Positions 1 through 64,000 of a DNA stretch of 64,000 nt are shown here, one piece after another. Under the pieces are notes generated by a model. The model was given only the letters and a program-made list of their open reading frames with translations, did no database searches and was not told the DNA's origin. Every line of letters starts with the position of its first letter. The first letter of the stretch is position 1. Position numbers and translations under genes: made by a program. The stretch comes from Salipiger bermudensis HTCC2601 (GTDB taxonomy: Bacteria; Pseudomonadota; Alphaproteobacteria; Rhodobacterales; Rhodobacteraceae): assembly GCF_000153725.1 (NCBI RefSeq), contig NZ_DS022277.1, positions 219,342 through 283,341 on the forward strand. Direction: 5' to 3'.

Positions 1-625
1 AGAGGCCGATGAGGGCGGGCGTGAAGGAGAAGCCCGAGGCAAAGCCCTGAATGCCGAAGGTGTAGCGCATCACGCCCGAGATCGGGTCGGCCCCGACGGT
101 CGAGATCAGAATGCCCAGAAGGCCCGAGATCGCGCCCTTGAGCAGGTCGCCCGAGAGCGAGGCGATGATGGTGAGACCAAAGAGGGCCAGCGCGAAATAC
201 TCCGGTGCGCCGAACTCCAGCGCGATGCCGGCCAGCTGCGGCGCGAGCGTCGCCAGCACGATGGCGGCGATCAGGCCGCCCACGGTCGAGGCGATGGTCG
301 CCATGCCAAGCGCCTTGCCGGCCTCGCCTTTCTGCGCCATCGGGTAGCCGTCGAGCACCGTCGCGGCGGAGGCCGGGGTGCCCGGCGTGCGCAGCAGGAT
401 CGACGAGACGCAGCCGCCGTAGATGCCGCCGATATAGATGCCGATCAACATGTTGAGCCCCATCACCGGGGTCATGCCGAAGGTCAGCGGGATCAGCAGC
501 GCCACGCCCATGGTCGCGGTCAACCCGGGCAGTGCGCCGATGACGAGCCCGCCCAGCGTGCCGGCGGCGATGGTCAGCAGCACCTGCAGATCGAGAAGCG
601 GTGTAAGAAAGGCGATCGAGTCCAT
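1..625 (-). CDS. tctA: TctA large permease of a tripartite tricarboxylate transporter (3' end outside window)
   Basis: This is the large, roughly 12-helix membrane subunit of a TTT-family secondary importer, which takes up carboxylates delivered by a periplasmic TctC protein. About 208 residues are visible from an ATG at 625; the C-terminal portion lies beyond the left edge. The N-terminal region shows the family pattern: hydrophobic helices, the GALPGLTATMGVALLIPL segment at about residues 30-47, and glycine-rich GIYIGGIYGGCVSSILLRTPG-type loops at about 62-80 that are a hallmark of TctA. It lies downstream of tctB and tctC on the same strand. The substrate cannot be read from sequence. The neighbouring acid-sugar kinase and alcohol dehydrogenase suggest a hydroxy or sugar acid (inference). 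Confidence 0.93.
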   Translation of the reverse strand, partial: MDSIAFLTPLLDLQVLLTIAAGTLGGLVIGALPGLTATMGVALLIPLTFGMTPVMGLNMLIGIYIGGIYGGCVSSILLRTPGTPASAATVLDGYPMAQKGEAGKALGMATIASTVGGLIAAIVLATLAPQLAGIALEFGAPEYFALALFGLTIIASLSGDLLKGAISGLLGILISTVGADPISGVMRYTFGIQGFASGFSFTPALIGL

Positions 626-711
626 GACGGTCCTGAAGCTCTGTCCTGCGGCCCCTGCGCGGGCCGGTGCGGGGAAGAGGCAGGACGCGGATGCGCCCTG
701 CCCCGGTGTCA

Positions 712-727
712 TGCGCCCGAAGGCGCA
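712..727 (-). terminator. UUCG-tetraloop hairpin just after tctC
   Basis: On the minus strand TGCGCC-TTCG-GGCGCA forms a perfect 6-bp stem closed by a UUCG tetraloop, starting 7 nt after the tctC stop codon and ahead of tctA. There is no U-tract. It is more likely a 3'-end stabiliser or attenuator that keeps the binding protein in excess over the permease than a full terminator. A second complementary pair (GTCCTGC 643-649 and GCAGGAC 680-686) lies in the same spacer. Confidence 0.5.
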
Positions 728-734
728 CGTCAGA

Positions 735-1694
735 TCAGTTGTTCATGCCGAGCATGCCGAGGTTCTCGAGCACGGTGCGCGAGGTCTCCATGTCGCGGCG
801 GGCGCGCGCCTCGAAGGCTTCGCCGTCCTCGAAGGTGACGAATTCGCCCATGTCGGTCAGCGTTTCGCGGAACTGCTCGTCCGTGGCAATCTGCTCGACC
901 GCATCGCGCAGCCAGGTCAGCGTTGCCTCGTCCATGCCCTTGGGACCGATCAGGCCCTTCCAGGACGACCAGGTGAAATCAACGCCCTTCTCGACCGCCG
1001 TGGGCGTGTCGGGGAACAGGTCGATGCGCTCGTCTTCCATCACGAAGAGCGGCGTCATCTGGCCGGCATCCGATGCCGACTTGGCCTCGGCAGGCGAGGC
1101 CACCATGGCGTCGATATGACCCCCGATGCAGGCGGTGCGGGCCTCGGACGAGCCGTTGAACGGCACCGACTCGATGGAGATGTCGGCGGCAGCGGCGAAA
1201 GCCTCGGCCGAGATCTGGTTGGCACCGCCGGCGCCCGAGTTGCCAACCTGCGGCGCGTTCTCGCCGGCATAGTCGATGAAGCTGTCATAGTCCGAGAACG
1301 GCGCGTCGGCACAGGCCACCATGACCTGCAGCGAACGGGCGTAGAGGCCAATGAACTCGACATCGTCGAGCTGGTAGTCGTTGCCGCCGATCAGCGGCTT
1401 GATGACCAGCGGGCCCTGGGCGCCGGCGCCCAGCGTGTAGCCGTCGGCACGGGCATTGACCGCTGCCGAGGAGCCGATCGCCCCGCCGCCGCCGGGCTGG
1501 TTGCGCACCACCATGGTGCTGTCGTCGAAGATGCGCTCGAACGCGTCGGCGACAACCCGCATCGACAGGTCGGTCGAGCCGCCCGCGGAGTAGGGCACCA
1601 CCACCTGCACGGGGCGCTGCGGGAAATCCTGCGCCAGGGCGCCGGTTGCCGCGATGGCCGCCACGGCGGCACCGATGAATGTCGTCTTGAACAT
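735..1694 (-). CDS. tctC: TctC periplasmic solute-binding protein of a TTT transporter
   Basis: This is the extracytoplasmic receptor that captures a carboxylate and hands it to TctAB. It has 319 residues, typical for the Bug/TctC family. The start at 1694 is chosen because it gives a clean Sec signal peptide (hydrophobic core, cleavage near ALA-Q at residues 21/22) and a GGGAGGAA ribosome site just upstream. The frame is open further upstream, but that part has no signal sequence. The mature part begins with the family pattern FPQRPVQVVVPYSAGGSTD and later has NQPGGGGAIGSSAAV, the usual ligand-pocket loop. It lies 38 nt after tctB and about 110 nt before tctA. The binding-protein gene usually comes first in TTT operons; here tctB precedes it. 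Confidence 0.93.
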   Translation of the reverse strand: MFKTTFIGAAVAAIAATGALAQDFPQRPVQVVVPYSAGGSTDLSMRVVADAFERIFDDSTMVVRNQPGGGGAIGSSAAVNARADGYTLGAGAQGPLVIKPLIGGNDYQLDDVEFIGLYARSLQVMVACADAPFSDYDSFIDYAGENAPQVGNSGAGGANQISAEAFAAAADISIESVPFNGSSEARTACIGGHIDAMVASPAEAKSASDAGQMTPLFVMEDERIDLFPDTPTAVEKGVDFTWSSWKGLIGPKGMDEATLTWLRDAVEQIATDEQFRETLTDMGEFVTFEDGEAFEARARRDMETSRTVLENLGMLGMNN

Positions 1695-1732
1695 GAAGTT
1701 CCTCCCTTCAGATTGAATGAGTGCAATAACGC

Positions 1733-2188
1733 TCAGGGCAGCCAGACCGAGAGAAGCTCGGTAAAGCCGAAGTAGATCGCGAGGGTCATGCCGACCGGGA
1801 ACAGGATCACCACCAGCCAGTTGCGCTCGCCCAGGAGCAGCAGGCCGAGGATGAAGGCCACCATCGTCGAAGGCAGGCAACCCACCGGCATGAAGGCCGC
1901 GGCGTAGCCGATCATCACCAGCGTGAAGGCGGCCATCGACAGCAGCACCGACTTGCCCGGCAGCGAGACGTCGGATGCAGGATCGTGCTCGGCCCGCAGC
2001 GCACGGATGATCAGCAGGACGGCCAGCAGGGCGATCAGGACGGTGACAAGCCACGGCACGAAGCTCGGCCCGGCAACACCCGGATTGAAACCCTGGTTGA
2101 TGTAGGTTGCACGCCAGCCGGCAAAGCCGCAGAGCGCCAGCAATCCGCCGCCGATCCAGAGATCTGCCCTAGCCTCACGAACGATCAT
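1733..2188 (-). CDS. tctB: TctB small permease of the TTT transporter
   Basis: This is the small four-helix membrane subunit of the TTT importer, 151 residues as expected for TctB. Four hydrophobic segments are visible (about 12-30, 43-62, 80-115 in two helices, 122-148). The start at 2188 (MIVREARADLWIGG) is preferred over an upstream in-frame ATG because an AGGACC ribosome site lies directly before it and TctB proteins typically begin with a short charged stretch such as RADLWIG. It is the first gene of the tctB-tctC-tctA unit, whose promoter lies in the divergent spacer shared with the alcohol dehydrogenase gene at 2576. Confidence 0.87.
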   Translation of the reverse strand: MIVREARADLWIGGGLLALCGFAGWRATYINQGFNPGVAGPSFVPWLVTVLIALLAVLLIIRALRAEHDPASDVSLPGKSVLLSMAAFTLVMIGYAAAFMPVGCLPSTMVAFILGLLLLGERNWLVVILFPVGMTLAIYFGFTELLSVWLP

Positions 2189-2261
2189 CAAAGGTCCTCC
2201 TCGCGTCGGGGAAGGCAGACGCGCCGCCTCCCGAGTCTTGCCGGTCAACATGACGACAAGC

Positions 2262-2274
2262 TGACAACCTGTCA
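2262..2274. promoter_or_regulatory. Inverted repeat overlapping a possible tctB -35 box
   Basis: TGACA-ACC-TGTCA is a perfect inverted repeat. Read on the minus strand it overlaps TTGACA, a possible -35 element for tctB. It resembles the better-matching sites at 2464 and 4687 (shared TGTCAA core on the plus strand) and is a plausible weaker operator for the GntR protein encoded at 4754. Confidence 0.4.
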
Positions 2275-2463
2275 ATTGGTGAAACTATATTTCTTGAAAT
2301 TCTGACGATCCGCCCGTGGAAACGCCCAGCTGAAAGACGGACGCCACATCAAAATACCGCATTCAAATAACTATTTTCATTCGCATTTTATCGCCACCTT
2401 CGCCCCACTATAGCACCACATGCGCGCGAGGGCCCCTCGCCCAGGTTGAGAGTTACCATTTGA

Positions 2464-2479
2464 CAAGTTGTAAAACTTG
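2464..2479. promoter_or_regulatory. Candidate GntR/FadR-type operator upstream of the enzyme genes
   Basis: CAAGTT-GTAA-AACTTG is a perfect 6-bp inverted repeat about 100 nt upstream of the alcohol dehydrogenase start. It contains TTGTAAAACTT (2468-2478), which fits the FadR-subfamily consensus TNGTNNNAC. The same 11-mer with one change (TTGTCAAACTT) recurs at 4688-4698 just before the gntR gene, which supports a shared, autoregulated operator. Confidence 0.55.
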
Positions 2480-2575
2480 CGCCAGTCCTGAGGCCATATT
2501 TCCGGCACTCACCCCCATGGGCGCCGACTCAGACCAGCGGCGAGACGCCGATTTCGTCCCCGAGGAGGATTCGCG

Positions 2576-3694
2576 ATGCACAACCTGACGACCCCCATCG
2601 AATTGCGCCGTCCGGCTCTTGTTCACTACGGCAGCGGCACGCTCGCAAAGCTCGCCGAGTGGGTCGCGGCCGAGGGCTACAGCACACCCTTCGTGGTCGC
2701 CGACCCGATCAACGCAGCCCGCCTCGAGGCGCTCGGCCTCGGCGCGGTCGCCTGCTTTGGCGAGGTTGTGCCCGAGCCCGGCACCGACAACCTGAACCAG
2801 GCGGTCGCGGCGGCAGGCAATGCCGATCTGGTGATCGGTTTCGGCGGCGGCTCGGCGATGGATCTCGCCAAACTCGTCGCGGTGATGATGGGACAGGACA
2901 AGCCGCTCTCCGAGATCAGCGGCCCGAACCGCGCCCCCGCCCGCAAGGTCGGCCTCGTGCAGATCCCGACCACAGCGGGCACCGGCTCCGAGGTTGGCAC
3001 CCGTGCGCTGGTGACCGATCCGGAAACCAACAGCAAGATCGCCACGGAGAGCCCCCACATGCTCGCCGATCTGGCGATCATCGACCCCGATCTCACCATG
3101 ACCGTGCCGCCGCATGTCACCGCCGCCACCGGCGTCGATGCCATGGCCCATTGCGCCGAGGCCTTCACCTCCAAGCGCGCCCACCCGCTGATCGACGGCT
3201 ACGCGCTGCAGGGGATCGAGCTCGTCGGGCAGTATCTCAAACGCGCCGTCGACAACGGCGATGATGCCGAGGCGCGCGCCGGGCTCGCGCTCGCGGCCTT
3301 CTATGGCGGCGTCTGCCTCGGGCCGGTGAACACCACCGCCGGCCACGCCCTGAGCTACCCGCTCGGCACCCGCTACAAGCTCCCGCACGGCATCGCCAAC
3401 GCGCTGATCTTCCCGCATGTTCTGGCCGCCAACGCCGAGGCGCGCCCCGAGAAGACGGCGCAGATCGCCGCCGCGCTCGGCTTCGACGGCGGCAGCGAGG
3501 ACACGGTCCGTGCCGGTGCAACCGCGTTCTGCGAAGCGCTCGGCCTGGACATGCGGCTGCGCGCCCACGGCGTGACCGAAGACAGCCTGCGCGCCATGGC
3601 CGAGGAGGCCCACGGCATCCGCCGGCTGCTTGACTGGAACCCGCGCGATCTCTCGGTGGACGAGATCGAGGCAATCTACCGCCGCGCGTTCTGA
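2576..3694 (+). CDS. Iron-containing alcohol dehydrogenase
   Basis: This is an NAD(P)-dependent group III (iron) alcohol dehydrogenase of 372 residues. The N-terminal nucleotide-binding half has GFGGGSAMDLAKL (88-100) and PTTAGTGSEVG (131-141). The C-terminal helical domain carries the four metal ligands in canonical spacing: D188 and H192 in GVDAMAHCAEA, H257 in TTAGHALSYPLG and H271 in KLPHG. The family includes maleylacetate reductases and many hydroxy-acid and polyol dehydrogenases, so the substrate is open. Its stop lies 5 nt before a four-carbon acid-sugar kinase gene, and it diverges from a carboxylate importer. A role in oxidising or reducing a C4 hydroxy/sugar acid fits (inference). 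A palindromic operator lies about 100 nt upstream. Confidence 0.9.
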   Translation: MHNLTTPIELRRPALVHYGSGTLAKLAEWVAAEGYSTPFVVADPINAARLEALGLGAVACFGEVVPEPGTDNLNQAVAAAGNADLVIGFGGGSAMDLAKLVAVMMGQDKPLSEISGPNRAPARKVGLVQIPTTAGTGSEVGTRALVTDPETNSKIATESPHMLADLAIIDPDLTMTVPPHVTAATGVDAMAHCAEAFTSKRAHPLIDGYALQGIELVGQYLKRAVDNGDDAEARAGLALAAFYGGVCLGPVNTTAGHALSYPLGTRYKLPHGIANALIFPHVLAANAEARPEKTAQIAAALGFDGGSEDTVRAGATAFCEALGLDMRLRAHGVTEDSLRAMAEEAHGIRRLLDWNPRDLSVDEIEAIYRRAF

Positions 3695-3699
3695 GCGCC

Positions 3700-4722
3700 A
3701 TGCCGCCGCGCGTCCATATCGTTGCCGACGACCTGACCGGCGCGCTCGACAGCGCGGCGACATTCGCAGCGCGGGGTGCCCGGGTGCGGGTGGCCTGCAC
3801 GCCTGCGGATTTCGCCACTGCACTGACCTCCGGGGCCGACGTGGTCGCGGTGGCGACAGGCACGCGCGACGGCAGCGAGGCAGACGCGATCTCTAAGGCG
3901 CGCATCGTGGCACGAGCACTCGACGGGCGGGACGGGCTGCTCTTCAAGAAAATCGACAGCCGGCTCAAGGGGCATATCGGAGCTGAGCTCGACGCTCTGG
4001 TTCCCGCGGGCGCCTCGCTTCTCGTCAATCCGTCCATCCCGGCGCTAGGACGCTATTGCAGCGATGGCGCGATCACCGGCGCCGGCGTCGAGACGCCCAT
4101 TGCCGTGGCCGACCGGATCGGCCGCGCGGTGGCCGTTCCGGACACGCCCGACCAGGCCTCTCTGGATGCGCAGCTGCCTGATAGACTTGAAGAAACGGTC
4201 TTTGTCGGCGCGGCGGGCCTGGCCGAGGCGCTCGCCCGCCGACTCTGGCCCGCGCCGCAGCCGCGCGCCCTGCCCCGGCCCGGCCTGCCGGCGTTGCTCG
4301 CCATCGGTTCACGCGATCCGGTGACCTCGGCGCAGCTCGCCGCGCTTGGCGATGTTCCGCTGGCCGAGGCCCCGAACGGCGCATGCCCGGCCCTGCCCGA
4401 CGTGCCACTGCTGCTCTTGCGCATGACCCAAGGATCCGAGGCCATTGACGGCGCGCAGGCCGGCGCGGCCTTTGCCGAGACGATCGCCACGGCCCATGAC
4501 CGCCTGCACCCCGCGACGCTCTTTGCCTGCGGCGGAGAAAGCGCAGCGGCGCTGCTGGCCCGGCTGAAGATCGGCCAGCTCGACGTGTTGGGCGAAGCGC
4601 TGCCCGGGGTGCCGGTCGCGCGATGTGCAGACGGGCCGCCATTGCTGCTGATCACCAAGTCCGGCGGCTTCGGGCCGCCCGACACGCTTGTCAAACTTGT
4701 AAAATTCCTCGTGAATGGCTAA
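3700..4722 (+). CDS. Four-carbon acid sugar kinase family protein (DUF1537)
   Basis: This belongs to the ATP-dependent kinase family shown to phosphorylate four-carbon acid sugars such as threonate, erythronate and 3-oxo-tetronates (OtnK/DtnK type). The N-terminal substrate domain begins at once with IVADDLTGALDSA (about 7-19, carrying the conserved Asp pair) and has FKKIDSRLKGHIGAEL at about 85-100. The C-terminal ATP domain ends with the family's TKSGGFG motif. At 340 residues it is shorter than typical members (about 400-430), the reduction lying in the middle. It is cotranscribed with the iron alcohol dehydrogenase and followed 31 nt later by gntR. The usual partners OtnC/OtnI or PdxA2 are not in this window, so the pathway is incomplete here. 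Confidence 0.88.
   Translation: MPPRVHIVADDLTGALDSAATFAARGARVRVACTPADFATALTSGADVVAVATGTRDGSEADAISKARIVARALDGRDGLLFKKIDSRLKGHIGAELDALVPAGASLLVNPSIPALGRYCSDGAITGAGVETPIAVADRIGRAVAVPDTPDQASLDAQLPDRLEETVFVGAAGLAEALARRLWPAPQPRALPRPGLPALLAIGSRDPVTSAQLAALGDVPLAEAPNGACPALPDVPLLLLRMTQGSEAIDGAQAGAAFAETIATAHDRLHPATLFACGGESAAALLARLKIGQLDVLGEALPGVPVARCADGPPLLLITKSGGFGPPDTLVKLVKFLVNG
4687..4707. promoter_or_regulatory. Candidate operator for GntR autoregulation
   Basis: TTGTCAAACTT at 4688-4698, followed by GTAAAATTC, matches TTGTAAAACTT at 2468-2478 in 10 of 11 positions and fits the FadR-type TNGTNNNAC pattern. It overlaps the 3' end of the kinase gene, about 55-65 nt before the gntR start, where binding could repress gntR separately from the upstream genes. 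Confidence 0.5.
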
Positions 4723-4753
4723 GCCCAGAGGGTGACACGGAGCCGAACCCCAC

Positions 4754-5491
4754 ATGCCGAACGGGAAACCCAGATCCAGGATGCCACTGGCGGACAAGGT
4801 CTATCACTCGCTGCACGCCCGCATCGTGAATGGCGACTACCCCGCCAATGACAAACTGCCCGCGGAGATCCAGCTCGCCGAGGAGTTCGGCGTCTCGCGT
4901 CCCGTTCTGAGGACCGCGCTGGAGCGCCTGCGCGAGGAAGGCCTCGTGGTGTCGCGTCAGGGGGCCGGGAGCTTCGTGCGTGCGACGCAGCCCAACGTGC
5001 CGCTGGGCTTTGCCAAGGTCGAGACGCTGGCCGACATCCAGCGCTGCTACGAGTTCCGCATCAACCTCGAAACCGAGGCGGCGGCGCTCGCCGCCGTGCG
5101 CCGCAACACCGCCGCTCTCACCGAGATCGAGCAAGCGCTCGACCTTCTGCGCGCCGCCACGGGCACGCTGCAGCACCGCGAGGATGCGGATTTCATGTTC
5201 CACAGCGCCGTGGCACAGGCTTCGAACAACCAGTATTTCGAGGCCACCTTCCGGGCCCTGCGCGACCATGTGAACGTGGGCATGAAGCTGCACGGCGAGT
5301 CGCTGATGAATGATGGCCGCAAGGGCCTCGAAGAGGTTCTGGCCGAGCACACGGCAATCTTCGCGGCGATACGCGCGCGCGCACCGGAAGAGGCCCGCCG
5401 CGAGATGCTCAACCACCTGCGGCACTCGCGCGACCGTCTGTTCGGCGGCGGCGTGCTCGACCTCATGATGCCCGAAGATCAGGACTCCTAG
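4754..5491 (+). CDS. GntR family transcriptional regulator, FadR/FCD subfamily
   Basis: A 245-residue FadR-type repressor or activator. The N-terminal winged helix-turn-helix covers about residues 14-80; its recognition region AEEFGVSRPVLRTALERL and the wing LVVSRQGAGSFV are typical. The C-terminal all-helical FCD ligand domain (about 90-235) shows the expected metal/acid-binding residues: Asp and His in EDADFMFHSAVA, His in AEHTAIFAAI and His in HLRHSRDRL. Regulators of this subfamily usually sense small carboxylates or sugar acids, matching the flanking TTT importer and DUF1537 kinase. A candidate operator lies just upstream, with related sites in the tctB/dehydrogenase spacer, so it probably controls both divergent units and itself (inference). 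Confidence 0.92.
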   Translation: MPNGKPRSRMPLADKVYHSLHARIVNGDYPANDKLPAEIQLAEEFGVSRPVLRTALERLREEGLVVSRQGAGSFVRATQPNVPLGFAKVETLADIQRCYEFRINLETEAAALAAVRRNTAALTEIEQALDLLRAATGTLQHREDADFMFHSAVAQASNNQYFEATFRALRDHVNVGMKLHGESLMNDGRKGLEEVLAEHTAIFAAIRARAPEEARREMLNHLRHSRDRLFGGGVLDLMMPEDQDS

Positions 5492-5656
5492 ACGCTCGGC
5501 GACAATTGCCGTGACCGCGATCGCCTGTAAGCGAAGGCTTGGACGGGAAGGCTTGGACCGGGGGGGGCACCGAGAGCCCAGGTGCTTCCAGTCGTGGAGC
5601 CGGCCGAACACCCCGACCGGTCCAGCGCGACCTTTGGGCGAGGTCCGCGGCGGTGG

Positions 5657-6274
5657 TCAGCTCCTGCGTGGACGCAAACGCGGCGCGCGGATGCGATGTC
5701 GCAGAACCGCCAGCCCACAGGCCAGCACGACGAGACCACAAAGCAGCGCCTTCGACGCCGTGCCCATGGTGCCCTCGATCAGAAGCGCATGCACCACGCT
5801 GCCGACGACCACCACGACCGCCAGCACGCGGTGCACCAGATGCCAGCGCCGCGTCTTGTTCCCCGCCACCGCCATGCCCTGCATTGCAAAAAGCGCCCAC
5901 ATGGCGATCACCCCCCATGCCGAGAACGGCGTCGGCGACCTGAACAGCAGGGCGTCGACGACATCCGGAGGGCTTGTGATCCACAGGCCCGCCACATGCA
6001 CCAAGATACACAGGACAAGAACAGTCCCGGCGTGTCGGTGCATGCGCCTTCCACGCGCTCCGTGCAGCCCCGGCAGACGGCTCGTGGCCAGCAGCGGCTG
6101 CAGCAGCAGCATGCCCATCGCGGCGATGCCAGCAAAGCCCGCGACGATGTAGACAGGCCGCCGCCACGCCAAGAGCGGACTGCCCGCCGCGACGAGCAAC
6201 GGAACAGCGATTGCGAGCGCGAGCGCGCCCCAGACGAACGCCGCCCGAAGCCCTTGTGCTTGACGATGGTTCAA
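5657..6274 (-). CDS. Ferric reductase-like transmembrane haem b protein
   Basis: A 205-residue inner-membrane protein with five to six predicted helices. Two helices carry paired histidines suited to bis-His haem b ligation across the membrane: H81 and H93 in RRMHRHAGTVLVLCILVHVAG, and H148 and H162 in WHLVHRVLAVVVVVGSVVHALL. This arrangement is that of the ferric-reductase/YedZ (MsrQ) transmembrane domain. No FAD/NADPH domain is attached, so it must receive electrons from another protein. Its ATG lies 13 nt after the stop of a Tat-exported dioxygenase-like gene, so the two are an operon. The C-terminus is arginine-rich. It converges with gntR; the spacer 5492-5656 holds only a short direct repeat (AAGGCTTGGAC at 5534 and 5548). 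Confidence 0.82.
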   Translation of the reverse strand: MNHRQAQGLRAAFVWGALALAIAVPLLVAAGSPLLAWRRPVYIVAGFAGIAAMGMLLLQPLLATSRLPGLHGARGRRMHRHAGTVLVLCILVHVAGLWITSPPDVVDALLFRSPTPFSAWGVIAMWALFAMQGMAVAGNKTRRWHLVHRVLAVVVVVGSVVHALLIEGTMGTASKALLCGLVVLACGLAVLRHRIRAPRLRPRRS

Positions 6275-6287
6275 GCCCGAACCCCGA

Positions 6288-6773
6288 TCAGACCGGGCGC
6301 AGCACGAAATGCGCCTCGAGACTGCTGTCTCGCGCGCTGCTCATCAAGGGCCGGAGGAAGACGGTTTCGAACTCGCCGCTGTCATAGGCCAGATGGCCGT
6401 GCGGTTGTCCGAAGGCCGGCACGATCTGCGGCATCTCGAGCCGGAAGACCCCGTTGGCGTCCGTGAGCGTCGCGCCGTGGCTCTGCGGGTCACGCTCGTG
6501 ACCTTCGGTGGTGTGGGCCCAGATCTGGATCCGCTGGCCGGCCAGAGGCGCCCCGTCCCCGGCGCGCCGGACGGTTCCGGTCATCCAGAACCCGCCATTT
6601 CCGATGCGCTCGACGATGGGCGCGCCGGGGCGGTAGTTGTTGCGTCCCCCGCGCATCGACGGGGTCGGGGCAAGCCCCTGCGCGCGGGCGGGGGTGGGCC
6701 GGGCGGCGATGGCGCCGGCGATGGCCGCCCCGCTGGAGGCGATCAGATGGCGGCGTGTGATGAGGGTGGTCAT
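6288..6773 (-). CDS. Tat-exported intradiol ring-cleavage dioxygenase-like protein
   Basis: A 161-residue protein with a twin-arginine-type leader (R7-R8 in TRRHLIASSGAAIAG, probable cleavage near ARA-Q at 31/32). The mature part has the beta-sandwich pattern of the protocatechuate/intradiol dioxygenase superfamily: VTGTVRRAGDGAPLAGQRIQIW (peptidase-regulatory/CNA-like fold), then ATLTDANGVFRLEMP, then PHGHLAYDS with H125 and H127 as candidate iron ligands. It is much shorter than catalytic protocatechuate 3,4-dioxygenase subunits, and the second tyrosine ligand is not obvious. It could be a non-canonical dioxygenase or a carbohydrate- or metal-binding relative. It pairs with a haem b membrane protein, suggesting a periplasmic redox role (inference). 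Confidence 0.72.
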   Translation of the reverse strand: MTTLITRRHLIASSGAAIAGAIAARPTPARAQGLAPTPSMRGGRNNYRPGAPIVERIGNGGFWMTGTVRRAGDGAPLAGQRIQIWAHTTEGHERDPQSHGATLTDANGVFRLEMPQIVPAFGQPHGHLAYDSGEFETVFLRPLMSSARDSSLEAHFVLRPV

Positions 6774-7243
6774 CCGGGCATCTCCCTGTCAGTCCCTGCT
6801 AGGGTCCGGCGGCCATGCAGCCGCTCGGGTCAAAGAATTGTAGCGCGTCGAAGCCTCGGCACCAAAGTTCAAGCCGGTTGATCGAGATGACTTGAGGTAA
6901 AAATCCGTTGATCGGAGTCGGGTCCGAGCCTGCATCCCCCTTCGCCCGGTCTCGCGTCACGCAGGTCTCTTGCATCTCCGCGCCTCGATCTTCTCGGGGC
7001 TCGCCGCGCCATGCACGATCTCCACACCAGGACGCCCCCGCCCACGAACGCGCTCGCCGGTGCGAGCGCCCGCCTCGCGGCACGGAGGCAGCGCCCCCGA
7101 ACTGCGCGTCCCACGCCTTCGTGCTCACGCTCCTCGTCTCGCCCGTGCTCTACTCGCTCTTGGAGGGCATCCGATTCCGCCAACCACGCCACGGCCCCCA
7201 CGGAGGGCTCGCCGCACAGAGGTCAACTGAGGAGGACGACCGC
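6774..7243. other. 470-base spacer with a decayed-gene-like in-frame segment before the dienelactone hydrolase
   Basis: The left end is the promoter side of the Tat dioxygenase gene (AGGGAG ribosome site just above 6773). On the plus strand a frame in register with the gene at 7244 stays open from 6908. Most of it is arginine/proline-rich and looks non-coding, but codons 7115-7170 read AFVLTLLVSPVLYSLLEG, which resembles the last membrane helix and tail of RND efflux pumps. I interpret it as a possible relic rather than part of the hydrolase. No RNA gene or mobile element is seen. Confidence 0.45.
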
Positions 7244-8137
7244 ATGACACAGCAACCCCGCATGACCGCGAAGGATTTCGCCCCGGAGCTGCTCGAGCTC
7301 TATGACTTCTACGCCCACGGCATGATCACCAAGCGCGAGTTTCTCGACCGCGCCGGCAAGTTTGCCGTCGGCGGGCTGACCGCAGCCGCGATCCTCGGGA
7401 TGATGTCACCGGACTATGCCATGGCCGAGCAGGTCAGTTTCAATGACCCCGACATCAAAGCGGAGTGGATCACCTACCCCTCGCCCAACGGCCATGGCGA
7501 GATGCGCGCCTATTACGTCCGACCCACCGGGCTCAAGACCGCGCCGGGCGTGGTCGTGGTGCACGAGAACCGCGGTCTCAACCCCTATATCCGTGACGTG
7601 GCGCGGCGGCTGGCCAAGGCCGGTTTCATCGCCATGGCGCCGGACGGTCTGACCCCGATGGGCGGCTATCCCGGCAATGACGAGGAGGGCCGCGAACTGC
7701 AGCGCCAGGTCGATGGGGAGAAGCTGATGAACGACTTCTTTGCCGCGATCGAATACCTGATGGCGCAGGAGGAGGTGACCGGAAAGGTCGGCATCACCGG
7801 CTTCTGCTATGGCGGCGGCGTCTCGAATGCCGCCGCGGTCGCTTATCCCGAGCTCGGCGCGGCGGTGCCTTTCTATGGCCGCCAGCCCGCCGCAGAGGAC
7901 GTGCCGAAGATCGAGGCTCCGATCCTGCTGCACTACGGTGCGCTCGACGAGCGGGTGAATGCCGGCTGGCCAGCCTACAAGGAGGCGCTCGACGCCAATG
8001 GCAAAACCTACGAGGCGTATATCTACGAGGGCGCCAATCACGGCTTCCACAACGATTCCACGCCGCGCTACGACGAGGATGCCGCCGAACTGGCATGGAC
8101 GCGCACGCTCGACTGGTTTCGCAAATATCTAGGCTGA
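7244..8137 (+). CDS. Dienelactone hydrolase family protein
   Basis: An alpha/beta hydrolase of 297 residues with the dienelactone-hydrolase Cys-Asp-His triad: C188 in GFCYGGG, D235 in YGALDERV and H266 in GANHGFHND, plus E108 in VVHENRGL. Residues 28-62 carry a hydrophobic stretch after a short helical N-terminus (REFLDRAGKFAVGGLTAAAILGMM), which resembles a Tat-like leader without the double arginine, as in YghX-type homologues. The start at 7244 follows an AGGAGGA ribosome site. A further in-frame upstream start is rejected because the extra 112 residues are low-complexity and lack homology signals. Substrate unknown; the family hydrolyses lactones and esters. It is transcribed alone. Confidence 0.88.
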   Translation: MTQQPRMTAKDFAPELLELYDFYAHGMITKREFLDRAGKFAVGGLTAAAILGMMSPDYAMAEQVSFNDPDIKAEWITYPSPNGHGEMRAYYVRPTGLKTAPGVVVVHENRGLNPYIRDVARRLAKAGFIAMAPDGLTPMGGYPGNDEEGRELQRQVDGEKLMNDFFAAIEYLMAQEEVTGKVGITGFCYGGGVSNAAAVAYPELGAAVPFYGRQPAAEDVPKIEAPILLHYGALDERVNAGWPAYKEALDANGKTYEAYIYEGANHGFHNDSTPRYDEDAAELAWTRTLDWFRKYLG

Positions 8138-8344
8138 CCCTTTGACCGGCGCGGTCGTTCACCGGGACCGCCGCGCCACCTTGCAACGCATCGGCCCGCC
8201 GCAGCGCGGCCCGAGGCGCTTCGAAAGACGGCGATGGCCTCGAGACGGTCACGCGTCTCGCATGTCAGACGCGATCACCAGCGTCGCGCCGACACCGTCG
8301 AGTTTTTCGGTGCAACGCCAAATGGTTATGCGCACGCGCTTGAC

Positions 8345-8364
8345 GGCCCACCGAAGAGTGGGCC
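8345..8364. terminator. Hairpin between convergent hydrolase and dehydrogenase genes
   Basis: GGCCCAC-CGAAGA-GTGGGCC is a perfect 7-bp stem with a 6-nt loop, 45 nt beyond the stop of the minus-strand dehydrogenase gene. A second 7-bp inverted repeat (CGAGACG 8241-8247 and CGTCTCG 8254-8260) lies nearer the hydrolase. Neither has a clear U-tract, so their role as terminators for the convergent genes is only probable. Confidence 0.4.
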
Positions 8365-8409
8365 GCCGAGCATGTCAGGTCTCGCCAGGGTTTGCCTTGG
8401 GTCGATCCG

Positions 8410-9417
8410 TCAGATGGTGACGCAGATCTTGCCGAAATGCGCGCCGCTCTCCTGGTAGCGGAAGGCCTCGGCCAGCTCCGCCAGCGGGAAGCTGCGGTCG
8501 ATCACCGGCCGCAGCTTCAGCGCGTCGAGCGCCTTCACGAAGTCCTCTTGATGTTCGCGCGAGCCCACGATCAGCCCTTGCAGCCGCTGCTGCCGCGCCA
8601 TGAGCAGCGCGGTGGGGATCTCGCCCGAACGGCCCGTCAAGACGCCGATGAGGGCGAGATGCGCCCCCGGACGGCCGGCGACAATCGACTGCGACAGCGT
8701 CGCCGGTCCGCCGACCTCGACCACGATGTCGACGCCGCGACCGCCGGTCAGGCGGCGCATTTCCTCGCCCCATTCGGGCGTGCTGCGGTAGTTGATGACA
8801 TGATCCGCGCCGAGCTCGCGCAGGCGCTCGAGCTTGGCATCCGAGGACGAGGTCGCGATCACCGTCGCCCCCATCGCCTTGGCCAGTTGCAGCGCGTAGA
8901 TCGAGACGCCGCCGGTGCCGAGAACCGCGACAACGTCGCCGGCCTTGATGCCGGCATCCACCACCAGCGCCCGCCACGCGGTCAGGCCCGCCGTGGTGAT
9001 CGTCGCGGCTTCCTCGTGCGACCAGCCTTCGGGCGCGTGGGTGAACCAGGTCGCCGGCAGCGTGACGCGCTCGCGGGCATAACCGTCGCGACCGTCGCCC
9101 GGCGTGGTGGAGAAATCGCAGGGGCGCTCGTCCCCGGTCTGCCAGTCGGGGAAGAAGCCCGACACGACGCTGTCGCCCACCGCGAACGCGTCAACATTTG
9201 CACCGATCGCCTCGACCACGCCAGCGCCGTCGGCCATCGGGATGCGCCCGTCGGGAAGTGCACCCTCGACCGCACAGACGCGGTAGTCGTGGTAGTTGAG
9301 CGAGCTGGCATGGAGCCGCACGGTGATCTCGCCGGGGCCTGGGGCCGCCGGATCTGCAACGTCGCTCATCACCAGATTGTCGAGCCCGCCGGGCGCCTTG
9401 ATCGCCACCTGTTTCAT
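8410..9417 (-). CDS. Medium-chain (MDR) NAD(P)-dependent alcohol dehydrogenase/quinone reductase family
   Basis: A 335-residue medium-chain dehydrogenase. The GroES-like N-terminal half has PGPGEITVRLHASSLNYHDYRV and GAGVVEAIGANVDAFAVGDSVV. The Rossmann half has VLGTGGVSIYALQLAKAMGATVIATSSSDAKLERL (about 165-200). The usual zinc cysteines are absent, as in quinone-reductase-like members, so it is probably zinc-independent. The start at 9417 is preferred because the protein then begins directly with the first beta strand (MKQVAIKAPGG). It is the last gene of the minus-strand carnitine island, 121 nt after a class II aldolase gene. Its link to trimethylammonium compounds, for example handling an aldehyde or hydroxy intermediate, is inference from position only. 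Confidence 0.85.
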   Translation of the reverse strand: MKQVAIKAPGGLDNLVMSDVADPAAPGPGEITVRLHASSLNYHDYRVCAVEGALPDGRIPMADGAGVVEAIGANVDAFAVGDSVVSGFFPDWQTGDERPCDFSTTPGDGRDGYARERVTLPATWFTHAPEGWSHEEAATITTAGLTAWRALVVDAGIKAGDVVAVLGTGGVSIYALQLAKAMGATVIATSSSDAKLERLRELGADHVINYRSTPEWGEEMRRLTGGRGVDIVVEVGGPATLSQSIVAGRPGAHLALIGVLTGRSGEIPTALLMARQQRLQGLIVGSREHQEDFVKALDALKLRPVIDRSFPLAELAEAFRYQESGAHFGKICVTI

Positions 9418-9538
9418 GAGACTGCCTTTCGTCCTGTATCGTGTCGGCCCGCCGGAACGCGGGCGTTGGCGCTTACCTAGCCTGCAAAAAGGGCGCGGCC
9501 ATCCCGGCGCGCGCCCTGCTTGATGCCGGCCCGAGAGG

Positions 9539-10273
9539 TCAGGCGCGGTAGTCGCTGCCAAGCCCGTCGATGGAGCGCAGATGCGCCTCCCATTCGAGCT
9601 GCAGGTCACCGTCTTCCTCGTTCATCTGCGCGTATTGCGCATGGACATGGCTGGCGATCTCGTCATCCACAAGCCGCAGCGTCTGCCCCGACGACGTCGC
9701 CGCGACCTGGATCTCGCAGGCGCGCTCGAGGTAGAACATGTTGTTGAACATCTCCGCCGCGCTGCCGCCCGTCGCGATAAGCCCGTGGTTGCGCAGCACC
9801 AGCACCGGGTGATCGCCGAAATCGGCCACGATGCGCTCGCGCTCCTCGAGATCGAGCGCGATGCCCTCGAAGTCGTGATAGGCGATGCGGTTGTGGAACT
9901 GCAGCGAGATCTGGTTGAGCGGCAGAAGGCCCTCCTCCATGCACGACACCGCAACGCCCGCGCGGGTGTGGGTGTGCATGATCCACGCCGCATCGTGACG
10001 GTGCATGTGCACGGCGGAGTGGATGGTGAAGCCCGCCGGGTTCACCCGGTGCGGGCTGCCGTCGACCTTGTTGCCGTCGATGTCGATCTTGACCAGCGAC
10101 GAAGCGGTGATCTCTTCCCAGCGCCAGCCGTAGGGGTTGATCAGGAAATGCCCGTCCTCGCCCGGCACCCGGGCGGTGATGTGGGTGTAGATCAGGTCGG
10201 TGAACTTGTGCAGCGCCGCCAGCCGGTAGCAGGCGGCAAGCTCTTCGCGGGTCTGTTTCTCTTCAGGGGACAT
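9539..10273 (-). CDS. Class II aldolase/adducin family protein (first of two in the carnitine island)
   Basis: A 244-residue metal-dependent aldolase-fold protein. The expected zinc-site histidines are visible as H100 and H102 in AAWIMHTHTRAG and a third in LVLRNHGLIATG; the N-terminal LINPYGWRWEEITASSLVKID is the family's substrate loop. Members include fuculose- and ribulose-phosphate aldolases, MtnB dehydratase and many uncharacterised enzymes. It follows the carnitine dehydrogenase fusion by 15 nt on the same strand and is probably cotranscribed. A second, divergent class II aldolase lies at 21695. No step in known carnitine catabolism calls for such an enzyme, so its substrate here is unknown. 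Confidence 0.88.
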   Translation of the reverse strand: MSPEEKQTREELAACYRLAALHKFTDLIYTHITARVPGEDGHFLINPYGWRWEEITASSLVKIDIDGNKVDGSPHRVNPAGFTIHSAVHMHRHDAAWIMHTHTRAGVAVSCMEEGLLPLNQISLQFHNRIAYHDFEGIALDLEERERIVADFGDHPVLVLRNHGLIATGGSAAEMFNNMFYLERACEIQVAATSSGQTLRLVDDEIASHVHAQYAQMNEEDGDLQLEWEAHLRSIDGLGSDYRA

Positions 10274-10288
10274 GGCGATCTCCGTTGG

Positions 10289-11710
10289 TCAGTTGCGTTG
10301 GCCGACCGCACCACCTGCGCCCTCGGCGGGGCGTCCGGCGTGACGGGCGGCAAGGTCTTCGAGCGCCTGCGCCACTTGCGGCTCCGGCGGGCAGGCCCGG
10401 CGGGTGGTCAGGTCGGTGTGCAGCATCAGCGTCTCGATGGTGGCGGCAAGGCTGCCGTCCTCGGTCAGCACGCGATGGAAGAGCTTCATCTTCTTGCCGG
10501 TGCCCTCGAGCACCTGCGTGGTCACCGTGAGCAGCGCGCCCCGGTGCACCTCGTCGAGATAGCGGATGCGGGTGTCGACAGTGAAGAAACTCTTGCCACT
10601 CGCGACATAAGTTTCGTCGGCGCCCACAAGCTTCATCAGGCCATCCGTGGCCCAGGTGCCAAGCTCTAGATAGGCGGCCTCGTTCATGTGGCCGTTGTAG
10701 TCGGTCCAGGTGACCGGCACGGCGCGGCACGAGGTGATCGGCAGGCCGTCGATCTCGCCACCCGCGGCAAGCTGCGCCTCATGCGCGACGATGACACCCC
10801 CTGCCCCGCTCTCGGTGCGGCGCAGCCCGCGCAGGATGGCCACGAGATTGTCGTCCCGGAGCTGCTCGAGCTCCGCGATGCTCAGGTGGCCCGACTGGGC
10901 GTCGGACTGGTCGCTGATCGCCTCGACCAGCGCGGTATCGAGCTCGGGCACGTCGGTCAGCTTTGACCATGGCCAGTGCAGCGACGGGCCGAACTGCTCC
11001 ATGTAGCTAGCCATGCCGGCCTCGCCGCCGGCCAGCCGGTAGGTCTCGAAAAGGCCCATCTGCGCCAGCCGCAGTCCAAAGCCCATGCGCATGGCATCGT
11101 CGATCTGTGCCGTGGTGGCGATGCCGTCTCGGATCATCCACAGCGCCTCGCGCCAGATCGCCTCCTGAAAGCGGTTGCCGATGAAGGCGTCGATCTCGGT
11201 CTGCATCTCGAGCGGGTACATCCCGAGCGACTGCACCACTGGCAGGGCCTTTGCGCGCAGTTCGGGCGCCCCGGTGACCTCGACCAGCGGCAGCAGGTAG
11301 ACCGGGTTGAACGGATGCACCACCACCACCGGTGCACCGGTCGCGGCAAGGTCGGAGGCCTTGAAGCCCGAGGTCGAGGAGGCGATGAAGCCGCCCTCGG
11401 GCAGGAGCGCGGCGATCTGGTCATAAACCTTGTGCTTCAGCTCCCGCCGCTCCGAGACGCTTTCCTGCACCCAGTCGGCGCCTTGCACGGCGTCTTCGAG
11501 CGTGTCGCAGACGCGCAGCGCGCCTTCGGGCGGCAGAGGCCGGTCGTAGAGCGCCGGCAGCGAGGCGCGGGCGCGGTCGAGCACCGCCCCGACCTTGCGC
11601 GCGGCCTCGGGATCCGGGTCGAACAGCGCCACGTCCCAGCCGTTGAGCAGAAAGCGTGCCGCCCAGCCACCGCCGATGACGCCGCCGCCGATGATGGCTG
11701 CCCGGCTCAT
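10289..11710 (-). CDS. lcdH: L-carnitine 3-dehydrogenase fused to a 4HBT-type thioesterase
   Basis: A 473-residue two-domain protein. Residues 1-310 form a 3-hydroxyacyl-CoA-dehydrogenase-like NAD enzyme, with a Rossmann start IIGGGVIGGGWAARF, catalytic H132 in VVHPFNP and E144. This is the L-carnitine dehydrogenase type that oxidises L-carnitine to 3-dehydrocarnitine. Residues about 328-460 are a hotdog-fold acyl-CoA thioesterase with the signature TWTDYNGHMNEAAYL (D337, H341). Its stretch FFTVDTRIRYLDEVHRGALL is also typical. The fusion is known from carnitine-degrading Alphaproteobacteria, where the thioesterase domain is thought to release glycine betaine from betainyl-CoA. Its start overlaps the stop of the BKACE gene (ATGA), coupling consecutive pathway steps. 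Confidence 0.9.
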   Translation of the reverse strand: MSRAAIIGGGVIGGGWAARFLLNGWDVALFDPDPEAARKVGAVLDRARASLPALYDRPLPPEGALRVCDTLEDAVQGADWVQESVSERRELKHKVYDQIAALLPEGGFIASSTSGFKASDLAATGAPVVVVHPFNPVYLLPLVEVTGAPELRAKALPVVQSLGMYPLEMQTEIDAFIGNRFQEAIWREALWMIRDGIATTAQIDDAMRMGFGLRLAQMGLFETYRLAGGEAGMASYMEQFGPSLHWPWSKLTDVPELDTALVEAISDQSDAQSGHLSIAELEQLRDDNLVAILRGLRRTESGAGGVIVAHEAQLAAGGEIDGLPITSCRAVPVTWTDYNGHMNEAAYLELGTWATDGLMKLVGADETYVASGKSFFTVDTRIRYLDEVHRGALLTVTTQVLEGTGKKMKLFHRVLTEDGSLAATIETLMLHTDLTTRRACPPEPQVAQALEDLAARHAGRPAEGAGGAVGQRN

Positions 11711-12627
11711 GCGGGCACCGGCATGGCGCGCTTGACGAGGCCGAGCTGGTCGCGGACCTCCTGAGGCCCCATCAGCGAGGCGCCCATGTTGGACAGGATG
11801 CTGGCGGCCTTCTCGACGAGCTGCGCGTTGGTCGCCATCACGCCGCGCTCGAGATAGAGGTTGTCCTCAAGCCCCACGCGCACGTTGCCACCCGCAAGCG
11901 CCGCGGCGGCAACATAGGGCATCTCGTCTCGGCCAAGGCTGAAGGCCGACCAGGTCCAGCTTTCGGGGACGTTGTTCACCATCGCCATGAAGGTGTTCAT
12001 GTCGCCCGGCGCGCCCCACGGGATGCCCATGCAGAGCTGCACCAGCGCCGGATCGTCGAGCACGCCTTCCTTCACCAGCTGCTTGGCGAACCACAGGTGG
12101 CCGGTGTCGAAAGCCTCGATCTCGGGCTTCACGCCAAGCTCGGTCATCATCCGGCCCATGGCGCGCAGCATCTCGGTGGTGTTGGTCATCACGTAGGTGC
12201 CGTCACCGAAGTTCATCGAGCCGCAGTCGAGGGTGCAGATCTCGGGCAGACAGTCGCGGATATGCGCCATGCGCTCGGTTGCGCCCGCCATGTCGGTATT
12301 GGGACCGTCGAGCTCCATCGGGGTCTCGACATCACCGAAGGTCAGGTCACCGCCGGTGCCGGCGGTCAGGTTCAGCACCACATCCACCTCGGACGAGCGG
12401 ATGCGGTCGGTCACCTCGCGAAACAGCGCCCGGTCGCGGCAGGGCGCGCCGGTCTCGGGATCGCGGACGTGGCAATGCACCACCGCCGCACCGGCCTTGG
12501 CGGCATCGATAGCGGCCTCGGCGATCTCGGCCGGAGAGCGCGGCACGAGCCGGCTCTTGTCCTGCGTGGCGCCCGCGCCGGTGATGGCGGCGGTGATGAA
12601 GGGCTTGCGGTTCATCTGGAGGGTCAT
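11707..12627 (-). CDS. BKACE-family 3-dehydrocarnitine:acetyl-CoA cleavage enzyme (DUF849)
   Basis: A 306-residue beta-keto acid cleavage enzyme. The TIM-barrel zinc site is visible as H51 and H53 in AAVVHCHVRDPETG, and the C-terminal GGNVRVGLEDNLYLERG supplies the conserved Glu. The family condenses a beta-keto acid with acetyl-CoA to release acetoacetate and a new CoA ester. One characterised subgroup converts 3-dehydrocarnitine and acetyl-CoA to betainyl-CoA and acetoacetate. That activity is assigned here from context: it directly precedes, and is translationally coupled by a 4-nt overlap to, the carnitine dehydrogenase-thioesterase gene. Nine nt separate it from caiD upstream. Confidence 0.9.
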   Translation of the reverse strand: MTLQMNRKPFITAAITGAGATQDKSRLVPRSPAEIAEAAIDAAKAGAAVVHCHVRDPETGAPCRDRALFREVTDRIRSSEVDVVLNLTAGTGGDLTFGDVETPMELDGPNTDMAGATERMAHIRDCLPEICTLDCGSMNFGDGTYVMTNTTEMLRAMGRMMTELGVKPEIEAFDTGHLWFAKQLVKEGVLDDPALVQLCMGIPWGAPGDMNTFMAMVNNVPESWTWSAFSLGRDEMPYVAAAALAGGNVRVGLEDNLYLERGVMATNAQLVEKAASILSNMGASLMGPQEVRDQLGLVKRAMPVPA

Positions 12628-12636
12628 AGGATCTCC

Positions 12637-13419
12637 TTACCGGCCTTTCCAGACCGGGTCACGTTTCTCGGCGAAGGCGCGGGCGCCTTCCTTCTGGTCC
12701 TCGGAGCGGTAGAGCCGCTCGACGGTCTCGAACTGGCTGCCATTGATGCGGTTGAGCACGTCCTGGAACTTCATGTCCTCGGCCTCGCGGGCGATCTCCT
12801 TGATCGCGGCAAAGACCAGCGGCGGGCCGGAGGCGAGTTCGTCCGCCATCTTGCGCGCCTCGGCCATCAGGTCCGCGGCGGGCAGGATACGGTTGATCAG
12901 GCCCCAGCGATGCGCCTCCTCGGCGTCGAACCAGCGCCCGGTAAAAAGCAGCTCCATCGCGATGTGGTAGGGGATGCGCTTGGGCAGCTTGATCGTCGCG
13001 GCATCGGCCACGGTGCCGGACTTGATCTCCGGCAGGGCAAAGCTGGCATGATCGGCGGCGAGGATGATGTCGGCGCCGAGCGCCAGCTCGAGCCCGCCGC
13101 CGCAGGCGATGCCGTTGACGGCGGCGATCACCGGCTTGTTCAGGCCGCGCAGTTCCTGCAGCCCGCCGAAGCCGCCGACGCCGTAATCGGCATCCGCCGC
13201 CTCGCCCTCGGCCGCGGCCTTCAGATCCCAGCCCGGGCAGAAGAACTTCTCGCCCTGCGCGGTGAGGATTGCCACGCGCAGCGCGGGATCGTCGCGGAAT
13301 TCGGTGAAGATCTCGCCCAGCTCGCGGCTCGTCGCCATGTCGATGGCGTTGGCCTTGGGCCGGTTCAAGGTGACTTCAAGCACCGCACCGCGGCGCGTCG
13401 TCAAGACGTTCTGGGTCAT
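12637..13419 (-). CDS. caiD: Carnitinyl-CoA dehydratase (crotonobetainyl-CoA hydratase)
   Basis: A 260-residue crotonase-superfamily enzyme that closely follows E. coli CaiD by memory alignment: ANAIDMATSRELGEIF, the long CaiD-type loop DLKAAAEGEAADADYG, and the C-terminus AFAEKRDPVWKGR, which is essentially identical. The two catalytic glutamates fall at E111 (GGGLELALGAD) and E131 (FALPEIKSG), the same positions as in CaiD. It hydrates crotonobetainyl-CoA to L-carnitinyl-CoA and back. In this island it would act in the oxidative direction after the acyl-CoA dehydrogenase at 15465. Its ATG overlaps the stop of the CoA-ligase gene (ATGA) and the BKACE gene follows 9 nt later. Confidence 0.93.
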   Translation of the reverse strand: MTQNVLTTRRGAVLEVTLNRPKANAIDMATSRELGEIFTEFRDDPALRVAILTAQGEKFFCPGWDLKAAAEGEAADADYGVGGFGGLQELRGLNKPVIAAVNGIACGGGLELALGADIILAADHASFALPEIKSGTVADAATIKLPKRIPYHIAMELLFTGRWFDAEEAHRWGLINRILPAADLMAEARKMADELASGPPLVFAAIKEIAREAEDMKFQDVLNRINGSQFETVERLYRSEDQKEGARAFAEKRDPVWKGR

Positions 13420-15461
13420 TCTTCCATCCTGATCAGGGCATCCGCCGCCACCGCGTCCGTGGCGCGGCAGATCAGCGGGTTGATTTCGATTTCGTGCAGG
13501 GCGCTCGCGTTGTCCTGCACAAGCGTTTGCAGGGCCATGGCGGTGTCGATGATCGCGTCCATGTCGGCCCCGGGGCGACCGCGGTAACCGGTCAGCAGCG
13601 GCGCGGTGCGCAAGGATTGCAACGCCGCCGCGATGTCGTCGCGGCTGGCGGGGATCAGCACCGAGGCGGTATCGCGGATGAGCTCGGTGAGAATGCCCCC
13701 GAGGCCCAGCGTCAGCACGAAGCCATGCGCCGGATCGCGCGTCACGCCGAGGATCAGCTCGGCGACGGTGCCGGTGATCATCTCCTCGACGAGGAAGCTC
13801 TCGGCCGGCATCCCTGCTGCCGCATCGCTGACCTCCTGCGCGGAGGCAAGGTTCAGCACCACCGCCCCGGCCTCGGTCTTGTGAGCGATGCCCTCGCCCT
13901 TGAGCACCACTGGAAAGCCGATCCGGGCCGCGGTCTCGGCCGCCGTGGCTGCATCCGCCGCGCGGCCCGAGCCGGGCACCCGAACACCGACGCCGCTGAG
14001 CAGCGCCTTGGCCTCGGCCTCGGAGAACACCCGCGCCGCGCCGCTGCCGTTCAACGGCAGGGTCACCGGATCGGGGCGCGCATTCCCCCCCGGCGGGACG
14101 GCGACAGCGGCGCGGATCGCCTTCAGTGCATCGCCCATGCCGCAGAGCGGCACGACGCCCATCTCAAGCGCCCGTCGCGCCACCGGCTCGGGCAGCCCTT
14201 CCGCCAGCAGCGAGACCATTGCCATCGGAGTGCCCGTCGCATCGCGGGTCTTGGCCACGGCGCGCAGCACCTGATCGTAATCGGGCGCGTCGAACCGGTC
14301 ATCACGCGGGTAATCCACCACCACGCAGCCCAGGCCAAGCGCCGCCCCGGCATCGCAGAGCGCCGTGAAGGTCGCCGTCAAAGCGTCTTCGTCGCCCCAG
14401 ATATAGGTGTTGTAATCCAAGGGATTGGCCAGCGCGACCTTAGGGCCGAGCGCGGCGCGCAGGCCGGTCTTCTGGGTGTCGGTGAGCGCGGGGTACGCGA
14501 CCCCGGCGATCTCGCCCATGTCGGCCATCAGCGAGGCTTCACCGCCCGAGCACGACGCAGAGGCGATGCGCGCAGAGCGCAAGCCCCCGGTGACATGCAG
14601 GATCTTCAGCGTCTCGACCAGCTCGGTCGGGGTCTCGACCTGCGCGATGCCGAGGCGGCGCAAAAGCGCCCGTGCCCCCGCGTCCGAACCGGTGAGCGAG
14701 GCGGTGTGCGACACCGCCGCCGCCTGCGCCTGCTCGGACGAGCCGACGCGCAGCGCGACAATGGGCTTGCCCAGTTCGGCGGCGCGGGCGGCCAGCGCCT
14801 CGAAGGCCGGCAGATCGCTGATCCCCTCGATATGCAGGCCAAGCGCGGTGATGCGCGGATTTTCCAGCAGCGCGATGCCGAGGTCCGACATCGAGGTCTG
14901 TGCCTGATTGCCCGCCGCGACAACGGCGGCGAGCGGCAGGCCACGGCGCTGCATGGTCAGGTTGATGAGCACGTTCGACGACTGGCCGATCACGGCCACG
15001 CCGCTCTCGACCGGGCTCATGCCGTGCCGGTCGGGCCAGAGCGCGACACCGTCGAGCGCGTTGACAATGCCGTAGCAGTTGGGGCCAAGCACGCGCATCT
15101 CGCCCGCGGCCTCCACCAGCTCTGCCTGAAGGTCATCGCCGTCGGCAAGCTCCGAAACCGCTTCGGAGAAGCCGGCGGCGAAGCACACCGCGCCGCCGCA
15201 GCCCATCCTGGATAGGTCGCCCGCCATCTTGACGGTCAGTTCGCGGTTGACGCCGATGAAGGCGGCATCCGGCACGCCGGGCAGCGACGCGAGATCGGGA
15301 TAGGCCGGCTCGCCGCCGACCTCCGACTTCTTGGGATGCACCGGCCAGATCGGACCGGTGAAGCCGGTGGCGCGGCACTGGCGCACCACCGCCTCGCACC
15401 ATGCGCCGCCACCGATCACGGTGATGGCCTTCGGCGAGAAGAAACGGCTCAGCGGCGACAT
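13416..15461 (-). CDS. NDP-forming acyl-CoA synthetase (acetate-CoA-ligase/Pat-like, no acetyltransferase domain)
   Basis: A 681-residue fused alpha-beta NDP-forming CoA ligase. An N-terminal CoA-binding domain (FFSPKAITVIGGGAWCEAVV) and CoA-ligase domains hold the phospho-histidine in AAAVSHTASLTGSDAGARAL. A C-terminal ATP-grasp domain starts near residue 460 (AKALLSGVGVRVPGSGRAADA, GFPVVLKGEGIAHKTEAGAV). It lies between the acyl-CoA dehydrogenase gene (3-nt gap) and caiD (4-nt overlap), so it is the obvious candidate to activate gamma-butyrobetaine and/or carnitine to the CoA thioester. Enterobacteria use an AMP-forming ligase (CaiC) and a CoA transferase (CaiB) instead; neither is present here. 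Substrate assignment is inference from context. Confidence 0.87.
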   Translation of the reverse strand: MSPLSRFFSPKAITVIGGGAWCEAVVRQCRATGFTGPIWPVHPKKSEVGGEPAYPDLASLPGVPDAAFIGVNRELTVKMAGDLSRMGCGGAVCFAAGFSEAVSELADGDDLQAELVEAAGEMRVLGPNCYGIVNALDGVALWPDRHGMSPVESGVAVIGQSSNVLINLTMQRRGLPLAAVVAAGNQAQTSMSDLGIALLENPRITALGLHIEGISDLPAFEALAARAAELGKPIVALRVGSSEQAQAAAVSHTASLTGSDAGARALLRRLGIAQVETPTELVETLKILHVTGGLRSARIASASCSGGEASLMADMGEIAGVAYPALTDTQKTGLRAALGPKVALANPLDYNTYIWGDEDALTATFTALCDAGAALGLGCVVVDYPRDDRFDAPDYDQVLRAVAKTRDATGTPMAMVSLLAEGLPEPVARRALEMGVVPLCGMGDALKAIRAAVAVPPGGNARPDPVTLPLNGSGAARVFSEAEAKALLSGVGVRVPGSGRAADAATAAETAARIGFPVVLKGEGIAHKTEAGAVVLNLASAQEVSDAAAGMPAESFLVEEMITGTVAELILGVTRDPAHGFVLTLGLGGILTELIRDTASVLIPASRDDIAAALQSLRTAPLLTGYRGRPGADMDAIIDTAMALQTLVQDNASALHEIEINPLICRATDAVAADALIRMEE

Positions 15462-15464
15462 GGC

Positions 15465-16625
15465 TTAGGCTCCCAGCGGCCGGAAGATCTCCCGGCTGAT
15501 GATGTGGCGCTGGATCTCCGAAGTCCCGTCCCAGATCCGCTCGACGCGCGCGTCGCGCCAGAAGCGCTCGATGGGCAGCTCGTCCATCAGGCCCATGCCG
15601 CCGTGGATCTGCAGCGCGGCATCGGTCACACGCGCGAGCATCTCCGAGGCATAGACCTTGGCCGAGGCGATCTCGCGGTTCGCCGGAAGGCCCTGGTCAA
15701 GGCGCCATGCCGAGGAGAGGGTCAGCCAGTCGGCGGCATCAATCTCGGTGATCATGTCGGCAATCTGGAAGCTCACACCCTGGAACTTGCCGATCGGCTG
15801 GCCGAACTGCTTGCGCTCGGCGGCATAGGCGACCGCGTGGTCATAGACCCGGCGGGCGCGGCCGACCGAGTTGGTCGCCACGGTGATGCGCGTGGCATAG
15901 AGCCACTCGTTCATCACGTCGAAGCCGCCGTCGACCTCGCCGAGCACCTGCGCATCCGACAGGCGGCAGTTGTCGAAATAGAGGATCGAATTCTGGTAGC
16001 CGCGATGCGAGACCGAGTTGTACCCGCGCGCGATCTCGAAGCCGGGTGTGCCGCGATCCACGAGGAAGCAGGTGATGCGCTTCTTGGGGCCGCGCGGGGT
16101 CTCGTCGACGCCGCTGGCGACGAAGACGATGACGAAATCCGCGTGCTCGGCGCCCGAGATGAAGTGCTTCGAGCCGTTCACCACCCAGTCGCCGCCGTCA
16201 CGCACGGCCTGGCATTTCATGCTGCGAACGTCCGAGCCCGCGTCGGGCTCGGTCATCGCCAGCGCGTCCATCTTCTCGCCACGCACGGCAGGCATGAGGT
16301 ACTTCTCGACCTGCTCGCCCTCGCAGGCCATCAGGATGTTCTGCGGGCGCCCGAAGAAATGGGTCAGCGCCATCGAGCCGCGGCCGAGCTCGCGCTCGAC
16401 CAGCGCGAAATCCACGTGGCTGAGGCCCGGCCCGCCGACGCTCTCGGGGAAGTTCGAGGCATAGAAGCCCAGGTCGAGGCACTTCTGCTTGATCTCCTGC
16501 GCGATCTCGGCAGGCACCTCGCCGGTGCGCTCGACAAGCGCCTCGTGCGGGTAGATCTCGTTCTCGACGAAGCTCCGCACGGTGGAGACGATCATCTCCT
16601 GTTCTTCGGTCAGTCCAAAATGCAT
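15465..16625 (-). CDS. Acyl-CoA dehydrogenase, probable gamma-butyrobetainyl-CoA dehydrogenase
   Basis: A 386-residue FAD-dependent acyl-CoA dehydrogenase of standard length. The family signatures are present: ALAMTEPDAGSDVRSMKCQAV, the catalytic-base region with QIHGGMGLMDELPIERFWRDAR, and the C-terminal RIWDGTSEIQRHIISREI. It begins the enzyme half of the island (dehydrogenase, CoA ligase, caiD, BKACE, carnitine dehydrogenase). The predicted reaction is gamma-butyrobetainyl-CoA to crotonobetainyl-CoA, passing electrons to ETF. The enterobacterial CaiA is the homologous crotonobetainyl-CoA reductase. Direction and substrate are inferred from the operon. The gene starts 77 nt after the ABC permease stop, with an AAGGG ribosome site. 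Confidence 0.88.
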   Translation of the reverse strand: MHFGLTEEQEMIVSTVRSFVENEIYPHEALVERTGEVPAEIAQEIKQKCLDLGFYASNFPESVGGPGLSHVDFALVERELGRGSMALTHFFGRPQNILMACEGEQVEKYLMPAVRGEKMDALAMTEPDAGSDVRSMKCQAVRDGGDWVVNGSKHFISGAEHADFVIVFVASGVDETPRGPKKRITCFLVDRGTPGFEIARGYNSVSHRGYQNSILYFDNCRLSDAQVLGEVDGGFDVMNEWLYATRITVATNSVGRARRVYDHAVAYAAERKQFGQPIGKFQGVSFQIADMITEIDAADWLTLSSAWRLDQGLPANREIASAKVYASEMLARVTDAALQIHGGMGLMDELPIERFWRDARVERIWDGTSEIQRHIISREIFRPLGA

Positions 16626-16702
16626 GGGTCACCCTTTTCTTTGGGTCGGGAGTGTGTGGGTTGCAGGGGGAGAGCCGCGCCGCTCCGGCGGCGCAGGTCG
16701 GG

Positions 16703-17521
16703 TCAGGCGCCGCGGGCCCGTCGTTCCTTGCGCATGAGCATGGCGGCACGGATCACAACCAGTACCGTGACCACGAGGATCAGCAGCACCGACAGCGCGG
16801 CGATGGCCGGATCGACATTGTCGCGCAGGCCCATCCACATGCGGCGCGGCAGGGTGATGGTCTCGACCGAGGTGACGAAGAGCGTCACGCCGATCTCGTC
16901 CCAGCTCAGCAGGAAGCAGAGAAAGAACGCGCCCAGCAGGCCGAAGCGGATGTTGGGCAGGATCACTCCGAAGACGCGGGTCGGCACGCTGGCGCCCATC
17001 GACTGGGCGGCAAGATCCATGCGCCGGTCGAGCTGGCTGAGCGAAACCATGATGACCACCACCGCATAGGGTACGATCATCACCATGTGGGCCAGCACCA
17101 CGCCGCCGAGCTTGTCGTAGGCGACAAGCGAGTTCCACCGCGCCAGCTGGTTGAGAAAGAAGTAAAGCGTCAGCGACGACACCACCGGCGGCGCCACCAT
17201 CGGCAGCAGCACGAAGCCGGTCATCAGCCCCGCGCCGCGCGGGCGCAGCATCCAGATGCCGATGCAGAAGGCCGCGGCGAGCGCCACCGCCAACAAGCTC
17301 GCCAGCACGCCGACCTGCACCGAGGTCAGCAGGCTGCTGCCCCAGTCGGGATCCCCGAACAGCGCGGTGTAGTGGCGCCAGGACCAGTCGCCATTGGGCA
17401 GCGACAGGTAGCGGCGCGAGGTGAAGCTCACCGGCACCACCGCGATCAGTGGCATCAGCAGGAACAGCGCGACGAGCGAGGAGAGAAGCGTGGCGAGCAC
17501 GCCGGGACGAAGCCGGTTCAT
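16703..17521 (-). CDS. ABC importer permease, PotC-like
   Basis: A 272-residue inner-membrane permease of the spermidine/putrescine (type I) importer class with about six helices and the EAA-type loop AAQSMGASVPTRVFGVILPNIRFGLL (about 175-200), which docks the ATPase. The start at 17521 overlaps the stop of the partner permease by 4 nt (ATGA); the open frame further upstream is out of register with family N-termini. It forms the transmembrane channel with the permease at 17518 and is served by the binding protein at 18384 and the ATPase at 19588. Its position directly before the gamma-butyrobetainyl-CoA dehydrogenase gene suggests uptake of a quaternary ammonium compound. Confidence 0.88.
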   Translation of the reverse strand: MNRLRPGVLATLLSSLVALFLLMPLIAVVPVSFTSRRYLSLPNGDWSWRHYTALFGDPDWGSSLLTSVQVGVLASLLAVALAAAFCIGIWMLRPRGAGLMTGFVLLPMVAPPVVSSLTLYFFLNQLARWNSLVAYDKLGGVVLAHMVMIVPYAVVVIMVSLSQLDRRMDLAAQSMGASVPTRVFGVILPNIRFGLLGAFFLCFLLSWDEIGVTLFVTSVETITLPRRMWMGLRDNVDPAIAALSVLLILVVTVLVVIRAAMLMRKERRARGA

Positions 17522-18327
17522 TTTGCCATCTCCCCGTAACGACGCATGAGGATGAAGAGGATGCCGCCGACCCCGAGCATCAGCACGACGCTCATCGCGG
17601 CGGCCATGCCCCATTGCGGGATCTGGAAGAGCCAGAGGTAGATCAGCTCGGCCACCAGCACCGATTGTCCGCCGCCCAGAAGCGCGGGCGTGACGTAGAA
17701 GCCGATGGAGAAGACGAAGACCAGCAGCGTGGCGCCCATGATGCCGCTGGCGGTCATCGGCAGGAACACCTGCCAGAAGATCCGCAGCCGCGAGGCCCCC
17801 ATGCCGTCGGCGGCCGTGAGCACGCGCTCGTCCACATTGCGCATGGCGGTGGCGAGCGGGAAGACCGCGAAGGGAATGAGGTAGTGGGACATGCCGACGA
17901 CGACGGCAAACTCGTTGCGGGTCATCTGGATGGCGCTGTCAATCAGGCCGAGATCCTGCAGCCAGGTGTTGAGCAGGCCACGGTTCGAGAGCATCGACAG
18001 CCAGCCGAAGGCACGGCTGAGCACCGAGATCCAGAACGGAATCATGATGCAGAGCTCGGTGATCGAGCGCACCAGCGGGCTGCCCCGCACCCAGAGCAGG
18101 GTGATGACATAGGCGCAACTCACCGACACGGCGGTGACGATGACGCAGAGCCGCAGGGTCCGCCAGATCACACCGGTCGGCAGATCCTCGGTCAGCACGC
18201 GGCCATATTGCGCGAGCCCCGGGTCGGGGTCGGTAAAGCTGAGCTGCACGATCCCGAGGAACGGCAGCAGGTAGCTCGCTCCGAGAAACAGCAGCACGGG
18301 ACAGATGAGAAAGAGAACGGGGCGCAT
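17518..18327 (-). CDS. ABC importer permease, PotB-like
   Basis: A 269-residue type I ABC permease with six predicted helices and the EAA-type motif AADGMGASRLRIFWQVFLPMTASGIM. The chosen start (MRPVLFLICPVLLFLGASYLLPF) puts the first helix at the N-terminus as in PotB/PotH proteins; earlier in-frame starts overlap the 3' end of the binding-protein gene. A strong GC hairpin occupies the spacer before it. It is partner of the PotC-like permease at 16703. Confidence 0.88.
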   Translation of the reverse strand: MRPVLFLICPVLLFLGASYLLPFLGIVQLSFTDPDPGLAQYGRVLTEDLPTGVIWRTLRLCVIVTAVSVSCAYVITLLWVRGSPLVRSITELCIMIPFWISVLSRAFGWLSMLSNRGLLNTWLQDLGLIDSAIQMTRNEFAVVVGMSHYLIPFAVFPLATAMRNVDERVLTAADGMGASRLRIFWQVFLPMTASGIMGATLLVFVFSIGFYVTPALLGGGQSVLVAELIYLWLFQIPQWGMAAAMSVVLMLGVGGILFILMRRYGEMAK

Positions 18328-18340
18328 GGAGGCTCCTTGA

Positions 18341-18372
18341 CGCCGCCCCCGACCACTGGGACGGGGGCGGCG
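18341..18372 (-). terminator. Perfect 11-bp GC hairpin between binding-protein and permease genes
   Basis: CGCCGCCCCCG (18341-18351) and CGGGGGCGGCG (18362-18372) are perfect complements around a 10-nt loop, 11 nt beyond the stop of the binding-protein gene at 18384. No U-tract follows. This is the position where importer operons often carry a stem that stabilises or partially terminates the binding-protein message, giving excess binding protein over permease. Confidence 0.6.
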
Positions 18373-18383
18373 GTTTCGGGGGA

Positions 18384-19496
18384 TCAGGCGGAGATGATCT
18401 GGAGATACGCGTCGAGCGCGGCGCTGTAGTTCTCCTCGTACCACGCCATGTCGAGCGCCACCTGCTTGGGCAGGTTCGCCGGGTCCATCGGGTTGAAGCG
18501 GCGCTCCTCCTCGGGGATCAGCGCATCCGCCGCCGGGTTGGAGGGGCCGTTGCCCAGCATCTGGAACAGCACCACCTGGCGCTCGGGCTCCTGGGTCGCC
18601 GCGATGTAGTTCATCGCCGCTTCCTTGCCGCCCGGGTTGTCCTTGAGCACGCCGATGCCGCCCGGGCCGATGATGCCGTCATCCCACGTGAAGGTGATCT
18701 CGCCCTCGGTGTCCTTGTGCAGCAGGCTCGCGCGGGTGTTCCAGATCAGCGCCATGGAGACATCGCCGTTGAGCAGCAGCGACTGGCTTTCGGCACCGCC
18801 GCCCCAGAACGCACCGACATGCTCCTTGAAGGCCTCGATCTTGGCGTGCGCCCGGTCGAGATCGAGCGGGTAGAGATCCTCGGGCGCCACGCCGTCGGCC
18901 AGCAGCGCCGCTTCCCACATGCCGGCGCCCCACTTGTACATCGAGCGCTTGCCGGGGAATTTCTCGGTGTCGAAGAAATCGGCCAGCGAGGTCGGCGGGG
19001 TGTCGTACTTGGTCGCGTCGTAGGCAATGACGTAGCTGTAGAAATAGCACGACGACGAGTACTCCCAGTGGAAGCCCTCGCGCTGCTTGGCCGGGTCGAC
19101 CACGTCATAGTCGATCGGCTCCATCATGCCTTGGCGACCCAGCGCCTGCGACGAGAACGGCTCGGCATCGACGAGGTCCCAGGTCGGACGGCCGCCCTGC
19201 ACCTGCGCAGTGATTGCGCCCTCGGTCGGGCCGGAACCGTCATAAAGCACGTTGATGCCGGTTTCCTCGGCGAAGGGCTGGCCGAAGGCCGCGTCCATGG
19301 CGTCGAGCGCGTCGCCGCCCCAGTTCACGAACACCAGCCGGCCCTCCTGAGCCTGCGCGCTGCCGGCGCCGAGGCCGAGCGCGGTGGTGCCCATCAGGGC
19401 GCCCAGCCCCTGCAGCATCTGGCGGCGCGAGATCTGTCCCTTCGCGGTGCGTTCCTTGAGGATTTCCACGAGGTCGTTCTGGAAGTGATTGGTCAT
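18384..19496 (-). CDS. Tat-exported ABC solute-binding protein, PotD/spermidine-putrescine type
   Basis: A 370-residue periplasmic binding protein with a Tat leader: the twin arginines in ISRRQMLQGLGALMGTTALGLGAGSAQA (about 22-49) precede a likely cleavage after AQA. The mature protein has the family-13/PotD-like opening LVFVNWGGDALDAMDAAF and many aromatics (WEYSSSCYFYSYVIAY, KWGAGMW, FWGGG) that could form an aromatic cage for a cationic or trimethylammonium ligand. It is encoded between the ATPase (91-nt spacer with a GC-rich imperfect stem at 19536-19559) and the permeases, inside the carnitine island. Uptake of gamma-butyrobetaine, carnitine or a related betaine is therefore likely (inference). 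Confidence 0.9.
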   Translation of the reverse strand: MTNHFQNDLVEILKERTAKGQISRRQMLQGLGALMGTTALGLGAGSAQAQEGRLVFVNWGGDALDAMDAAFGQPFAEETGINVLYDGSGPTEGAITAQVQGGRPTWDLVDAEPFSSQALGRQGMMEPIDYDVVDPAKQREGFHWEYSSSCYFYSYVIAYDATKYDTPPTSLADFFDTEKFPGKRSMYKWGAGMWEAALLADGVAPEDLYPLDLDRAHAKIEAFKEHVGAFWGGGAESQSLLLNGDVSMALIWNTRASLLHKDTEGEITFTWDDGIIGPGGIGVLKDNPGGKEAAMNYIAATQEPERQVVLFQMLGNGPSNPAADALIPEEERRFNPMDPANLPKQVALDMAWYEENYSAALDAYLQIISA

Positions 19497-19587
19497 TGTC
19501 TCACCTGTTGCTTGGTTATCGGGTAGACCTTTCCCGCCCCGGGCGCTGAGGCGCCCCGGTTTCGCGGGATCGGCTGTCGGGAATTGG

Positions 19588-20640
19588 TCAGATGGCGAAG
19601 CTGTCGCGGGTGTCCCACACGACGTTCAGCTCGGCCCCCCGGTCCGGCGGCGGCAGGCCGGGGCCGTTGTCGAAGTAGAGCATCAGTTCCTCGCCGGCGC
19701 GGGTCTCGAGCAGCAGCCGCGACTTGGAGCCAAGATAGACCCGGTCGCGCACCCGTGCCGGAAGCTGGTTGCCGTCCCCTGCCGCGGCGAGGCGCATGTG
19801 CTCGGGGCGGATGGCGACATGCTCGTAAGCGGTTGCGCTCGCCGGCAGCTCGAGCGGCGTACCGGCGATGCCGCCGGCCTCGGCGTCGAGCGACAGGATG
19901 TTGATGTCGCCAAGGAACTCCGCGGTAAACCGGTTCGCCGGACGCTCGTAGACCTCGTCCGGGGTGCCGATCTGCTGCAACTCGCCGTGGTTGAAGATCG
20001 CGATGCGCGAGGACAGCGCCAGCGCCTCTTCCTGGTCGTGGGTCACGAAGACGAAGGTGGTGCCCAGATCGCGGTGCAGGCGCCGCAGCTCTTCCTGCAT
20101 CTGGCCGCGCAGGTTCTTGTCGAGGGCCGAGAACGGCTCGTCGAGAAGCAGCACCTTGGGTTCGTAGGCCAGCGCCCGCGCCAGCGCCACGCGCTGCTGC
20201 TGGCCACCGGAGAGCGCCTTGGGTTTCTTGTGCTCGTGGCCCGAGAGCCCGACCATCTCGACCATCTGCGCGACCCGGTCGGTGACCTGCGCCTTGGAGC
20301 GCTTCTGCACCTTCAGCGGGAAGGCGATGTTTTCGGCCACCGTCAGGTGCGGAAACAGGGCGTAGCCCTGAAAGACCATGCCGAAGCCGCGCTGGTTGGC
20401 CGACCACGAGGTCATGTCCTGCCCTTCCAGCATCAGCCTGCCCCGCGTCACCGGCTCATAGCCGCCAAGCAGCGTGAGAAAGGTGGTCTTGCCCGAGCCG
20501 GAGGGGCCCAGAAGCGAGAGGAACTCGCCTTCAGAGATTTGCAGGGAAACATCACGCAGCGCGTGGAACTTCCCGAATGTCTTTCCGACCGAACGTGCTT
20601 CGATCTGCGTTGTGTTCGACACAATCGCCTCGCTTTTCAT
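19588..20640 (-). CDS. ABC importer ATPase, PotA-like
   Basis: A 350-residue ATP-binding subunit of a spermidine/putrescine-type importer. Walker A is GPSGSGKTT, the signature is LSGGQQQRVALARAL, Walker B is VLLLDEPFSALD and the switch His is in FVTHDQEEA. A C-terminal TOBE-type regulatory region (about 270-350, AIRPEHMRL onward) completes it. The start is taken as ATG at 20640. A GTG 18 nt downstream (20622) has a well-spaced GAGG ribosome site and is a real alternative. It heads the transporter part of the island, 84 nt after the LysR gene at 20725. Confidence 0.9.
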   Translation of the reverse strand: MKSEAIVSNTTQIEARSVGKTFGKFHALRDVSLQISEGEFLSLLGPSGSGKTTFLTLLGGYEPVTRGRLMLEGQDMTSWSANQRGFGMVFQGYALFPHLTVAENIAFPLKVQKRSKAQVTDRVAQMVEMVGLSGHEHKKPKALSGGQQQRVALARALAYEPKVLLLDEPFSALDKNLRGQMQEELRRLHRDLGTTFVFVTHDQEEALALSSRIAIFNHGELQQIGTPDEVYERPANRFTAEFLGDINILSLDAEAGGIAGTPLELPASATAYEHVAIRPEHMRLAAAGDGNQLPARVRDRVYLGSKSRLLLETRAGEELMLYFDNGPGLPPPDRGAELNVVWDTRDSFAI

Positions 20641-20724
20641 TCCTGTCCGTGTTGGCCCAAGGGTGAGGCGGCAAGAGGTGAACTGCAAATGAAACTTATT
20701 CAGACGCTCGACAAACTTCTTTTG

Positions 20725-21633
20725 TCACGACTTCCGGATGGGTGTGAGTCTGGAGAATTCAATCTTAGATTTCAGCCACTTGTGGAATTCATCGACGATG
20801 GGATTCTCGACGTTCTCCTCTGGCGTGCAAATGAAATAACCCGTGCTCTCGTGCAATGATGCCGCGAAAGGCCGCATCAGACGCCCCTCGCGAAGATCCT
20901 TCCCCCACAGAACGGTGTCTCCGATGGCAATTCCCTCGCCCGCGAGAACCGCGGTGTGCACGATGTTCATGTCGGAATAGCAGATGCCGCGCCGGGCATC
21001 CTCGGAGGGCAGCCCCGAGAGGGTCATCCAGTCTTCCCAGTCGGTGAAGTCGCTCATGTGCAGAAGCGTTGCCTGCTGCAGGATGCGCAGGTCGTTGAAG
21101 CTCTTGAACCGGCTGAGATAGGCCGGGCTGCAAAGCGGCGTGAACTCGACCGAGAACAGCGGCACGCTCCTGAGATTGGCGCGCGGCTCGTGCCCGAAGG
21201 TGATGAAGGTGTCGATCTCGGGATTGGTGGTGTCGGCCATCTTGTGCGAGCTGAGCACCGTCACCACCACGTCGGGATGCTCGGCGATGAAATCGCCAAG
21301 GTGCAGGCACAGCCAGCCATCGGCAAAACCGGGCGTGGCGCTGATCGTCAGCGAGCCGGTGAGCCCCTCCTGCGCCACCCGCGCGGTGGAACTGGCGATC
21401 ATGCTCAGCGCGCGGCGCACGTCCTCGGCATAGGCACGGGCGCGGGGGGTGATCTCGGACTTGTTGCCGCTGCGCTCGACGATCTTGAAACCGAGATCGG
21501 CCTCGAGCAACCGCAGCTGGTGGCTGATCGCGCTGCGGGTGACGTTGAGCTCGGCCGCGGCACGCCAGAGCGCACCGTTGCGGGCGACGCTCTCGATGGC
21601 GCGCAGCGCCTGGATGGAAGGATAGCGTTTGAT
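20725..21633 (-). CDS. LysR family regulator (GcvA-like) with an apparently non-canonical ATC start
   Basis: A LysR regulator of about 302 residues. The N-terminal helix-turn-helix reads IKRYPSIQALRAIESVARNGALWRAAAELNVTRSAISHQLRLLEADLG, and the C-terminal effector domain includes GEGIAIGDTVLWGKDLREGRL. Homologues begin at the K-R-Y-P position. Here the codon in that place is ATC, correctly spaced after a GAGG ribosome site, and there is no in-frame ATG, GTG or TTG between it and the stop of the upstream aldolase. The nearest ATG (21753) lies inside the aldolase gene and would add 40 atypical residues. Translation may start at ATC, may be coupled, or the base may be wrong. It sits between the dioxygenase/aldolase pair and the ABC importer and probably regulates the island. 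Confidence 0.8.
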   Translation of the reverse strand: MKRYPSIQALRAIESVARNGALWRAAAELNVTRSAISHQLRLLEADLGFKIVERSGNKSEITPRARAYAEDVRRALSMIASSTARVAQEGLTGSLTISATPGFADGWLCLHLGDFIAEHPDVVVTVLSSHKMADTTNPEIDTFITFGHEPRANLRSVPLFSVEFTPLCSPAYLSRFKSFNDLRILQQATLLHMSDFTDWEDWMTLSGLPSEDARRGICYSDMNIVHTAVLAGEGIAIGDTVLWGKDLREGRLMRPFAASLHESTGYFICTPEENVENPIVDEFHKWLKSKIEFSRLTPIRKS

Positions 21634-21694
21634 GACGGGCCTCGCGCGTGGATGCCCCCGCTGGATACACCGGCGGGGGCTGTCATGCGAGGGC

Positions 21695-22426
21695 TCAGAG
21701 CGCCGGAAGCTGCGCCTTGAGGAAGGCAAAGTGCCGGTCGGCCATGCCCGCATAGGCACGCCAGCCATCGGCGGTGTTCTGCGCCACCGCGTCCGAAAGC
21801 ACCGCCAGCGGCGCGCCTGTCGAGCGCGCGAGGATCAGGGTCTGCGCCGCCTTCTCGAAGAAATAGAGATCCTCGAAGGCCGCGGCGACCGTGTCGCCAA
21901 CGATGGTGACGCCGTGGTTGCCCATCACCAGCACCGACTTGTCGCCAAGCCGCTCGGCCAGCCGCTCGCCCTCTTCCTCGGCATCGGCGATGCCGCCGAA
22001 GTCGAGATCATAGGCGGTGCGCCCATAGAACCGCGCCGTGTTGTTGTCGATCGGCACGACGGTGGGATCCTTCAGGCAGGCCAGCGCCGTGGCATAGGGC
22101 GAATGCGCGTGCAGGACCACCCGCGCCTCCGGCTTCTTGCGGTGCAGCGTGCCATGCACGCACCAGGCCGAGGCATCCGGCGCCCCCTGCCCCTCCAGCA
22201 CCCGCCCGTCGCGGGCATCGATGCGCAGCAGGTCCTCGGGGCGGATGGTGGCAAAGTGCTGCCAGCACGGGTTCAGCAGGAACGCGGCGCCATCTTCGGA
22301 CACCGCCGCGCTGAAGTGGTTTCCGACGGATTCGCTCCATCCCATCTGGTGGCAGATCCGGAACGCCGCCGAGAGATCCTGCCGCAGGGCGGCAGTCTCT
22401 TCGTCGGGAAGGCTGTGCGCGTTCAT
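21695..22426 (-). CDS. Class II aldolase/adducin family protein coupled to the gamma-butyrobetaine-type dioxygenase
   Basis: A 243-residue class II aldolase-fold protein. Metal-site histidines are H106 and H108 in ARVVLHAHSPYATAL and a third in VLVMGNHGVTIVG; the region FLLNPCWQHFATIRPEDLLRID is the family's substrate loop. Its ATG overlaps the stop of the dioxygenase gene (ATGA), so the two are translationally coupled and probably work on the same route. It is only distantly similar to the aldolase at 9539. Candidate roles, all inference, are retro-aldol cleavage of a hydroxylated trimethylammonium substrate or handling of a by-product. Confidence 0.87.
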   Translation of the reverse strand: MNAHSLPDEETAALRQDLSAAFRICHQMGWSESVGNHFSAAVSEDGAAFLLNPCWQHFATIRPEDLLRIDARDGRVLEGQGAPDASAWCVHGTLHRKKPEARVVLHAHSPYATALACLKDPTVVPIDNNTARFYGRTAYDLDFGGIADAEEEGERLAERLGDKSVLVMGNHGVTIVGDTVAAAFEDLYFFEKAAQTLILARSTGAPLAVLSDAVAQNTADGWRAYAGMADRHFAFLKAQLPAL

Positions 22427-23562
22427 GCCTTGAACCGCCCTTCGCTGACCAGCGCGCGATAGGTCGAGCGCATCTCGGCCCGGTCGGTGTAGCAGCCGCG
22501 CAGGTAACGGTCGCCGCTTTCGGCAGTATAGGCGGCGCGGCCATGCACGATGCGGTGATTGTCGAACACCATGCATTCGCCCGCCTTCATCAGGAAGGTC
22601 ATCATGTATTTCTCTTCCTGCAGCATCTTTCCGAAGCGGCAGAAGGCCGGGTACCAGCTGTCGAGCATGTGCTGGTCGAGATCGGAGAGGTCAAGCATGT
22701 GCTGGCTGATCGTCAGGCCCGACACTTCGCCATGCTGGTCGAGCTCGATGATCGTCTGGCGCGAGCGCATGTCGTAATGGTCATGCTCGCAGAAGAACGG
22801 CACCGGCACCTCCGAGAGAAGCTTGAACCCCTCGGGGTCGCGGGTGCGGAAGTCGTTGGCCACCGCCACGCCATCGGCGTAGAGGCTGTTGCCGCCATCC
22901 ACGGTGTTGGCACGGCAATGCAGGAACTGCACGCCCGGCGCGTGCTCTTCGGCGGGGGTGTCGGTGTGCAGCTCCAGCGCCGAGGCCGTGTAGGCGGTGT
23001 TGGTCGGGTTGATGTGGGTCTTCACGTCGAAATAGTCACCGAAAAAGGTCGGACGCACCTGACCGATCATCTCGGCCGTCTCGGTGAGGCCCGCGTTGCT
23101 GTCGGGCATGTCGGTGAGGATTGTGAAGCCCTCGACCAGCATCGCCTCGATCCACTTGGCGCGCAGCGCCTCGTCTGCCAGCAGCTCGGGCTGGCTGAAG
23201 CGCGGCACGTCCGGGTAGTGATCGCCATACCACGCCTTGCGCGGCAGGTCCGCCGGATCGGGGCGGCGCTGCGGCACCTTGTAGGCCTCGAGCCATGCGA
23301 TGGGGAAGCGGGTGACGTGGTCTTCGGCTTCCCAGGTCAGTTCGAGCGCGTCGCCGGCCACTTCGGCGGTCTTCGCCCGCGGCGCCGCGTCGAGGTGGAA
23401 GATGTCGAAGCTGCGCTCACGGGTGGCCGCGCTGAACGAGCTCGGGCAGTTGTCGCGCAGCCAATGGAAGTTGAAGTAATGGCTTTCACCGTCGGAGAGG
23501 ATAATCTCGAGCCCCTTGTCCTTGAGGACCGGGGCAGCCACGGGGGAGGTCATGACATTCAT
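22423..23562 (-). CDS. Gamma-butyrobetaine hydroxylase-type Fe(II)/2-oxoglutarate dioxygenase
   Basis: A 379-residue two-domain enzyme of the gamma-butyrobetaine/trimethyllysine dioxygenase family. The small N-terminal domain has the hallmark HWLRDNC (33-39). The TauD-like catalytic domain carries the iron triad H199-x-D201 (LELHTDTPAEEH) and H340 (DNHRIVHGR), with an Arg at about 352-355 for 2-oxoglutarate. The mammalian BBOX zinc cluster after RDNC (CPCSDC) is reduced to a single Cys (C39), so the zinc site is probably absent. The start at 23562 is the first Met after the divergent promoter; Met4 is an alternative. The predicted reaction is gamma-butyrobetaine to L-carnitine; trimethyllysine hydroxylation is the main alternative. 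It diverges from the LysR gene at 23681. Confidence 0.9.
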   Translation of the reverse strand: MNVMTSPVAAPVLKDKGLEIILSDGESHYFNFHWLRDNCPSSFSAATRERSFDIFHLDAAPRAKTAEVAGDALELTWEAEDHVTRFPIAWLEAYKVPQRRPDPADLPRKAWYGDHYPDVPRFSQPELLADEALRAKWIEAMLVEGFTILTDMPDSNAGLTETAEMIGQVRPTFFGDYFDVKTHINPTNTAYTASALELHTDTPAEEHAPGVQFLHCRANTVDGGNSLYADGVAVANDFRTRDPEGFKLLSEVPVPFFCEHDHYDMRSRQTIIELDQHGEVSGLTISQHMLDLSDLDQHMLDSWYPAFCRFGKMLQEEKYMMTFLMKAGECMVFDNHRIVHGRAAYTAESGDRYLRGCYTDRAEMRSTYRALVSEGRFKA

Positions 23563-23660
23563 GCGTGTTCTCGATGTGTTGGCGTGGATTGGGGAGGTTT
23601 CTGCAAAGAAGCATTCCACGTCTTCCTTTTGGCCAACAGGCGGATTAGCGTGAAGCTAAC

Positions 23661-23677
23661 TTAATCCAGGGGTTAAT
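23661..23677. promoter_or_regulatory. LysR-type inverted repeat in the divergent dioxygenase/lysR promoter
   Basis: TTAATCC-AGG-GGTTAA (with one mismatch between arms) lies immediately before the LysR start at 23681, inside a short A/T-rich spacer of 118 nt. Flanking CTAAC and TCTAAT extend the partial symmetry. The position is right for an autoregulatory LysR recognition site that also controls the divergent dioxygenase gene. Confidence 0.45.
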
Positions 23678-23680
23678 CTA

Positions 23681-24574
23681 ATGGAGCGATTTCCGCCGCT
23701 GCGCCTGCTCACCACCTTCGAAGCCGTCGCGCGTCATGGCTCGATGCGGCTGGCGGCGGCGCGGCTCAACGTCACCCAGCCGGCGGTCAGCCAGGCCCTG
23801 AAGGCGCTGGAGGAGCATGTCGGCACGACGCTGTTCGACCGCGCCACCCGGCCCGCGCAACTGACCGAGGCGGGCGAGCTCCTGTCCCGGGCGGTACGCG
23901 ACGGGCTTGGGCAGATCTCGGCGGCGCTCGAGGACATCCGAGCGCTCAGCGGCCAGGACGGCGCGCAGGTCATGGTGTCCTGCACGCTCGGCATGGCGAC
24001 CTACTGGCTGATGCCGCGGCTGCCGCAGTTCTATGCAAGCCACCCCGAGATCACGGTGAACGTGCAGGCTCCGGCGACGGACCTGCCGCACCTTTCGCCG
24101 GGCATCGACATCGCCATCCGCTACGGCACCGGAGGCTGGCGCGAGGGCACGACGCAGAAGCTCTTCGACGAGCGCGTCTGTCCGGTCGCCGCGCCCGCCC
24201 TGCTGGACCGCCTCGAGGCCGAGGGCATCGGGCTCGACGGGGCGCCGCTGATCCACGTGCGCAGCCCGCACAACCAGCACTGGGCCGGCTGGGAGGACTA
24301 CCTGCGCGCCCGCGGCATCGCGCGCAGCCGGCTCTCGGGGCAGACCTTCAACAACTACGTGCAGGCGGCGCAGGCGGTACTGGACGGGCGCGGCGTGATG
24401 CTTGGCTGGCGCTCGATTGCCAGCGGCGCAGTGCGCGACGGCGCGCTGCGCATGTGGCCCGGGGGCGAGCTCGATCTCGGGACATCCTACTTCGTGACCG
24501 GCGCGCGCCGACCGTCGCACCCCGCGAAAACGTTTCTCGACTGGATCAGCGCCACGGAGCACGCCGAGGGCTGA
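23681..24574 (+). CDS. LysR family regulator (GcvA-like), divergent from the dioxygenase gene
   Basis: A 297-residue LysR regulator. The helix-turn-helix is RLLTTFEAVARHGSMRLAAARLNVTQPAVSQALKALEEHVG (8-48), and the GcvA-type effector domain follows with MATYWLMPRLPQFYASHPEITVNV (about 104-128). It is the only clear plus-strand gene associated with the carnitine island and diverges from the dioxygenase, the usual arrangement for a LysR activator and its target. A candidate operator lies directly before its start. Its inducer is plausibly gamma-butyrobetaine, carnitine or a CoA intermediate (inference). Confidence 0.92.
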   Translation: MERFPPLRLLTTFEAVARHGSMRLAAARLNVTQPAVSQALKALEEHVGTTLFDRATRPAQLTEAGELLSRAVRDGLGQISAALEDIRALSGQDGAQVMVSCTLGMATYWLMPRLPQFYASHPEITVNVQAPATDLPHLSPGIDIAIRYGTGGWREGTTQKLFDERVCPVAAPALLDRLEAEGIGLDGAPLIHVRSPHNQHWAGWEDYLRARGIARSRLSGQTFNNYVQAAQAVLDGRGVMLGWRSIASGAVRDGALRMWPGGELDLGTSYFVTGARRPSHPAKTFLDWISATEHAEG

Positions 24575-24641
24575 GCCTTCGGAGCGCTGGCGCCGGTCGT
24601 GAACGCCAGTTTCCCCGACACCTACCAGGCCTCGGTGGGCG

Positions 24642-24782
24642 TGGATCGAGGACAAGATCAAGCTCGGCCGCGTCGGCGAGATCGAGGACATCATGGGCGC
24701 CGTGGTCTACCTCGGCTCCGACGCCTCGGCCCTCGTGACAGGCACGTCGCTGATGGTGGATGGCGGCTGGACAGCTGACTGA
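24642..24782 (+). pseudogene. C-terminal remnant of a short-chain dehydrogenase gene
   Basis: The frame from 24642 reads WIEDKIKLGRVGEIEDIMGA, then VVYLGSDASALVTGTSLMVDGG and a stop at 24780-24782. This is the characteristic C-terminal end of classical SDR oxidoreductases (GR-G-xxxI, LASDxSxxVTG, DGG). No N-terminal NAD-binding part is present: upstream is the LysR stop, and bases 24598-24641 carry only a short out-of-frame continuation. It is a truncated relic, marking a past deletion or insertion at the boundary between the carnitine and arsenic islands. Confidence 0.75.
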
Positions 24783-24813
24783 CCGCGGAGGGACGTGGCC
24801 CAAAGGCCTTGCC

Positions 24814-25152
24814 CTATGCCGTCTTGCAGCCCTGCCCCGTCAGACCGATCCCCGAGCAGGCGCCTTCGTCGCCGCCACAGCAATCCTCGAGCAGGAACCG
24901 CACCAACCCGTTCACCGCGTCCAGGCGCGGCGCGTACTGGATTTCGCGGTGCTGGCGTTCGCTGCTGACCAGCCCGGCGCGCTTCAGCGCGGCCAGATGG
25001 CCCGACAGGGTCGAGGGCTTGATGTCCAGCAGCCGCCCGATCTCCATCGCCGGCGTGCCCCCGGGGCCGCGCTGGACAAGGAGCCGGAAAATCCTGAGCC
25101 GGGTGTCATGGGCAAGCGCGCTGAAGGCGTCGATGGCGGCGGTCTGTTCCAT
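24814..25152 (-). CDS. arsR: ArsR-family arsenite-responsive repressor
   Basis: A 112-residue winged-helix repressor: the HTH is TPAMEIGRLLDIKPSTLSGHLAALKRAGLV (33-62). It lacks the classic ELCVCDL metal box in the recognition helix and instead has a C-terminal cysteine cluster, C91, C92 and C99 (EDCCGGDEGACSG), plus C109. This resembles the arrangement in Acidithiobacillus ArsR, where a CC pair and one further Cys bind As(III). It diverges from acr3 across a 113-nt spacer holding two palindromic operators, so it should repress itself and acr3-arsH until arsenite binds. Confidence 0.92.
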   Translation of the reverse strand: MEQTAAIDAFSALAHDTRLRIFRLLVQRGPGGTPAMEIGRLLDIKPSTLSGHLAALKRAGLVSSERQHREIQYAPRLDAVNGLVRFLLEDCCGGDEGACSGIGLTGQGCKTA

Positions 25153-25179
25153 AATTCGTCATTACGCGAAATGAGGAAT
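25153..25179. promoter_or_regulatory. ArsR operator 1 (arsR-proximal)
   Basis: An imperfect palindrome with outer arms AATTCGTCATT and AATGAGGAAT around CGCG-type centre bases, immediately in front of arsR. The half-site ATTCGTCATT/AATGACGAAT is shared with the site at 25217-25244, making this one of two equivalent repressor sites. Confidence 0.65.
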
Positions 25180-25216
25180 GTTGACAAGCGAGCCACGTCT
25201 GACCTATCCGTCAATC

Positions 25217-25244
25217 AATTCGTGAATGCGCGAAATGACGAATT
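25217..25244. promoter_or_regulatory. ArsR operator 2 (acr3-proximal)
   Basis: A 28-bp palindrome with perfect outer arms AATTCGT (25217-25223) and ACGAATT (25238-25244), about 22 nt upstream of the acr3 start. It shares the arm and the GCGAAATGA core with the site at 25153. Binding here would block acr3-arsH transcription. Confidence 0.65.
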
Positions 25245-25265
25245 CATCAAAGCTCCGGAGGCTCC

Positions 25266-26312
<1,047 letters not shown>

Positions 26313-26349
26313 GCCGCGCTGCCACGCGCCTCGTCCCAAGGAGTCCGAC

Positions 26350-27063
26350 ATGACCGACACGCCGCAGATCACCGATGCCACCTTCGCACCCATCGATCCC
26401 GACGCGCTGTTTCCGTCCGAGCGCAGCAGCCATCCCCCGCGCATCCTGGTGCTCTACGGATCGCTGCGCGAGCGCAGCTTCTCGCGCTTTGCCGCCGAAG
26501 AGGCCGCCCGCGTCCTGACCCGCTTCGGCGCCGAGGTGCAACTCTTCGATCCGCGCGACCTGCCCGCGCCGGACAGCGCCCCGACCGATCACCCCAAGGT
26601 GGCCGAACTGCGCGACCTGGTAAGCTGGTGCGAGGGCATGGTCTGGTCCTCGCCTGAACGCCACGGCGCGATGACGGGCATCATGAAAAGCCAGATCGAC
26701 TGGATCCCGCTGTCACTGGGCTCGGTGCGTCCGACGCAGGGCAAGACGCTGGCGGTGATGCAGGTCTGCGGCGGCTCGCAATCGTTCAACACGGTCAACC
26801 AGCTGCGCATCCTCGGGCGCTGGATGCGGCTGCTGACCATTCCCAACCAGTCCTCCGTGCCCAAGGCCTGGGACGAGTTCGACGAGGACGGACGGATGAA
26901 GCCCTCGCCTTATTACAACCGCATCGTCGACGTGATGGAGGAACTGGTCAGGTTCACCCTCCTGACCCGCGACATCCGCGACCACCTCGTGGACCGCTAC
27001 TCGGAGCGGGTCGAGGATCACGCGGCGCTGTCGGCGCGGGTCAACCAGTCCAAGGCGGTGTGA
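26350..27063 (+). CDS. arsH: ArsH, NADPH-dependent FMN oxidoreductase
   Basis: A 237-residue flavodoxin-like reductase. The ArsH signatures are [22 protein letters not shown] (FMN phosphate loop, about 33-54), [22 protein letters not shown] and [22 protein letters not shown]. ArsH oxidises trivalent organoarsenicals and lowers oxidative stress in arsenic-resistant bacteria. The start at 26350 follows an AAGGAG ribosome site and matches homologue N-termini; an upstream in-frame start would overlap acr3. Third gene of the arsR-acr3-arsH island. Confidence 0.93.
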
Positions 27064-27086
27064 CCACCCGGCTCCGGGCGGTCATC

Positions 27087-27116
27087 GACCGGGCCTTCGC
27101 GACCGTCGGCCCGGTC
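27087..27116. terminator. Bidirectional terminator candidate between arsH and the aldolase gene
   Basis: GACCGGGCC (27087-27095) and GGCCCGGTC (27108-27116) are perfect 9-bp complements around a 12-nt loop, in the 58-nt spacer between convergent genes. T-rich bases follow on the plus strand (TCTACTTTCG). Confidence 0.5.
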
Positions 27117-27121
27117 TGCCT

Positions 27122-28300
27122 CTACTTTCGCAGCTTGGCCTGCTCCAACTCCCAGTATTCGATGCGGAACTGCTCGTGCCGAGGCAGCGGCTGGTAGCCG
27201 CCAAGCGCCTCGGCAGACGCCGCAACGCGCAGGTTCTGCTCGGCCAGATCCGCGTTGATCCGCGCCTCGGTCTTGTTGCGCCCGAGGCCGATTACCCCGG
27301 CACCGGGAACAAAGACCACGCGCGGAGACCGGTCGAGCATCGTCAGGCTGCCGTCCGTGTGCGCCTCGAAATAGCGGGTATAGGACGCGGCGAAGGCCTC
27401 GGCGGCCTTCGCGACGGTGCCCGCATCCGCGTCCGCCGGGATCACCATCGGCCAGGGCTTGATGCGGATGACATGATCCGGCGTCACGGTGCCGCGGCTG
27501 ACGGCCTCGGCCATGCCGTCCTGCCCCGAGAGACGGGCCAGCGGTTCGGCCCCGCGCAGCTCGTGCTCGGCAAAGCCCGGCAACGCGCTGCGCAGATGCG
27601 GCCGCAGCGCCTCGAGCACCGCGTTGCCCTCGCGCGCGGTTGGCGGCATCAGCGCGGCGCCGCGCGCGGCAAGATGCGCCTCGCAGACGGCCACGGCATC
27701 GCGGAACCGGCCAAGGCTCTCGTCCGCCGTGTCGCCCCATGTGAAAAGCCCGTGCTGTGCCAGCCACATGACGGTGGACTGCGGCTGCGCCGCCGCGGCC
27801 CGCGCGCCCTCGATGGACAGGTCGAACCCCGGAAAGACGTAGGGCAGAAAGACCATGCTGTCGCCGAATAGCGCCTCAACCATCTCGCGCTGCTCGGCCT
27901 CGGGGCGGCTCGCCAGGGCCAGCACCGCCGAGGCGTGCCCGTGATCGACGAAGCGCGCGGGCAGGTAGCCGTGCAGCAGCGTCTCGACCGACGGGTTCGG
28001 CGCGGCGGGGTCGAGCAGGTTGGCACGCAGCAGGCCCACCATCTCGGTATCGCTGAGCCGCGGCCCGTCCTTGACCTCGAAGAGCGGGTCGAGCCAGAGG
28101 CCGGGCATGCCCTGCGGCTCCATCGTCGCCAGATCCCAGCCCGAGCCCTTGACGTGCAACACCCGCTGGCCCTCGCGCATCACCTTGACCGAGGTGTTGC
28201 CACCGCCATGCATCGACAGCTCGGGGTTCCCCCCGAGCTGTCTGGAGCTCTCGACGCGCTGCGCCAGCAGCGCGTCTGCCTCGTCGAGCGTCAGCGTCAT
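27122..28300 (-). CDS. RhaD-like class II aldolase domain protein
   Basis: A 392-residue protein matching the aldolase half of bifunctional rhamnulose-phosphate aldolase/dehydrogenases, without the SDR half. Signatures: [14 protein letters not shown] (about 27-40), [27 protein letters not shown], the metal-site [22 protein letters not shown] (about 108-129) and [18 protein letters not shown]. The C-terminal part carries [13 protein letters not shown] and [21 protein letters not shown]. It is the last gene of the polyol operon and overlaps the LsrF-like gene (ATGA). Predicted to split a ketose phosphate, or its oxidised derivative, into two smaller carbonyl compounds; substrate unknown. Confidence 0.85.
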
Positions 28301-29187
28301 GCCGCCGCCTTGCGCGTGGCGAGATCGTTGTACATCTCGAACGCCTGCGCCGCCGGGAGCAGATCGTGCACCACCGCCGAGACCGCCTGGATCATCGCCA
28401 CCGGATCACCGGCGCGGAAGATGTTGCGCCCCATGTCGACACCCGCAGCGCCCTGATCAATGGCCTTGAACGCCACTTCCAGAGCCTCGGCCTCGGGGAT
28501 CTTCTTGCCCCCGGCGATGACGATCGGCACCGGGCAGCCGGCGCAGACCTTTTCGAAGCCCTCGTCGACGTAGTAGCTCTTCACATACTGCGAACCGATC
28601 TCGGCGGCGATGCGAGTGGCAAGGCCGAAGTAGCGCGCATCGCGCGCCATGTCCTTGCCGACGCCGGTGACCGCGAGGGTCGGCATCCCGACGCGATTGC
28701 CCCGGTCGATCAGGTTGATGATGTTGGTGATGCTCTTATGCTCGAACTCCGAGCCAATATAGACCTGCGCCGCCATGGCCGCCACGTTCATCCGCAGCGC
28801 GTCTTCCATGTCGACGGCGATGGTCTCGTTCGACAGTTCGGACATGATCGAGTTGCCGCCCGAGGCGCGCATCACGATGGGCTTGCGGGTCGAAGCGGGC
28901 ACCGAGGTGCGCAACATGCCCCGGGTGCACATCAGCACATCGGCATGCTCGAACAGCGGCGCGATGTTGATGTCGACCCGCTCGAGCCCGGTGGTCGGGC
29001 CCTGGAAATAGCCGTGGTCGAAGGCCAGCATCACCGTGCGCCCGGTGTCGGGGCGGAAGATGCGCGCCAGCCGGTTCTGCATACCCCAGTCATAGGCGCC
29101 CGCACCCTTGAGGAAGAACGGATCGTTCTTTGCAGGGGTCGTCAGCCCGAAATCCTTGCCGTCGATGATGTCGTCGAGATCAGCCAT
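28297..29187 (-). CDS. lsrF: LsrF-type 3-hydroxy-5-phosphonooxypentane-2,4-dione thiolase family aldolase
   Basis: A 296-residue class I aldolase-fold enzyme strikingly like E. coli LsrF by memory alignment: [21 protein letters not shown]-type block at 50-70, [18 protein letters not shown], and [20 protein letters not shown]. The Schiff-base lysine falls at K203 ([12 protein letters not shown]), the same number as in E. coli LsrF, where it transfers an acetyl group from phosphorylated AI-2 dione to CoA. The start at 29187 matches LsrF (MADLDDI) and overlaps the kinase stop by 8 nt. The rest of an Lsr system (LsrG, LsrD, LsrK proper) is absent, so it probably works on a related C4-C5 keto-phosphate in a polyol pathway rather than in AI-2 processing (inference). 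Confidence 0.88.
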
Positions 29188-30718
29188 GTGATGTCCTTTC
29201 CTGTGTCTCTCTTGGTTCGAAGGCGAGCACCTGCGGCGGCGCCCAGGCCGCCCCGAGCGCATCGCGGTAGGCGCACCAGCGCCGGTATCTCGCGTCCAGC
29301 TGCGCCTGCGCCGCCGGATCGGGGGTGATTTCCTCTGTGTGCCGGGCCATGGCCCCGGTCGCCGCGTCGAAGCCGTCGAACAGCCTCGCGCCGATGGCCG
29401 CGGCAATGGCCGCGCCCCGCGCGCCGGTTTCGAGGCAATCCGACAGGCGCAGGGTCATGCCGAGCGTGTCGGCAAAGATCTGCGCCCAGAGCTGCGATTT
29501 GGCGGCCCCGCCCGACAATGTCGCGGTGCGGAAGGCGCGGTCCGGGTCGAGGATCTCGAAATGTGCGCGGTGCCCGAAGGCAACCCCCTCGTAGAGCGCG
29601 CGCACCATGTCGCCGCGCGAATGCCACGCGCCCATGGCGCTGAAGCCACCGCGGGCCCCAGGTACCGGCCCGGCATAGAGGAACGGGTGGAACACCGGCA
29701 GGTCGCTTTCCGGATCGGAGCCGGCTGCCAGCCGGTTGCACAGCGCGAACGGGTCCTCGCCGGTGGCCTTGGCCTCGTCCGCAAGGAAGGTCTGCACGAA
29801 CCATTCGAGGTTCGCCGCCGAGGTCGGCGAGCATTCACAGCTGACCCAGGTGTCCCGCCCCAGCACGCTGGCCAGCAGCGCGCGGGGTTTCTCGGGCAGC
29901 GCGCGGGCGAAGACCTGGTTGATCGACCAGCTTCCCGCCACGATCGACGCCTCGCCGGCCTGCGAAGTTCCCGCCCCCAGAGTCGAGGCCAGCACGTCAA
30001 AGAGCCCGCCCACCACTGGCGTGCCTTTGGCGAGGCCGGTGGCGTCGGCTGCGGCGGCGGTGACATGGCCCACGACGGCATCGCTCTGCGCCGGCTCGGG
30101 CAGGACATGCCGCAGCCCCTCGATGCCGTAGAGCCGCAGCAGCGCATCATCGTATTGCAGCGCGGGAAGCGCCAGCAGCCCGGCGCCTGCAAGGTCCGAG
30201 ACCTCGGAGCCCGTGCGACCGGTCAGCCCGTGCACGATCACGTCCTTGCACAGCAGCGCGACATGCGCCCGCGCCATGATCTCGGGCCGGTTCTCGGCCA
30301 TCCAGCGCAGCAGAACAGGGGTCATCGCGGGCCAGGGGCGCGATTGCGCCCGTGTCAGGATCTCGTCGCCATGTGCGGCGGCGATCTCGGAAGCCAGCGT
30401 CTCGGCCCGGTTGTCCATCGACTGGATGCCGACCAGGCCCTGCCCCTCCCGGTCCAGCAGGTAAAGGCCGTTGCCGTGGCCCGCAGCCCCGACCGCCAGC
30501 ACCTGCGCGCCGCTCACCCCGGCCTGCTCCAGACAATCGCGGATCGCGCCCGAGGCGGCCTGCCACAAGCCCTCCGGGGAGCGTTCGACAAAGCCCGGTG
30601 CCGGTTGCAGCGTCTCGGAGCCGCGCGCGGCGACGGCGAGCGTCTGGCCGGAGGCGTCGAACAGCGCCGCCTTCACCATGGTGTTTCCGGCGTCCACGCC
30701 GATGAGATACCCTGTCAT
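29180..30718 (-). CDS. FGGY-family carbohydrate kinase (EryA/LyxK-like)
   Basis: A 512-residue FGGY sugar kinase. The N-terminal actin-like phosphate loop is [22 protein letters not shown] (4-25). The middle has [19 protein letters not shown] and [14 protein letters not shown], and the C-terminal ATP site is [22 protein letters not shown] with [14 protein letters not shown]. The pattern is closest to L-xylulose kinase (LyxK) and erythritol kinase (EryA) among kinases I can recall. Its ATG overlaps the stop of the GlpD/EryB-like gene (ATGA), recalling the eryA-eryB pair of erythritol catabolism. It would phosphorylate the imported polyol or keto-sugar before oxidation and aldol cleavage. Exact substrate unknown. 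Confidence 0.88.
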
Positions 30719-32433
30719 TGCGCCGCAACCTCCCCTTTGCGATGCAGGCCGATCCTTTCGGGATCGGCCCCGTGATCCGTTGCCAGCTTCACGCGGAAGC
30801 CGTGCAACTCCTCCTCCCGGCGGGTCGGGCTCCAGCCCTTCGCCGCCGCCAGCCGGTCGGCCAGCGTCTCGAGCGCCGCCGCGTCGAGCCCGCCTGCCAG
30901 CGCCACAACCGTGCGGCGCAGCGCCAGATCGGCCAGTGTTTCGACCTGCTCGTGAGCGATCAGGTAGTCGATCTCGGCCTCGGAATAGCCCGGCAGACCG
31001 GGCAGCATCCGCTCCCCCGCGAAGGCCGGCGCAAGCGCCTTCGCCAGCGTACCATAGCGCTCGAGCAACGTCGCGACGCGCGCCTGAGCCAGCCCCGAAA
31101 CCGCCGCGACCTCGGCGCACCACGCGGTGCGGTCCTCCGGGAAATCGGCACCGCCGCCTATGGCGAGCTCCTGCGTGCCGCTCGTGCGCGCCATTCCGAG
31201 CCGCGTCATCACGTCATCCGCCGCCAGTTCACCGAAGGCGCGGAAGGTGGTCCACTTGCCGCCGATCATGCTCAGCACCGGCACCGCGCCCTCGGTCCAG
31301 CGGTTGAAATGCCCGCGCGGGATCTGCCCGGTGGTGCCGGCCCCGCTCACCGGCAGAGGCCGCACCCCGGCAAAGACGTGCAGCACCTGCTCGGGCCGCA
31401 CCGTCACGCCGGGCAGTACCCAGGACATGCCTTCGAGGATATAGGCCCGCTCGTCCGCCTCGCAGCGCACCTTGTCGGGGTCCGGCACCTTGATGTCGGT
31501 CGAGCCGATCAGCACCTTCCCGTGCAGGCCGAACATGATGCAGATGCGCCCGTCGACATTCTCGTAATAGACCATGTCGTCGCCAAGCATGTCGCGCAGT
31601 TCGGGATGGTCGAGCACTAGGTGCGCGCCCTTGGTTCCTTGCACCATCTCACCGGTGGTGCCGGCGCGCGCATTGGTGCGGTCGATCCAGGCTCCGGTGG
31701 CGTTGACAACGATCTCGGGGCGCAGGGTGATCTCGCGCCCGCCGACGCGGTCGGTCAGCGCGACCTCTGTCCCCACACGCGTGACCTCGAGATGGTTGAG
31801 CGCCACCGCATCGGCGCCACTGCGTGCCACGTCTTCGAAGATCTCGGTCACCACGCGCTCGGGGTGGCTGACCTGACCGTCGTAATAGGTGGCAGCGCAG
31901 CGCACGTCGGGTCGGAAGGGAAACCGCGCCTTGGCCTTGTCCGAGGACCAGAATGCGTGGCGCGGCAGGCCGCCCTTGCCACGGGTGTAGAGGTCGTAGA
32001 AGGACAGCCCCAGCTTCACCGGGAGGGCGCCGCGCCGCGAGGGCGCCTTCGACAGGCCGACGAATTTCAGCGGCGCGTTCAGCGCGCCCGACACCCAGCT
32101 GTCGATCGGCACAATGGTGCGCAGCGGGCTCACGAGATGCGGCGCGTTCTTCAGCAGGCGGTTGCGCTCGTCCAGCGCCTCGCGCACCAGATCGAACTCG
32201 CCGTTCTCGAGATAGCGCAGCCCGCCATGAACCATGCGGCTCAGCGCCGAGGAGGCCCCCGCGCAGAAATCCGACTTCTCGGCCAGCATCACCGGCACGC
32301 CGTTCAGCGCCAGCTCGCGGTAAACCGAGGCGCCGTTGATGCCGCCGCCGATCACCAGCACCTTCGGCGCGGCACCGTCCATCGCATCGAGCCGCGCGGC
32401 ACGGGTCATGGGGGGAACGACTTGCAGGGTCAT
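30715..32433 (-). CDS. FAD-dependent glycerol-3-phosphate dehydrogenase family protein (EryB-like)
   Basis: A 572-residue GlpD-family flavoprotein. The N-terminal FAD fingerprint is VLVIGGGINGASVYRELALNG (about 25-45), followed by LSRMVHGGLRYLENGEFDLVREALDERN, the GlpD signature. The C-terminal helical domain ends in HGFRVKLATDHGADPER. It lies between a SorC regulator and an FGGY kinase, overlapping both by 4 nt. In erythritol operons the homologue EryB oxidises a tetritol phosphate to a keto-tetrose phosphate and feeds electrons to the respiratory chain; a similar role on a polyol phosphate is inferred. True GlpD function in glycerol metabolism is less likely because no glpK or glpF is nearby. 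Confidence 0.87.
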   Translation of the reverse strand: MTLQVVPPMTRAARLDAMDGAAPKVLVIGGGINGASVYRELALNGVPVMLAEKSDFCAGASSALSRMVHGGLRYLENGEFDLVREALDERNRLLKNAPHLVSPLRTIVPIDSWVSGALNAPLKFVGLSKAPSRRGALPVKLGLSFYDLYTRGKGGLPRHAFWSSDKAKARFPFRPDVRCAATYYDGQVSHPERVVTEIFEDVARSGADAVALNHLEVTRVGTEVALTDRVGGREITLRPEIVVNATGAWIDRTNARAGTTGEMVQGTKGAHLVLDHPELRDMLGDDMVYYENVDGRICIMFGLHGKVLIGSTDIKVPDPDKVRCEADERAYILEGMSWVLPGVTVRPEQVLHVFAGVRPLPVSGAGTTGQIPRGHFNRWTEGAVPVLSMIGGKWTTFRAFGELAADDVMTRLGMARTSGTQELAIGGGADFPEDRTAWCAEVAAVSGLAQARVATLLERYGTLAKALAPAFAGERMLPGLPGYSEAEIDYLIAHEQVETLADLALRRTVVALAGGLDAAALETLADRLAAAKGWSPTRREEELHGFRVKLATDHGADPERIGLHRKGEVAAQ

Positions 32434-33401
32434 GCGGCCTCCTTCAGGCGCGCCAGCACGAGCCTGGCGGTGGCCTCGTCGGTGACGAGCGTGTTGATGT
32501 AGCCGCCGCGCACGACGGCGCAGATGGCCTCGGCCTTCTCCTGCCCGGCGGCGACGCCGATGCTGATCGGCACCTTGGCCAGATCATCCGGTGAGATCGC
32601 CACGACCAGCCGGTTGCGCACGTAGCCGGTCACCGTGCCCTGGGCATCGAGCACATGCGCCATCAGCTCCGCCACGGCGCCCGAAGCGTAGAGCGCCTCT
32701 TCCTCGGCCGGCACGTCGCGGTGCAGATCGAAATACGAGGTCGCCTTCTCGCGCAGCCCGCCGATGCCGACGAGCGCCACGTCGGCGGCCCGCGCCGCCT
32801 CCATCACCCGGCTCACCGTCTTCATGCCGGTGATCATCGCGTGCTGTTCCTCGGTCTCGGCGAACATCGGCGAGAGCATCTGCACCGCCTCGCCGCCAAA
32901 GGCCCGCGCCAGCGTGGCGGCGGCGTGGTTGACGTCGGTGTAGTGCTTGCCCTGCACGAGGCCCGTCGCGGGCACCGCGGTCATGCCGCGCAGCGGCATC
33001 ACCTGGCGCAGGCCGGCAACGCAGGCGCTGACACCCTTGCCGCCCGTCAGGCAGACCGTCATGCCGGGCTTGAGCTTGCTCGCCAGCAACTCGGCGGCGG
33101 TGATGCCGACCCGGGTCAGCACCGCCTCGGGGTTGTCGGACGCAGTGGTCTCGATCACCACCTCGCGTAGGCCCGAGACCTCGGCCAGCTCGCGCTCCAG
33201 CGCGAGATGATCCTGAAACGGCGAGCGGATGGTGATCTCGACCATGCCCATGTCGTGGCCCGCCTTGATCATCCGGTTCACGGTGGAATGGCTCTGCCCC
33301 ATCCGCTCTGCCACCTGGGCCTGGGTCAGACCGTCGACGTAGTGCAGCGTCAGCGCGGTGTAGATCCGGCGCACCTGCGCGATGTCCTGAAGCTGGTCCA
33401 T
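32430..33401 (-). CDS. SorC/EryD-family sugar-binding transcriptional regulator
   Basis: A 323-residue SorC-type regulator. The N-terminal HTH reads ALTLHYVDGLTQAQVAERMGQSHSTVNRMIKAGHDMGMVEITI (about 15-57). The C-terminal sugar-phosphate-binding domain (about 60-320) has LTGGKGVSACVAGL, VALVGIGGLREKATSYF and GYINTLVTDEATARLVL. LsrR and EryD belong to this family and both respond to the phosphorylated inducer made by the operon's kinase. The start at 33401 is two nt after the permease stop; a longer open frame runs through the permease gene and is not real coding. It sits inside the operon it probably represses, through the palindrome at 37151-37164. Confidence 0.9.
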   Translation of the reverse strand: MDQLQDIAQVRRIYTALTLHYVDGLTQAQVAERMGQSHSTVNRMIKAGHDMGMVEITIRSPFQDHLALERELAEVSGLREVVIETTASDNPEAVLTRVGITAAELLASKLKPGMTVCLTGGKGVSACVAGLRQVMPLRGMTAVPATGLVQGKHYTDVNHAAATLARAFGGEAVQMLSPMFAETEEQHAMITGMKTVSRVMEAARAADVALVGIGGLREKATSYFDLHRDVPAEEEALYASGAVAELMAHVLDAQGTVTGYVRNRLVVAISPDDLAKVPISIGVAAGQEKAEAICAVVRGGYINTLVTDEATARLVLARLKEAA

Positions 33402-33403
33402 GA

Positions 33404-34405
33404 TCAGCCCCGCTTTCCGCGCTTGTTCATCAGGTGATCGAAGCTGACCGCCGCGAGCAAGATGAAGCCCTTGATCATGTCCTGCATGTAGACGCTCACG
33501 TCGAGCAGGATCAGCGAGGACGTGACCAGCGACAGCAGCGCCACCCCCAGAACCGCGCCGAAGATCGAGCCCTGCCCGCCCTTGAGCGAGGCGCCCCCGA
33601 TCACCGCCGCGGCGATGACGTTGAGCTCCATGCCGACGCCGAACTGCGGCGTGGCCGAGCCGAAGCGCGCCATGAAGATCACGCCCGCCAGCCCCGTGAG
33701 CGTCGAGCACAGCACGGTCACCCAGAAGATCACGCGCTTGGTGCGGATGCCGGAATACTCGGCCGCCTTCTCGTTCGAGCCGGTGTAAAAGATCGTCCGG
33801 AACTTCGCCGACCGGCGCAGCAGGAAGTCGAAGACCACCGCCAGCACCACGAAGATCAGCACCACCACCGGCAGCCCGCCAAGACTGCCCTGTCCCACGA
33901 ACTTGAACTCGGGCGGCAGGGAGAACAGCGACAGCGGCGTGCCCTTGGTGATGAGCAGGCACAGGCCGCGCACGATCACCATGGCCGCCAGCGACGCGAT
34001 GAAATGCGACAGGCCCACCCGGACCACGAAGAGTCCCATCGCAGCACCCACCGCCGCCGCCGCGCCGACCCCGGCGGCCGAGGCCAGCCACGGGTCGACG
34101 CCCAGCAGGAACAGCTTGCCCGCGACCACCATCGCAAGGCAGACCACCGAGCCCACCGACAGGTCGAGCCCGCCGACGATCAGCAGCACCGTCATCCCGA
34201 TCACAACGATCCCCTCGATCGAGAAGCTTAGGAAGATGGTGCGGAAATTCGACCATGTGAGAAAATACGGGCTGGCAAAGCTCATCACGACGCAAAGCGC
34301 GAGGATGATGCACAGCAGCCCCATCTCGCGCATGCCGGCAAGCTTGCGCAGGGCGCCGGGGGCGCGGGTCTCGGTCATGCCGCCGGGAAGGCTGGTCTCG
34401 CTCAT
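33404..34405 (-). CDS. Ribose/erythritol-type ABC importer permease (RbsC-like)
   Basis: A 333-residue inner-membrane permease of the CUT2 sugar ABC class with 8-10 predicted helices. Family features are LIVGGLDLSVGSVVCLAMVVAG (about 78-100) and the C-terminal VIAAAVIGGASLKGGQGSIFGAVLGVALLS. Only one permease gene is present, so it would act as a homodimer, unlike the LsrC/LsrD heterodimer. Its ATG overlaps the ATPase stop (ATGA). Confidence 0.9.
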   Translation of the reverse strand: MSETSLPGGMTETRAPGALRKLAGMREMGLLCIILALCVVMSFASPYFLTWSNFRTIFLSFSIEGIVVIGMTVLLIVGGLDLSVGSVVCLAMVVAGKLFLLGVDPWLASAAGVGAAAAVGAAMGLFVVRVGLSHFIASLAAMVIVRGLCLLITKGTPLSLFSLPPEFKFVGQGSLGGLPVVVLIFVVLAVVFDFLLRRSAKFRTIFYTGSNEKAAEYSGIRTKRVIFWVTVLCSTLTGLAGVIFMARFGSATPQFGVGMELNVIAAAVIGGASLKGGQGSIFGAVLGVALLSLVTSSLILLDVSVYMQDMIKGFILLAAVSFDHLMNKRGKRG

Positions 34406-35898
34406 GCTGCGTCTCCTTGAATGTGCAGGCCCGAGGCAAGGTGGATGATCGCCTCTTCGGTCATCTCGTCAGGGCCCAGCTCGCCGGTGATCTCGCCCTC
34501 GTGCAGGACGACGATGCGGTCGCTGAGCCCGATCAGCTCGGGCAGTTCGGACGAGATCACCACGACGCCGACTCCCTGTTCGCAAAGCTCGCGCAGGATG
34601 GCGTGGATCTCGGATTTGGCGCCGACATCGACGCCGCGTGTCGGCTCGTCGAGGAACACCACCTTCGGGTTCACCGACAGCATCCGCGCCAGCGCAACCT
34701 TCTGCTGGTTGCCGCCCGACAGGGTGCTTGGAGGGTCCTCGGGCTTGCCCGCCTTCAGCCGCAGCCGGCGGCCCAGCGTCTCGGCCTGCGCGGTTTCCGC
34801 CGCGCGGTCCACCAGCCCGCCCTTTGTCACCTGGCTCAGGCGCAGCGACGAGACGTTCTGCGAGATCGGCATGTCGAGGAACAGTCCCTCGCCCTTGCGG
34901 TCCTCGGAGACGTAGACCATACCGCGCTCGAGCGCGGCGGAGAAATCGGGAATATCGACCGGCTCTCCCATCAGGCGCACGGTCTTGCTGCTGCGCCGCA
35001 GCCCGCAAATCGCCTTGGCGAGCTCGGACCGGCCCGCTCCGATGAGACCGCCGAGCCCCAGGATCTCGCCCTCGCGCAGGGTCAGCGACACATCGCTGAG
35101 CACGTCACAGGACACACCCTCGACCTCGAGCAGCGGCTTGCCCGGCGCCTGCGTGGCCTTGGCCGGGTAAAGATGTGAGATCTCGCGCCCGACCATGTTG
35201 TTCACCACCTCCTGCGGGGTGGTCTCGGGGATGTCGAGGCAAGTGACATATTCGCCATCGCGGAACACCGTGACGCGGTCGCAATGTTCGAAGATCTCGG
35301 CCATGCGGTGCGAGATGTGGATGATGCCAAGCCCCCGCTCGCGCAGTCGGTGCACGATGCGGAACAGTTTTTCCGTCTCGGTCTCGGTCAGAGCCGAGGT
35401 CGGCTCGTCGAGAATGAGGATGCGCGCATCCAGCGTCAGCGCCTTGGCGATCTCGACAAGCTGCTGGTTCGAGATGCTCAGGCTCCCGACCGTTGCGGCG
35501 GGATCGACGTCGCAGAGTTCCGCCAGCACCGCCTTTGCCTTGCGCTCCAGCGCGGCGAAGTTCATCAGGCCGCGCTGCGTGGCGGTGGCGCTCATGAAGA
35601 TGTTCTCGGCCACGCTCACGTCGGGGCAGAGCGCGATTTCCTGATGCACGAAGCCGATCCCGAGCGCCTGCGCCTCCAGCGGAGAGCGGATGCGGCGACG
35701 TTGACCGTCGACGCGGATCTCTCCGGCGTCCGGTTGCAGGATGCCATCGACGATCTTCATCGTGGTCGACTTGCCTGCGCCGTTCTCGCCCGCGAGGGCG
35801 TGGATCTCTCCGGCGCGCAGCTCGAAGGACACGTCGCGCAGCGCCTTCACCGGGCCGAAGCTCTTCGCGATCCTGTTGAGTTGCAAAAGGGGCGGCAT
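34402..35898 (-). CDS. Duplicated-domain sugar ABC ATPase (RbsA/EryE-like)
   Basis: A 498-residue CUT2-type ATPase with two fused nucleotide-binding domains. The first has Walker A AGENGAGKSTTMKI, LSISNQQLVEIAKAL and Walker B ILILDEPTSALTETE. The second has GLIGAGRSELAKAI with a degenerate Walker A, LSGGNQQKVALARML and VVFLDEPTRGVDVGAK. It powers the permease at 33404. Two hairpins separate it from the binding-protein gene upstream; the permease gene overlaps its end by 4 nt. Confidence 0.93.
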   Translation of the reverse strand: MPPLLQLNRIAKSFGPVKALRDVSFELRAGEIHALAGENGAGKSTTMKIVDGILQPDAGEIRVDGQRRRIRSPLEAQALGIGFVHQEIALCPDVSVAENIFMSATATQRGLMNFAALERKAKAVLAELCDVDPAATVGSLSISNQQLVEIAKALTLDARILILDEPTSALTETETEKLFRIVHRLRERGLGIIHISHRMAEIFEHCDRVTVFRDGEYVTCLDIPETTPQEVVNNMVGREISHLYPAKATQAPGKPLLEVEGVSCDVLSDVSLTLREGEILGLGGLIGAGRSELAKAICGLRRSSKTVRLMGEPVDIPDFSAALERGMVYVSEDRKGEGLFLDMPISQNVSSLRLSQVTKGGLVDRAAETAQAETLGRRLRLKAGKPEDPPSTLSGGNQQKVALARMLSVNPKVVFLDEPTRGVDVGAKSEIHAILRELCEQGVGVVVISSELPELIGLSDRIVVLHEGEITGELGPDEMTEEAIIHLASGLHIQGDAA

Positions 35899-35927
35899 GG
35901 TGGCCTCCGGATATGCGGGGAGTGGGC

Positions 35928-35984
35928 GGCGGATCGCGCGAAGGCGATCCGCCGGGAGGAGGCCCGCCCTCGAACCGGGCGGGC
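35928..35984 (-). terminator. Tandem hairpins between the sugar-binding-protein and ATPase genes
   Basis: Two perfect stems lie back to back: GGCGGATCGC/GCGATCCGCC (35928-35953, 10 bp, 6-nt loop) and GCCCGCCC/GGGCGGGC (35962-35984, 8 bp, 7-nt loop). They start about 17 nt after the binding-protein stop codon. Lacking U-tracts, they probably stabilise the 5' cistron or partly attenuate the seven genes downstream. Confidence 0.6.
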
Positions 35985-36001
35985 GCGGGATCGGATGAGG
36001 A

Positions 36002-37045
36002 TCAGCCCTCGATGCCGCGCGTGCCGCGCTTCTTGAGGTACTTGTCCCAGTAGAAGCTCTCGGCGTTCTCCTGCGTCACCACCGAGTAACCGTTGTCGAG
36101 CACCGGAATGCCCATCGGGTTGAAGCCCGCCTCGGCGTGGTCGTTCATCGGGTCGATCAGCTCGGGGTGCTTGGCGAGCCACAGCAGCAGGAAGCCGTAA
36201 TATCCCTGCGTGCCCTGGTTGGGGTTGATCGCGCCGAACATTTCTCCCGCCTGGATCATGTCCAGAACGCTGGCGTTCACGTCCACCGACATGACGCGGA
36301 TGTCGCCGCCGGCTTCCTTGGCGGCCTGTGCGGCGCCCATCGCGGACGAGGCCTCGGGCATGAAGACCGCGCCCAGTTCCGGGTTGGCCTGAGCCAGCGA
36401 GAGCACCGCCTGATAGGCCTTGTTCGGGTCCTGACCGGTCGAGGCGCGACCCACCAGCTCCATGTCGGGGTAGTTGTCCTCCATCTCCTCGATGAAGGCG
36501 GCGACGCGGCGGTCGTGGTTGTCCTGACCGGGGTTCTCGAGCACCGCGTACTGGCCGCTGCCGCCCATGTCCTCGGCGACCTGCTGCGCGGCCACGCGGC
36601 CCTCGCGGGCGTTGTCGGAGGTGACGTAGGACACGCGCTTCGAGTTGGGGCTGTCGGCGGCGAAGGTGACGACGGCGGTGCCCGCCTCGGTCGCACGGTT
36701 GATCGGCTCGACGAAGGGATCGGGGTTCATCGGGTGCAGCAGGATGCCGGCGGGCTGCTTGGCCAGCGCCTGTTCGAAGGTGGCGATCTGCTTGTTGACG
36801 TCATATTCCGGCGTGCCGGTGTAATCCGCCTCGCAACCGAACTGGTGCGCCGCCTGCTTGAACATCTCGTAGACCGGGAACCAGTATTCCACGCCCGACA
36901 CCATCACGTTCATCACGTAGGTCTCGCCCGGCTCGCAGCGGAACGGGCTCTGTTCCCAGGGCGCGTCAGCGTCCTGTGCGCTGGCGACCGAAGCACCGGC
37001 CACGACAAAAGAGGCGGCTGCCGCCGCAAGGAAATTGGTCTTCAT
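36002..37045 (-). CDS. Periplasmic sugar-binding protein of a CUT2 ABC importer (RbsB/LsrB/EryG-like)
   Basis: A 347-residue binding protein with a Sec signal peptide (MKTNFLAAAAASFVVAGASVASAQ, cleavage after ASA at about 23). The mature part has the periplasmic-binding-protein I fold: YVMNVMVSGVEYWFPVYEMFKQAAHQFG, LAKQPAGILLHPMNPDPFVEPINRA and FAADSPNSKRVSYVTSDNAREG. It is the first gene of the eight-gene operon that runs down to 27122. Substrate unknown; a polyol such as erythritol or a pentitol fits the downstream enzymes (inference). Confidence 0.92.
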   Translation of the reverse strand: MKTNFLAAAAASFVVAGASVASAQDADAPWEQSPFRCEPGETYVMNVMVSGVEYWFPVYEMFKQAAHQFGCEADYTGTPEYDVNKQIATFEQALAKQPAGILLHPMNPDPFVEPINRATEAGTAVVTFAADSPNSKRVSYVTSDNAREGRVAAQQVAEDMGGSGQYAVLENPGQDNHDRRVAAFIEEMEDNYPDMELVGRASTGQDPNKAYQAVLSLAQANPELGAVFMPEASSAMGAAQAAKEAGGDIRVMSVDVNASVLDMIQAGEMFGAINPNQGTQGYYGFLLLWLAKHPELIDPMNDHAEAGFNPMGIPVLDNGYSVVTQENAESFYWDKYLKKRGTRGIEG

Positions 37046-37503
37046 CGGATGTCCTCCCTGATCCGGGCTCGCTCTCTCCTATGGCGGGGCCGGTGTCTGA
37101 TGGGCTCAGGATGCGGACGGGCACCGCTGCTGTCAATAAATCCTGAGGCCTGAAATTTATTTCACGATGCCGCATCGCGGCAGCGAATGCCGCCTCTCGG
37201 GCCAGGATGTGACCGCCGCATCGCCCCCGGGACGGGGGGGGTGTCGGCGTGCCGCCGGCGCTGTGCTTAACGGCGCGCACCGCGTTGCACGACGCATCGT
37301 CACTTACGGCAGACGCTGGCATTTCAGGCACGGCAGAGACCGGAAAAACTCGCGTCCAGAGAAGACCTAAGGCGCCCTGATAGCGGCAACCTGCGACCAT
37401 TCGCCTGCCAGTGCGTCGATTGACAGGTGCAGAACGCGAAAAAGTGCTGTTAACCTAAGACATATTGTCTCTTCGTGAGTCCAAGATAGAGATTGAACAG
37501 CAT
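37046..37503. other. Divergent promoter region between the polyol operon and the RND pump
   Basis: No gene is seen in this 458-base spacer. It holds a SorC-type palindrome (37151-37164), an inverted AATAAAT/ATTTATT pair (37135-37161), a GGGGGGGG run near 37233-37241, and an A/T-richer stretch (37420-37500) that should contain the promoter of the RND adaptor gene. An in-frame TTG at 37465 is a possible but less likely start for that gene. Confidence 0.55.
37151..37164. promoter_or_regulatory. Candidate SorC/EryD-type operator upstream of the polyol operon
   Basis: TGAAAT-TT-ATTTCA is a perfect 6-bp inverted repeat about 105-120 nt upstream of the first gene. It is nested in an AATAAAT (37135-37141) / ATTTATT (37155-37161) pair, in an A/T-rich island within otherwise GC-rich DNA. 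SorC regulators such as LsrR and EryD bind A/T-rich palindromes in comparable positions. Confidence 0.45.
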
Positions 37504-38676
37504 ATGCCTCGTTTCGGACGCAGTATTTTCCATTTCGGTCTCGCCATGTTTGCGGCGATCGCGCTTTCCGCCTGCAACGAGGATGACGCCGAGGGTGGCG
37601 CGCAATCCGGGGCGCTGCCTTCCGTGGTCGTGACCGAGGTCACCTCGCGCGACGTCGTCGAGACGGAACGCTTCATCGGCCGGGCAGAGGCAGTCGACAC
37701 CACCGACCTGCGCGCCCGTGTCGAAGGGTTCCTCGAAGAGCGCCGGGTCCGCGAGGGCGAGCGCGTTAGCGAGGGCGACACGCTCTTCAAGATCGAACCT
37801 GCGCCCTACGAGGCCGCGCTGGCACAGGCCGAGGCCTCGGTCGCCGAGGCCGAGGCGGCGCTGGAGCTTGCCGCGGTCGATTTGGCGCGCAACACCCAGC
37901 TGCTCGAGCGGGACACCATCTCTCAGGCCGACTACGACGCCTCCGTGGCCCAACGCGCCACCGCCGAGGCCCGGCTTCAGGCGGCAGAGGCGCGCCGGCA
38001 GGAGGCCGAGATCCGTCTTGGCTATACCGAGATGAAGGCGCCCTTCGATGGCCGCATCGGACGCATCGAGTTCAGCCAGGGCGAGGTCGTCGGCCCGGCC
38101 AGCGGGACGCTCACCAACATCACCCGGATGTCTCCGATCTATGTCAATTTCGGGCTGTCGGAACGCGATCTCGTCGCACTGATCGACTGGGCCGGCGGCG
38201 GCAACCCCCGCGACGCCGGCACCGGCGAGGCGGTGCTGGTGCGCGTACAACTGCCCAACGAGCGGATGCTGGACGAAGACGGTCGGCTGGTCTTCGTCGA
38301 CAACCGCGTCGATCCGGCCACTGGCACGATCGACCTGCGGGCAGAGTTCGCCAACGTCTCCGAGACGCTGGTGCCCGGCATGTTCGTCAATGTCGAGATC
38401 GGCCGGCGCGACCCCGAGATCCGCAACATCCTGCCACAGGCAGCGCTGCAACAGGACCAGCAGGGCAGCTACGTGCTTGTGGTTGGCGAGGACGATCTTG
38501 TCGAGCAGCGCTACGTGCAGCTGGGCGACAATCTCGGCGCCGACGTGGTGGTGCTGTCTGGGGCCGAGGCAGGCGAGCAGGTGATCGTCGAGGGCCTGCA
38601 GCGGGTGCGCATCGGCCAGCCGGTCGAACCGGTCCCGGCAGCCGCGCCGGCCGGAGCCGCAGCGACGGAGGAGTAG
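37504..38676 (+). CDS. RND efflux periplasmic adaptor lipoprotein (MexA/AcrA-like)
   Basis: A 390-residue membrane-fusion protein. The N-terminus is a lipoprotein signal with lipobox LSAC (Cys about 24). Next come a biotinyl-lipoyl half-motif (VEGFLEERRVREGERVSEGDTLFKIEP, about 77-103), an alanine/glutamate-rich coiled-coil hairpin (about 105-175), the second lipoyl half (LGYTEMKAPFDGRIGRI) and beta-barrel regions. It links the inner-membrane RND pump encoded next to an outer-membrane channel. No outer-membrane factor gene or TetR regulator is adjacent. The start at 37504 gives the intact lipobox leader; the pump gene begins 4 nt after its stop. Confidence 0.92.
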   Translation: MPRFGRSIFHFGLAMFAAIALSACNEDDAEGGAQSGALPSVVVTEVTSRDVVETERFIGRAEAVDTTDLRARVEGFLEERRVREGERVSEGDTLFKIEPAPYEAALAQAEASVAEAEAALELAAVDLARNTQLLERDTISQADYDASVAQRATAEARLQAAEARRQEAEIRLGYTEMKAPFDGRIGRIEFSQGEVVGPASGTLTNITRMSPIYVNFGLSERDLVALIDWAGGGNPRDAGTGEAVLVRVQLPNERMLDEDGRLVFVDNRVDPATGTIDLRAEFANVSETLVPGMFVNVEIGRRDPEIRNILPQAALQQDQQGSYVLVVGEDDLVEQRYVQLGDNLGADVVVLSGAEAGEQVIVEGLQRVRIGQPVEPVPAAAPAGAAATEE

Positions 38677-38680
38677 GCCC

Positions 38681-41600
38681 GTGTTCTCGTCGTTCTTCAT
38701 CGACCGCCCGAAATTCGCCCTCGTCATCTCGCTGGTGATCTCGCTCTTCGGCCTGATCTCCTACCTGACCCTGCCGGTCGAGAAGTTCCCCGACATCACG
38801 CCCCCCGAGGTCAACGTCTCCACCGCCTTCCTGGGCGCCAGTGCGACCACCGTGGAAGAGTCGGTCGCGGCGCCGCTGGAGGAGCAGATCAACGGCGTCG
38901 ACGACATGATGTACATGTCCTCGAGCAGTGCAGATTCCGGCCTCTACACCATGACCGTGACATTCGCGGTCGGCACCGATCCCGACATCGCCACCGTCAA
39001 CGTGCAGAACCGGGTCTCGCAGGCCAACAGCAAGCTGCCGGCCGACGTGGTGCGCAACGGTGTCTCGACCAGCAAGTCGAGCAGCAACATGCTGCTGATG
39101 GTGGCGCTCTATTCCGAGGACGGCAGCTATGACGAGCTGTTCCTGTCCAACTATGCCAACATCAACCTCCGCGATCCGCTGGCCCGGGTGCCCGGCGTCG
39201 GCCGGGCCGACGTCCTGACCGACCTGAAATACGCGATGCGGATCTGGATGGATCCCGAGCGCCTTGCCGCGCTTGGCATGACGCCGAGCGATTTCGTCGC
39301 CGCGATCCAGGATCAGAACGCCATTGTCCCCGCGGGGACAGTTGGCGGACCTCCGGGCGGAGACGATCCGCAGCTGACCTATACCGTCACCGCGCAGGGC
39401 CTTCTCGACGCACCGGAAGAGTTCGAGCAGATCGTGCTGCGCACGGGCCGCGACGGCGCGCAGGTGACCGTGGGCGATGTCGCCCGGGTCGAGCTGGGCT
39501 CGCAGTTCTACACCTATTCCGGCTCCTTCAATGGCGTCCCGTCATCGGTCATCGGGGTCTACCAGGCGCCGGGCGCCAACGCCGTGGCGGTTTCGGAAGG
39601 GGTCATCTCGACCATCGACCGCCTCGCCGCCAACCTGCCCGAGGGCATGGATTACGCGGTGACCTACAACAACACCGACTTCATCGAGAGTTCGATCGAC
39701 GACGTGATCCAGACGCTGCTGCTCGCGCTCGTGCTGGTGCTCGCGGTGGTCTACATCTTCCTCGGCAGCTGGCGCGCGACGCTGATACCGGCGGTCGCCA
39801 TCCCGGTCTCGCTGATCGGCGCCTTCGCGGTGATGCAAGCGGCGGGAATGAGCCTCAACACCATCTCGCTCTTCGCCCTCGTGCTGGCGATCGGCATCGT
39901 GGTCGACGACGCCATCGTCGTGGTCGAGAACACCGAGCGCCTGATCGCCGAAGGGCTTGCCCCGAAAGAGGCGACCCGGCGGGCCATGCGCGAGGTCACC
40001 GCGCCGGTGATCGCCACCACGCTGGTGCTGCTGGCAGTCTTCGTGCCGGTGACCTTCATGCCCGGCATCACCGGGCGGCTCTACAGCGAATTCGCGATCA
40101 CCATCTCCGGTGCGGTGCTGATCTCCTCGCTCAACGCACTGACCCTGTCGCCGGCGCTCTGCAGCCTGATCCTGAAGCCCCGCAAGGGCGAGCCGCGTGG
40201 CCTGTTGCTCGTCTTCGAGGGCGCGATCTCGGTCACCCGCAACGGCTATGTCGGGATCGTGTCGCGGCTCGCGCGGGTGTCGATCATCGGGATCGTCCTT
40301 GTCGGCGTGGTGCTGTTCGGGCTCGGCGGGCTGTCGCGGATCGCACCGACCGGATTCATCCCGAACGAGGATCAGGGCACCTTCGCCATCGACATCCAGC
40401 TGCCAGACGCGGCAACACTGGCGCGCACCGAGGCGGTCGCGCGCGAGGTCGGCGAGATCATCGCCGATACGCCGGGCGTCAAGGAATACGTCACCGTGAA
40501 CGGCTTCTCGATCCTCTCCGGCGGGGCCGCCGCCAACGGCGCCTTCCTCGCCGTGGTGCTCGACCCGTGGGACGAACGCAGCGATCCCGAGCTGCACGCC
40601 GAGGCGATCCGCGGCCGGGTCGAGCGGCGCCTGCAGCAGATCCCCAGCGCCTCGATCATCACCTTCAGCCCGCCGCCGATCCCTGGCCTCGGCAGCGGCG
40701 ACGGCGTCACGATGCAGATCCAACAGACCGGCGCCGGCACCCCGCAGGAGCTTGACGCGGTGGTCAAGTCGATGATCTTCGCCGCCAACCAGCGCGACGA
40801 GATCGCCCGCAGCTACACCACCTTCCGGGCCAACGTGCCGCAGCTCTTCGTCGATCTCGACCGCGAGCGCGCCAAGGCGCTCGGGGTCAACGTCTCCGAG
40901 GTCTTCACCGCGCTTCAGGCCTATCTCGGGTCGATCTATGTCAACGATTTCAACCTATTCGGGCGAGTTTATCAGGTAAAGATCCAAGCCGAGGGCGAAT
41001 TCCGCGACACGGCCGACGACATCGCCAATCTCTACGTGCGCTCGCAGGCCGGAGAGATGGTGCCGCTGCGCACGCTGGTCACGGTGGAGAACACCGTCGG
41101 ACCGATGAACCTGCCGCGCTACAACCTCTACCGCTCTGCCGCGCTGACCGCGAACACCAGCCCGGGCACCTCGACCGGGGAAGCGATCGCCCTGCTCGAG
41201 CAGGTCGCGGCCGAGACCCTGCCACCGGGCTACAGCTTCGAGTGGACCGGCTCGGCCCTGCAAGAGCAGGAGTCGGGCGGCATCGTGGTGGTCATCCTCG
41301 GGCTGGCGGTGATCTTCGCCTATCTTTTCCTGGTCGCCCAGTACGAGAGCTGGACGATGCCGCTGGCGATCCTGCTCACCGTGCCGCTCGCCCTGCTGGG
41401 CGCCTATGTCGCCGTGCTGATCGCCGGGCGCGACGTCAACCTCTACACCCAGATCGGGATGATCATGCTGATCGGGCTCGGCGCCAAGAACGCCATCCTG
41501 ATTGTCGAGTACGCCATGCATCTGCGGGCCTCGGGCAGGTCGATCTTCGACGCCGGCACCGAGGCGGCACGGCTGCGCTTCCGCGCCGTCATGATGACGG

Positions 41601-41842
41601 CGCTGTCCTTCCTGCTGGGCGTGGTGCCGCTGGTGATCGCCTCGGGCGCCGGTGCCGGCAGCCAGCAGGCCATCGGCATCGCGGTGTTCGGCGGCATGGC
41701 GTTCGCCAGCACGTTTGGCGTCATCCTCACGCCGATCCTCTACGTCGCGCTGCAGTCGGGACGCGAGAAGCTTTCCGGGCGCCATGGCGGCGCGGGGCAC
41801 ACCGCCCCCGACAGGGCCGAGGCCGCTGAAGGCGACACCTGA
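38681..41842 (+). CDS. RND multidrug efflux pump (AcrB/MexB, HAE1 family)
   Basis: A 1,053-residue proton-driven pump of standard length starting at GTG, with a GGAGGAG ribosome site overlapping the adaptor stop. The N-terminus FFIDRPKFALVISLVISLFGL is the first helix. Periplasmic porter loops follow, and the proton-relay aspartates D409-D410 sit in AIGIVVDDAIVVVENTERL. The second relay helix has the matching Lys in GLGAKNAILIVEYAMHLR. The C-terminus is a short charged tail. Broad-substrate export of drugs or hydrophobic compounds across the envelope is expected. Confidence 0.95.
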   Translation: MFSSFFIDRPKFALVISLVISLFGLISYLTLPVEKFPDITPPEVNVSTAFLGASATTVEESVAAPLEEQINGVDDMMYMSSSSADSGLYTMTVTFAVGTDPDIATVNVQNRVSQANSKLPADVVRNGVSTSKSSSNMLLMVALYSEDGSYDELFLSNYANINLRDPLARVPGVGRADVLTDLKYAMRIWMDPERLAALGMTPSDFVAAIQDQNAIVPAGTVGGPPGGDDPQLTYTVTAQGLLDAPEEFEQIVLRTGRDGAQVTVGDVARVELGSQFYTYSGSFNGVPSSVIGVYQAPGANAVAVSEGVISTIDRLAANLPEGMDYAVTYNNTDFIESSIDDVIQTLLLALVLVLAVVYIFLGSWRATLIPAVAIPVSLIGAFAVMQAAGMSLNTISLFALVLAIGIVVDDAIVVVENTERLIAEGLAPKEATRRAMREVTAPVIATTLVLLAVFVPVTFMPGITGRLYSEFAITISGAVLISSLNALTLSPALCSLILKPRKGEPRGLLLVFEGAISVTRNGYVGIVSRLARVSIIGIVLVGVVLFGLGGLSRIAPTGFIPNEDQGTFAIDIQLPDAATLARTEAVAREVGEIIADTPGVKEYVTVNGFSILSGGAAANGAFLAVVLDPWDERSDPELHAEAIRGRVERRLQQIPSASIITFSPPPIPGLGSGDGVTMQIQQTGAGTPQELDAVVKSMIFAANQRDEIARSYTTFRANVPQLFVDLDRERAKALGVNVSEVFTALQAYLGSIYVNDFNLFGRVYQVKIQAEGEFRDTADDIANLYVRSQAGEMVPLRTLVTVENTVGPMNLPRYNLYRSAALTANTSPGTSTGEAIALLEQVAAETLPPGYSFEWTGSALQEQESGGIVVVILGLAVIFAYLFLVAQYESWTMPLAILLTVPLALLGAYVAVLIAGRDVNLYTQIGMIMLIGLGAKNAILIVEYAMHLRASGRSIFDAGTEAARLRFRAVMMTALSFLLGVVPLVIASGAGAGSQQAIGIAVFGGMAFASTFGVILTPILYVALQSGREKLSGRHGGAGHTAPDRAEAAEGDT

Positions 41843-41982
41843 GACCGGATCTCCTGCCGGAGCCGGAGCAAGCTCGCCCCCTGCCAGAGCGGTTGCGCGG
41901 GCGGGCCTTGACCGGGTCGCATCTTGCGGCCCCGCAAGCGATGCCATAGGGGGCGGGCATTCGCAGCAGCAGGACGACCCAG

Positions 41983-42951
41983 ATGGCCATCAGCACCCTC
42001 GTTACCCATTCCGGCGGCTTCCATGCGGATGAAGTGCTGTCGACCGTCATCCTCACCCGCGTCTACCCCGAGGCCGAGGTCGTCCGCAGCCGGTCCTCCG
42101 AGTGGATCACGCCCGCAGACGGCAGGCTGATCTACGATGTCGGCGGGGCCTACGACCCCGATGCCGGGATCTTCGATCACCACCAGCGCGAAAGCCCGCT
42201 GCGTGAGGACGACACCCCCTACAGCTCCTTCGGGCTCGTCTGGAAGCACTTCGGAATCGACTTCCTGAAGAGCTTCGAGATTCCCGAAGCGCATCTCGAG
42301 ACGGTGCACGCCTCCTTCGACCGCAGCTTCGTGCTGCCGGTCGATCAGGTCGACAACGGCACGGTGAGCCTGTCCGAGGCAGGTCCGCTGTCGTCGATGA
42401 CCCTGCCCGGCCTGATCGAAACGCTGAAGCCCGTCTTCGACGACACCGACCCCGAGAGCGAGACCCGCGCCTTCCATGCCGCGGTCGGGATCGCGCGGCA
42501 GTTCGTCGAGGCCCGCATCGGCCGCAGCGCCGCCAAGCTGCGTGCCGAGGTGCTGGCCGCCGAGGCCATTCGGGCCGCCGGCGACAGCCCGATCCTCGAG
42601 CTGCCGACGGGGATGCCCTTCCGGCCCGCAGTGATCGAGGCGGGCGCCGACCACCTGCTCTTCGTGGTGACCCCGCGCAGCGCCGGCGAGTGGACCCTTG
42701 GCGGCATCCGCAAGCACGAGCAGGGGTTCGAGCAGCGGGCCGATCTGCCTGCGGCCTGGGCCGGCCTTTCCGGCGCCGAGCTCGAGCAGGTCTCGGGCGT
42801 GCCCGGCGCCAAGTTCTGTCACAAGGCGCGCTTCATCGCCGCTGCCTCGAGCCGGGAGGCCATCATCAAGATGGCCGAGTTGGCCGTGGATGAGGCCCGC
42901 CGCCTCGAGCCCACGGGCGACGCGCAAGAGGGCGCCGACGCAAGGTCCTGA
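41983..42951 (+). CDS. MYG1 family protein (UPF0160), probable metal-dependent nuclease/phosphoesterase
   Basis: A 322-residue DHH-like protein of the MYG1 family. Metal-binding motifs are THSGGFHADEVLST (about 8-21), DVGGAYDPDAGIFDHHQRE (about 51-69) and the HASFDRSF region with VDQVDNG further on. Eukaryotic MYG1 has been reported as a 3'-5' RNA exonuclease acting in nucleus and mitochondria; the bacterial function is not established. It is monocistronic, with 140 nt to the RND gene upstream and 210 nt downstream without recognisable content. Confidence 0.85.
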   Translation: MAISTLVTHSGGFHADEVLSTVILTRVYPEAEVVRSRSSEWITPADGRLIYDVGGAYDPDAGIFDHHQRESPLREDDTPYSSFGLVWKHFGIDFLKSFEIPEAHLETVHASFDRSFVLPVDQVDNGTVSLSEAGPLSSMTLPGLIETLKPVFDDTDPESETRAFHAAVGIARQFVEARIGRSAAKLRAEVLAAEAIRAAGDSPILELPTGMPFRPAVIEAGADHLLFVVTPRSAGEWTLGGIRKHEQGFEQRADLPAAWAGLSGAELEQVSGVPGAKFCHKARFIAAASSREAIIKMAELAVDEARRLEPTGDAQEGADARS

Positions 42952-43161
42952 GACCTCATGCGGGCGTCGCAGGCAGACCGCGCCTTCGCGAGCGACGCAG
43001 GGCCTGCTTGTTGCCGGAGACCGCATCAGATGCGCCACCGCATCGTGAAAGGCGCGGTTCCGACCTCGCCAATTGCGTCCGGGGGTGTCATGCATCGGCG
43101 TGATGGCAACAGCGGGGGCCCCGGACCGGGATCGCCGCCTCGCTGAACCGAAGGTGGTGGC

Positions 43162-44322
43162 ATGGAACAGGCAATGACGGGCAGCGGGCGCCGACGCACC
43201 GTGGCGATGGTTTTCGCGGGCGGCATCGCCGCGCAATTGCTGACCATCGGCATCGCACGGTTTTCCTTCACCCCGCTGCTGCCGGTGATGCTCGAGCAGA
43301 CGGCACTGTCGCCTGTGACCGGCGGGCTGCTCGGCGGTGCGATCTATGCCGGTTACCTCGCCGCAACGCTGCTGCTGAGCCTCGTCCGGGCGCCCGCGAC
43401 CCGCTGGGCGCTGTATCGGGCCGGGATCGTGCTGGCGGTGCTGACCTGCTTCACCATGGCGATCGCCGAGAACAGCTTCCTCTGGGCCATCTCGCGCTTT
43501 CTCGCCGGGGCCAGCGGCGCCGCCGGGATGCTGCTTGCCAGCGAGTTCCTCCTTGGCTGGCTGACCGCGCGCGGCGGCTCGCGCGATCTGGCGCCCCATT
43601 TCGCCGGGCTGGGCCTCGGGATCTCCCTGAGCGGCGTGGTGGCGCTGATGATCCCCGAACTGCGCTGGGACGGCCAGTGGCTCGCCTTCGGCGCACTGGC
43701 GCTGGTGCTGGCGCCGGCCTGTTGGCTGCTCGTCCCCGCCCCGGCGCCGCGCCCCGCGCCCACCCGAGCCGACGGCACCGGGCAGCCGAAACGCCCTGCC
43801 TCTTCGGCCGCGTGGTTCTGGCTCTTCGGCCTCGCCTACCTGACTGCGGGATGGGGCTACGCGGTCGGCGCGACGTTCTATGTCTCGATCCTCGGCAGCA
43901 ACATGTTCTGGATCCTGCTCGGTCTGGCCTGTAGCGCCGGCGCCATAGCGGGCTCCGCCTTCGCCCGGCGCTTCGGCGCGCATCTCACCCTGACCGGCTG
44001 CTACGTGGTGCAGATCGTCGCACTCGCGATGCTCGCGGTCCCGATGGCAGAGTCCCTGGCGCTCCTCTCTGCCGCGCTGTTCGGAGGCACCTTCATCGCC
44101 ATCGTCTCGCTATCGCTCGCCGAGGCCGGCATCCGCGCAGCCGAGCCGGGCCGGGCCATGGCGCGCATGACGCTGATGTATGGCATCGGGCAGGTCGGCG
44201 GTCCGCTAGTCACGGGCGCGCTGCGCAGCGTCACGGGCAGTTACACCTTGCCCCTGCTGCTCGCCGCGCTGCTGATGGCGCTCGGCATCGTGGTCCTGTT
44301 CCTCAGCCGCCGCCTGTCCTGA
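43162..44322 (+). CDS. MFS transporter, YbfB/YjiJ family
   Basis: A 386-residue, 12-helix major-facilitator carrier. The opening IAAQLLTIGIARFSFTPLLPVMLEQ and the following GGLLGGAIYAGYLAATLLLSL are characteristic of the YbfB/YjiJ group, and the loop between helices 6 and 7 is short and proline/arginine-rich (about 190-210). Substrate unknown. It converges with the HlyD-like gene (ends at 44365). Confidence 0.88.
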   Translation: MEQAMTGSGRRRTVAMVFAGGIAAQLLTIGIARFSFTPLLPVMLEQTALSPVTGGLLGGAIYAGYLAATLLLSLVRAPATRWALYRAGIVLAVLTCFTMAIAENSFLWAISRFLAGASGAAGMLLASEFLLGWLTARGGSRDLAPHFAGLGLGISLSGVVALMIPELRWDGQWLAFGALALVLAPACWLLVPAPAPRPAPTRADGTGQPKRPASSAAWFWLFGLAYLTAGWGYAVGATFYVSILGSNMFWILLGLACSAGAIAGSAFARRFGAHLTLTGCYVVQIVALAMLAVPMAESLALLSAALFGGTFIAIVSLSLAEAGIRAAEPGRAMARMTLMYGIGQVGGPLVTGALRSVTGSYTLPLLLAALLMALGIVVLFLSRRLS

Positions 44323-44364
44323 CGCGCCGGCCCCGACCGCGGCTGCTTCGGCCAGGCGCTGACG

Positions 44365-45177
44365 TCAGTGCGAGGCCTGATCGAAGTCGACGGTGCAGCG
44401 TATCCCGGCTGGGATCTCGGTGCCGGGATTGGCCATTTCGAGCTGGACCCCGAACGTGCCCGAGGCGGCGTCGAACACGCGATCCACGGTCCGCACGGTG
44501 GCTTCGAACCGGCCGTCGAGCGGCGCCACCTGCGAGACCTCGTAGCTATCGCCCACCGCGATGCGGTCAAAATAATCGAGCGGCACGAAGACCTCGACCA
44601 GCAGCGGGTCCATCACCGCCAGCACCATCATCTCCTCGGTGTCCGAGGCGTATTCGCCCGCCGCCGCCTCGACCGAGAGCACGATGCCGTCCGCCGGGCT
44701 CGAGATCGTGCGCCGGTCGAGCAGCGCGCTCGCCATCCGGCGCTCGATCTGCGCCAGTTCCCGCGCCACCTGGGCCTCCTCCAGCGCCATCTCGCTCAAG
44801 GTCAGCTCAATGCGCTTGTCCTCGACCGAGGCCTCGGTGACCGTTTGCTTGGCGAAGAGCCGTTCGGCCCGCGCCAGCGCCTCTCGGCGGAAATCGACCC
44901 GTGCCGCAGCGGCCCGCAGCTCGACATCCGTGCCCGCCTTGGCGCTGGCCATCTCGAGCTGCAGGCGCTGGATCGACTCCTCGAGCCGGATCAGTGGCTG
45001 GCCCGCGCTTACGCGACCCCCCCGGCGCACCAGAACCTCGTCGATACGCCCCTGCTCGGTCGAGGTGAGCGAGATCACCGCCTGCGGCTCGATCAGGCAA
45101 TCATGCGGCAGCGCGCTGACGGGCGCAGCAAGGGTCAAGCCGAGCAGGAGCGCCGGCAATCGGGTGCGAGCGGACAT
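44365..45177 (-). CDS. HlyD-like periplasmic adaptor/membrane-fusion family protein
   Basis: A 270-residue protein with a Sec signal (LPALLLGLTLAAPVSA, about 7-22). It has a lipoyl-type half-motif (GRIDEVLVRRGGRVSAGQPLIRL, about 44-66), a long alpha-helical hairpin (about 70-165) and the return lipoyl strand ISSPADGIVLSVEAAAGEYA. A beta-barrel segment follows. It is shorter than typical membrane-fusion proteins and stands without a transporter gene beside it, so its partner pump is unknown. It could conceivably serve secretion of the giant protein encoded at 46990, but there is no T1SS ATPase in the window to support that. It diverges from the methyltransferase gene. Confidence 0.8.
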   Translation of the reverse strand: MSARTRLPALLLGLTLAAPVSALPHDCLIEPQAVISLTSTEQGRIDEVLVRRGGRVSAGQPLIRLEESIQRLQLEMASAKAGTDVELRAAAARVDFRREALARAERLFAKQTVTEASVEDKRIELTLSEMALEEAQVARELAQIERRMASALLDRRTISSPADGIVLSVEAAAGEYASDTEEMMVLAVMDPLLVEVFVPLDYFDRIAVGDSYEVSQVAPLDGRFEATVRTVDRVFDAASGTFGVQLEMANPGTEIPAGIRCTVDFDQASH

Positions 45178-45257
45178 CTCTCATCCTCCGGTAAGGCGTG
45201 CGGGCATGTTGCATGGCGCCTGCCGCTGGCGCAAGCTTGCCGAAACCGGAGTACTGG

Positions 45258-46253
45258 ATGAACACCCCACAATTGCATGAAGAGGCCCGAAATCTTCAAG
45301 ACGCTTTGCTCGACGAGGTGCCGGCCCTCTCGGCCTTGCGGGCGGCGTTGCACCATCGCCTCTTCGACCGTCTGCCCGCCCCCGGCCCGCGCCCCGAGGA
45401 GGCATGGACGGTACAGATCCTCTCCGAACGCGGCGCGCTCCGGGCCACCGATGCCGGATGGCGCCCAAGCCCCCCGATGGCCGAGTTGCTGCGCGCGCGC
45501 GAAGATCTGGCCGCGCTTGTCGAGTTCACCGCGCTGGCCGCCTGCGACATGCTGCGCCACGGCCCGGCGCTGTCGTCCGGGGTGCAGGCCTTTCAGTCGC
45601 GGGCCGAGACCTTCGGCTTCTTCCGCTATGAGCGCGCCCGTGGCACCGGCGCGGCACAGATCGAGGACACCGCCCCTTGGGTCGCCTACGTCACCGCGCT
45701 GTCGCGCCGCGAGGCCCCGGTGCTGGCGCCGTTGATGCCGCTCGAGGGCTGCACGCGCCTGCTGGAGATCGGCGGCAATACCGGCGTGATGGCGGAGGCG
45801 CTGCTGGCGCGGCACCGCTCGCTGCACGCCACGGTGCTTGACCTGCCGGCAGTCTGCCAGCTTGGCCGCGCCCGGATGAAAACCGCGCCGGAGCCGCGCC
45901 TGTCCTTCCTGCCGGGCGACGCCCGCGACACCGCCTGGCCCGAAGCGGACGCGGTGCTGTTCAAGTCGGTGCTGCATGACTGGGCGCCGGAAGAGGCCCG
46001 CGGCTTTCTGGAAAAGGCGGCCATGCACCTGCCTCCCGGCGGGCGGCTCATCGTCTGCGAGCGCGGTGCGCTGGCGGATGAGCCGATACCATCGGGCCTC
46101 GCAGCGGCGGCAAATCTGGTGTTTGGGCCGTTCTACCGGCCACCGACGGTCTATCGCGGCTGGATGGAGGCCGCCGGGCTGCGCCCCCTGCCGCCGCTTT
46201 CAGCACGGCTCGACATGACCTTCCACGTCACCGCAGCGGAGAAGCCTGCGTGA
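45258..46253 (+). CDS. SAM-dependent O-methyltransferase-like protein
   Basis: A 331-residue protein with a winged-helix-like N-terminal dimerisation part (about 1-100) and a class I methyltransferase domain like plant COMT and bacterial hydroxyneurosporene O-methyltransferases. The SAM loop is RLLEIGGNTGVMAEALLARH (about 169-188); then come LDLPAVCQLG, SFLPGDARDT and VLFKSVLHDWAPEEARGFLEKA, the acceptor/catalytic region. Start at 45258 gives MNTPQLHEEA; the upstream frame is signal-less. Substrate unknown. The next gene overlaps its stop by 4 nt (GTGA). Confidence 0.85.
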   Translation: MNTPQLHEEARNLQDALLDEVPALSALRAALHHRLFDRLPAPGPRPEEAWTVQILSERGALRATDAGWRPSPPMAELLRAREDLAALVEFTALAACDMLRHGPALSSGVQAFQSRAETFGFFRYERARGTGAAQIEDTAPWVAYVTALSRREAPVLAPLMPLEGCTRLLEIGGNTGVMAEALLARHRSLHATVLDLPAVCQLGRARMKTAPEPRLSFLPGDARDTAWPEADAVLFKSVLHDWAPEEARGFLEKAAMHLPPGGRLIVCERGALADEPIPSGLAAAANLVFGPFYRPPTVYRGWMEAAGLRPLPPLSARLDMTFHVTAAEKPA

Positions 46254-46821
46254 CCCTGCCCCGGCTCATCACGATCTCGGGCCCGCCGGGCAGTGGCAAG
46301 ACGACGCTCGCGACGGCGCTCGCCGAAAGGACCGGGCGACGCTGCTACGCTACGACGACTTCCAGACCTTCACCCGCAACGGCCCCGCCGCGATGCGGGA
46401 CTGGATCGCGCGCGGGGCGCCCTATGAGGAAATGGAGGCTCCAGGCCTTGCCAATGCCATCGAGCGTGCACTGGCATCGCGGGCGACGGTGCTCCTCGAC
46501 ACCCCGCTCGGCCCTCTCGATCCGGCGCTTGGCGAACGTCGCGCCTTTGCCGTTTGGATCGAGCTTCCGTTGGACGTCGCCCTTGCCCGAAAGTTGACAC
46601 AATTGAACGATTCGGTTCCGAACGGGCAGGAACCACGGTTTCTCCGGTGGCTCGGCGGCTATCTTACGGCGTATCAGGATTTCGTTCACCACGCTTGTCA
46701 GATCCAGCGCCAGCGGCTGCGGTCGCGCAGTGATTGCGAGATTGACGGGACAATCCCGGCGGAATCCGCACTTACGGATCTCATACCTAGAATGTCAGCC
46801 GCCACAAATCACGAAAACTGA
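46250..46821 (+). pseudogene. P-loop kinase-like gene broken by a single-base frameshift
   Basis: A GTG start overlaps the methyltransferase stop. The first frame encodes LITISGPPGSGKTTLATALAERTG (Walker A) and then turns to nonsense. A second frame continues the protein as ATLLRYDDFQTFTRNGPAAM, then DWIARGAPYEEMEAPGLANAIERAL and VWIELPLDVALARKL, to a stop at 46819-46821. Adding one G to the GGG run at 46334-46336 would join the two frames as RTG-ATLLRYDD. The intact product would be a roughly 190-residue nucleotide- or small-molecule-kinase-like P-loop protein. Either a real disabling deletion or a homopolymer sequencing error. Confidence 0.75.
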
Positions 46822-46886
46822 GATTTCCGCCAACATCACCTCACCAAACAAGAAACATAAACCGTTGCCCCACAACCAATGGATGC

Positions 46887-46926
46887 GCATAGTAGCTATG
46901 CCCGAGCCACATATGTCGCAAGACAT
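46887..46926. promoter_or_regulatory. Two inverted repeats upstream of the giant surface-protein gene
   Basis: GCATAG-TAG-CTATGC (46887-46901) and ATGTC-GCAA-GACAT (46913-46926) are perfect inverted repeats lying 64-103 nt before the ATG at 46990, in the A/T-rich 168-nt spacer. They are candidate regulator-binding sites for expression of the giant gene; the binding protein is unknown. Confidence 0.4.
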
Positions 46927-46989
46927 GCGCCGCCTGGGGACAAGGTGGCGAGATTTGGGCAGATTGGAACTCAGTTCTGGAATTTTGAC

Positions 46990-49900
46990 ATGTCATTTCC
47001 GTTCGCCCAGCAACGCCCCGGCCAGCTACCGCGGATTCCCTTCACCCGTCGCGTGAAGAGCCGACTGAAACGGAAAGACAAACGGCGCTTCGCAGCGCTC
47101 GAACGGGCGGCGCGGCAGCTCATGCTCGACCCGCTCGAGCAGCGCGTGCTGCTGAACGGCGACGTCCTGGCGCTCGATCTCAGCGCGTATTATCAGGACA
47201 ATCGCGACACCGACCTGCTGGTGCAACTGCACGAAGAGATCGAAGGCGAGGGCGAAACCGCCACCGAGGTGCAGCGGGTCCAGATCATTGACCGAAGCGG
47301 CGGCACGGTGCTGAGTTTCGGCGACCTCGCGGAGATCTCGGGCATCTCGATCACCGGCGGCGCGGGCAGCGACGTGATCACGCTGGACGGCCTGAGCTTC
47401 GGCGACCAGACGCCGCTCAGCTTCAGCTTCGACGGCGGCGAGGGGCTCGATGGCCTCGCCTTCGAGACGGCGAATGACGTAGAGTGGACCATCGGCGCGC
47501 CCGACGCGGGCGTGGCCACCGATGGCTTTGTCAGCCTCAGCTTCGACAATGTCGAGACCCTGACCGGCGCCGCCAACAACAACGACACCTTCACTCTGGA
47601 TGCGAGCGGCGCCCTCTCCGGTGGGATCGACGGCGGCGACGGCGGCTTCGACACGCTGGTGATCGACGGCCAGCGCGAGAGCGTCACCTACCTGCCCGAG
47701 GATCCCAACAGCGGCAGCTTCCTGATCGACGGCACCGAACTGCGCTTCTCCGGGCTCGAGCCGGTCTACCTGACCAACACCGCGAGCACGATCACCATCG
47801 ACATGCAGACGCTGCTGCCCGGCACGCAGAGCGCCTCGCTCGATCTCGATCCGGGCGGGTTCGACTTCATCATCGACGGGCCTGGGCTGGAAAGCCTCTC
47901 CTTCGACGCACCAACCGACAGCCTCTCCATCGTGAGCGAGTTCGGCCTGCTGAACCCCGACGTCGCGCTCAGCATCGACGGCTGGGACAGCACCGCGACC
48001 GAGGGCATGAACTTCAGCGTCCAGACTGAGTCCATCACCCTCGCCAGCGGCGTTTCGCTCGGGACCGCGCTGAATCCGCTGGGCGACGTGACGCTGGAGG
48101 CGTCGAACGCCGCGTCGGGGGTCGGGCTGACCCTGCTGCAACTCACCGGCATCGGCTCGGTCTCGGCCTCGCTCGACGTGCAGGGCGACATCCATTCCTC
48201 GGGCACCGTCGCGCTTTCGGCCCATGCCGAGCGCGTGCTCGACGCCACCGGGGATTTCTCGGATTTCAACTTCAGCGAGGGCAACCCGCTGCAGATGCCC
48301 ACGGTCAGCGCCACAGCCAACGTGGCCGGCACGTCCGAGATCACCGCAGACGCCTTCCGCCTCGAAGCATCGACCCTGCTCGATGTCGAGATCGACGGCA
48401 GCCAGTCGGTGCTCGGATCCTTCGCCAACGCGGTGATCGCCGACGTAAGCACCCATGCCACCATCCAGTCGGGCGCCGAGATCAATGTCGGCAGCACGAC
48501 CCTGCAGGGGGAGTCCGTCTCGGGTCTCGTGCGGGCGAGCGACAGCTCGTCGCTGATCCTCGACGTGACGCCGGACGAGGACGGCACCGAAGGCGCCGAC
48601 GCCACCGGTATCATCAATTCCATGCTTGACGATTTCGAGGTCTCCATCGGCATCATGACGGTGACCCGCGACACGCAGGCGATCGTCGACGGCACCATCA
48701 CCTCGGGCAACGCCTTCGCGATCGAGGCGATGAATGACGGCAGCTTCGAGAACAAGGTGCAGGCCTCGCTGATCGGCGCCACCTATCTCTATGCCTCGGA
48801 TACCGTTCTGGCGCAGCTCACCGGCGACTTCACCGGGACGAGTCTGTCCGTCAGCGCAGGCAACAGCTCGAGCTATGACGTCACCGCCAAGATCTCGGTC
48901 AATACGATCAGCGGCAGCACCCGCGCGCTGGTCGAGGGGGGTACGATCTCGCTGGCCGGCGCGCTGAACGTGTCGGCGCTGGACACCAGCAGCCTCACCT
49001 CCATGTCGAACGATTTCGACGCCTATCTCGACGAGCTGACCGCCATCGACCTCAGCGAACAGTCGAACGCCGACATCAAGGTCGCCGCGGCGATCTCGGA
49101 GATGGACAAGACCGTCGAGGCGGCCATCGACGGCGCCTCGGTCAGCGCCACCGGCAACGTCACCGTCGAGGCCGAGAACGCCCAGACGCTGGTCTCTCGT
49201 GCCGAAGCGCTGAGCGTGCGCGACACCCGCAACACGCCCAGCAAGGCCAGCCTCGTGGCGAGCAGCAAGACCGTCGCCTTCGGCGGCACGCTGGCCTTCA
49301 ACGAGATGCGCGGCGAGACCATCGCGGCGATCCGCAACGGGGCCGACGTGTCCGGCGACACCATCGCCGTGGGCGCCACAAACGCCGCCATCCTCGACAC
49401 CTTCTCGGAGGCCTCGACCAAGGTCACCAGCGGCAACAACTCGGCAGTCGGGGTCAGCATCTCTTTCAACCTGATCGGCTTCGACATCGACGTGCTCGAC
49501 GCCTTCGCGCTCGGCATCGACACATTGATCGGCATCAACCAGTATCTCGGCAACGAGGACCCGTCGAACGCGCATGCCTATGTCTCGGCCTCCGACGTGG
49601 CCGCCGCGGGCGCGCTCAGCGTCAGCGCCCGGAACGAGAGCCTGATCGACGCCACGGTGACCAATTCGGCCACCTCGCAGGCCTCGGACAGCGCCACCGC
49701 GAACCCGCTCTACGATGCGCAGGGCATGGGTTTTGCCCTGATCCTCGCCAACAACAAGATTGCCTCCGACGCGGTGGCCGAGATCGTCGATGCGCCGGCC
49801 GATGGCGCGATCACCGCCGGCGGCGCGCTCGACGTTACCGCCGAAGACACCACCACCCTCGCCTCGAACGCCAAGGTCACCTCTTCGTCGGTCACCACCA

Positions 49901-52900
49901 ATGACGGCGGCCTTTCGGGTGTCGACGCCGCGCTCGGCACGTTGCTGCCCGCGACCTACAGCACCAACGGCGCCGAAGTGGTGGACTCCTCCGGCGCTCA
50001 GGTGGCGGGCCCGACATGGGCGGTCTCCTTCGGCGACCGCGTCGGGCTAGACTATGACTGGCTCGCCTTCAACGACGCCAACGGCCAGGCCGGCACGGTC
50101 TATGAATACATGGGCGACGGCACCGACCAGATCGATCTGCTGGACACCGATTTCGAGGACACCGATTTCTGGATGCGGGTGCCCGAGACCGAGCTGATCC
50201 CCACCGGGACCAACCTGTCGGACAGCGACAGCGTCGGCGTCGGCGGCATGGCGGTGCGCAACACCTTCGATGCGCAGGCGGTGGCCCGGATCTCGAACGC
50301 CGACGTGGAATCCGTCGGCGACATGACCGTGAAGGCCGTCGAGATGGCCAGCCTGACCTCGACCGGCGATGTCGGCGTGTCGAGCTCGGGCGGCGGTTCG
50401 GTGCAGGGCGACAAGGGCGACTCCGTCGCCGTGGGCGCGCTGATCGTGGTCAACACCGCCAATGCCAGTGCGCTGGCCACCGTCGAGCAATCCGCCGACG
50501 TGACCGCCACCGGAGGCCGCGTCACCGTGCAGGCAGACAACATCGCCTCGCTGGACGCACAGCTGGACGCGGCGATCAGCTCGGCCGGTGACAGTGTCGG
50601 TGTGCTCATCGCCTTCAACACGCTGGGCTACGAGGCCGAGAACATCCTGTTCCAAACCGTCGATGCGCTGATCGGCACCGATATCGGGGACAAGAGCTTC
50701 TCGGACGCCGAGGCGTGGATCATCGACAGCGACGTGGCCGGCCAGGCCGGCGTCACCGTCACCGCCACCAACTCGGCCGAACTGACCGCCCGCATCGGCA
50801 CCGATGTCAGCTCGGACCCCTCTGCCTTCCAGGGCGCCGAAGCGATGGCGGCACAGGGCGTGCTGGCCTCGAACATGCTCGCCGGGGCGGCCAACGCCTT
50901 CATCGACGACACCGATGCCACGCCCTCGGGCGAGAGCGTCACCTCCGCCGCCGGCATGGTGCGCGTCGCCGCCAGCGACGAGGTCGTGCTCGAGAGCCAG
51001 ACTCTGATCGACACCGGGGCCTCGCGGACCAATGACCTCGGTCTCGGGCTGTTGAACAACCTCGCGCAGGAACTGCTCGACACCTACCAGTACACCACCG
51101 AGTCCGGCTCTCCGGCGCTGGTCTTCGGCGACCGGGTCTTCATCGGCACCAACCATGCGAACAGCGACCTGCACGGTAAGCGGTTCCAGTACATGGGCTC
51201 CGGCGCTTCGGTGCCGCTGGCCACCGCCGATTACACCGATATCGACCTGTGGAAAGAGCTCGACGAGACCAACGTCATCCCCCCTGCCCTGATCGGCGTG
51301 GCGGCGAAGGGCGCAGGCATCAAGACCGGCTCGGCCAAGGCCTATTACGTCATGGTCAGCCGCAACGAGGCCGAGGGCGGCGCCAACGCCTATATCGACG
51401 ATTACGATGTCACCGGCGCCTCGGTCTCGGTCGAGGCCCGCGAGCGCGCCACGATGAAGGCCGTCGATGGCTCCACCATCAACGCCACCGAGACCTATGG
51501 CGGCCTGATGGTCACCAACGAGCTGAACTCCCGCGCCTCGGCGCGGATCACCGAGAGCAACGTGACCGCCACCGCCGGCGACGTCTCCGTCGAGGCGCTG
51601 AACCTCGCGGTGCTCGATGCCACAACGCTCAGCTCGATGACCGGCGCCAGCGACGCGATCAACGTGGTCGTGGCATTCAATTCCGTGGGCTTCGACGGCA
51701 GCAACGTGCTGTTCCAGACCATCGACGCGATCCTCGGCTCGGACTACCTGATCGAGGCCGAGCCGGTGGGCGCGCAGGCCTATATCGAGGATGCCGTGGT
51801 CTCGGCCACGGGCGACGTCTCGGTCACGGCCGAAACCAGCGCCGAGCTGACCGACATCGCCTTCACCGACACCACCGCACAGCTGCTCGACGACATGGCC
51901 GACGAAAAGCTGCTCGACGACGAGGACGAAGCCGGCGATGCCGCCGCGCTCGAGAACCTGCAGGCCGAGTTCGAGGCCGCCGACATCGCCTTCGAGGGCA
52001 GCCTCTCGGTGGAGACCGTCGAGACCCAGTTCCGCTGGTATGTCTCGGACGACGTCGGCCGCACCTGGATCATCGAGAACCGCGAAGGCACGCTGGTGCT
52101 GCTCGAGGCCAACCTGCTCGACGCCCGCGTCGGCAACGAGACCTCGGCCATCGCCAAGAACAACCGCGCCCTGTTCGACGCCTATGTCGAAGGCTCCAAG
52201 GAGGACAACAAGGGCAAGGGCATCAAGGATCTGAAGTACGGCGCCAACGGCACGGCCGGCGGCGGTCTGCTGGCCACCAACCGCATCGCCTCGGACACCG
52301 CGGCGTGGATCAGCAACAGCACGACGACCAGCCATGACGATGCCGACACGCCCGAGACCCTCAGCACCGGCGAGACCGTCAGCGTGGGCGCAGAGGTCTA
52401 CGAATATGTCGGCGAAACTCAGAGCGCCGACCAGAGCTTCCTCTATTCGTCGCGCAGCGACGTGCAGCTGCTCGAGGCCGGCGACCGCATCCGCATCCAC
52501 GAGGATCACGGGGCGTGGTCCGAGGGCGATATCGTGGTCTATTCCGGCCCCACCCTCGCCTCGACCGAGACCGACCCGCGCGAGCCGGGTTACGACCGCA
52601 TCGTGCTCTTTGACGTGATCGACGGCCAGCCCGGCGATTTCACCCTCGGCAACGCGCCCCTCAGCATCGACCTGACCGATCTGGCGCAGGATTACGCCAA
52701 CAATGCCGACTGGCAGCAGAAGGACGACACCCTGCCCGAAGGCAGTGTCGCCGCCGGAGGCGAGATCACCGTGTCGGCCTCCGACAATGCCCATATCCGC
52801 GCCGACAGCAACATCGAGGTTTCGGCGGTGGTGTCCAACAACATGGACGCCTTCACCGCGCTCGCCAATCAGGCGCTGCAGAACGAGTACGTCTATACCT

Positions 52901-55900
52901 CGTTCTCCGGCACCCAGACCCTGATCGAAGGCAACGTCATCTATATCGGCTCCAATGGCGGCGCCGAGGCGGGCAAGTACTACCAGTATTCCGGCCCGAT
53001 CCAGAGCTATGACCTTGCGGACATCCCGGCGCTGGATCTCGGCAACGAGGACAACTGGACGGTGCTCAACGGCAATGTCGAGCCGCAGGACATCTTCCCC
53101 AATGTCGGCAACCTCGCCGAGAGCAACTCGCGCGCGGTGGGCGGCATCGTGGTCACCAACGACGTGCGCTCCGAGGCCCGCGCCATGGTCGACAGCATCG
53201 ATCTGACCGCCACCTCCGGCGGCATCACCGTCTCCTCAGAGGCCGACGCCACCATGCTGGCGCGGCTGACCTCCAACGTCACGTCCTCGGGCGGCAGCGC
53301 CTGGGGCACCGGCGAGTCGCTTGCGGTCAACGCCACCATCGCCACCAACATGGTGCGCGCCTCGGCCACCACACTGGTGCGCGACAGCGTGCTCGACGCG
53401 GGCGGCGCCATCGACATCCTCGCCGACAACCGCGCAGTGCTCGACGCCACCACCCAGACCGAGACCAACACCGGCGACACCGGCGTCGGCGTGACGCTGG
53501 CTTTCAACACGCTGGGCTGGGAGGCGTCGAACCTTCTGTTCAACGCGGTGGACGCGCTGGTCGGCGATCCGCTGATCTCCGAGGCGCTCGACGGCGAAGA
53601 CCCCTCGATGGCCCGCGCGCTGGTGATCGACAGCGACCTCACCGCCGGCACCGACCTGACCGTCGAGGCGCTCTCGACCGAGAAGCTCAACGCCACCGTG
53701 TCGAACTCCACCGTCTCCGAGGCCTCGGCCCAGACCGATGCCAGCGGCAAGAGCGTCGGCGTGGTGCTGGCCTCGAACAAGGTGAGCGGCCGGGCCTACG
53801 CGGCGATCGACAACGAAGATGCCCCCGCCCTGACCGAGATCAGCGCGGGCGGCACCGTCACCGTGCGGGCTCAGGACGATATCGGCCTGTGGTCGAACTC
53901 GAAGCTGGTGAGCAGCTCGACCACCACCAACGATGGTGGACAGGCGGTCGCGGCCGAGACCCTCAACGATCTGCAACAGGCCGACTGGCTGGCGCTGAGC
54001 GGTGCCGGCCTCCAGGAGGTCACGGTCAAGTTCGGCGAGATGGTGCGCCTTGACGACGGCTATAGCGGCGGCGGCGTCGCGGGCGGTGTCTACGAGTATC
54101 TCGGCACCGAAAGCATCATTGATATCAACAGCGTCAACTACGAGGACAAGAACCTCTGGAAGCCCACGCAGACGACGCAGGGCATCCCGAGCTTCGGCAA
54201 TGTCTCCGAGAGCGACTCCGTCGGCGTCGGCACACTGGTCGTGCTCAACGATCTGCGGTCGGATGTCGAGGCAGTGATCCGTGGCGCAACGGTCGGCTCT
54301 GATGACGGCGACATCGTCGTCGAGGCGATCGAGAACGCCACGATGGAGGCCAATGTCGATGCCTCCACATCCTCCTCTGGCGGCAGCAATCTCGGCGAGG
54401 GCACCTCCATCGCCTTCAACGGCGTGATCGCCACCAACGTCCTGCAGGGCGGCGCCGACGCGGCGGTGCTCGACAGCGCGCTGACCGCCGGCGACACCGG
54501 CAGCGGACTTGGCAACGTGCGGGTCGAGGCGATGAACACCGCCAACCTGACCGCCGAGAACCTCGCCATGGTCGGCAGCGGCGACACCGGCGTCGGTGTG
54601 CTTCTGGCCTTCAACTCGGTCGGCTGGGAGCCGTCGAACGTGCTGTTCAACACGCTCGACGGGATCCTCGGCGATCCGCTGATCTCCTCGGCCTTCAACG
54701 GCGAGGCACCGGTCGATGCCGAGGCCTACATCCTGAACTCCTCGGTCAGTGCCGCGGGCAAAGTCGAGGTGCTGGGCAGCAACGATGCCAAGATCATCGC
54801 CACCACCAGCAACGAGGCCACATCCGCCGCCGCGGCGCTGGAGAACGCCAGCGGCACCGCCGTGGGCGCCATCGTGGCGACCAACAAGGTGTCGGGCGCG
54901 GCCAAGGCCTATATCGACGTGGCCAACCTGCGCGCCGCCGACGGCGCCCAGAGGGTCGAGACCGGCGACCGTGTGATCGCGCTCGACGGTACGGTCTACG
55001 AATACAGCGGCCCCGAGGCGGTGATCGACCTCGCCTCCGAGAGCTTCGGCGCCACGCTCTGGACCGATGTCGGCGACGACACGGGCTATGCCAACGACAT
55101 CGACGCCGGCAGCGGCGTGCGGGTCGAGGCCACCGACTACAACCTGATCGACGTCACCAACACGCTCGAGGTGACCACAACGGTCACCAACGACGCGGGT
55201 CTCGGCATCATCTTCACGTCGCTCGAGAACGTGGTCAACGAGTACCAGTACACCACCCGCTCGGGCGTGCAGCGCGGCGTGACCTTCGGCGACATGGTCT
55301 ACATCGCCGACGATTACGACGCCAACAAAGCCGAGCCCGAGGCGCTCTACATCTATTTCGGCGCCGACCAGACCGGCACCGACGTGGATCTTTCCACGCT
55401 CGACTACGATGCCGATGCCGACTGGGTGAAGATCGACCCGCTCGATATCGAGAGCCTGCTGCCGCCTGGCATCAACCTCAACTTCTCGGAATCCGATGCT
55501 ACTGCAGGTGGCGGCATGGCCGCCATGAATGACGTGCGCGGCGGCGTCATTGCCCGCGTCGACGAGGCCACTGTCGACACAGCAACCGGCGACATCGCCA
55601 TCACCGCCACCGAGAATGCCGGCATCGAGGCACACAATATCGGCGATGTCTCCGCCGATGGCGGCAGCGCCTTCGGCGAGGGCGGCACCACGCTCGCGGT
55701 CAACGCGCTGATCGCCACCAACGTGGTGCTCTCGACCGCCGAGGCTTCGCTCGAGGACAGCGATGTCGACAGCGCGCTCGGAGCGGTCACGGTCGAGGCG
55801 GCGAACACCGCCGTCATCGACAGTGACATCGACATGACCACCGTGGCCGAGGGCGGCGGCGAGAGCTACGGCATCGGCGTCACACTGGCCTTCAACTCGG

Positions 55901-58900
55901 TCGGGGTGAACAGCCAGAACCTGCTGTTCAACACCATTGACGCCCTGTTCGGCCTGCTGCCCGCCGACGAGATCCCGGCGATGGCCTCGGCCAGCATCGA
56001 ACGCAGCGAGGTCACCGCCGAGACCGGGGTCTCGGTCGACGCCACCAGCGACATGGACCTGACCGCGGATATCCTGAACGCGGCGCTCGCCACCTCCATC
56101 GCGCTCGAGGACAACACCTCGATCACCGTGGCGCCCATCGTGGCGCTGAACCGGGGCAGCTCGGCCGCCGAAGCGCAGATCCTCAACGCGCCCACGGTCG
56201 AGACCGCCACCGGCAACGTCTCGGTCTCGGCGATCGACACCAGCTTCATCCACGCCGAGAACATCGCAGCCTCCGCCTCCATCGCGGTCGGCACCGGCAA
56301 GTCGCTCTCGGTGGCCGTGGCCACCTCGATCGCCCGCAACACCCTGCGCAACACCGTGGACGCGGGCATCGCGTCGAGCGGCGTCGAGGCGACAACCGGC
56401 GAGATCGCCCTCATCGCCAGCCGCGACGGGGTGATCGAATCCACCGCCGCCGCGGTCGCGGCCAGCGTCTCGGGCGCGGCGGACGGCAACGCGGTTGGCG
56501 TGTCGGTCGGCGGCGCGGTCGCGGTCAACCGCCTGTTCGGCGGCGCCGAGGCCAGCATCGTGGACAGCGATCTCGTGGCGAACTCCGTTTCGATCCAGGC
56601 GGAATCCGTCTCGCGCATCGACGCCACCGTGGTCGCCGTCGCCGCTTCGGTCTCGGTCTCCGCCTCGGGCGACAGCACAGCGGTGGCCATCGGCGCCTCG
56701 GTCTCCGACAACATGATCGGCTGGCAGGACACTGCCGTCGCCGCAGACCACCAGAGCGACGACAGCACAGCGCTGGCCGAAGGCGACGTGGTCGAGGTCA
56801 CCGAAGGGGCGCATCGCGGGCGCTTCTACGAATATATCGGCGCGGGTCAGGCCAGCGCCGTCGATCTCTCGGTCGAGGATTACGGCGACACCCAGAAGTG
56901 GAAGCAGGTCGGCCTCTCGCGCGAGGGCGCGCTGACTTCGGCGCATCTCGACGACAGCAGCATCACCACCGGGCTCGGCGCCGACGCGGCGCTCGAGATC
57001 GAAGCCCTGACCCAGCAGAGCATCAGCTCGCTGGTGCTGGCGGGCGCCGTGGCGGTGGCGGTTGGCAAGTCGGGCACCGCCGTGGGCGGCAGCGGCAGCT
57101 TCTCGCGCAACCGCATCGCATCGGATGCCGCGGCCTATATCAGCGGCGACGGCGGCAGCACGCTGGAACTCGCCACCGGAAGGGTGCAGGCCTTCGACCG
57201 CTCGACCATCGACAGCATCACCGGTGCGGCCTCGGTGGCCGTGGGCGTCGGCACCTCGGCCAACGCGGTCTCGGTGGCCTTCGGTGTGGCGATCTCGATG
57301 AACGAGATCTCCAACCAGGCAGAAGCCTATGTCGCCGACGCCGATGTCGCGGTCAGCGGCACCGGCGCGGTCGAGCCGCTCGACACCACCTCGCTGATCG
57401 TCTCGGCCGAAACCTCGGCGGGCGAAAGCTTCAGTGTCGGCTCGCCCGGCTTCGATGGCGACGACCTCGACAACGCCGCCGAAGCGGCGATGGTCAACGA
57501 CGACAACGGCACGCCCGAGGACGAGGAAGACGACACCGTTTCGCGCGATGCCGCCGATCTCGCCGCCGACACCGCGATCCTCGACGATCTGCGCGATGCG
57601 CTGAACGGCGCGCTCGGACCGCAGGACCAGGTCTCGGACACCGACACGCTGCGCGTCTCGAGCGCCGGCTTCGGCAAGTGGCTCGCCGTGGTCGAGGACA
57701 GCAACGGCGATGGCGAGGGCGCGGGCCGCAGCTTCGTGCTGAGCTTCGACAACGGCGATCTGGTGGTCGAGCGCACCACCATCAACGCCATCGCCGCGGC
57801 CGCCTCGGTCTCGGTTTCGGTCAGCTCGTCCAACTCGATCTCCGTCAGCGGCGCCGGTGCCTATGCCGAGAACGTCGTGACCTCGGCCGCGCTGGCCCAT
57901 ATCGACAATGCCACGGTCGGCACCGCTGGCGACGTGGTGGTCGACGCACAGGGCGACAGCACCATCAATGCCACGGTGATCGCCGCATCCGCCGCCGTGG
58001 CCGTCTCGGGTTCGACCGGTGTCGGCGCCTCGATCGGCGTCGCCATCGCGCGCAACTTCCTCGGGCAGGACCGCTTGGGCAACGAGGACGCGCTCGAGGT
58101 GAAGGCCTATCTCTCCGACAGCAGCGTCAACGCCGGCGGCGATCTCATCCTCACCGCAGACGCGGCGCAGAGCATCAACGCGCTGACCTTCGCGGGCTCG
58201 GTCGCGGTGTCGGTCGGCTCCACCGGTGTTGCGGTCTCGGGTTCGGGCGTGTGGAACGAGAACGCCATCAATGTCGACGTGCTCGCCGCCATCGACGGCG
58301 ACGCGGGCGCTCTGGCGGATGATACGCAAGGCGACGCGATCACCGTCTCGGCCACGAACACTTCCGAGATCAATGCCTTTGCGGGAGCGGCCTCGGTCGC
58401 GGTCGCGGTGGGCAGCACCGGCGTCGGGGTCTCCATCGGGCTCGGCCTCGGACAGAACGACATCGGCGGCACCGTCATCGCTCGCATCCAGAACGCCGAT
58501 GACGGCGTGACCGCGCGCAGCGGCGACGTGACCGTGGCGGCGGACAATGCCGCCGACATCTCGGCCTTCGCAGGTGCCGCCTCCATCGCCGCAAGCTTCG
58601 GGCAGACCGCCGTCGCAGTCTCGGGCGCCGGCGCCGAGGCCACCAACCGCATCGGCAGCGAGACCCGCGCGCTGATCTCGGGCAGTGACGTGACCGCCAC
58701 GCTGGGCGGCGTCTCGGTGACCTCCGAGGCTTCGGGCGACATCGACGCAATCGTCATCGCCGCGTCTGCCGCCGTTGCGGTGGGCCAGACCGGAGTCGGC
58801 GCTTCGATCGGCGTCGCGGTGTCGCGCAACCTGATCGGCTACCAGCAGGGCACCGTGGCCTATGGCAACACCACCGGCGACAGTGTCACCCAGCTGACCC

Positions 58901-61900
58901 AGAATTCGACCACCGTCCTGATCGTGCAGGGCGCCCGCAAGGGCGACGTCTACCGCTATATCGGCGACACGGTGACCGAGGCCGACAACGTCATCGACGA
59001 AGATGACAATACCGCGCCCTACGCTCTGAATTCGCAGGATTACGGCAACACCGACCTGTGGGAGCTGGTGAATCTCGACGAGGCCGCGGCCATCGTCGAC
59101 GCCGCCATCGTCAGCAGCGACGTGACCGCGGATGGCGGGGTCACCGTCGATGCGCTGAGCACTCAGGCGATCAGGGCGGCGAGCCTCGCCGGCGCGGTTG
59201 CCGTGGCTGGCGGACAGGTCGGCGTGGCGGTCTCGGGCAGCGGCTCGGCGGTCGAGAACCGCATCAACTCGGACGTCTCGGCCCGCATCGCGGGCGCCGC
59301 GACCGACATGCAGGCCGACCACGTGGTGGTCAATGCCGACGACATCTCCTCCATCGACGCGGTCTCGGCGGCGATGGCGATCTCGGCGGCCTTCGGCCAG
59401 ACCGGCGTTGCGGTGTCCATCGGGATCTCGGTCGCGATCAACAACATCGCCAACGATGTCACCGCCACCATTGCCGATGGTGCGGTCAGCACCAGCGGCG
59501 CGCAGGGCATCATCATCAGTGCCTCGACGCCCGAGTTGCCGATCGACGCGCCCGTCGCCGACGTGGTGATCCCGGTGAGCGTCAGCGATCTCGATGACCT
59601 CGCGGTGGCCGAAATGGACGGCGAGGAGACCCGCGACGAAGTCGATTTCGCCGCCGACGCAATCCTCGCGGAGGACATTGCCGACGCGCTTCGCGGACAG
59701 GGCTTCGAAATCGTCGGCACGGTCAAGGTCGCGGCCCTCGAAGAGGGCGAGCGCTGGACCGCGATCGACGAGGAAGGCAGATCGGTCGCGCTCAGCCTCG
59801 TGAACGGACAGATCCTCGCCAGCAAGGCCGGCATCAACGCAGTCTCCGGCGCGGCGGCGCTCTCGGTCGCGGCAGGCCAGATCGGGGTCGGCATCGCCGG
59901 GGCCGGTGCGGTGGCGCTCAACGCCATCCAGACCAACGTCGCGGCCTCCACCTCGGGCGCCGATCTCACCACGACCGGCAGCGGCGACGTGGTGATCGAC
60001 GCGCGCTCGGATGTCGAGATCAACGCCGCCGTGCTGGCGGTCTCCGCCGCCGTGGCCGCGGGCCAGGTGGGCGTCGGCGTGGGCATCGGCGTCTCGGTGG
60101 CGCGCAACTTCATCGGTCGCGACCTCACCGGCAACACCGTCGCCGATACCGGCGCGGTCTCGGCCTTTGCCTCGGACACGACGATGGATCTGAGCGGCGA
60201 TCTGACGATCCACGCTGAGAGCGCCCAGTCTATCCGCGCTCTGACCTTCGCCGGCGCCGCAGCGGTCGCCGCCGGTCAGGTCGGCGTCGGGGTCGCAGGT
60301 TCCGGCGCCTATGCCGAGAACGTCATCGACGCCACCACCGAGGCCTATATCGACGGCGACGGCACTGGCATCAGCGCCTCGGCGGTCAGCGTTTCGGCCG
60401 AGGATGCCTCGACCATCGACGCCTATGGCGGCTCGGTGGCCGTGGCAGCGGGCTTCGGCATGGTGGGCGTGGCGGTCTCTGCCGGCATCGGCATCGGCTT
60501 CAACGCCATCGGCAGCGACGTGCTGGCCGAGATCCGCAACACCGATGACGGGGTCGAGAGCACCGCAGGCGCCGTCACCATCGAGGCGATGAACACCGCC
60601 GCGATCACCGCCGGAACCGCCGCCGCCGCCCTTGCGGTGTCGGGCGGGCTCGTCGGGGTGAGCTTCGCAGGCGCCGGCGCCTACGCCGAGAACGAGATTA
60701 CCGGCGCCACCGCCGCGCGGATCACGGATGCCACCGTGGATGCACAGACCGACGTGCTGGTGAGCGCCGAGAGCGATGCCACCATCGACGCCATCGTGCT
60801 GTCCGCCGCCGCGGCCATCGGCGTCGGCGCGGGGGGCTTCGGCGCCTCGATCGGCGTCAGCCTCGCCGAGAACCGCATCGGCAACGGCGACGGATCGGGC
60901 GTGTTCGCCGCCATCGACGGCAGCACGGTCACCGCCGGCGGCGATGTCGACGTGCTGGCCAAGATGGACGACGCGACCATCGATGCCACCGTTGTGGCGC
61001 TTTCGGTCGCCATTGCAGGCGGCGCCGTGGCCGGCGCCGCCGCGGGCAGCGGCTCGGACGCGCTGAACGCGATCGACTACGCCGTCATCGCCGAGATCGA
61101 CGACAGCGGCGTCACCGCCTCGGGCAACACCGTCACCGTCGATGCGCAGGACAATTCGGTCATCGACAGCTTCGTCGGCGCTGCCAGCGTCGCGGGTTCC
61201 GCCGGTCTCGTGGGAGGCTCGGTCTCCATCGCCGTGGGCCTGTCGGAGAACAGCGTCGACAACACGATCCGCGCGCAGGTCGACAATTCCGATGTCACCG
61301 CCGCCGATCTCGCGGTCAATGCCGAGGATGACAGCGACACCTACGCCGCCGCGGCCGCCGCCGCCGTCTCGGCCTCGATCTCGCTGGGCTTCAGCGTTGC
61401 CGGCGCCGGCACCGAGGTGCGCGGGCGCAACAGCTCGACCACCGAGGCGCTGGTCTCGGGCAGCGGCACCGACGACGTCATCACGCTCTCGGGTGACATG
61501 TCCGTCACTGCCGAGGCCCGTCCGCGGGTCGAGGCCGAAACCGTCACCGCCTCGCTGTCTCTGGGCTTTGCCGCCTTCGGCGCGGCAGGCAGCTTTGTCG
61601 ATCTTGACGTGACACCGGAGGTCACCGCAAGCGTCACCGGCGTGCAGGTCGATGCCACCGACGTCGCCATCGGCGCCACCTCGCGCGCCATGGCCGACGG
61701 CTTCGCCGTGGGCGTGTCTCTGGCCTCGGGCTTTGCCGCATCGGCCAATTTCGTCGATGTCCTCGTCGCCAGCGACGTCACCGCCACCGGCGGCGGCACG
61801 ATGACGGTGGACACTCTCAGTGTCGAAGCGCGCACCGACGAATTCAACAACAATACCAATGCGATAGCCGAGGCGCATGCCGCCGCGGGCGGCCTCATCG

Positions 61901-64000
61901 GCGCAACCTCCACGCTGGCGGAAACCCGGGTCGAGGACAACGTCACCGCGCAGATCGGTGCCAATGCCGATATCACCGCGCTGATCGTGGTCGACGTGGC
62001 AGCCATCGCGGACAGCTCGCAATACGCCGACGCCAACTCCGCCGCCTTCGGCCTGGTGGGGATCGGCGCCTCGATCGCCAATGCCGACGCCGATGTCAGC
62101 TCGACCGCGCGGGTCGGCAACAATGCCGATATTTCCGCCGCGCTGGTCAACGTCAGCGCCGACGGCGAGGCCGAGGCCACCGCCGACACCCGCGCGGGGT
62201 CCGGTGGCGCGGTTGCCGGCGCTGGCGCGGCGCCCACCGCCACCATCGATGCGGACGTTCTTGCCCAGATTAACGACGGCGCAGAAATCGATGTCGCGAC
62301 CAACAACGCCTCGATCCTCGCCTATTACGCCGACCAGATCGACGAGGTGCCCGGCGGGCTCAATGTCACCGCCGCCTTCACCTCGCGCCCCAACGCGCTG
62401 GTCAAGACCGACAGCTACGGCCTGATCGCCGGCAGCGGCGCCGAGGCCAACACCGACGTGACCGCCGACGTGGTGGTCCGTTTCGGCACCGCCGACGACG
62501 ACTCCACCGGTGCCAACGTCACCGCCGAAAGCATCTTCGCCGCCGCCACCAACACCGTCGTCAAGGACGGCGTGAGCGGCAACCATCTCGATGGCGATGC
62601 CGGCGGTCTTGCCAGCGGCGCGCTGTCCTCGTCGCAGATCGACATTGCCCTCACCACGCAGGTCGTCGTCGACGATCACAGCCAGATCACCACCACGGAT
62701 GCATACGGCAGCTTCACCGCCAAGGCCTTCAACGCGCTCGACATCGAGGATGACGTGGCGCTGTTCACCGCCGGCGCGCTTTCGGGCGCAGGCGCCTATA
62801 TCGACCTGCATGCCGACACGCTGCTGGCCGAGATCGTGGTCGGCGACGACGCGGTGATTGACGCGGCGGGCCAGTTGATCCTCGAGGCCAACGGCCTTCA
62901 CGACATCGACCTGCATTCGAAGTCCGAGACCTATGGCCTCGGCACCGTGGCGCTGGGTCATGCCAAGATCGACCTCGCCCCCGACAACCTCATCACCATC
63001 GGCGGCACCGTCACCGCCGGGCGCGATGCATACCTGACCACCGGCACCGATATGGACCGCCGGATCTATGACCACAGCCTCAAGGCTCGGGTCGACAATT
63101 TCGCCGGCTCGCTGATCCCGATCGACGATCTCGAGACCCGCGCGGTGGTCATCACCGACAACACCATCACCGTCGAAAGCGGCGCGCTGCTCGAGGGGTA
63201 TGCCAATATCAACCTGTTCTCCGACGAGCTTGGCATCGCCAATCTCGACGTGAAGGCCAAGGGTGTGAACTGGGCATCGGCGGTGGGCGATGCCATCGAT
63301 TCCGCGCTTGGCGGCAACAACGCCAATCTCGGGCCGGGCTTCGGCGCCGCTGTGGCGCGTGGCAGCGTGGTCAATGACGGCACGATCCGCACCGGCGCAC
63401 AGCGCAACAAGGATCTCACGATCACCTTCGACGCCAACACCAACAGCTTCATCGGCACCTCCACCACCAGCGCCGGCGTACAAACCTGGACCTTCGATCC
63501 CGGCTCGATCACCGGGCCCGACAGCACCGGCAGCTTCGACCTCACCACCAACGGGCAAGAGTCGGACATTCCCTTCACGGTGAAGCTCGAGCAGGTCGAG
63601 ACGACACGCTCGGCCCAGCTCGACATCGCGCGCGAGAACCTCGCGCTCTACAACGTCACCGACGCGGATGGAGAACTGGTCAACGAGGACCTCGTGCAGT
63701 TCTACCAGGACCAGATCGAGCGCATCCTCGAGGAAATGCTGGCCTTCGGCGAGGCCAACTGGTTCGACAACAATGGCAATGGTGTGATCGACATCGATCA
63801 GGACGAGCTGGTGGCGCTGCAACCGACGGTGCAGGTCATCGAGGTCGACCCGGTCTTCGCGCAGGCGGGCCTTGTCGAGATCATCACCGACCAGCTCTAC
63901 GGCTCGGGCACCTTCGACACGCCGCGCGACGCCTCGATCAACATCACCAACCAGACCGCCGCCTATCTCGTGATCAACGGGGCCGAAATCCCCGAGGTCA
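46990..64000 (+). CDS. Giant LEPR-XLL-like beta-solenoid surface protein (3' end outside window)
   Basis: One frame stays open from ATG 46990 to the window edge: 5,670 complete codons and still going. The N-terminus is very basic (KSRLKRKDKRRFAALERAAR) and then reads LDPLEQRVLLNGDVLALDL, resembling the LEPR-XLL element that begins very large surface proteins. No Sec signal is seen, so a C-terminal type I secretion signal beyond the window is plausible. About residues 60-260 hold calcium-adhesin-like segments (TGAANNNDTFTLDASGALSG). The rest is acidic, Ala/Ser/Thr/Asp/Val-rich beta-solenoid. To about 56.0 kb it has repeats with AFNSVG...NVLFNTLDALLG elements and nine Y-E-Y-x-G modules; from 56 to 61.5 kb an alternating A/B array; then a more divergent tail ending with an EF-hand-like DNNGNGVIDIDQ. 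A visual scan found no in-frame cysteine codon. Likely roles are adhesion, biofilm or cell-cell contact (inference). Confidence 0.88.
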   Translation, partial: MSFPFAQQRPGQLPRIPFTRRVKSRLKRKDKRRFAALERAARQLMLDPLEQRVLLNGDVLALDLSAYYQDNRDTDLLVQLHEEIEGEGETATEVQRVQIIDRSGGTVLSFGDLAEISGISITGGAGSDVITLDGLSFGDQTPLSFSFDGGEGLDGLAFETANDVEWTIGAPDAGVATDGFVSLSFDNVETLTGAANNNDTFTLDASGALSGGIDGGDGGFDTLVIDGQRESVTYLPEDPNSGSFLIDGTELRFSGLEPVYLTNTASTITIDMQTLLPGTQSASLDLDPGGFDFIIDGPGLESLSFDAPTDSLSIVSEFGLLNPDVALSIDGWDSTATEGMNFSVQTESITLASGVSLGTALNPLGDVTLEASNAASGVGLTLLQLTGIGSVSASLDVQGDIHSSGTVALSAHAERVLDATGDFSDFNFSEGNPLQMPTVSATANVAGTSEITADAFRLEASTLLDVEIDGSQSVLGSFANAVIADVSTHATIQSGAEINVGSTTLQGESVSGLVRASDSSSLILDVTPDEDGTEGADATGIINSMLDDFEVSIGIMTVTRDTQAIVDGTITSGNAFAIEAMNDGSFENKVQASLIGATYLYASDTVLAQLTGDFTGTSLSVSAGNSSSYDVTAKISVNTISGSTRALVEGGTISLAGALNVSALDTSSLTSMSNDFDAYLDELTAIDLSEQSNADIKVAAAISEMDKTVEAAIDGASVSATGNVTVEAENAQTLVSRAEALSVRDTRNTPSKASLVASSKTVAFGGTLAFNEMRGETIAAIRNGADVSGDTIAVGATNAAILDTFSEASTKVTSGNNSAVGVSISFNLIGFDIDVLDAFALGIDTLIGINQYLGNEDPSNAHAYVSASDVAAAGALSVSARNESLIDATVTNSATSQASDSATANPLYDAQGMGFALILANNKIASDAVAEIVDAPADGAITAGGALDVTAEDTTTLASNAKVTSSSVTTNDGGLSGVDAALGTLLPATYSTNGAEVVDSSGAQVAGPTWAVSFGDRVGLDYDWLAFNDANGQAGTVYEYMGDGTDQIDLLDTDFEDTDFWMRVPETELIPTGTNLSDSDSVGVGGMAVRNTFDAQAVARISNADVESVGDMTVKAVEMASLTSTGDVGVSSSGGGSVQGDKGDSVAVGALIVVNTANASALATVEQSADVTATGGRVTVQADNIASLDAQLDAAISSAGDSVGVLIAFNTLGYEAENILFQTVDALIGTDIGDKSFSDAEAWIIDSDVAGQAGVTVTATNSAELTARIGTDVSSDPSAFQGAEAMAAQGVLASNMLAGAANAFIDDTDATPSGESVTSAAGMVRVAASDEVVLESQTLIDTGASRTNDLGLGLLNNLAQELLDTYQYTTESGSPALVFGDRVFIGTNHANSDLHGKRFQYMGSGASVPLATADYTDIDLWKELDETNVIPPALIGVAAKGAGIKTGSAKAYYVMVSRNEAEGGANAYIDDYDVTGASVSVEARERATMKAVDGSTINATETYGGLMVTNELNSRASARITESNVTATAGDVSVEALNLAVLDATTLSSMTGASDAINVVVAFNSVGFDGSNVLFQTIDAILGSDYLIEAEPVGAQAYIEDAVVSATGDVSVTAETSAELTDIAFTDTTAQLLDDMADEKLLDDEDEAGDAAALENLQAEFEAADIAFEGSLSVETVETQFRWYVSDDVGRTWIIENREGTLVLLEANLLDARVGNETSAIAKNNRALFDAYVEGSKEDNKGKGIKDLKYGANGTAGGGLLATNRIASDTAAWISNSTTTSHDDADTPETLSTGETVSVGAEVYEYVGETQSADQSFLYSSRSDVQLLEAGDRIRIHEDHGAWSEGDIVVYSGPTLASTETDPREPGYDRIVLFDVIDGQPGDFTLGNAPLSIDLTDLAQDYANNADWQQKDDTLPEGSVAAGGEITVSASDNAHIRADSNIEVSAVVSNNMDAFTALANQALQNEYVYTSFSGTQTLIEGNVIYIGSNGGAEAGKYYQYSGPIQSYDLADIPALDLGNEDNWTVLNGNVEPQDIFPNVGNLAESNSRAVGGIVVTNDVRSEARAMVDSIDLTATSGGITVSSEADATMLARLTSNVTSSGGSAWGTGESLAVNATIATNMVRASATTLVRDSVLDAGGAIDILADNRAVLDATTQTETNTGDTGVGVTLAFNTLGWEASNLLFNAVDALVGDPLISEALDGEDPSMARALVIDSDLTAGTDLTVEALSTEKLNATVSNSTVSEASAQTDASGKSVGVVLASNKVSGRAYAAIDNEDAPALTEISAGGTVTVRAQDDIGLWSNSKLVSSSTTTNDGGQAVAAETLNDLQQADWLALSGAGLQEVTVKFGEMVRLDDGYSGGGVAGGVYEYLGTESIIDINSVNYEDKNLWKPTQTTQGIPSFGNVSESDSVGVGTLVVLNDLRSDVEAVIRGATVGSDDGDIVVEAIENATMEANVDASTSSSGGSNLGEGTSIAFNGVIATNVLQGGADAAVLDSALTAGDTGSGLGNVRVEAMNTANLTAENLAMVGSGDTGVGVLLAFNSVGWEPSNVLFNTLDGILGDPLISSAFNGEAPVDAEAYILNSSVSAAGKVEVLGSNDAKIIATTSNEATSAAAALENASGTAVGAIVATNKVSGAAKAYIDVANLRAADGAQRVETGDRVIALDGTVYEYSGPEAVIDLASESFGATLWTDVGDDTGYANDIDAGSGVRVEATDYNLIDVTNTLEVTTTVTNDAGLGIIFTSLENVVNEYQYTTRSGVQRGVTFGDMVYIADDYDANKAEPEALYIYFGADQTGTDVDLSTLDYDADADWVKIDPLDIESLLPPGINLNFSESDATAGGGMAAMNDVRGGVIARVDEATVDTATGDIAITATENAGIEAHNIGDVSADGGSAFGEGGTTLAVNALIATNVVLSTAEASLEDSDVDSALGAVTVEAANTAVIDSDIDMTTVAEGGGESYGIGVTLAFNSVGVNSQNLLFNTIDALFGLLPADEIPAMASASIERSEVTAETGVSVDATSDMDLTADILNAALATSIALEDNTSITVAPIVALNRGSSAAEAQILNAPTVETATGNVSVSAIDTSFIHAENIAASASIAVGTGKSLSVAVATSIARNTLRNTVDAGIASSGVEATTGEIALIASRDGVIESTAAAVAASVSGAADGNAVGVSVGGAVAVNRLFGGAEASIVDSDLVANSVSIQAESVSRIDATVVAVAASVSVSASGDSTAVAIGASVSDNMIGWQDTAVAADHQSDDSTALAEGDVVEVTEGAHRGRFYEYIGAGQASAVDLSVEDYGDTQKWKQVGLSREGALTSAHLDDSSITTGLGADAALEIEALTQQSISSLVLAGAVAVAVGKSGTAVGGSGSFSRNRIASDAAAYISGDGGSTLELATGRVQAFDRSTIDSITGAASVAVGVGTSANAVSVAFGVAISMNEISNQAEAYVADADVAVSGTGAVEPLDTTSLIVSAETSAGESFSVGSPGFDGDDLDNAAEAAMVNDDNGTPEDEEDDTVSRDAADLAADTAILDDLRDALNGALGPQDQVSDTDTLRVSSAGFGKWLAVVEDSNGDGEGAGRSFVLSFDNGDLVVERTTINAIAAAASVSVSVSSSNSISVSGAGAYAENVVTSAALAHIDNATVGTAGDVVVDAQGDSTINATVIAASAAVAVSGSTGVGASIGVAIARNFLGQDRLGNEDALEVKAYLSDSSVNAGGDLILTADAAQSINALTFAGSVAVSVGSTGVAVSGSGVWNENAINVDVLAAIDGDAGALADDTQGDAITVSATNTSEINAFAGAASVAVAVGSTGVGVSIGLGLGQNDIGGTVIARIQNADDGVTARSGDVTVAADNAADISAFAGAASIAASFGQTAVAVSGAGAEATNRIGSETRALISGSDVTATLGGVSVTSEASGDIDAIVIAASAAVAVGQTGVGASIGVAVSRNLIGYQQGTVAYGNTTGDSVTQLTQNSTTVLIVQGARKGDVYRYIGDTVTEADNVIDEDDNTAPYALNSQDYGNTDLWELVNLDEAAAIVDAAIVSSDVTADGGVTVDALSTQAIRAASLAGAVAVAGGQVGVAVSGSGSAVENRINSDVSARIAGAATDMQADHVVVNADDISSIDAVSAAMAISAAFGQTGVAVSIGISVAINNIANDVTATIADGAVSTSGAQGIIISASTPELPIDAPVADVVIPVSVSDLDDLAVAEMDGEETRDEVDFAADAILAEDIADALRGQGFEIVGTVKVAALEEGERWTAIDEEGRSVALSLVNGQILASKAGINAVSGAAALSVAAGQIGVGIAGAGAVALNAIQTNVAASTSGADLTTTGSGDVVIDARSDVEINAAVLAVSAAVAAGQVGVGVGIGVSVARNFIGRDLTGNTVADTGAVSAFASDTTMDLSGDLTIHAESAQSIRALTFAGAAAVAAGQVGVGVAGSGAYAENVIDATTEAYIDGDGTGISASAVSVSAEDASTIDAYGGSVAVAAGFGMVGVAVSAGIGIGFNAIGSDVLAEIRNTDDGVESTAGAVTIEAMNTAAITAGTAAAALAVSGGLVGVSFAGAGAYAENEITGATAARITDATVDAQTDVLVSAESDATIDAIVLSAAAAIGVGAGGFGASIGVSLAENRIGNGDGSGVFAAIDGSTVTAGGDVDVLAKMDDATIDATVVALSVAIAGGAVAGAAAGSGSDALNAIDYAVIAEIDDSGVTASGNTVTVDAQDNSVIDSFVGAASVAGSAGLVGGSVSIAVGLSENSVDNTIRAQVDNSDVTAADLAVNAEDDSDTYAAAAAAAVSASISLGFSVAGAGTEVRGRNSSTTEALVSGSGTDDVITLSGDMSVTAEARPRVEAETVTASLSLGFAAFGAAGSFVDLDVTPEVTASVTGVQVDATDVAIGATSRAMADGFAVGVSLASGFAASANFVDVLVASDVTATGGGTMTVDTLSVEARTDEFNNNTNAIAEAHAAAGGLIGATSTLAETRVEDNVTAQIGANADITALIVVDVAAIADSSQYADANSAAFGLVGIGASIANADADVSSTARVGNNADISAALVNVSADGEAEATADTRAGSGGAVAGAGAAPTATIDADVLAQINDGAEIDVATNNASILAYYADQIDEVPGGLNVTAAFTSRPNALVKTDSYGLIAGSGAEANTDVTADVVVRFGTADDDSTGANVTAESIFAAATNTVVKDGVSGNHLDGDAGGLASGALSSSQIDIALTTQVVVDDHSQITTTDAYGSFTAKAFNALDIEDDVALFTAGALSGAGAYIDLHADTLLAEIVVGDDAVIDAAGQLILEANGLHDIDLHSKSETYGLGTVALGHAKIDLAPDNLITIGGTVTAGRDAYLTTGTDMDRRIYDHSLKARVDNFAGSLIPIDDLETRAVVITDNTITVESGALLEGYANINLFSDELGIANLDVKAKGVNWASAVGDAIDSALGGNNANLGPGFGAAVARGSVVNDGTIRTGAQRNKDLTITFDANTNSFIGTSTTSAGVQTWTFDPGSITGPDSTGSFDLTTNGQESDIPFTVKLEQVETTRSAQLDIARENLALYNVTDADGELVNEDLVQFYQDQIERILEEMLAFGEANWFDNNGNGVIDIDQDELVALQPTVQVIEVDPVFAQAGLVEIITDQLYGSGTFDTPRDASINITNQTAAYLVINGAEIPEV
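49465..55960 (+). repeat. Six-copy protein-coding repeat with an AFNxxG...LFNTxDALxG core
   Basis: Within the giant gene the core [AS]FN-[ST/L]-[VLI]-G-[WYF]-x4-N-[VIL]-LF-x-T-[VIL]-DA-[IL]-[LI]-G recurs at about 49465 (divergent), 50614, 51676, 53503, 54610 and 55891. Successive copies are 1,149, 1,062, 1,827, 1,107 and 1,281 nt apart, so units are about 350-430 residues, with one interval enlarged. Each core is followed by an acidic linker, then A-x-A-[YWL]-I-x-[DN]-S and a string of solenoid turns. Confidence 0.75.
50032..59073 (+). repeat. Nine interspersed Y-E-Y-x-G ... L-W-x-x-V modules
   Basis: A 37-50-residue module with the pattern G-[DE]-x-V ... G-x-[VF]-Y-E-Y-x-G ... [DV]-L-x3-[DS]-[YF]-x-[DN]-x2-[LDF]-W-x-x-[VL] occurs at about 50032-50181, 51127-51258, 52366-52722 (long form), 52930-53067, 54034-54171, 54964-55074, 55288-55431, 56782-56910 and 58909-59073. 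The copies interrupt the solenoid turns at irregular spacing. The GD-V, G-x-YEY-G and final W-x-x-V spacing resembles small CBM5/12 carbohydrate-binding modules, but this is only a pattern resemblance. Confidence 0.7.
57900..61350 (+). repeat. Alternating A/B solenoid repeat array
   Basis: Two unit types alternate. Type A ends in VGVGxSIGVAxxxNxIG (at about 58021, 58429, 58792, 59401, 60067, 60463, 60829). Type B ends in VGVAVSGSGAxAENxI (at about 58228, 58606, 59218, 59884, 60280, 60652). A-to-B and B-to-A steps are 183-213 nt (61-71 residues), giving an A+B super-unit of about 125-140 residues. Two longer gaps contain an inserted Y-E-Y module (58.9 kb) and an acidic insertion (59.55-59.80 kb). 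Related but less regular units extend from about 56.0 kb to 62.4 kb. Confidence 0.7.

Follow-up and report, generated by a model that had tools for sequence, protein, structure and literature searches.

The stretch of DNA analysed here (64,000 nt from a marine-type bacterium, in the following called the window) contains a gene island in which a dioxygenase gene lies in line with genes for a CoA-dependent conversion of gamma-butyrobetaine (GBB). According to the initial annotation the island encodes two independent routes from GBB to L-carnitine, one of them by direct hydroxylation. Is the dioxygenase really a second entry to L-carnitine, or does it act on another compound? In our judgement the chances are even that the island consists of two adjoining units, an operon for GBB of the S. 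meliloti type and a dioxygenase–aldolase module (DIOX–ALD1) that is not a second route from GBB to carnitine. This module is probably an unstudied two-step pathway for a GBB-related compound.

Gene content of the island

ORF and domain scans of the window showed a co-directional run of genes on the minus strand from position 23562 to position 8410, and the gene positions agreed with those given in the initial annotation. The run begins with DIOX (22423..23562), an Fe/2OG dioxygenase of the TauD family that belongs to the BBOX/TmpA group and has a GBBH-like N-terminal domain (PF02668, 143.5 bits; PF06155, 32.9 bits), followed by ALD1 (21695..22426), a class II aldolase/adducin-fold protein of the PRK07490 family, which is named hypothetical (NF005689, 350 bits, cut-off 260). 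The two genes share a 4-base ATGA overlap (22426-22423). Divergently oriented on the plus strand lies the gene of a LysR-type regulator (23681..24574), the partner of the DIOX–ALD1 pair, which was recognized by a tblastn match to annotated LysR genes. All further genes are again on the minus strand. A second LysR-type regulator (20725..21642, assumed start; PF03466, PF00126) is situated between DIOX–ALD1 and the genes of an ABC transporter, which comprises a PotA-like ATPase (19588..20688; PF00005, TOBE_2), a PotD-like substrate-binding protein (18384..19496; PF13416) and two permeases (17518..18444 and 16703..17614; both PF00528, starts uncertain).

Next come the acyl-CoA dehydrogenase of the CoA route (ACAD, 15465..16625; PF00441, PF02770, PF02771), an NDP-forming acyl-CoA ligase (13416..15461; CoA_binding_2, Succ_CoA_lig, ATP-grasp_5), a CaiD-like enoyl-CoA hydratase (12637..13419), a BKACE protein (11707..12627; PF05853, 324 bits) and a fusion of carnitine 3-dehydrogenase (CDH) and thioesterase (10289..11710; 3HCDH and 4HBT domains). 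The last two genes code for ALD2 (9539..10273), a second class II aldolase/adducin-fold protein (PRK07044; NF005451, 358.3 bits, cut-off 207), and for a member of the zinc alcohol dehydrogenase/quinone oxidoreductase family (8410..9609; PF00107, PF08240). The real start of the latter is probably at about 9417; an annotated homologue from Alloyangia pacifica matches 8413-9417 at 89%. Neither of the two class II aldolase homologues had a place in the initial annotation.

All five enzyme types of the S. meliloti-type set are thus present in one cluster, including the CDH–thioesterase fusion, which scores above the cut-off of its model (NF005716, 622.4 bits, cut-off 592). The ACAD remains below the cut-off of the E. 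coli CaiA equivalog (NF002885, 184 bits vs 540), as does the hydratase below that of the CaiD equivalog, crotonobetainyl-CoA hydratase (NF002936, 336.9 bits vs 500). Judged by its genes, the CoA unit looks like an operon for the pathway from GBB to glycine betaine published for S. meliloti. After uptake, GBB would be converted to its CoA ester, dehydrogenated and hydrated, and L-carnitine would be released; L-carnitine would then undergo oxidation, cleavage by the BKACE enzyme and hydrolysis, which would yield glycine betaine. With predicted enzyme activities, the gene content backs both the CoA route and the conversion of L-carnitine to glycine betaine, as proposed earlier. A thioesterase had been invoked in both parts; the domain is present, but the only one seen is formed by residues 331-450 of the CDH fusion, so that both mentions concern one protein. 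Acyl-CoA dehydrogenases pass electrons to the respiratory chain. Because this also holds for the ACAD of the CoA route and nothing found here points to anaerobic use, the idea that the two routes serve different oxygen levels is weak.

Classification of the dioxygenase

The score of DIOX against the gamma-butyrobetaine dioxygenase (BBOX) model TIGR02409 (287.1 bits) misses the cut-off of 414.75 bits by 127 bits and is about level with the score against the TmpA model NF049936 (285.5 bits, cut-off 400); with the trimethyllysine dioxygenase (TMLD) model TIGR02410 DIOX reaches 181 bits (cut-off 268.3). Among proteins of solved structure, TmpA and human BBOX are nearest to DIOX, and no other protein of its genome matches PF02668 at E ≤ 0.001. 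TIGR02409 is not fully specific: two proteins of Rhodobacteraceae (424.3 bits in G050 and 418.9 bits in G073) pass the cut-off but sit in the TmpA clade. Because TmpA-like proteins also pass, the TIGR02409 cut-off alone was rejected as proof, and neither this model nor NF049936 is decisive.

The DIOX–ALD1 module is widespread, with 246 related stretches in a genome scan. The best 80 of these (at least 65% identity), some of which end at contig ends, form our locus set. The Fe ligands H199, D201 and H340 and the 2OG-binding R352 are each found in 80 of 80 DIOX orthologue loci. The aromatic cage was located through the family alignment, in which the DIOX numbers stay 10 below the published numbers of psBBOX, whose cage residues are F184, F188, Y201 and Y368 (PMC4736438). 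The corresponding residues of DIOX are F174, F178, Y191 and Y358, kept in 79, 80, 78 and 80 of the 80 loci, respectively. The first anion-binding Asn, N188, is likewise present in all 80, and the region of N292/N293 of human BBOX reads S286-Q287-H288 in every locus, the second Asn being lost. The phosphonate ligands of TmpA (N187, N287, R288) correspond to N188, Q287 and H288. A broken DIOX copy (L030 in G010) was excluded from the alignments. The AlphaFold model of DIOX is poor (pLDDT 60.2) and was left aside. A plain BBOX, TmpA or TMLD was each considered and rejected on account of the scores below cut-off and the pocket residues.

The strongest competing explanation is that DIOX is a true gamma-butyrobetaine dioxygenase which forms L-carnitine directly and in parallel to the CoA route, ALD1 being incidental or handling a by-product. 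We regard this as rather unlikely. The kinship to TmpA and human BBOX, the cage and the remaining anion-binding Asn speak for it; Q287 could still hold the carboxylate and GBB has the right cation, so that BBOX activity is possible. The distance of 127 bits to the BBOX cut-off and the absence of the second carboxylate-binding Asn in all 80 loci argue against it.

The DIOX tree comprises 51 rows, including 14 of the 80 loci, and its outer rows have long branches. In a sister subclade of DIOX a Glu replaces one of the cage residues in four of four sequences, and because of this Glu it may be that trimethylammonium is not bound at all in the wider DIOX clade.

The aldolase-fold partner

Of 76 ALD1 orthologues, one is gapped at the sites in question; the 75 readable ones all have the three metal-binding histidines (H106, H108, H171). 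In the same 75 sequences the position of Glu73 of FucA is occupied by Ala, and a Glu 19 residues before the third His, as in pyruvic oxime dioxygenase (POD), is conserved; the column of FucA Tyr113 holds Asn. In ALD2 the Glu73 position is Gly. The AF2 model of ALD1 has a pLDDT of 90.5, and its best Foldseek matches are NovR, the uncharacterized 3ocr, POD and TqaM with E values of 1e-17 to 1e-16, E. coli FucA following with 1e-10 to 6e-11. The Mn-dependent decarboxylase 2z7b, 4xxf, labelled a fuculose-phosphate aldolase, and adducins also match, with E values that differ by no more than three orders of magnitude.

A role as FucA-type aldolase was rejected on account of the loss of Glu73 and Tyr113 together with the fold matches. 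In alignment and model, ALD1 combines the fold with a three-His site lacking both FucA residues, as in NovR, POD and TqaM. ALD1 is most likely a non-haem iron, O2-dependent enzyme of this type, where the metal, the use of O2 and the reaction are predictions from fold and site. According to Tsujino et al. (PMC5216522), the Fe(II) dioxygenase POD is a homologue of class II aldolases, and the use of the class II aldolase fold for oxygenases could be common. If our assignment is true, ALD1 represents a third context in which this fold serves as oxygenase.

Distribution and neighbourhood of the DIOX–ALD1 pair

ALD1 adjoins DIOX in 76 of the 80 loci, with the ATGA overlap in 62 of these 76, and the divergent LysR gene lies upstream of DIOX in 72 of 80. 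Genes of the carnitine pathway (CoA route or CDH/BKACE) were found within 10 kb of DIOX in at least 20 of the 80 loci and in six arrangements; this is a lower bound because some loci end at contig ends. The co-clustering noted in the initial annotation is therefore real, but it is recurrent and not a one-off. In 18 of the 20 carnitine-linked loci the co-location with CDH/BKACE is indistinguishable from a general co-location with the CoA route.

Fifty genomes with DIOX were inspected; they derive from 4 loci that have carnitine genes nearby and from 46 of the 60 that have none. At the thresholds used, 38 contain CDH and ACAD, one contains CDH only, none ACAD only, and in 11, two of which are uncultured or metagenome assemblies, neither was detected; completeness is not given for the locus-derived genomes. 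Since 38 of the 39 CDH-bearing DIOX genomes also contain ACAD, DIOX does not look like a replacement for the CoA route. Among 148 relatives, 63 have CDH, and in 54 of these ACAD is present as well; as the two co-occur anyway, the 38:1 split says little alone. Fisher tests gave an in-genus p of 0.0055, kinship being ignored.

Among 20 genomes of the same genus, one carries the DIOX–ALD1 pair without ACAD or CDH (G008), one has the pair and the CoA unit on separate contigs (G012), one contains the CoA unit but lacks DIOX (G007), and one shows the broken DIOX and an ALD1 fragment next to an intact CoA unit (G010). DIOX–ALD1 is a separable, LysR-associated module.

For the view that DIOX is a gamma-butyrobetaine dioxygenase, two loci (L078, L125) are favourable, as only BKACE and CDH and no gene of the CoA route are present within 10 kb of DIOX. 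This view, however, leaves the conserved overlapping partner ALD1 without a role in GBB hydroxylation, and the module occurs in the 11 genomes with neither CDH nor ACAD detected. Better candidates by context exist in other clades, with the dioxygenase 108 bases (G091) or 5.3 kb (G032) from CDH, both without ACAD. The earlier assignment of DIOX as BBOX was not confirmed: the cut-off is missed, the score ties with TmpA, one of the two carboxylate Asn residues is lost and ALD1 is a fixed partner.

A gene resembling 3-hydroxyisobutyrate/threonate dehydrogenases is present in 10 of the 80 DIOX loci, many of which also contain genes for an MR/MLE dehydratase, a choline-dehydrogenase-like GMC protein and an aldehyde dehydrogenase. 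The same type of context is seen in Paracoccus seriniphilus and SC52, in plasmid loci that belong to the sister subclade. Together with the cage Glu of the sister subclade, these neighbourhoods would fit a module for a non-quaternary, sugar-acid-like or guanidino compound, its place beside the GBB genes being secondary. We hold this to be improbable, given that the subclade of the window keeps the aromatic cage and that six independent arrangements place the module beside GBB/carnitine genes.

A still weaker proposal is that DIOX acts as trimethyllysine dioxygenase and ALD1 as 3-hydroxytrimethyllysine (HTML) aldolase, yielding trimethylaminobutyraldehyde and from it GBB for the CoA route: it has a linear logic with the neighbouring GBB operon, and in several relatives genes for a lysine/arginine/ornithine-type ABC transporter and PLP aminotransferases are near the cluster or DIOX, but it is very doubtful in view of the TIGR02410 score (181 bits vs 268.3), of the lack of a PLP fold in ALD1, unlike the known HTML aldolases, which are described as PLP enzymes (PMC11016064), of the absence of an aldehyde dehydrogenase from the island and of the uselessness of such a pathway where CDH and ACAD are missing.

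In G044 an aminotransferase and a 2-oxoacid decarboxylase lie beside the cluster; they were considered as a general feeder and remain a lead. A 2-oxoacid decarboxylase is close to DIOX or CDH in only 2 (G037, G044) of 34 genomes with a match, an aminotransferase in 7 of 57.

Proposed function of the module

We propose that the LysR regulator controls the DIOX–ALD1 module. DIOX would hydroxylate a carboxylic acid that differs from GBB and that, as the conserved cage suggests, is cationic and probably carries a trimethylammonium group. ALD1 would then cleave the hydroxylated product at a C-C bond, most likely by means of non-haem iron and O2. This would follow the logic of TmpA/TmpB, hydroxylation and then oxidative cleavage, and the product would join the quaternary-amine metabolism of the CoA unit.

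A more specific version is speculative, and we think it unlikely as it stands: DIOX would hydroxylate a betaine at its alpha-carbon, and ALD1 (Fe(II)/O2) would oxidatively decarboxylate the alpha-hydroxy acid to a betaine one carbon shorter, as a carboxylate counterpart of TmpA/TmpB. If this were true, beta-alanine betaine would give glycine betaine directly, which would explain the genomes without carnitine genes, and delta-valerobetaine would give GBB, supplying the neighbouring CoA route.

Members of the BBOX/TmpA group are routinely labelled gamma-butyrobetaine dioxygenase, for example QIE43398.1, which by alignment has the cage Glu. If the DIOX clade acts otherwise, the carnitine-synthesis label on many Alphaproteobacteria is wrong.

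Comparison with known systems

The pathway of S. meliloti reportedly comprises a CoA ligase, an acyl-CoA dehydrogenase, an enoyl-CoA hydratase, a BKACE and a dehydrogenase–thioesterase fusion, the last of which is said to act on carnitine and betainyl-CoA. By gene content the island has the same enzyme set; it differs in the Pot-type transporter, in DIOX–ALD1 before and in ALD2 and the zinc alcohol dehydrogenase after the set. The S. meliloti conversion of GBB via L-carnitine to glycine betaine (Bazire et al. 2019) is cited in PMC12482172.

An island of Arctic SAR11 contains two BBOX, a class II aldolase, a 3-hydroxyisobutyrate dehydrogenase, ALDH, choline dehydrogenase, carnitine dehydrogenase and BKACE (PMC12421898). 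Unlike in the island described here, the genes listed in the text and the Fig. 5 legend include neither a CoA ligase nor an acyl-CoA dehydrogenase or CaiD. The authors read the SAR11 island as serving glycine betaine uptake and production and do not take up the combination of aldolase and dioxygenase (PMC12421898). Apart from the listing of such genes in this one island, we found no mention of the dioxygenase–class II aldolase pair in the open-licence literature.

ALD1 resembles NovR, POD and TqaM in the three metal-binding His, in the missing Glu73/Tyr113 of FucA and in being closest to them in fold, but shares only 20-24% identity with them. We know of no pairing of these enzymes with a TauD-family dioxygenase on betaines.

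With BBOX (human and Pseudomonas AK1) DIOX has in common the fold family, the Fe/2OG ligands, the cage and the first anion-binding Asn. It differs in the lost second Asn, the absence of the CxCxxC zinc motif of human BBOX, the score below the equivalog cut-off and the fixed partner gene.

TmpA/TmpB of 2-trimethylaminoethylphosphonate catabolism is like DIOX–ALD1 in that a caged BBOX-family dioxygenase is followed by an overlapping gene for a probably iron-dependent cleaving enzyme; in Phyllobacterium sp. 628 a TmpA-clade gene touches an HD-domain gene just as DIOX touches ALD1. The differences are that N287 and R288 are replaced by Gln and His and that the second enzyme has a class II aldolase fold and is not an HD-domain oxygenase.

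Gene order in the window

DIOX (22423–23562, minus strand) is a TauD-family Fe/2-oxoglutarate dioxygenase; no other protein of the genome matches PF02668 at E <= 0.001. Among named genera, Alloyangia, Salipiger and Palleronia are closest to this genome. The minus-strand island from 23562 to 8410 comprises, in order of transcription, DIOX, ALD1 (a class II aldolase homologue, 21695–22426), LysR, four Pot-type ABC genes, an acyl-CoA dehydrogenase (ACAD), an NDP-forming CoA ligase, a CaiD-like hydratase, BKACE, a carnitine 3-dehydrogenase–thioesterase fusion (CDH), ALD2 and a zinc alcohol dehydrogenase; the LysR gene divergent from DIOX is situated at 23681–24574. ALD2 (PRK07044, 9539–10273), in the terminal part of the carnitine operon, is a second class II aldolase homologue with Gly replacing FucA Glu73, a residue likewise missing from ALD1.

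Upstream of the island the minus-strand stretch 27122–35898 encodes an LsrF-like aldolase (NF006081, 494.8 against a cut-off of 297), a glycerol-3-phosphate-oxidase-like FAD enzyme and an ABC ATPase. The same island has an annotated LsrB next to it in Alloyangia pacifica. A plus-strand frame of 5707 codons occupies 46879–63999 and continues past the window end; the long minus-strand ORFs facing it look spurious (codon position 1 G+C about 0.9).

The CoA route

The carnitine/gamma-butyrobetaine operon is of a known kind. The initial annotation had proposed a complete CoA route to L-carnitine followed by carnitine breakdown; the gene set is present, but in profile searches the CaiD-like and ACAD proteins do not reach the cut-offs set for CaiD and CaiA of E. 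coli, and CDH is the sole protein of the operon exceeding a specific equivalog cut-off (NF005716, 622.4 against 592). PMC12482172, in citing the S. meliloti work, describes a dual role for the dehydrogenase fusion of that species. The operon is ordinary: of 148 relatives, 63 carry CDH and 58 carry ACAD, and 213 plasmid records contain CDH. Agrobacterium fabrum C58 and Leisingera caerulea S216 have BKACE near CDH, with no dioxygenase in the 8–9 kb of CDH neighbourhood viewed.

Identity of the dioxygenase

DIOX had been proposed as a gamma-butyrobetaine dioxygenase (BBOX) giving a direct route parallel to the CoA route. Judged by its sequence, this identity is not established. The BBOX model TIGR02409 scores DIOX at 287.1, under the cut-off of 414.75, which is exceeded in 4 of 148 relatives (G050, G073, G091 contig 118 and G145), among them G050 and G073, the two aligned, which look like TmpA. 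DIOX is also under the cut-offs of the TmpA model (285.5 against 400) and the trimethyllysine dioxygenase model (181 against 268.3). TmpA is the top solved relative (204 bits) and human BBOX the second (150 bits).

In the best 80 of 246 DIOX loci the Fe and 2-oxoglutarate ligands are invariant, the aromatic cage is nearly so, and the first Asn is retained in all 80. The second-Asn stretch, which corresponds to N292-N293 of human BBOX and to N287-R288 of TmpA according to PMC9296572, reads Ser-Gln-His in all 80, which speaks against BBOX. Five of seven relatives about 36–40% identical to DIOX have Asn at the 292 position. In a 51-row tree the window clade and its sister subclade form a group (starred) of 31 rows, separate from TmpA. 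All four sister-subclade sequences (including L057:8983-10134 and L058:8980-10125) have Glu at one cage position and Phe for a cage Tyr; one member with this Glu is annotated as gamma-butyrobetaine dioxygenase.

A closer case for BBOX plus CoA route than the window is the candidate in G044, a DIOX relative (40% identical) that keeps Asn292; its distance is about 7 kb to CDH and 12 kb to ACAD. Dioxygenases outside the DIOX clade are found 108 bases from CDH in G091 and 5.3 kb from CDH in G032, both genomes without ACAD; by context these are better BBOX candidates. The loci L155:3934-6566 and L156:4698-13478 are the ones that hold such BBOX-group dioxygenases beside CDH in genomes without ACAD. 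The G091 dioxygenase carries a CxCxxC motif as in human BBOX.

ALD1 as fixed partner of DIOX

DIOX has a fixed partner in ALD1. Among the best 80 of 246 loci, ALD1 directly follows DIOX in 76, with an ATGA overlap in 62 of these, and a divergent LysR is present in 72; ALD1 is absent after DIOX in four (L075, L085, L087, L135). Plasmids of Palleronia, Pseudooceanicola, Agrobacterium vitis and Sulfitobacter carry all three genes, and a Thioclava plasmid, inspected for the pair alone, carries DIOX and ALD1.

ALD1 exceeds the cut-off of NF005689 (PRK07490; 350 against 260), a family named merely 'hypothetical protein'. It retains the three metal-binding His of FucA, with Glu73 and Tyr113 replaced by Ala and Asn. 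NovR and TqaM also lack this Glu and Tyr, as does POD, which has a substitute Glu 19 residues ahead of the third His (PMC5216522 and PMC11841055). Glu occupies this position in all 75 readable ALD1 orthologues. The best fold matches to the predicted ALD1 model (pLDDT 90.5) are NovR, 3ocr (an uncharacterised Pseudomonas protein), POD and TqaM, followed by 4xxf, Mn decarboxylase and adducins, with E. coli FucA lower. NovR oxidatively decarboxylates an alpha-hydroxy acid; by their PDB titles, NovR and TqaM are non-haem iron enzymes.

Relation to the carnitine genes and other contexts

The DIOX–ALD1 module is separable from the carnitine genes yet linked to them. DIOX is intact in 9 of 20 genomes of the genus, and CDH and ACAD occur together in 8 of these 9 versus 2 of the 11 others. 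Salipiger mucosus (G008, L113) carries the pair and lacks both CDH and ACAD; module and CoA operon are on separate contigs in G012 and about 20 kb apart in G037. G007 has the operon without DIOX. In G010 the operon is intact, and next to it DIOX is broken and ALD1 reduced to a short remnant.

Counting neighbours of more than 50% identity within 10 kb of DIOX, at least 20 of the best 80 of 246 loci contain one or more of ACAD, ligase, CaiD, BKACE and CDH. The gene order is that of the window in 11; the carnitine genes are downstream with no transporter between in two, convergent in two orders (one and two loci), upstream as in Sulfitobacter sp. W027 in two, and upstream with BKACE and CDH only in two. 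This recurrence in several arrangements argues for a functional link. On the other hand, the 50 genomes reached via DIOX loci comprise 38 with CDH and ACAD, one with CDH only and 11 with neither, and these 11 argue against carnitine as the DIOX product.

The DIOX neighbourhoods do not agree on a single common substrate. A 3-hydroxyisobutyrate/threonate-type dehydrogenase is near DIOX in 10 of the best 80 of 246 loci; several of these, mostly Novosphingobium, also have genes for an MR/MLE dehydratase, a GMC enzyme and an aldehyde dehydrogenase. In Paracoccus seriniphilus the pair of the sister subclade is surrounded by this set as well. In Agrobacterium vitis DIOX, ALD1 and LysR adjoin ETF-ubiquinone oxidoreductase, folD and purU, which belong to one-carbon and demethylation metabolism.

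A lysine/arginine/ornithine-type ABC transporter and a PLP aminotransferase recur near the gamma-butyrobetaine cluster or DIOX (L149:2429-5315 on G044 contig 5, L055:1-5578, L056:1653-7955, L154:14362-19585), at some sites with a 5-guanidino-2-oxopentanoate decarboxylase-like gene (NF005712, 704 against a cut-off of 500). Seven of the 57 matching genomes (G009, G010, G012, G014, G016, G037, G044) have the aminotransferase no more than 10 kb away. The set is possibly a feeder from a trimethylated amino acid.

Comparison with TmpA/TmpB

We favour a reading by analogy in which DIOX would hydroxylate a cationic acid and the hydroxylated acid would then undergo metal- and O2-dependent C–C cleavage. 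The observations themselves cover gene pairing, residues, fold and distribution; substrate class, metal and reaction are what we infer here. Another form, with betaines shortened by one carbon, seems rather improbable to us. In the TmpA/TmpB system TmpB cleaves the TmpA product, giving glycine betaine. The substrate hydroxylated by TmpA is trimethylaminoethylphosphonate (PMC9296572). In Phyllobacterium sp. 628 an HD-domain gene touches the TmpA-clade gene. We prefer hydroxylation followed by cleavage because DIOX–ALD1 shares the layout of TmpA/TmpB, with a different second enzyme.
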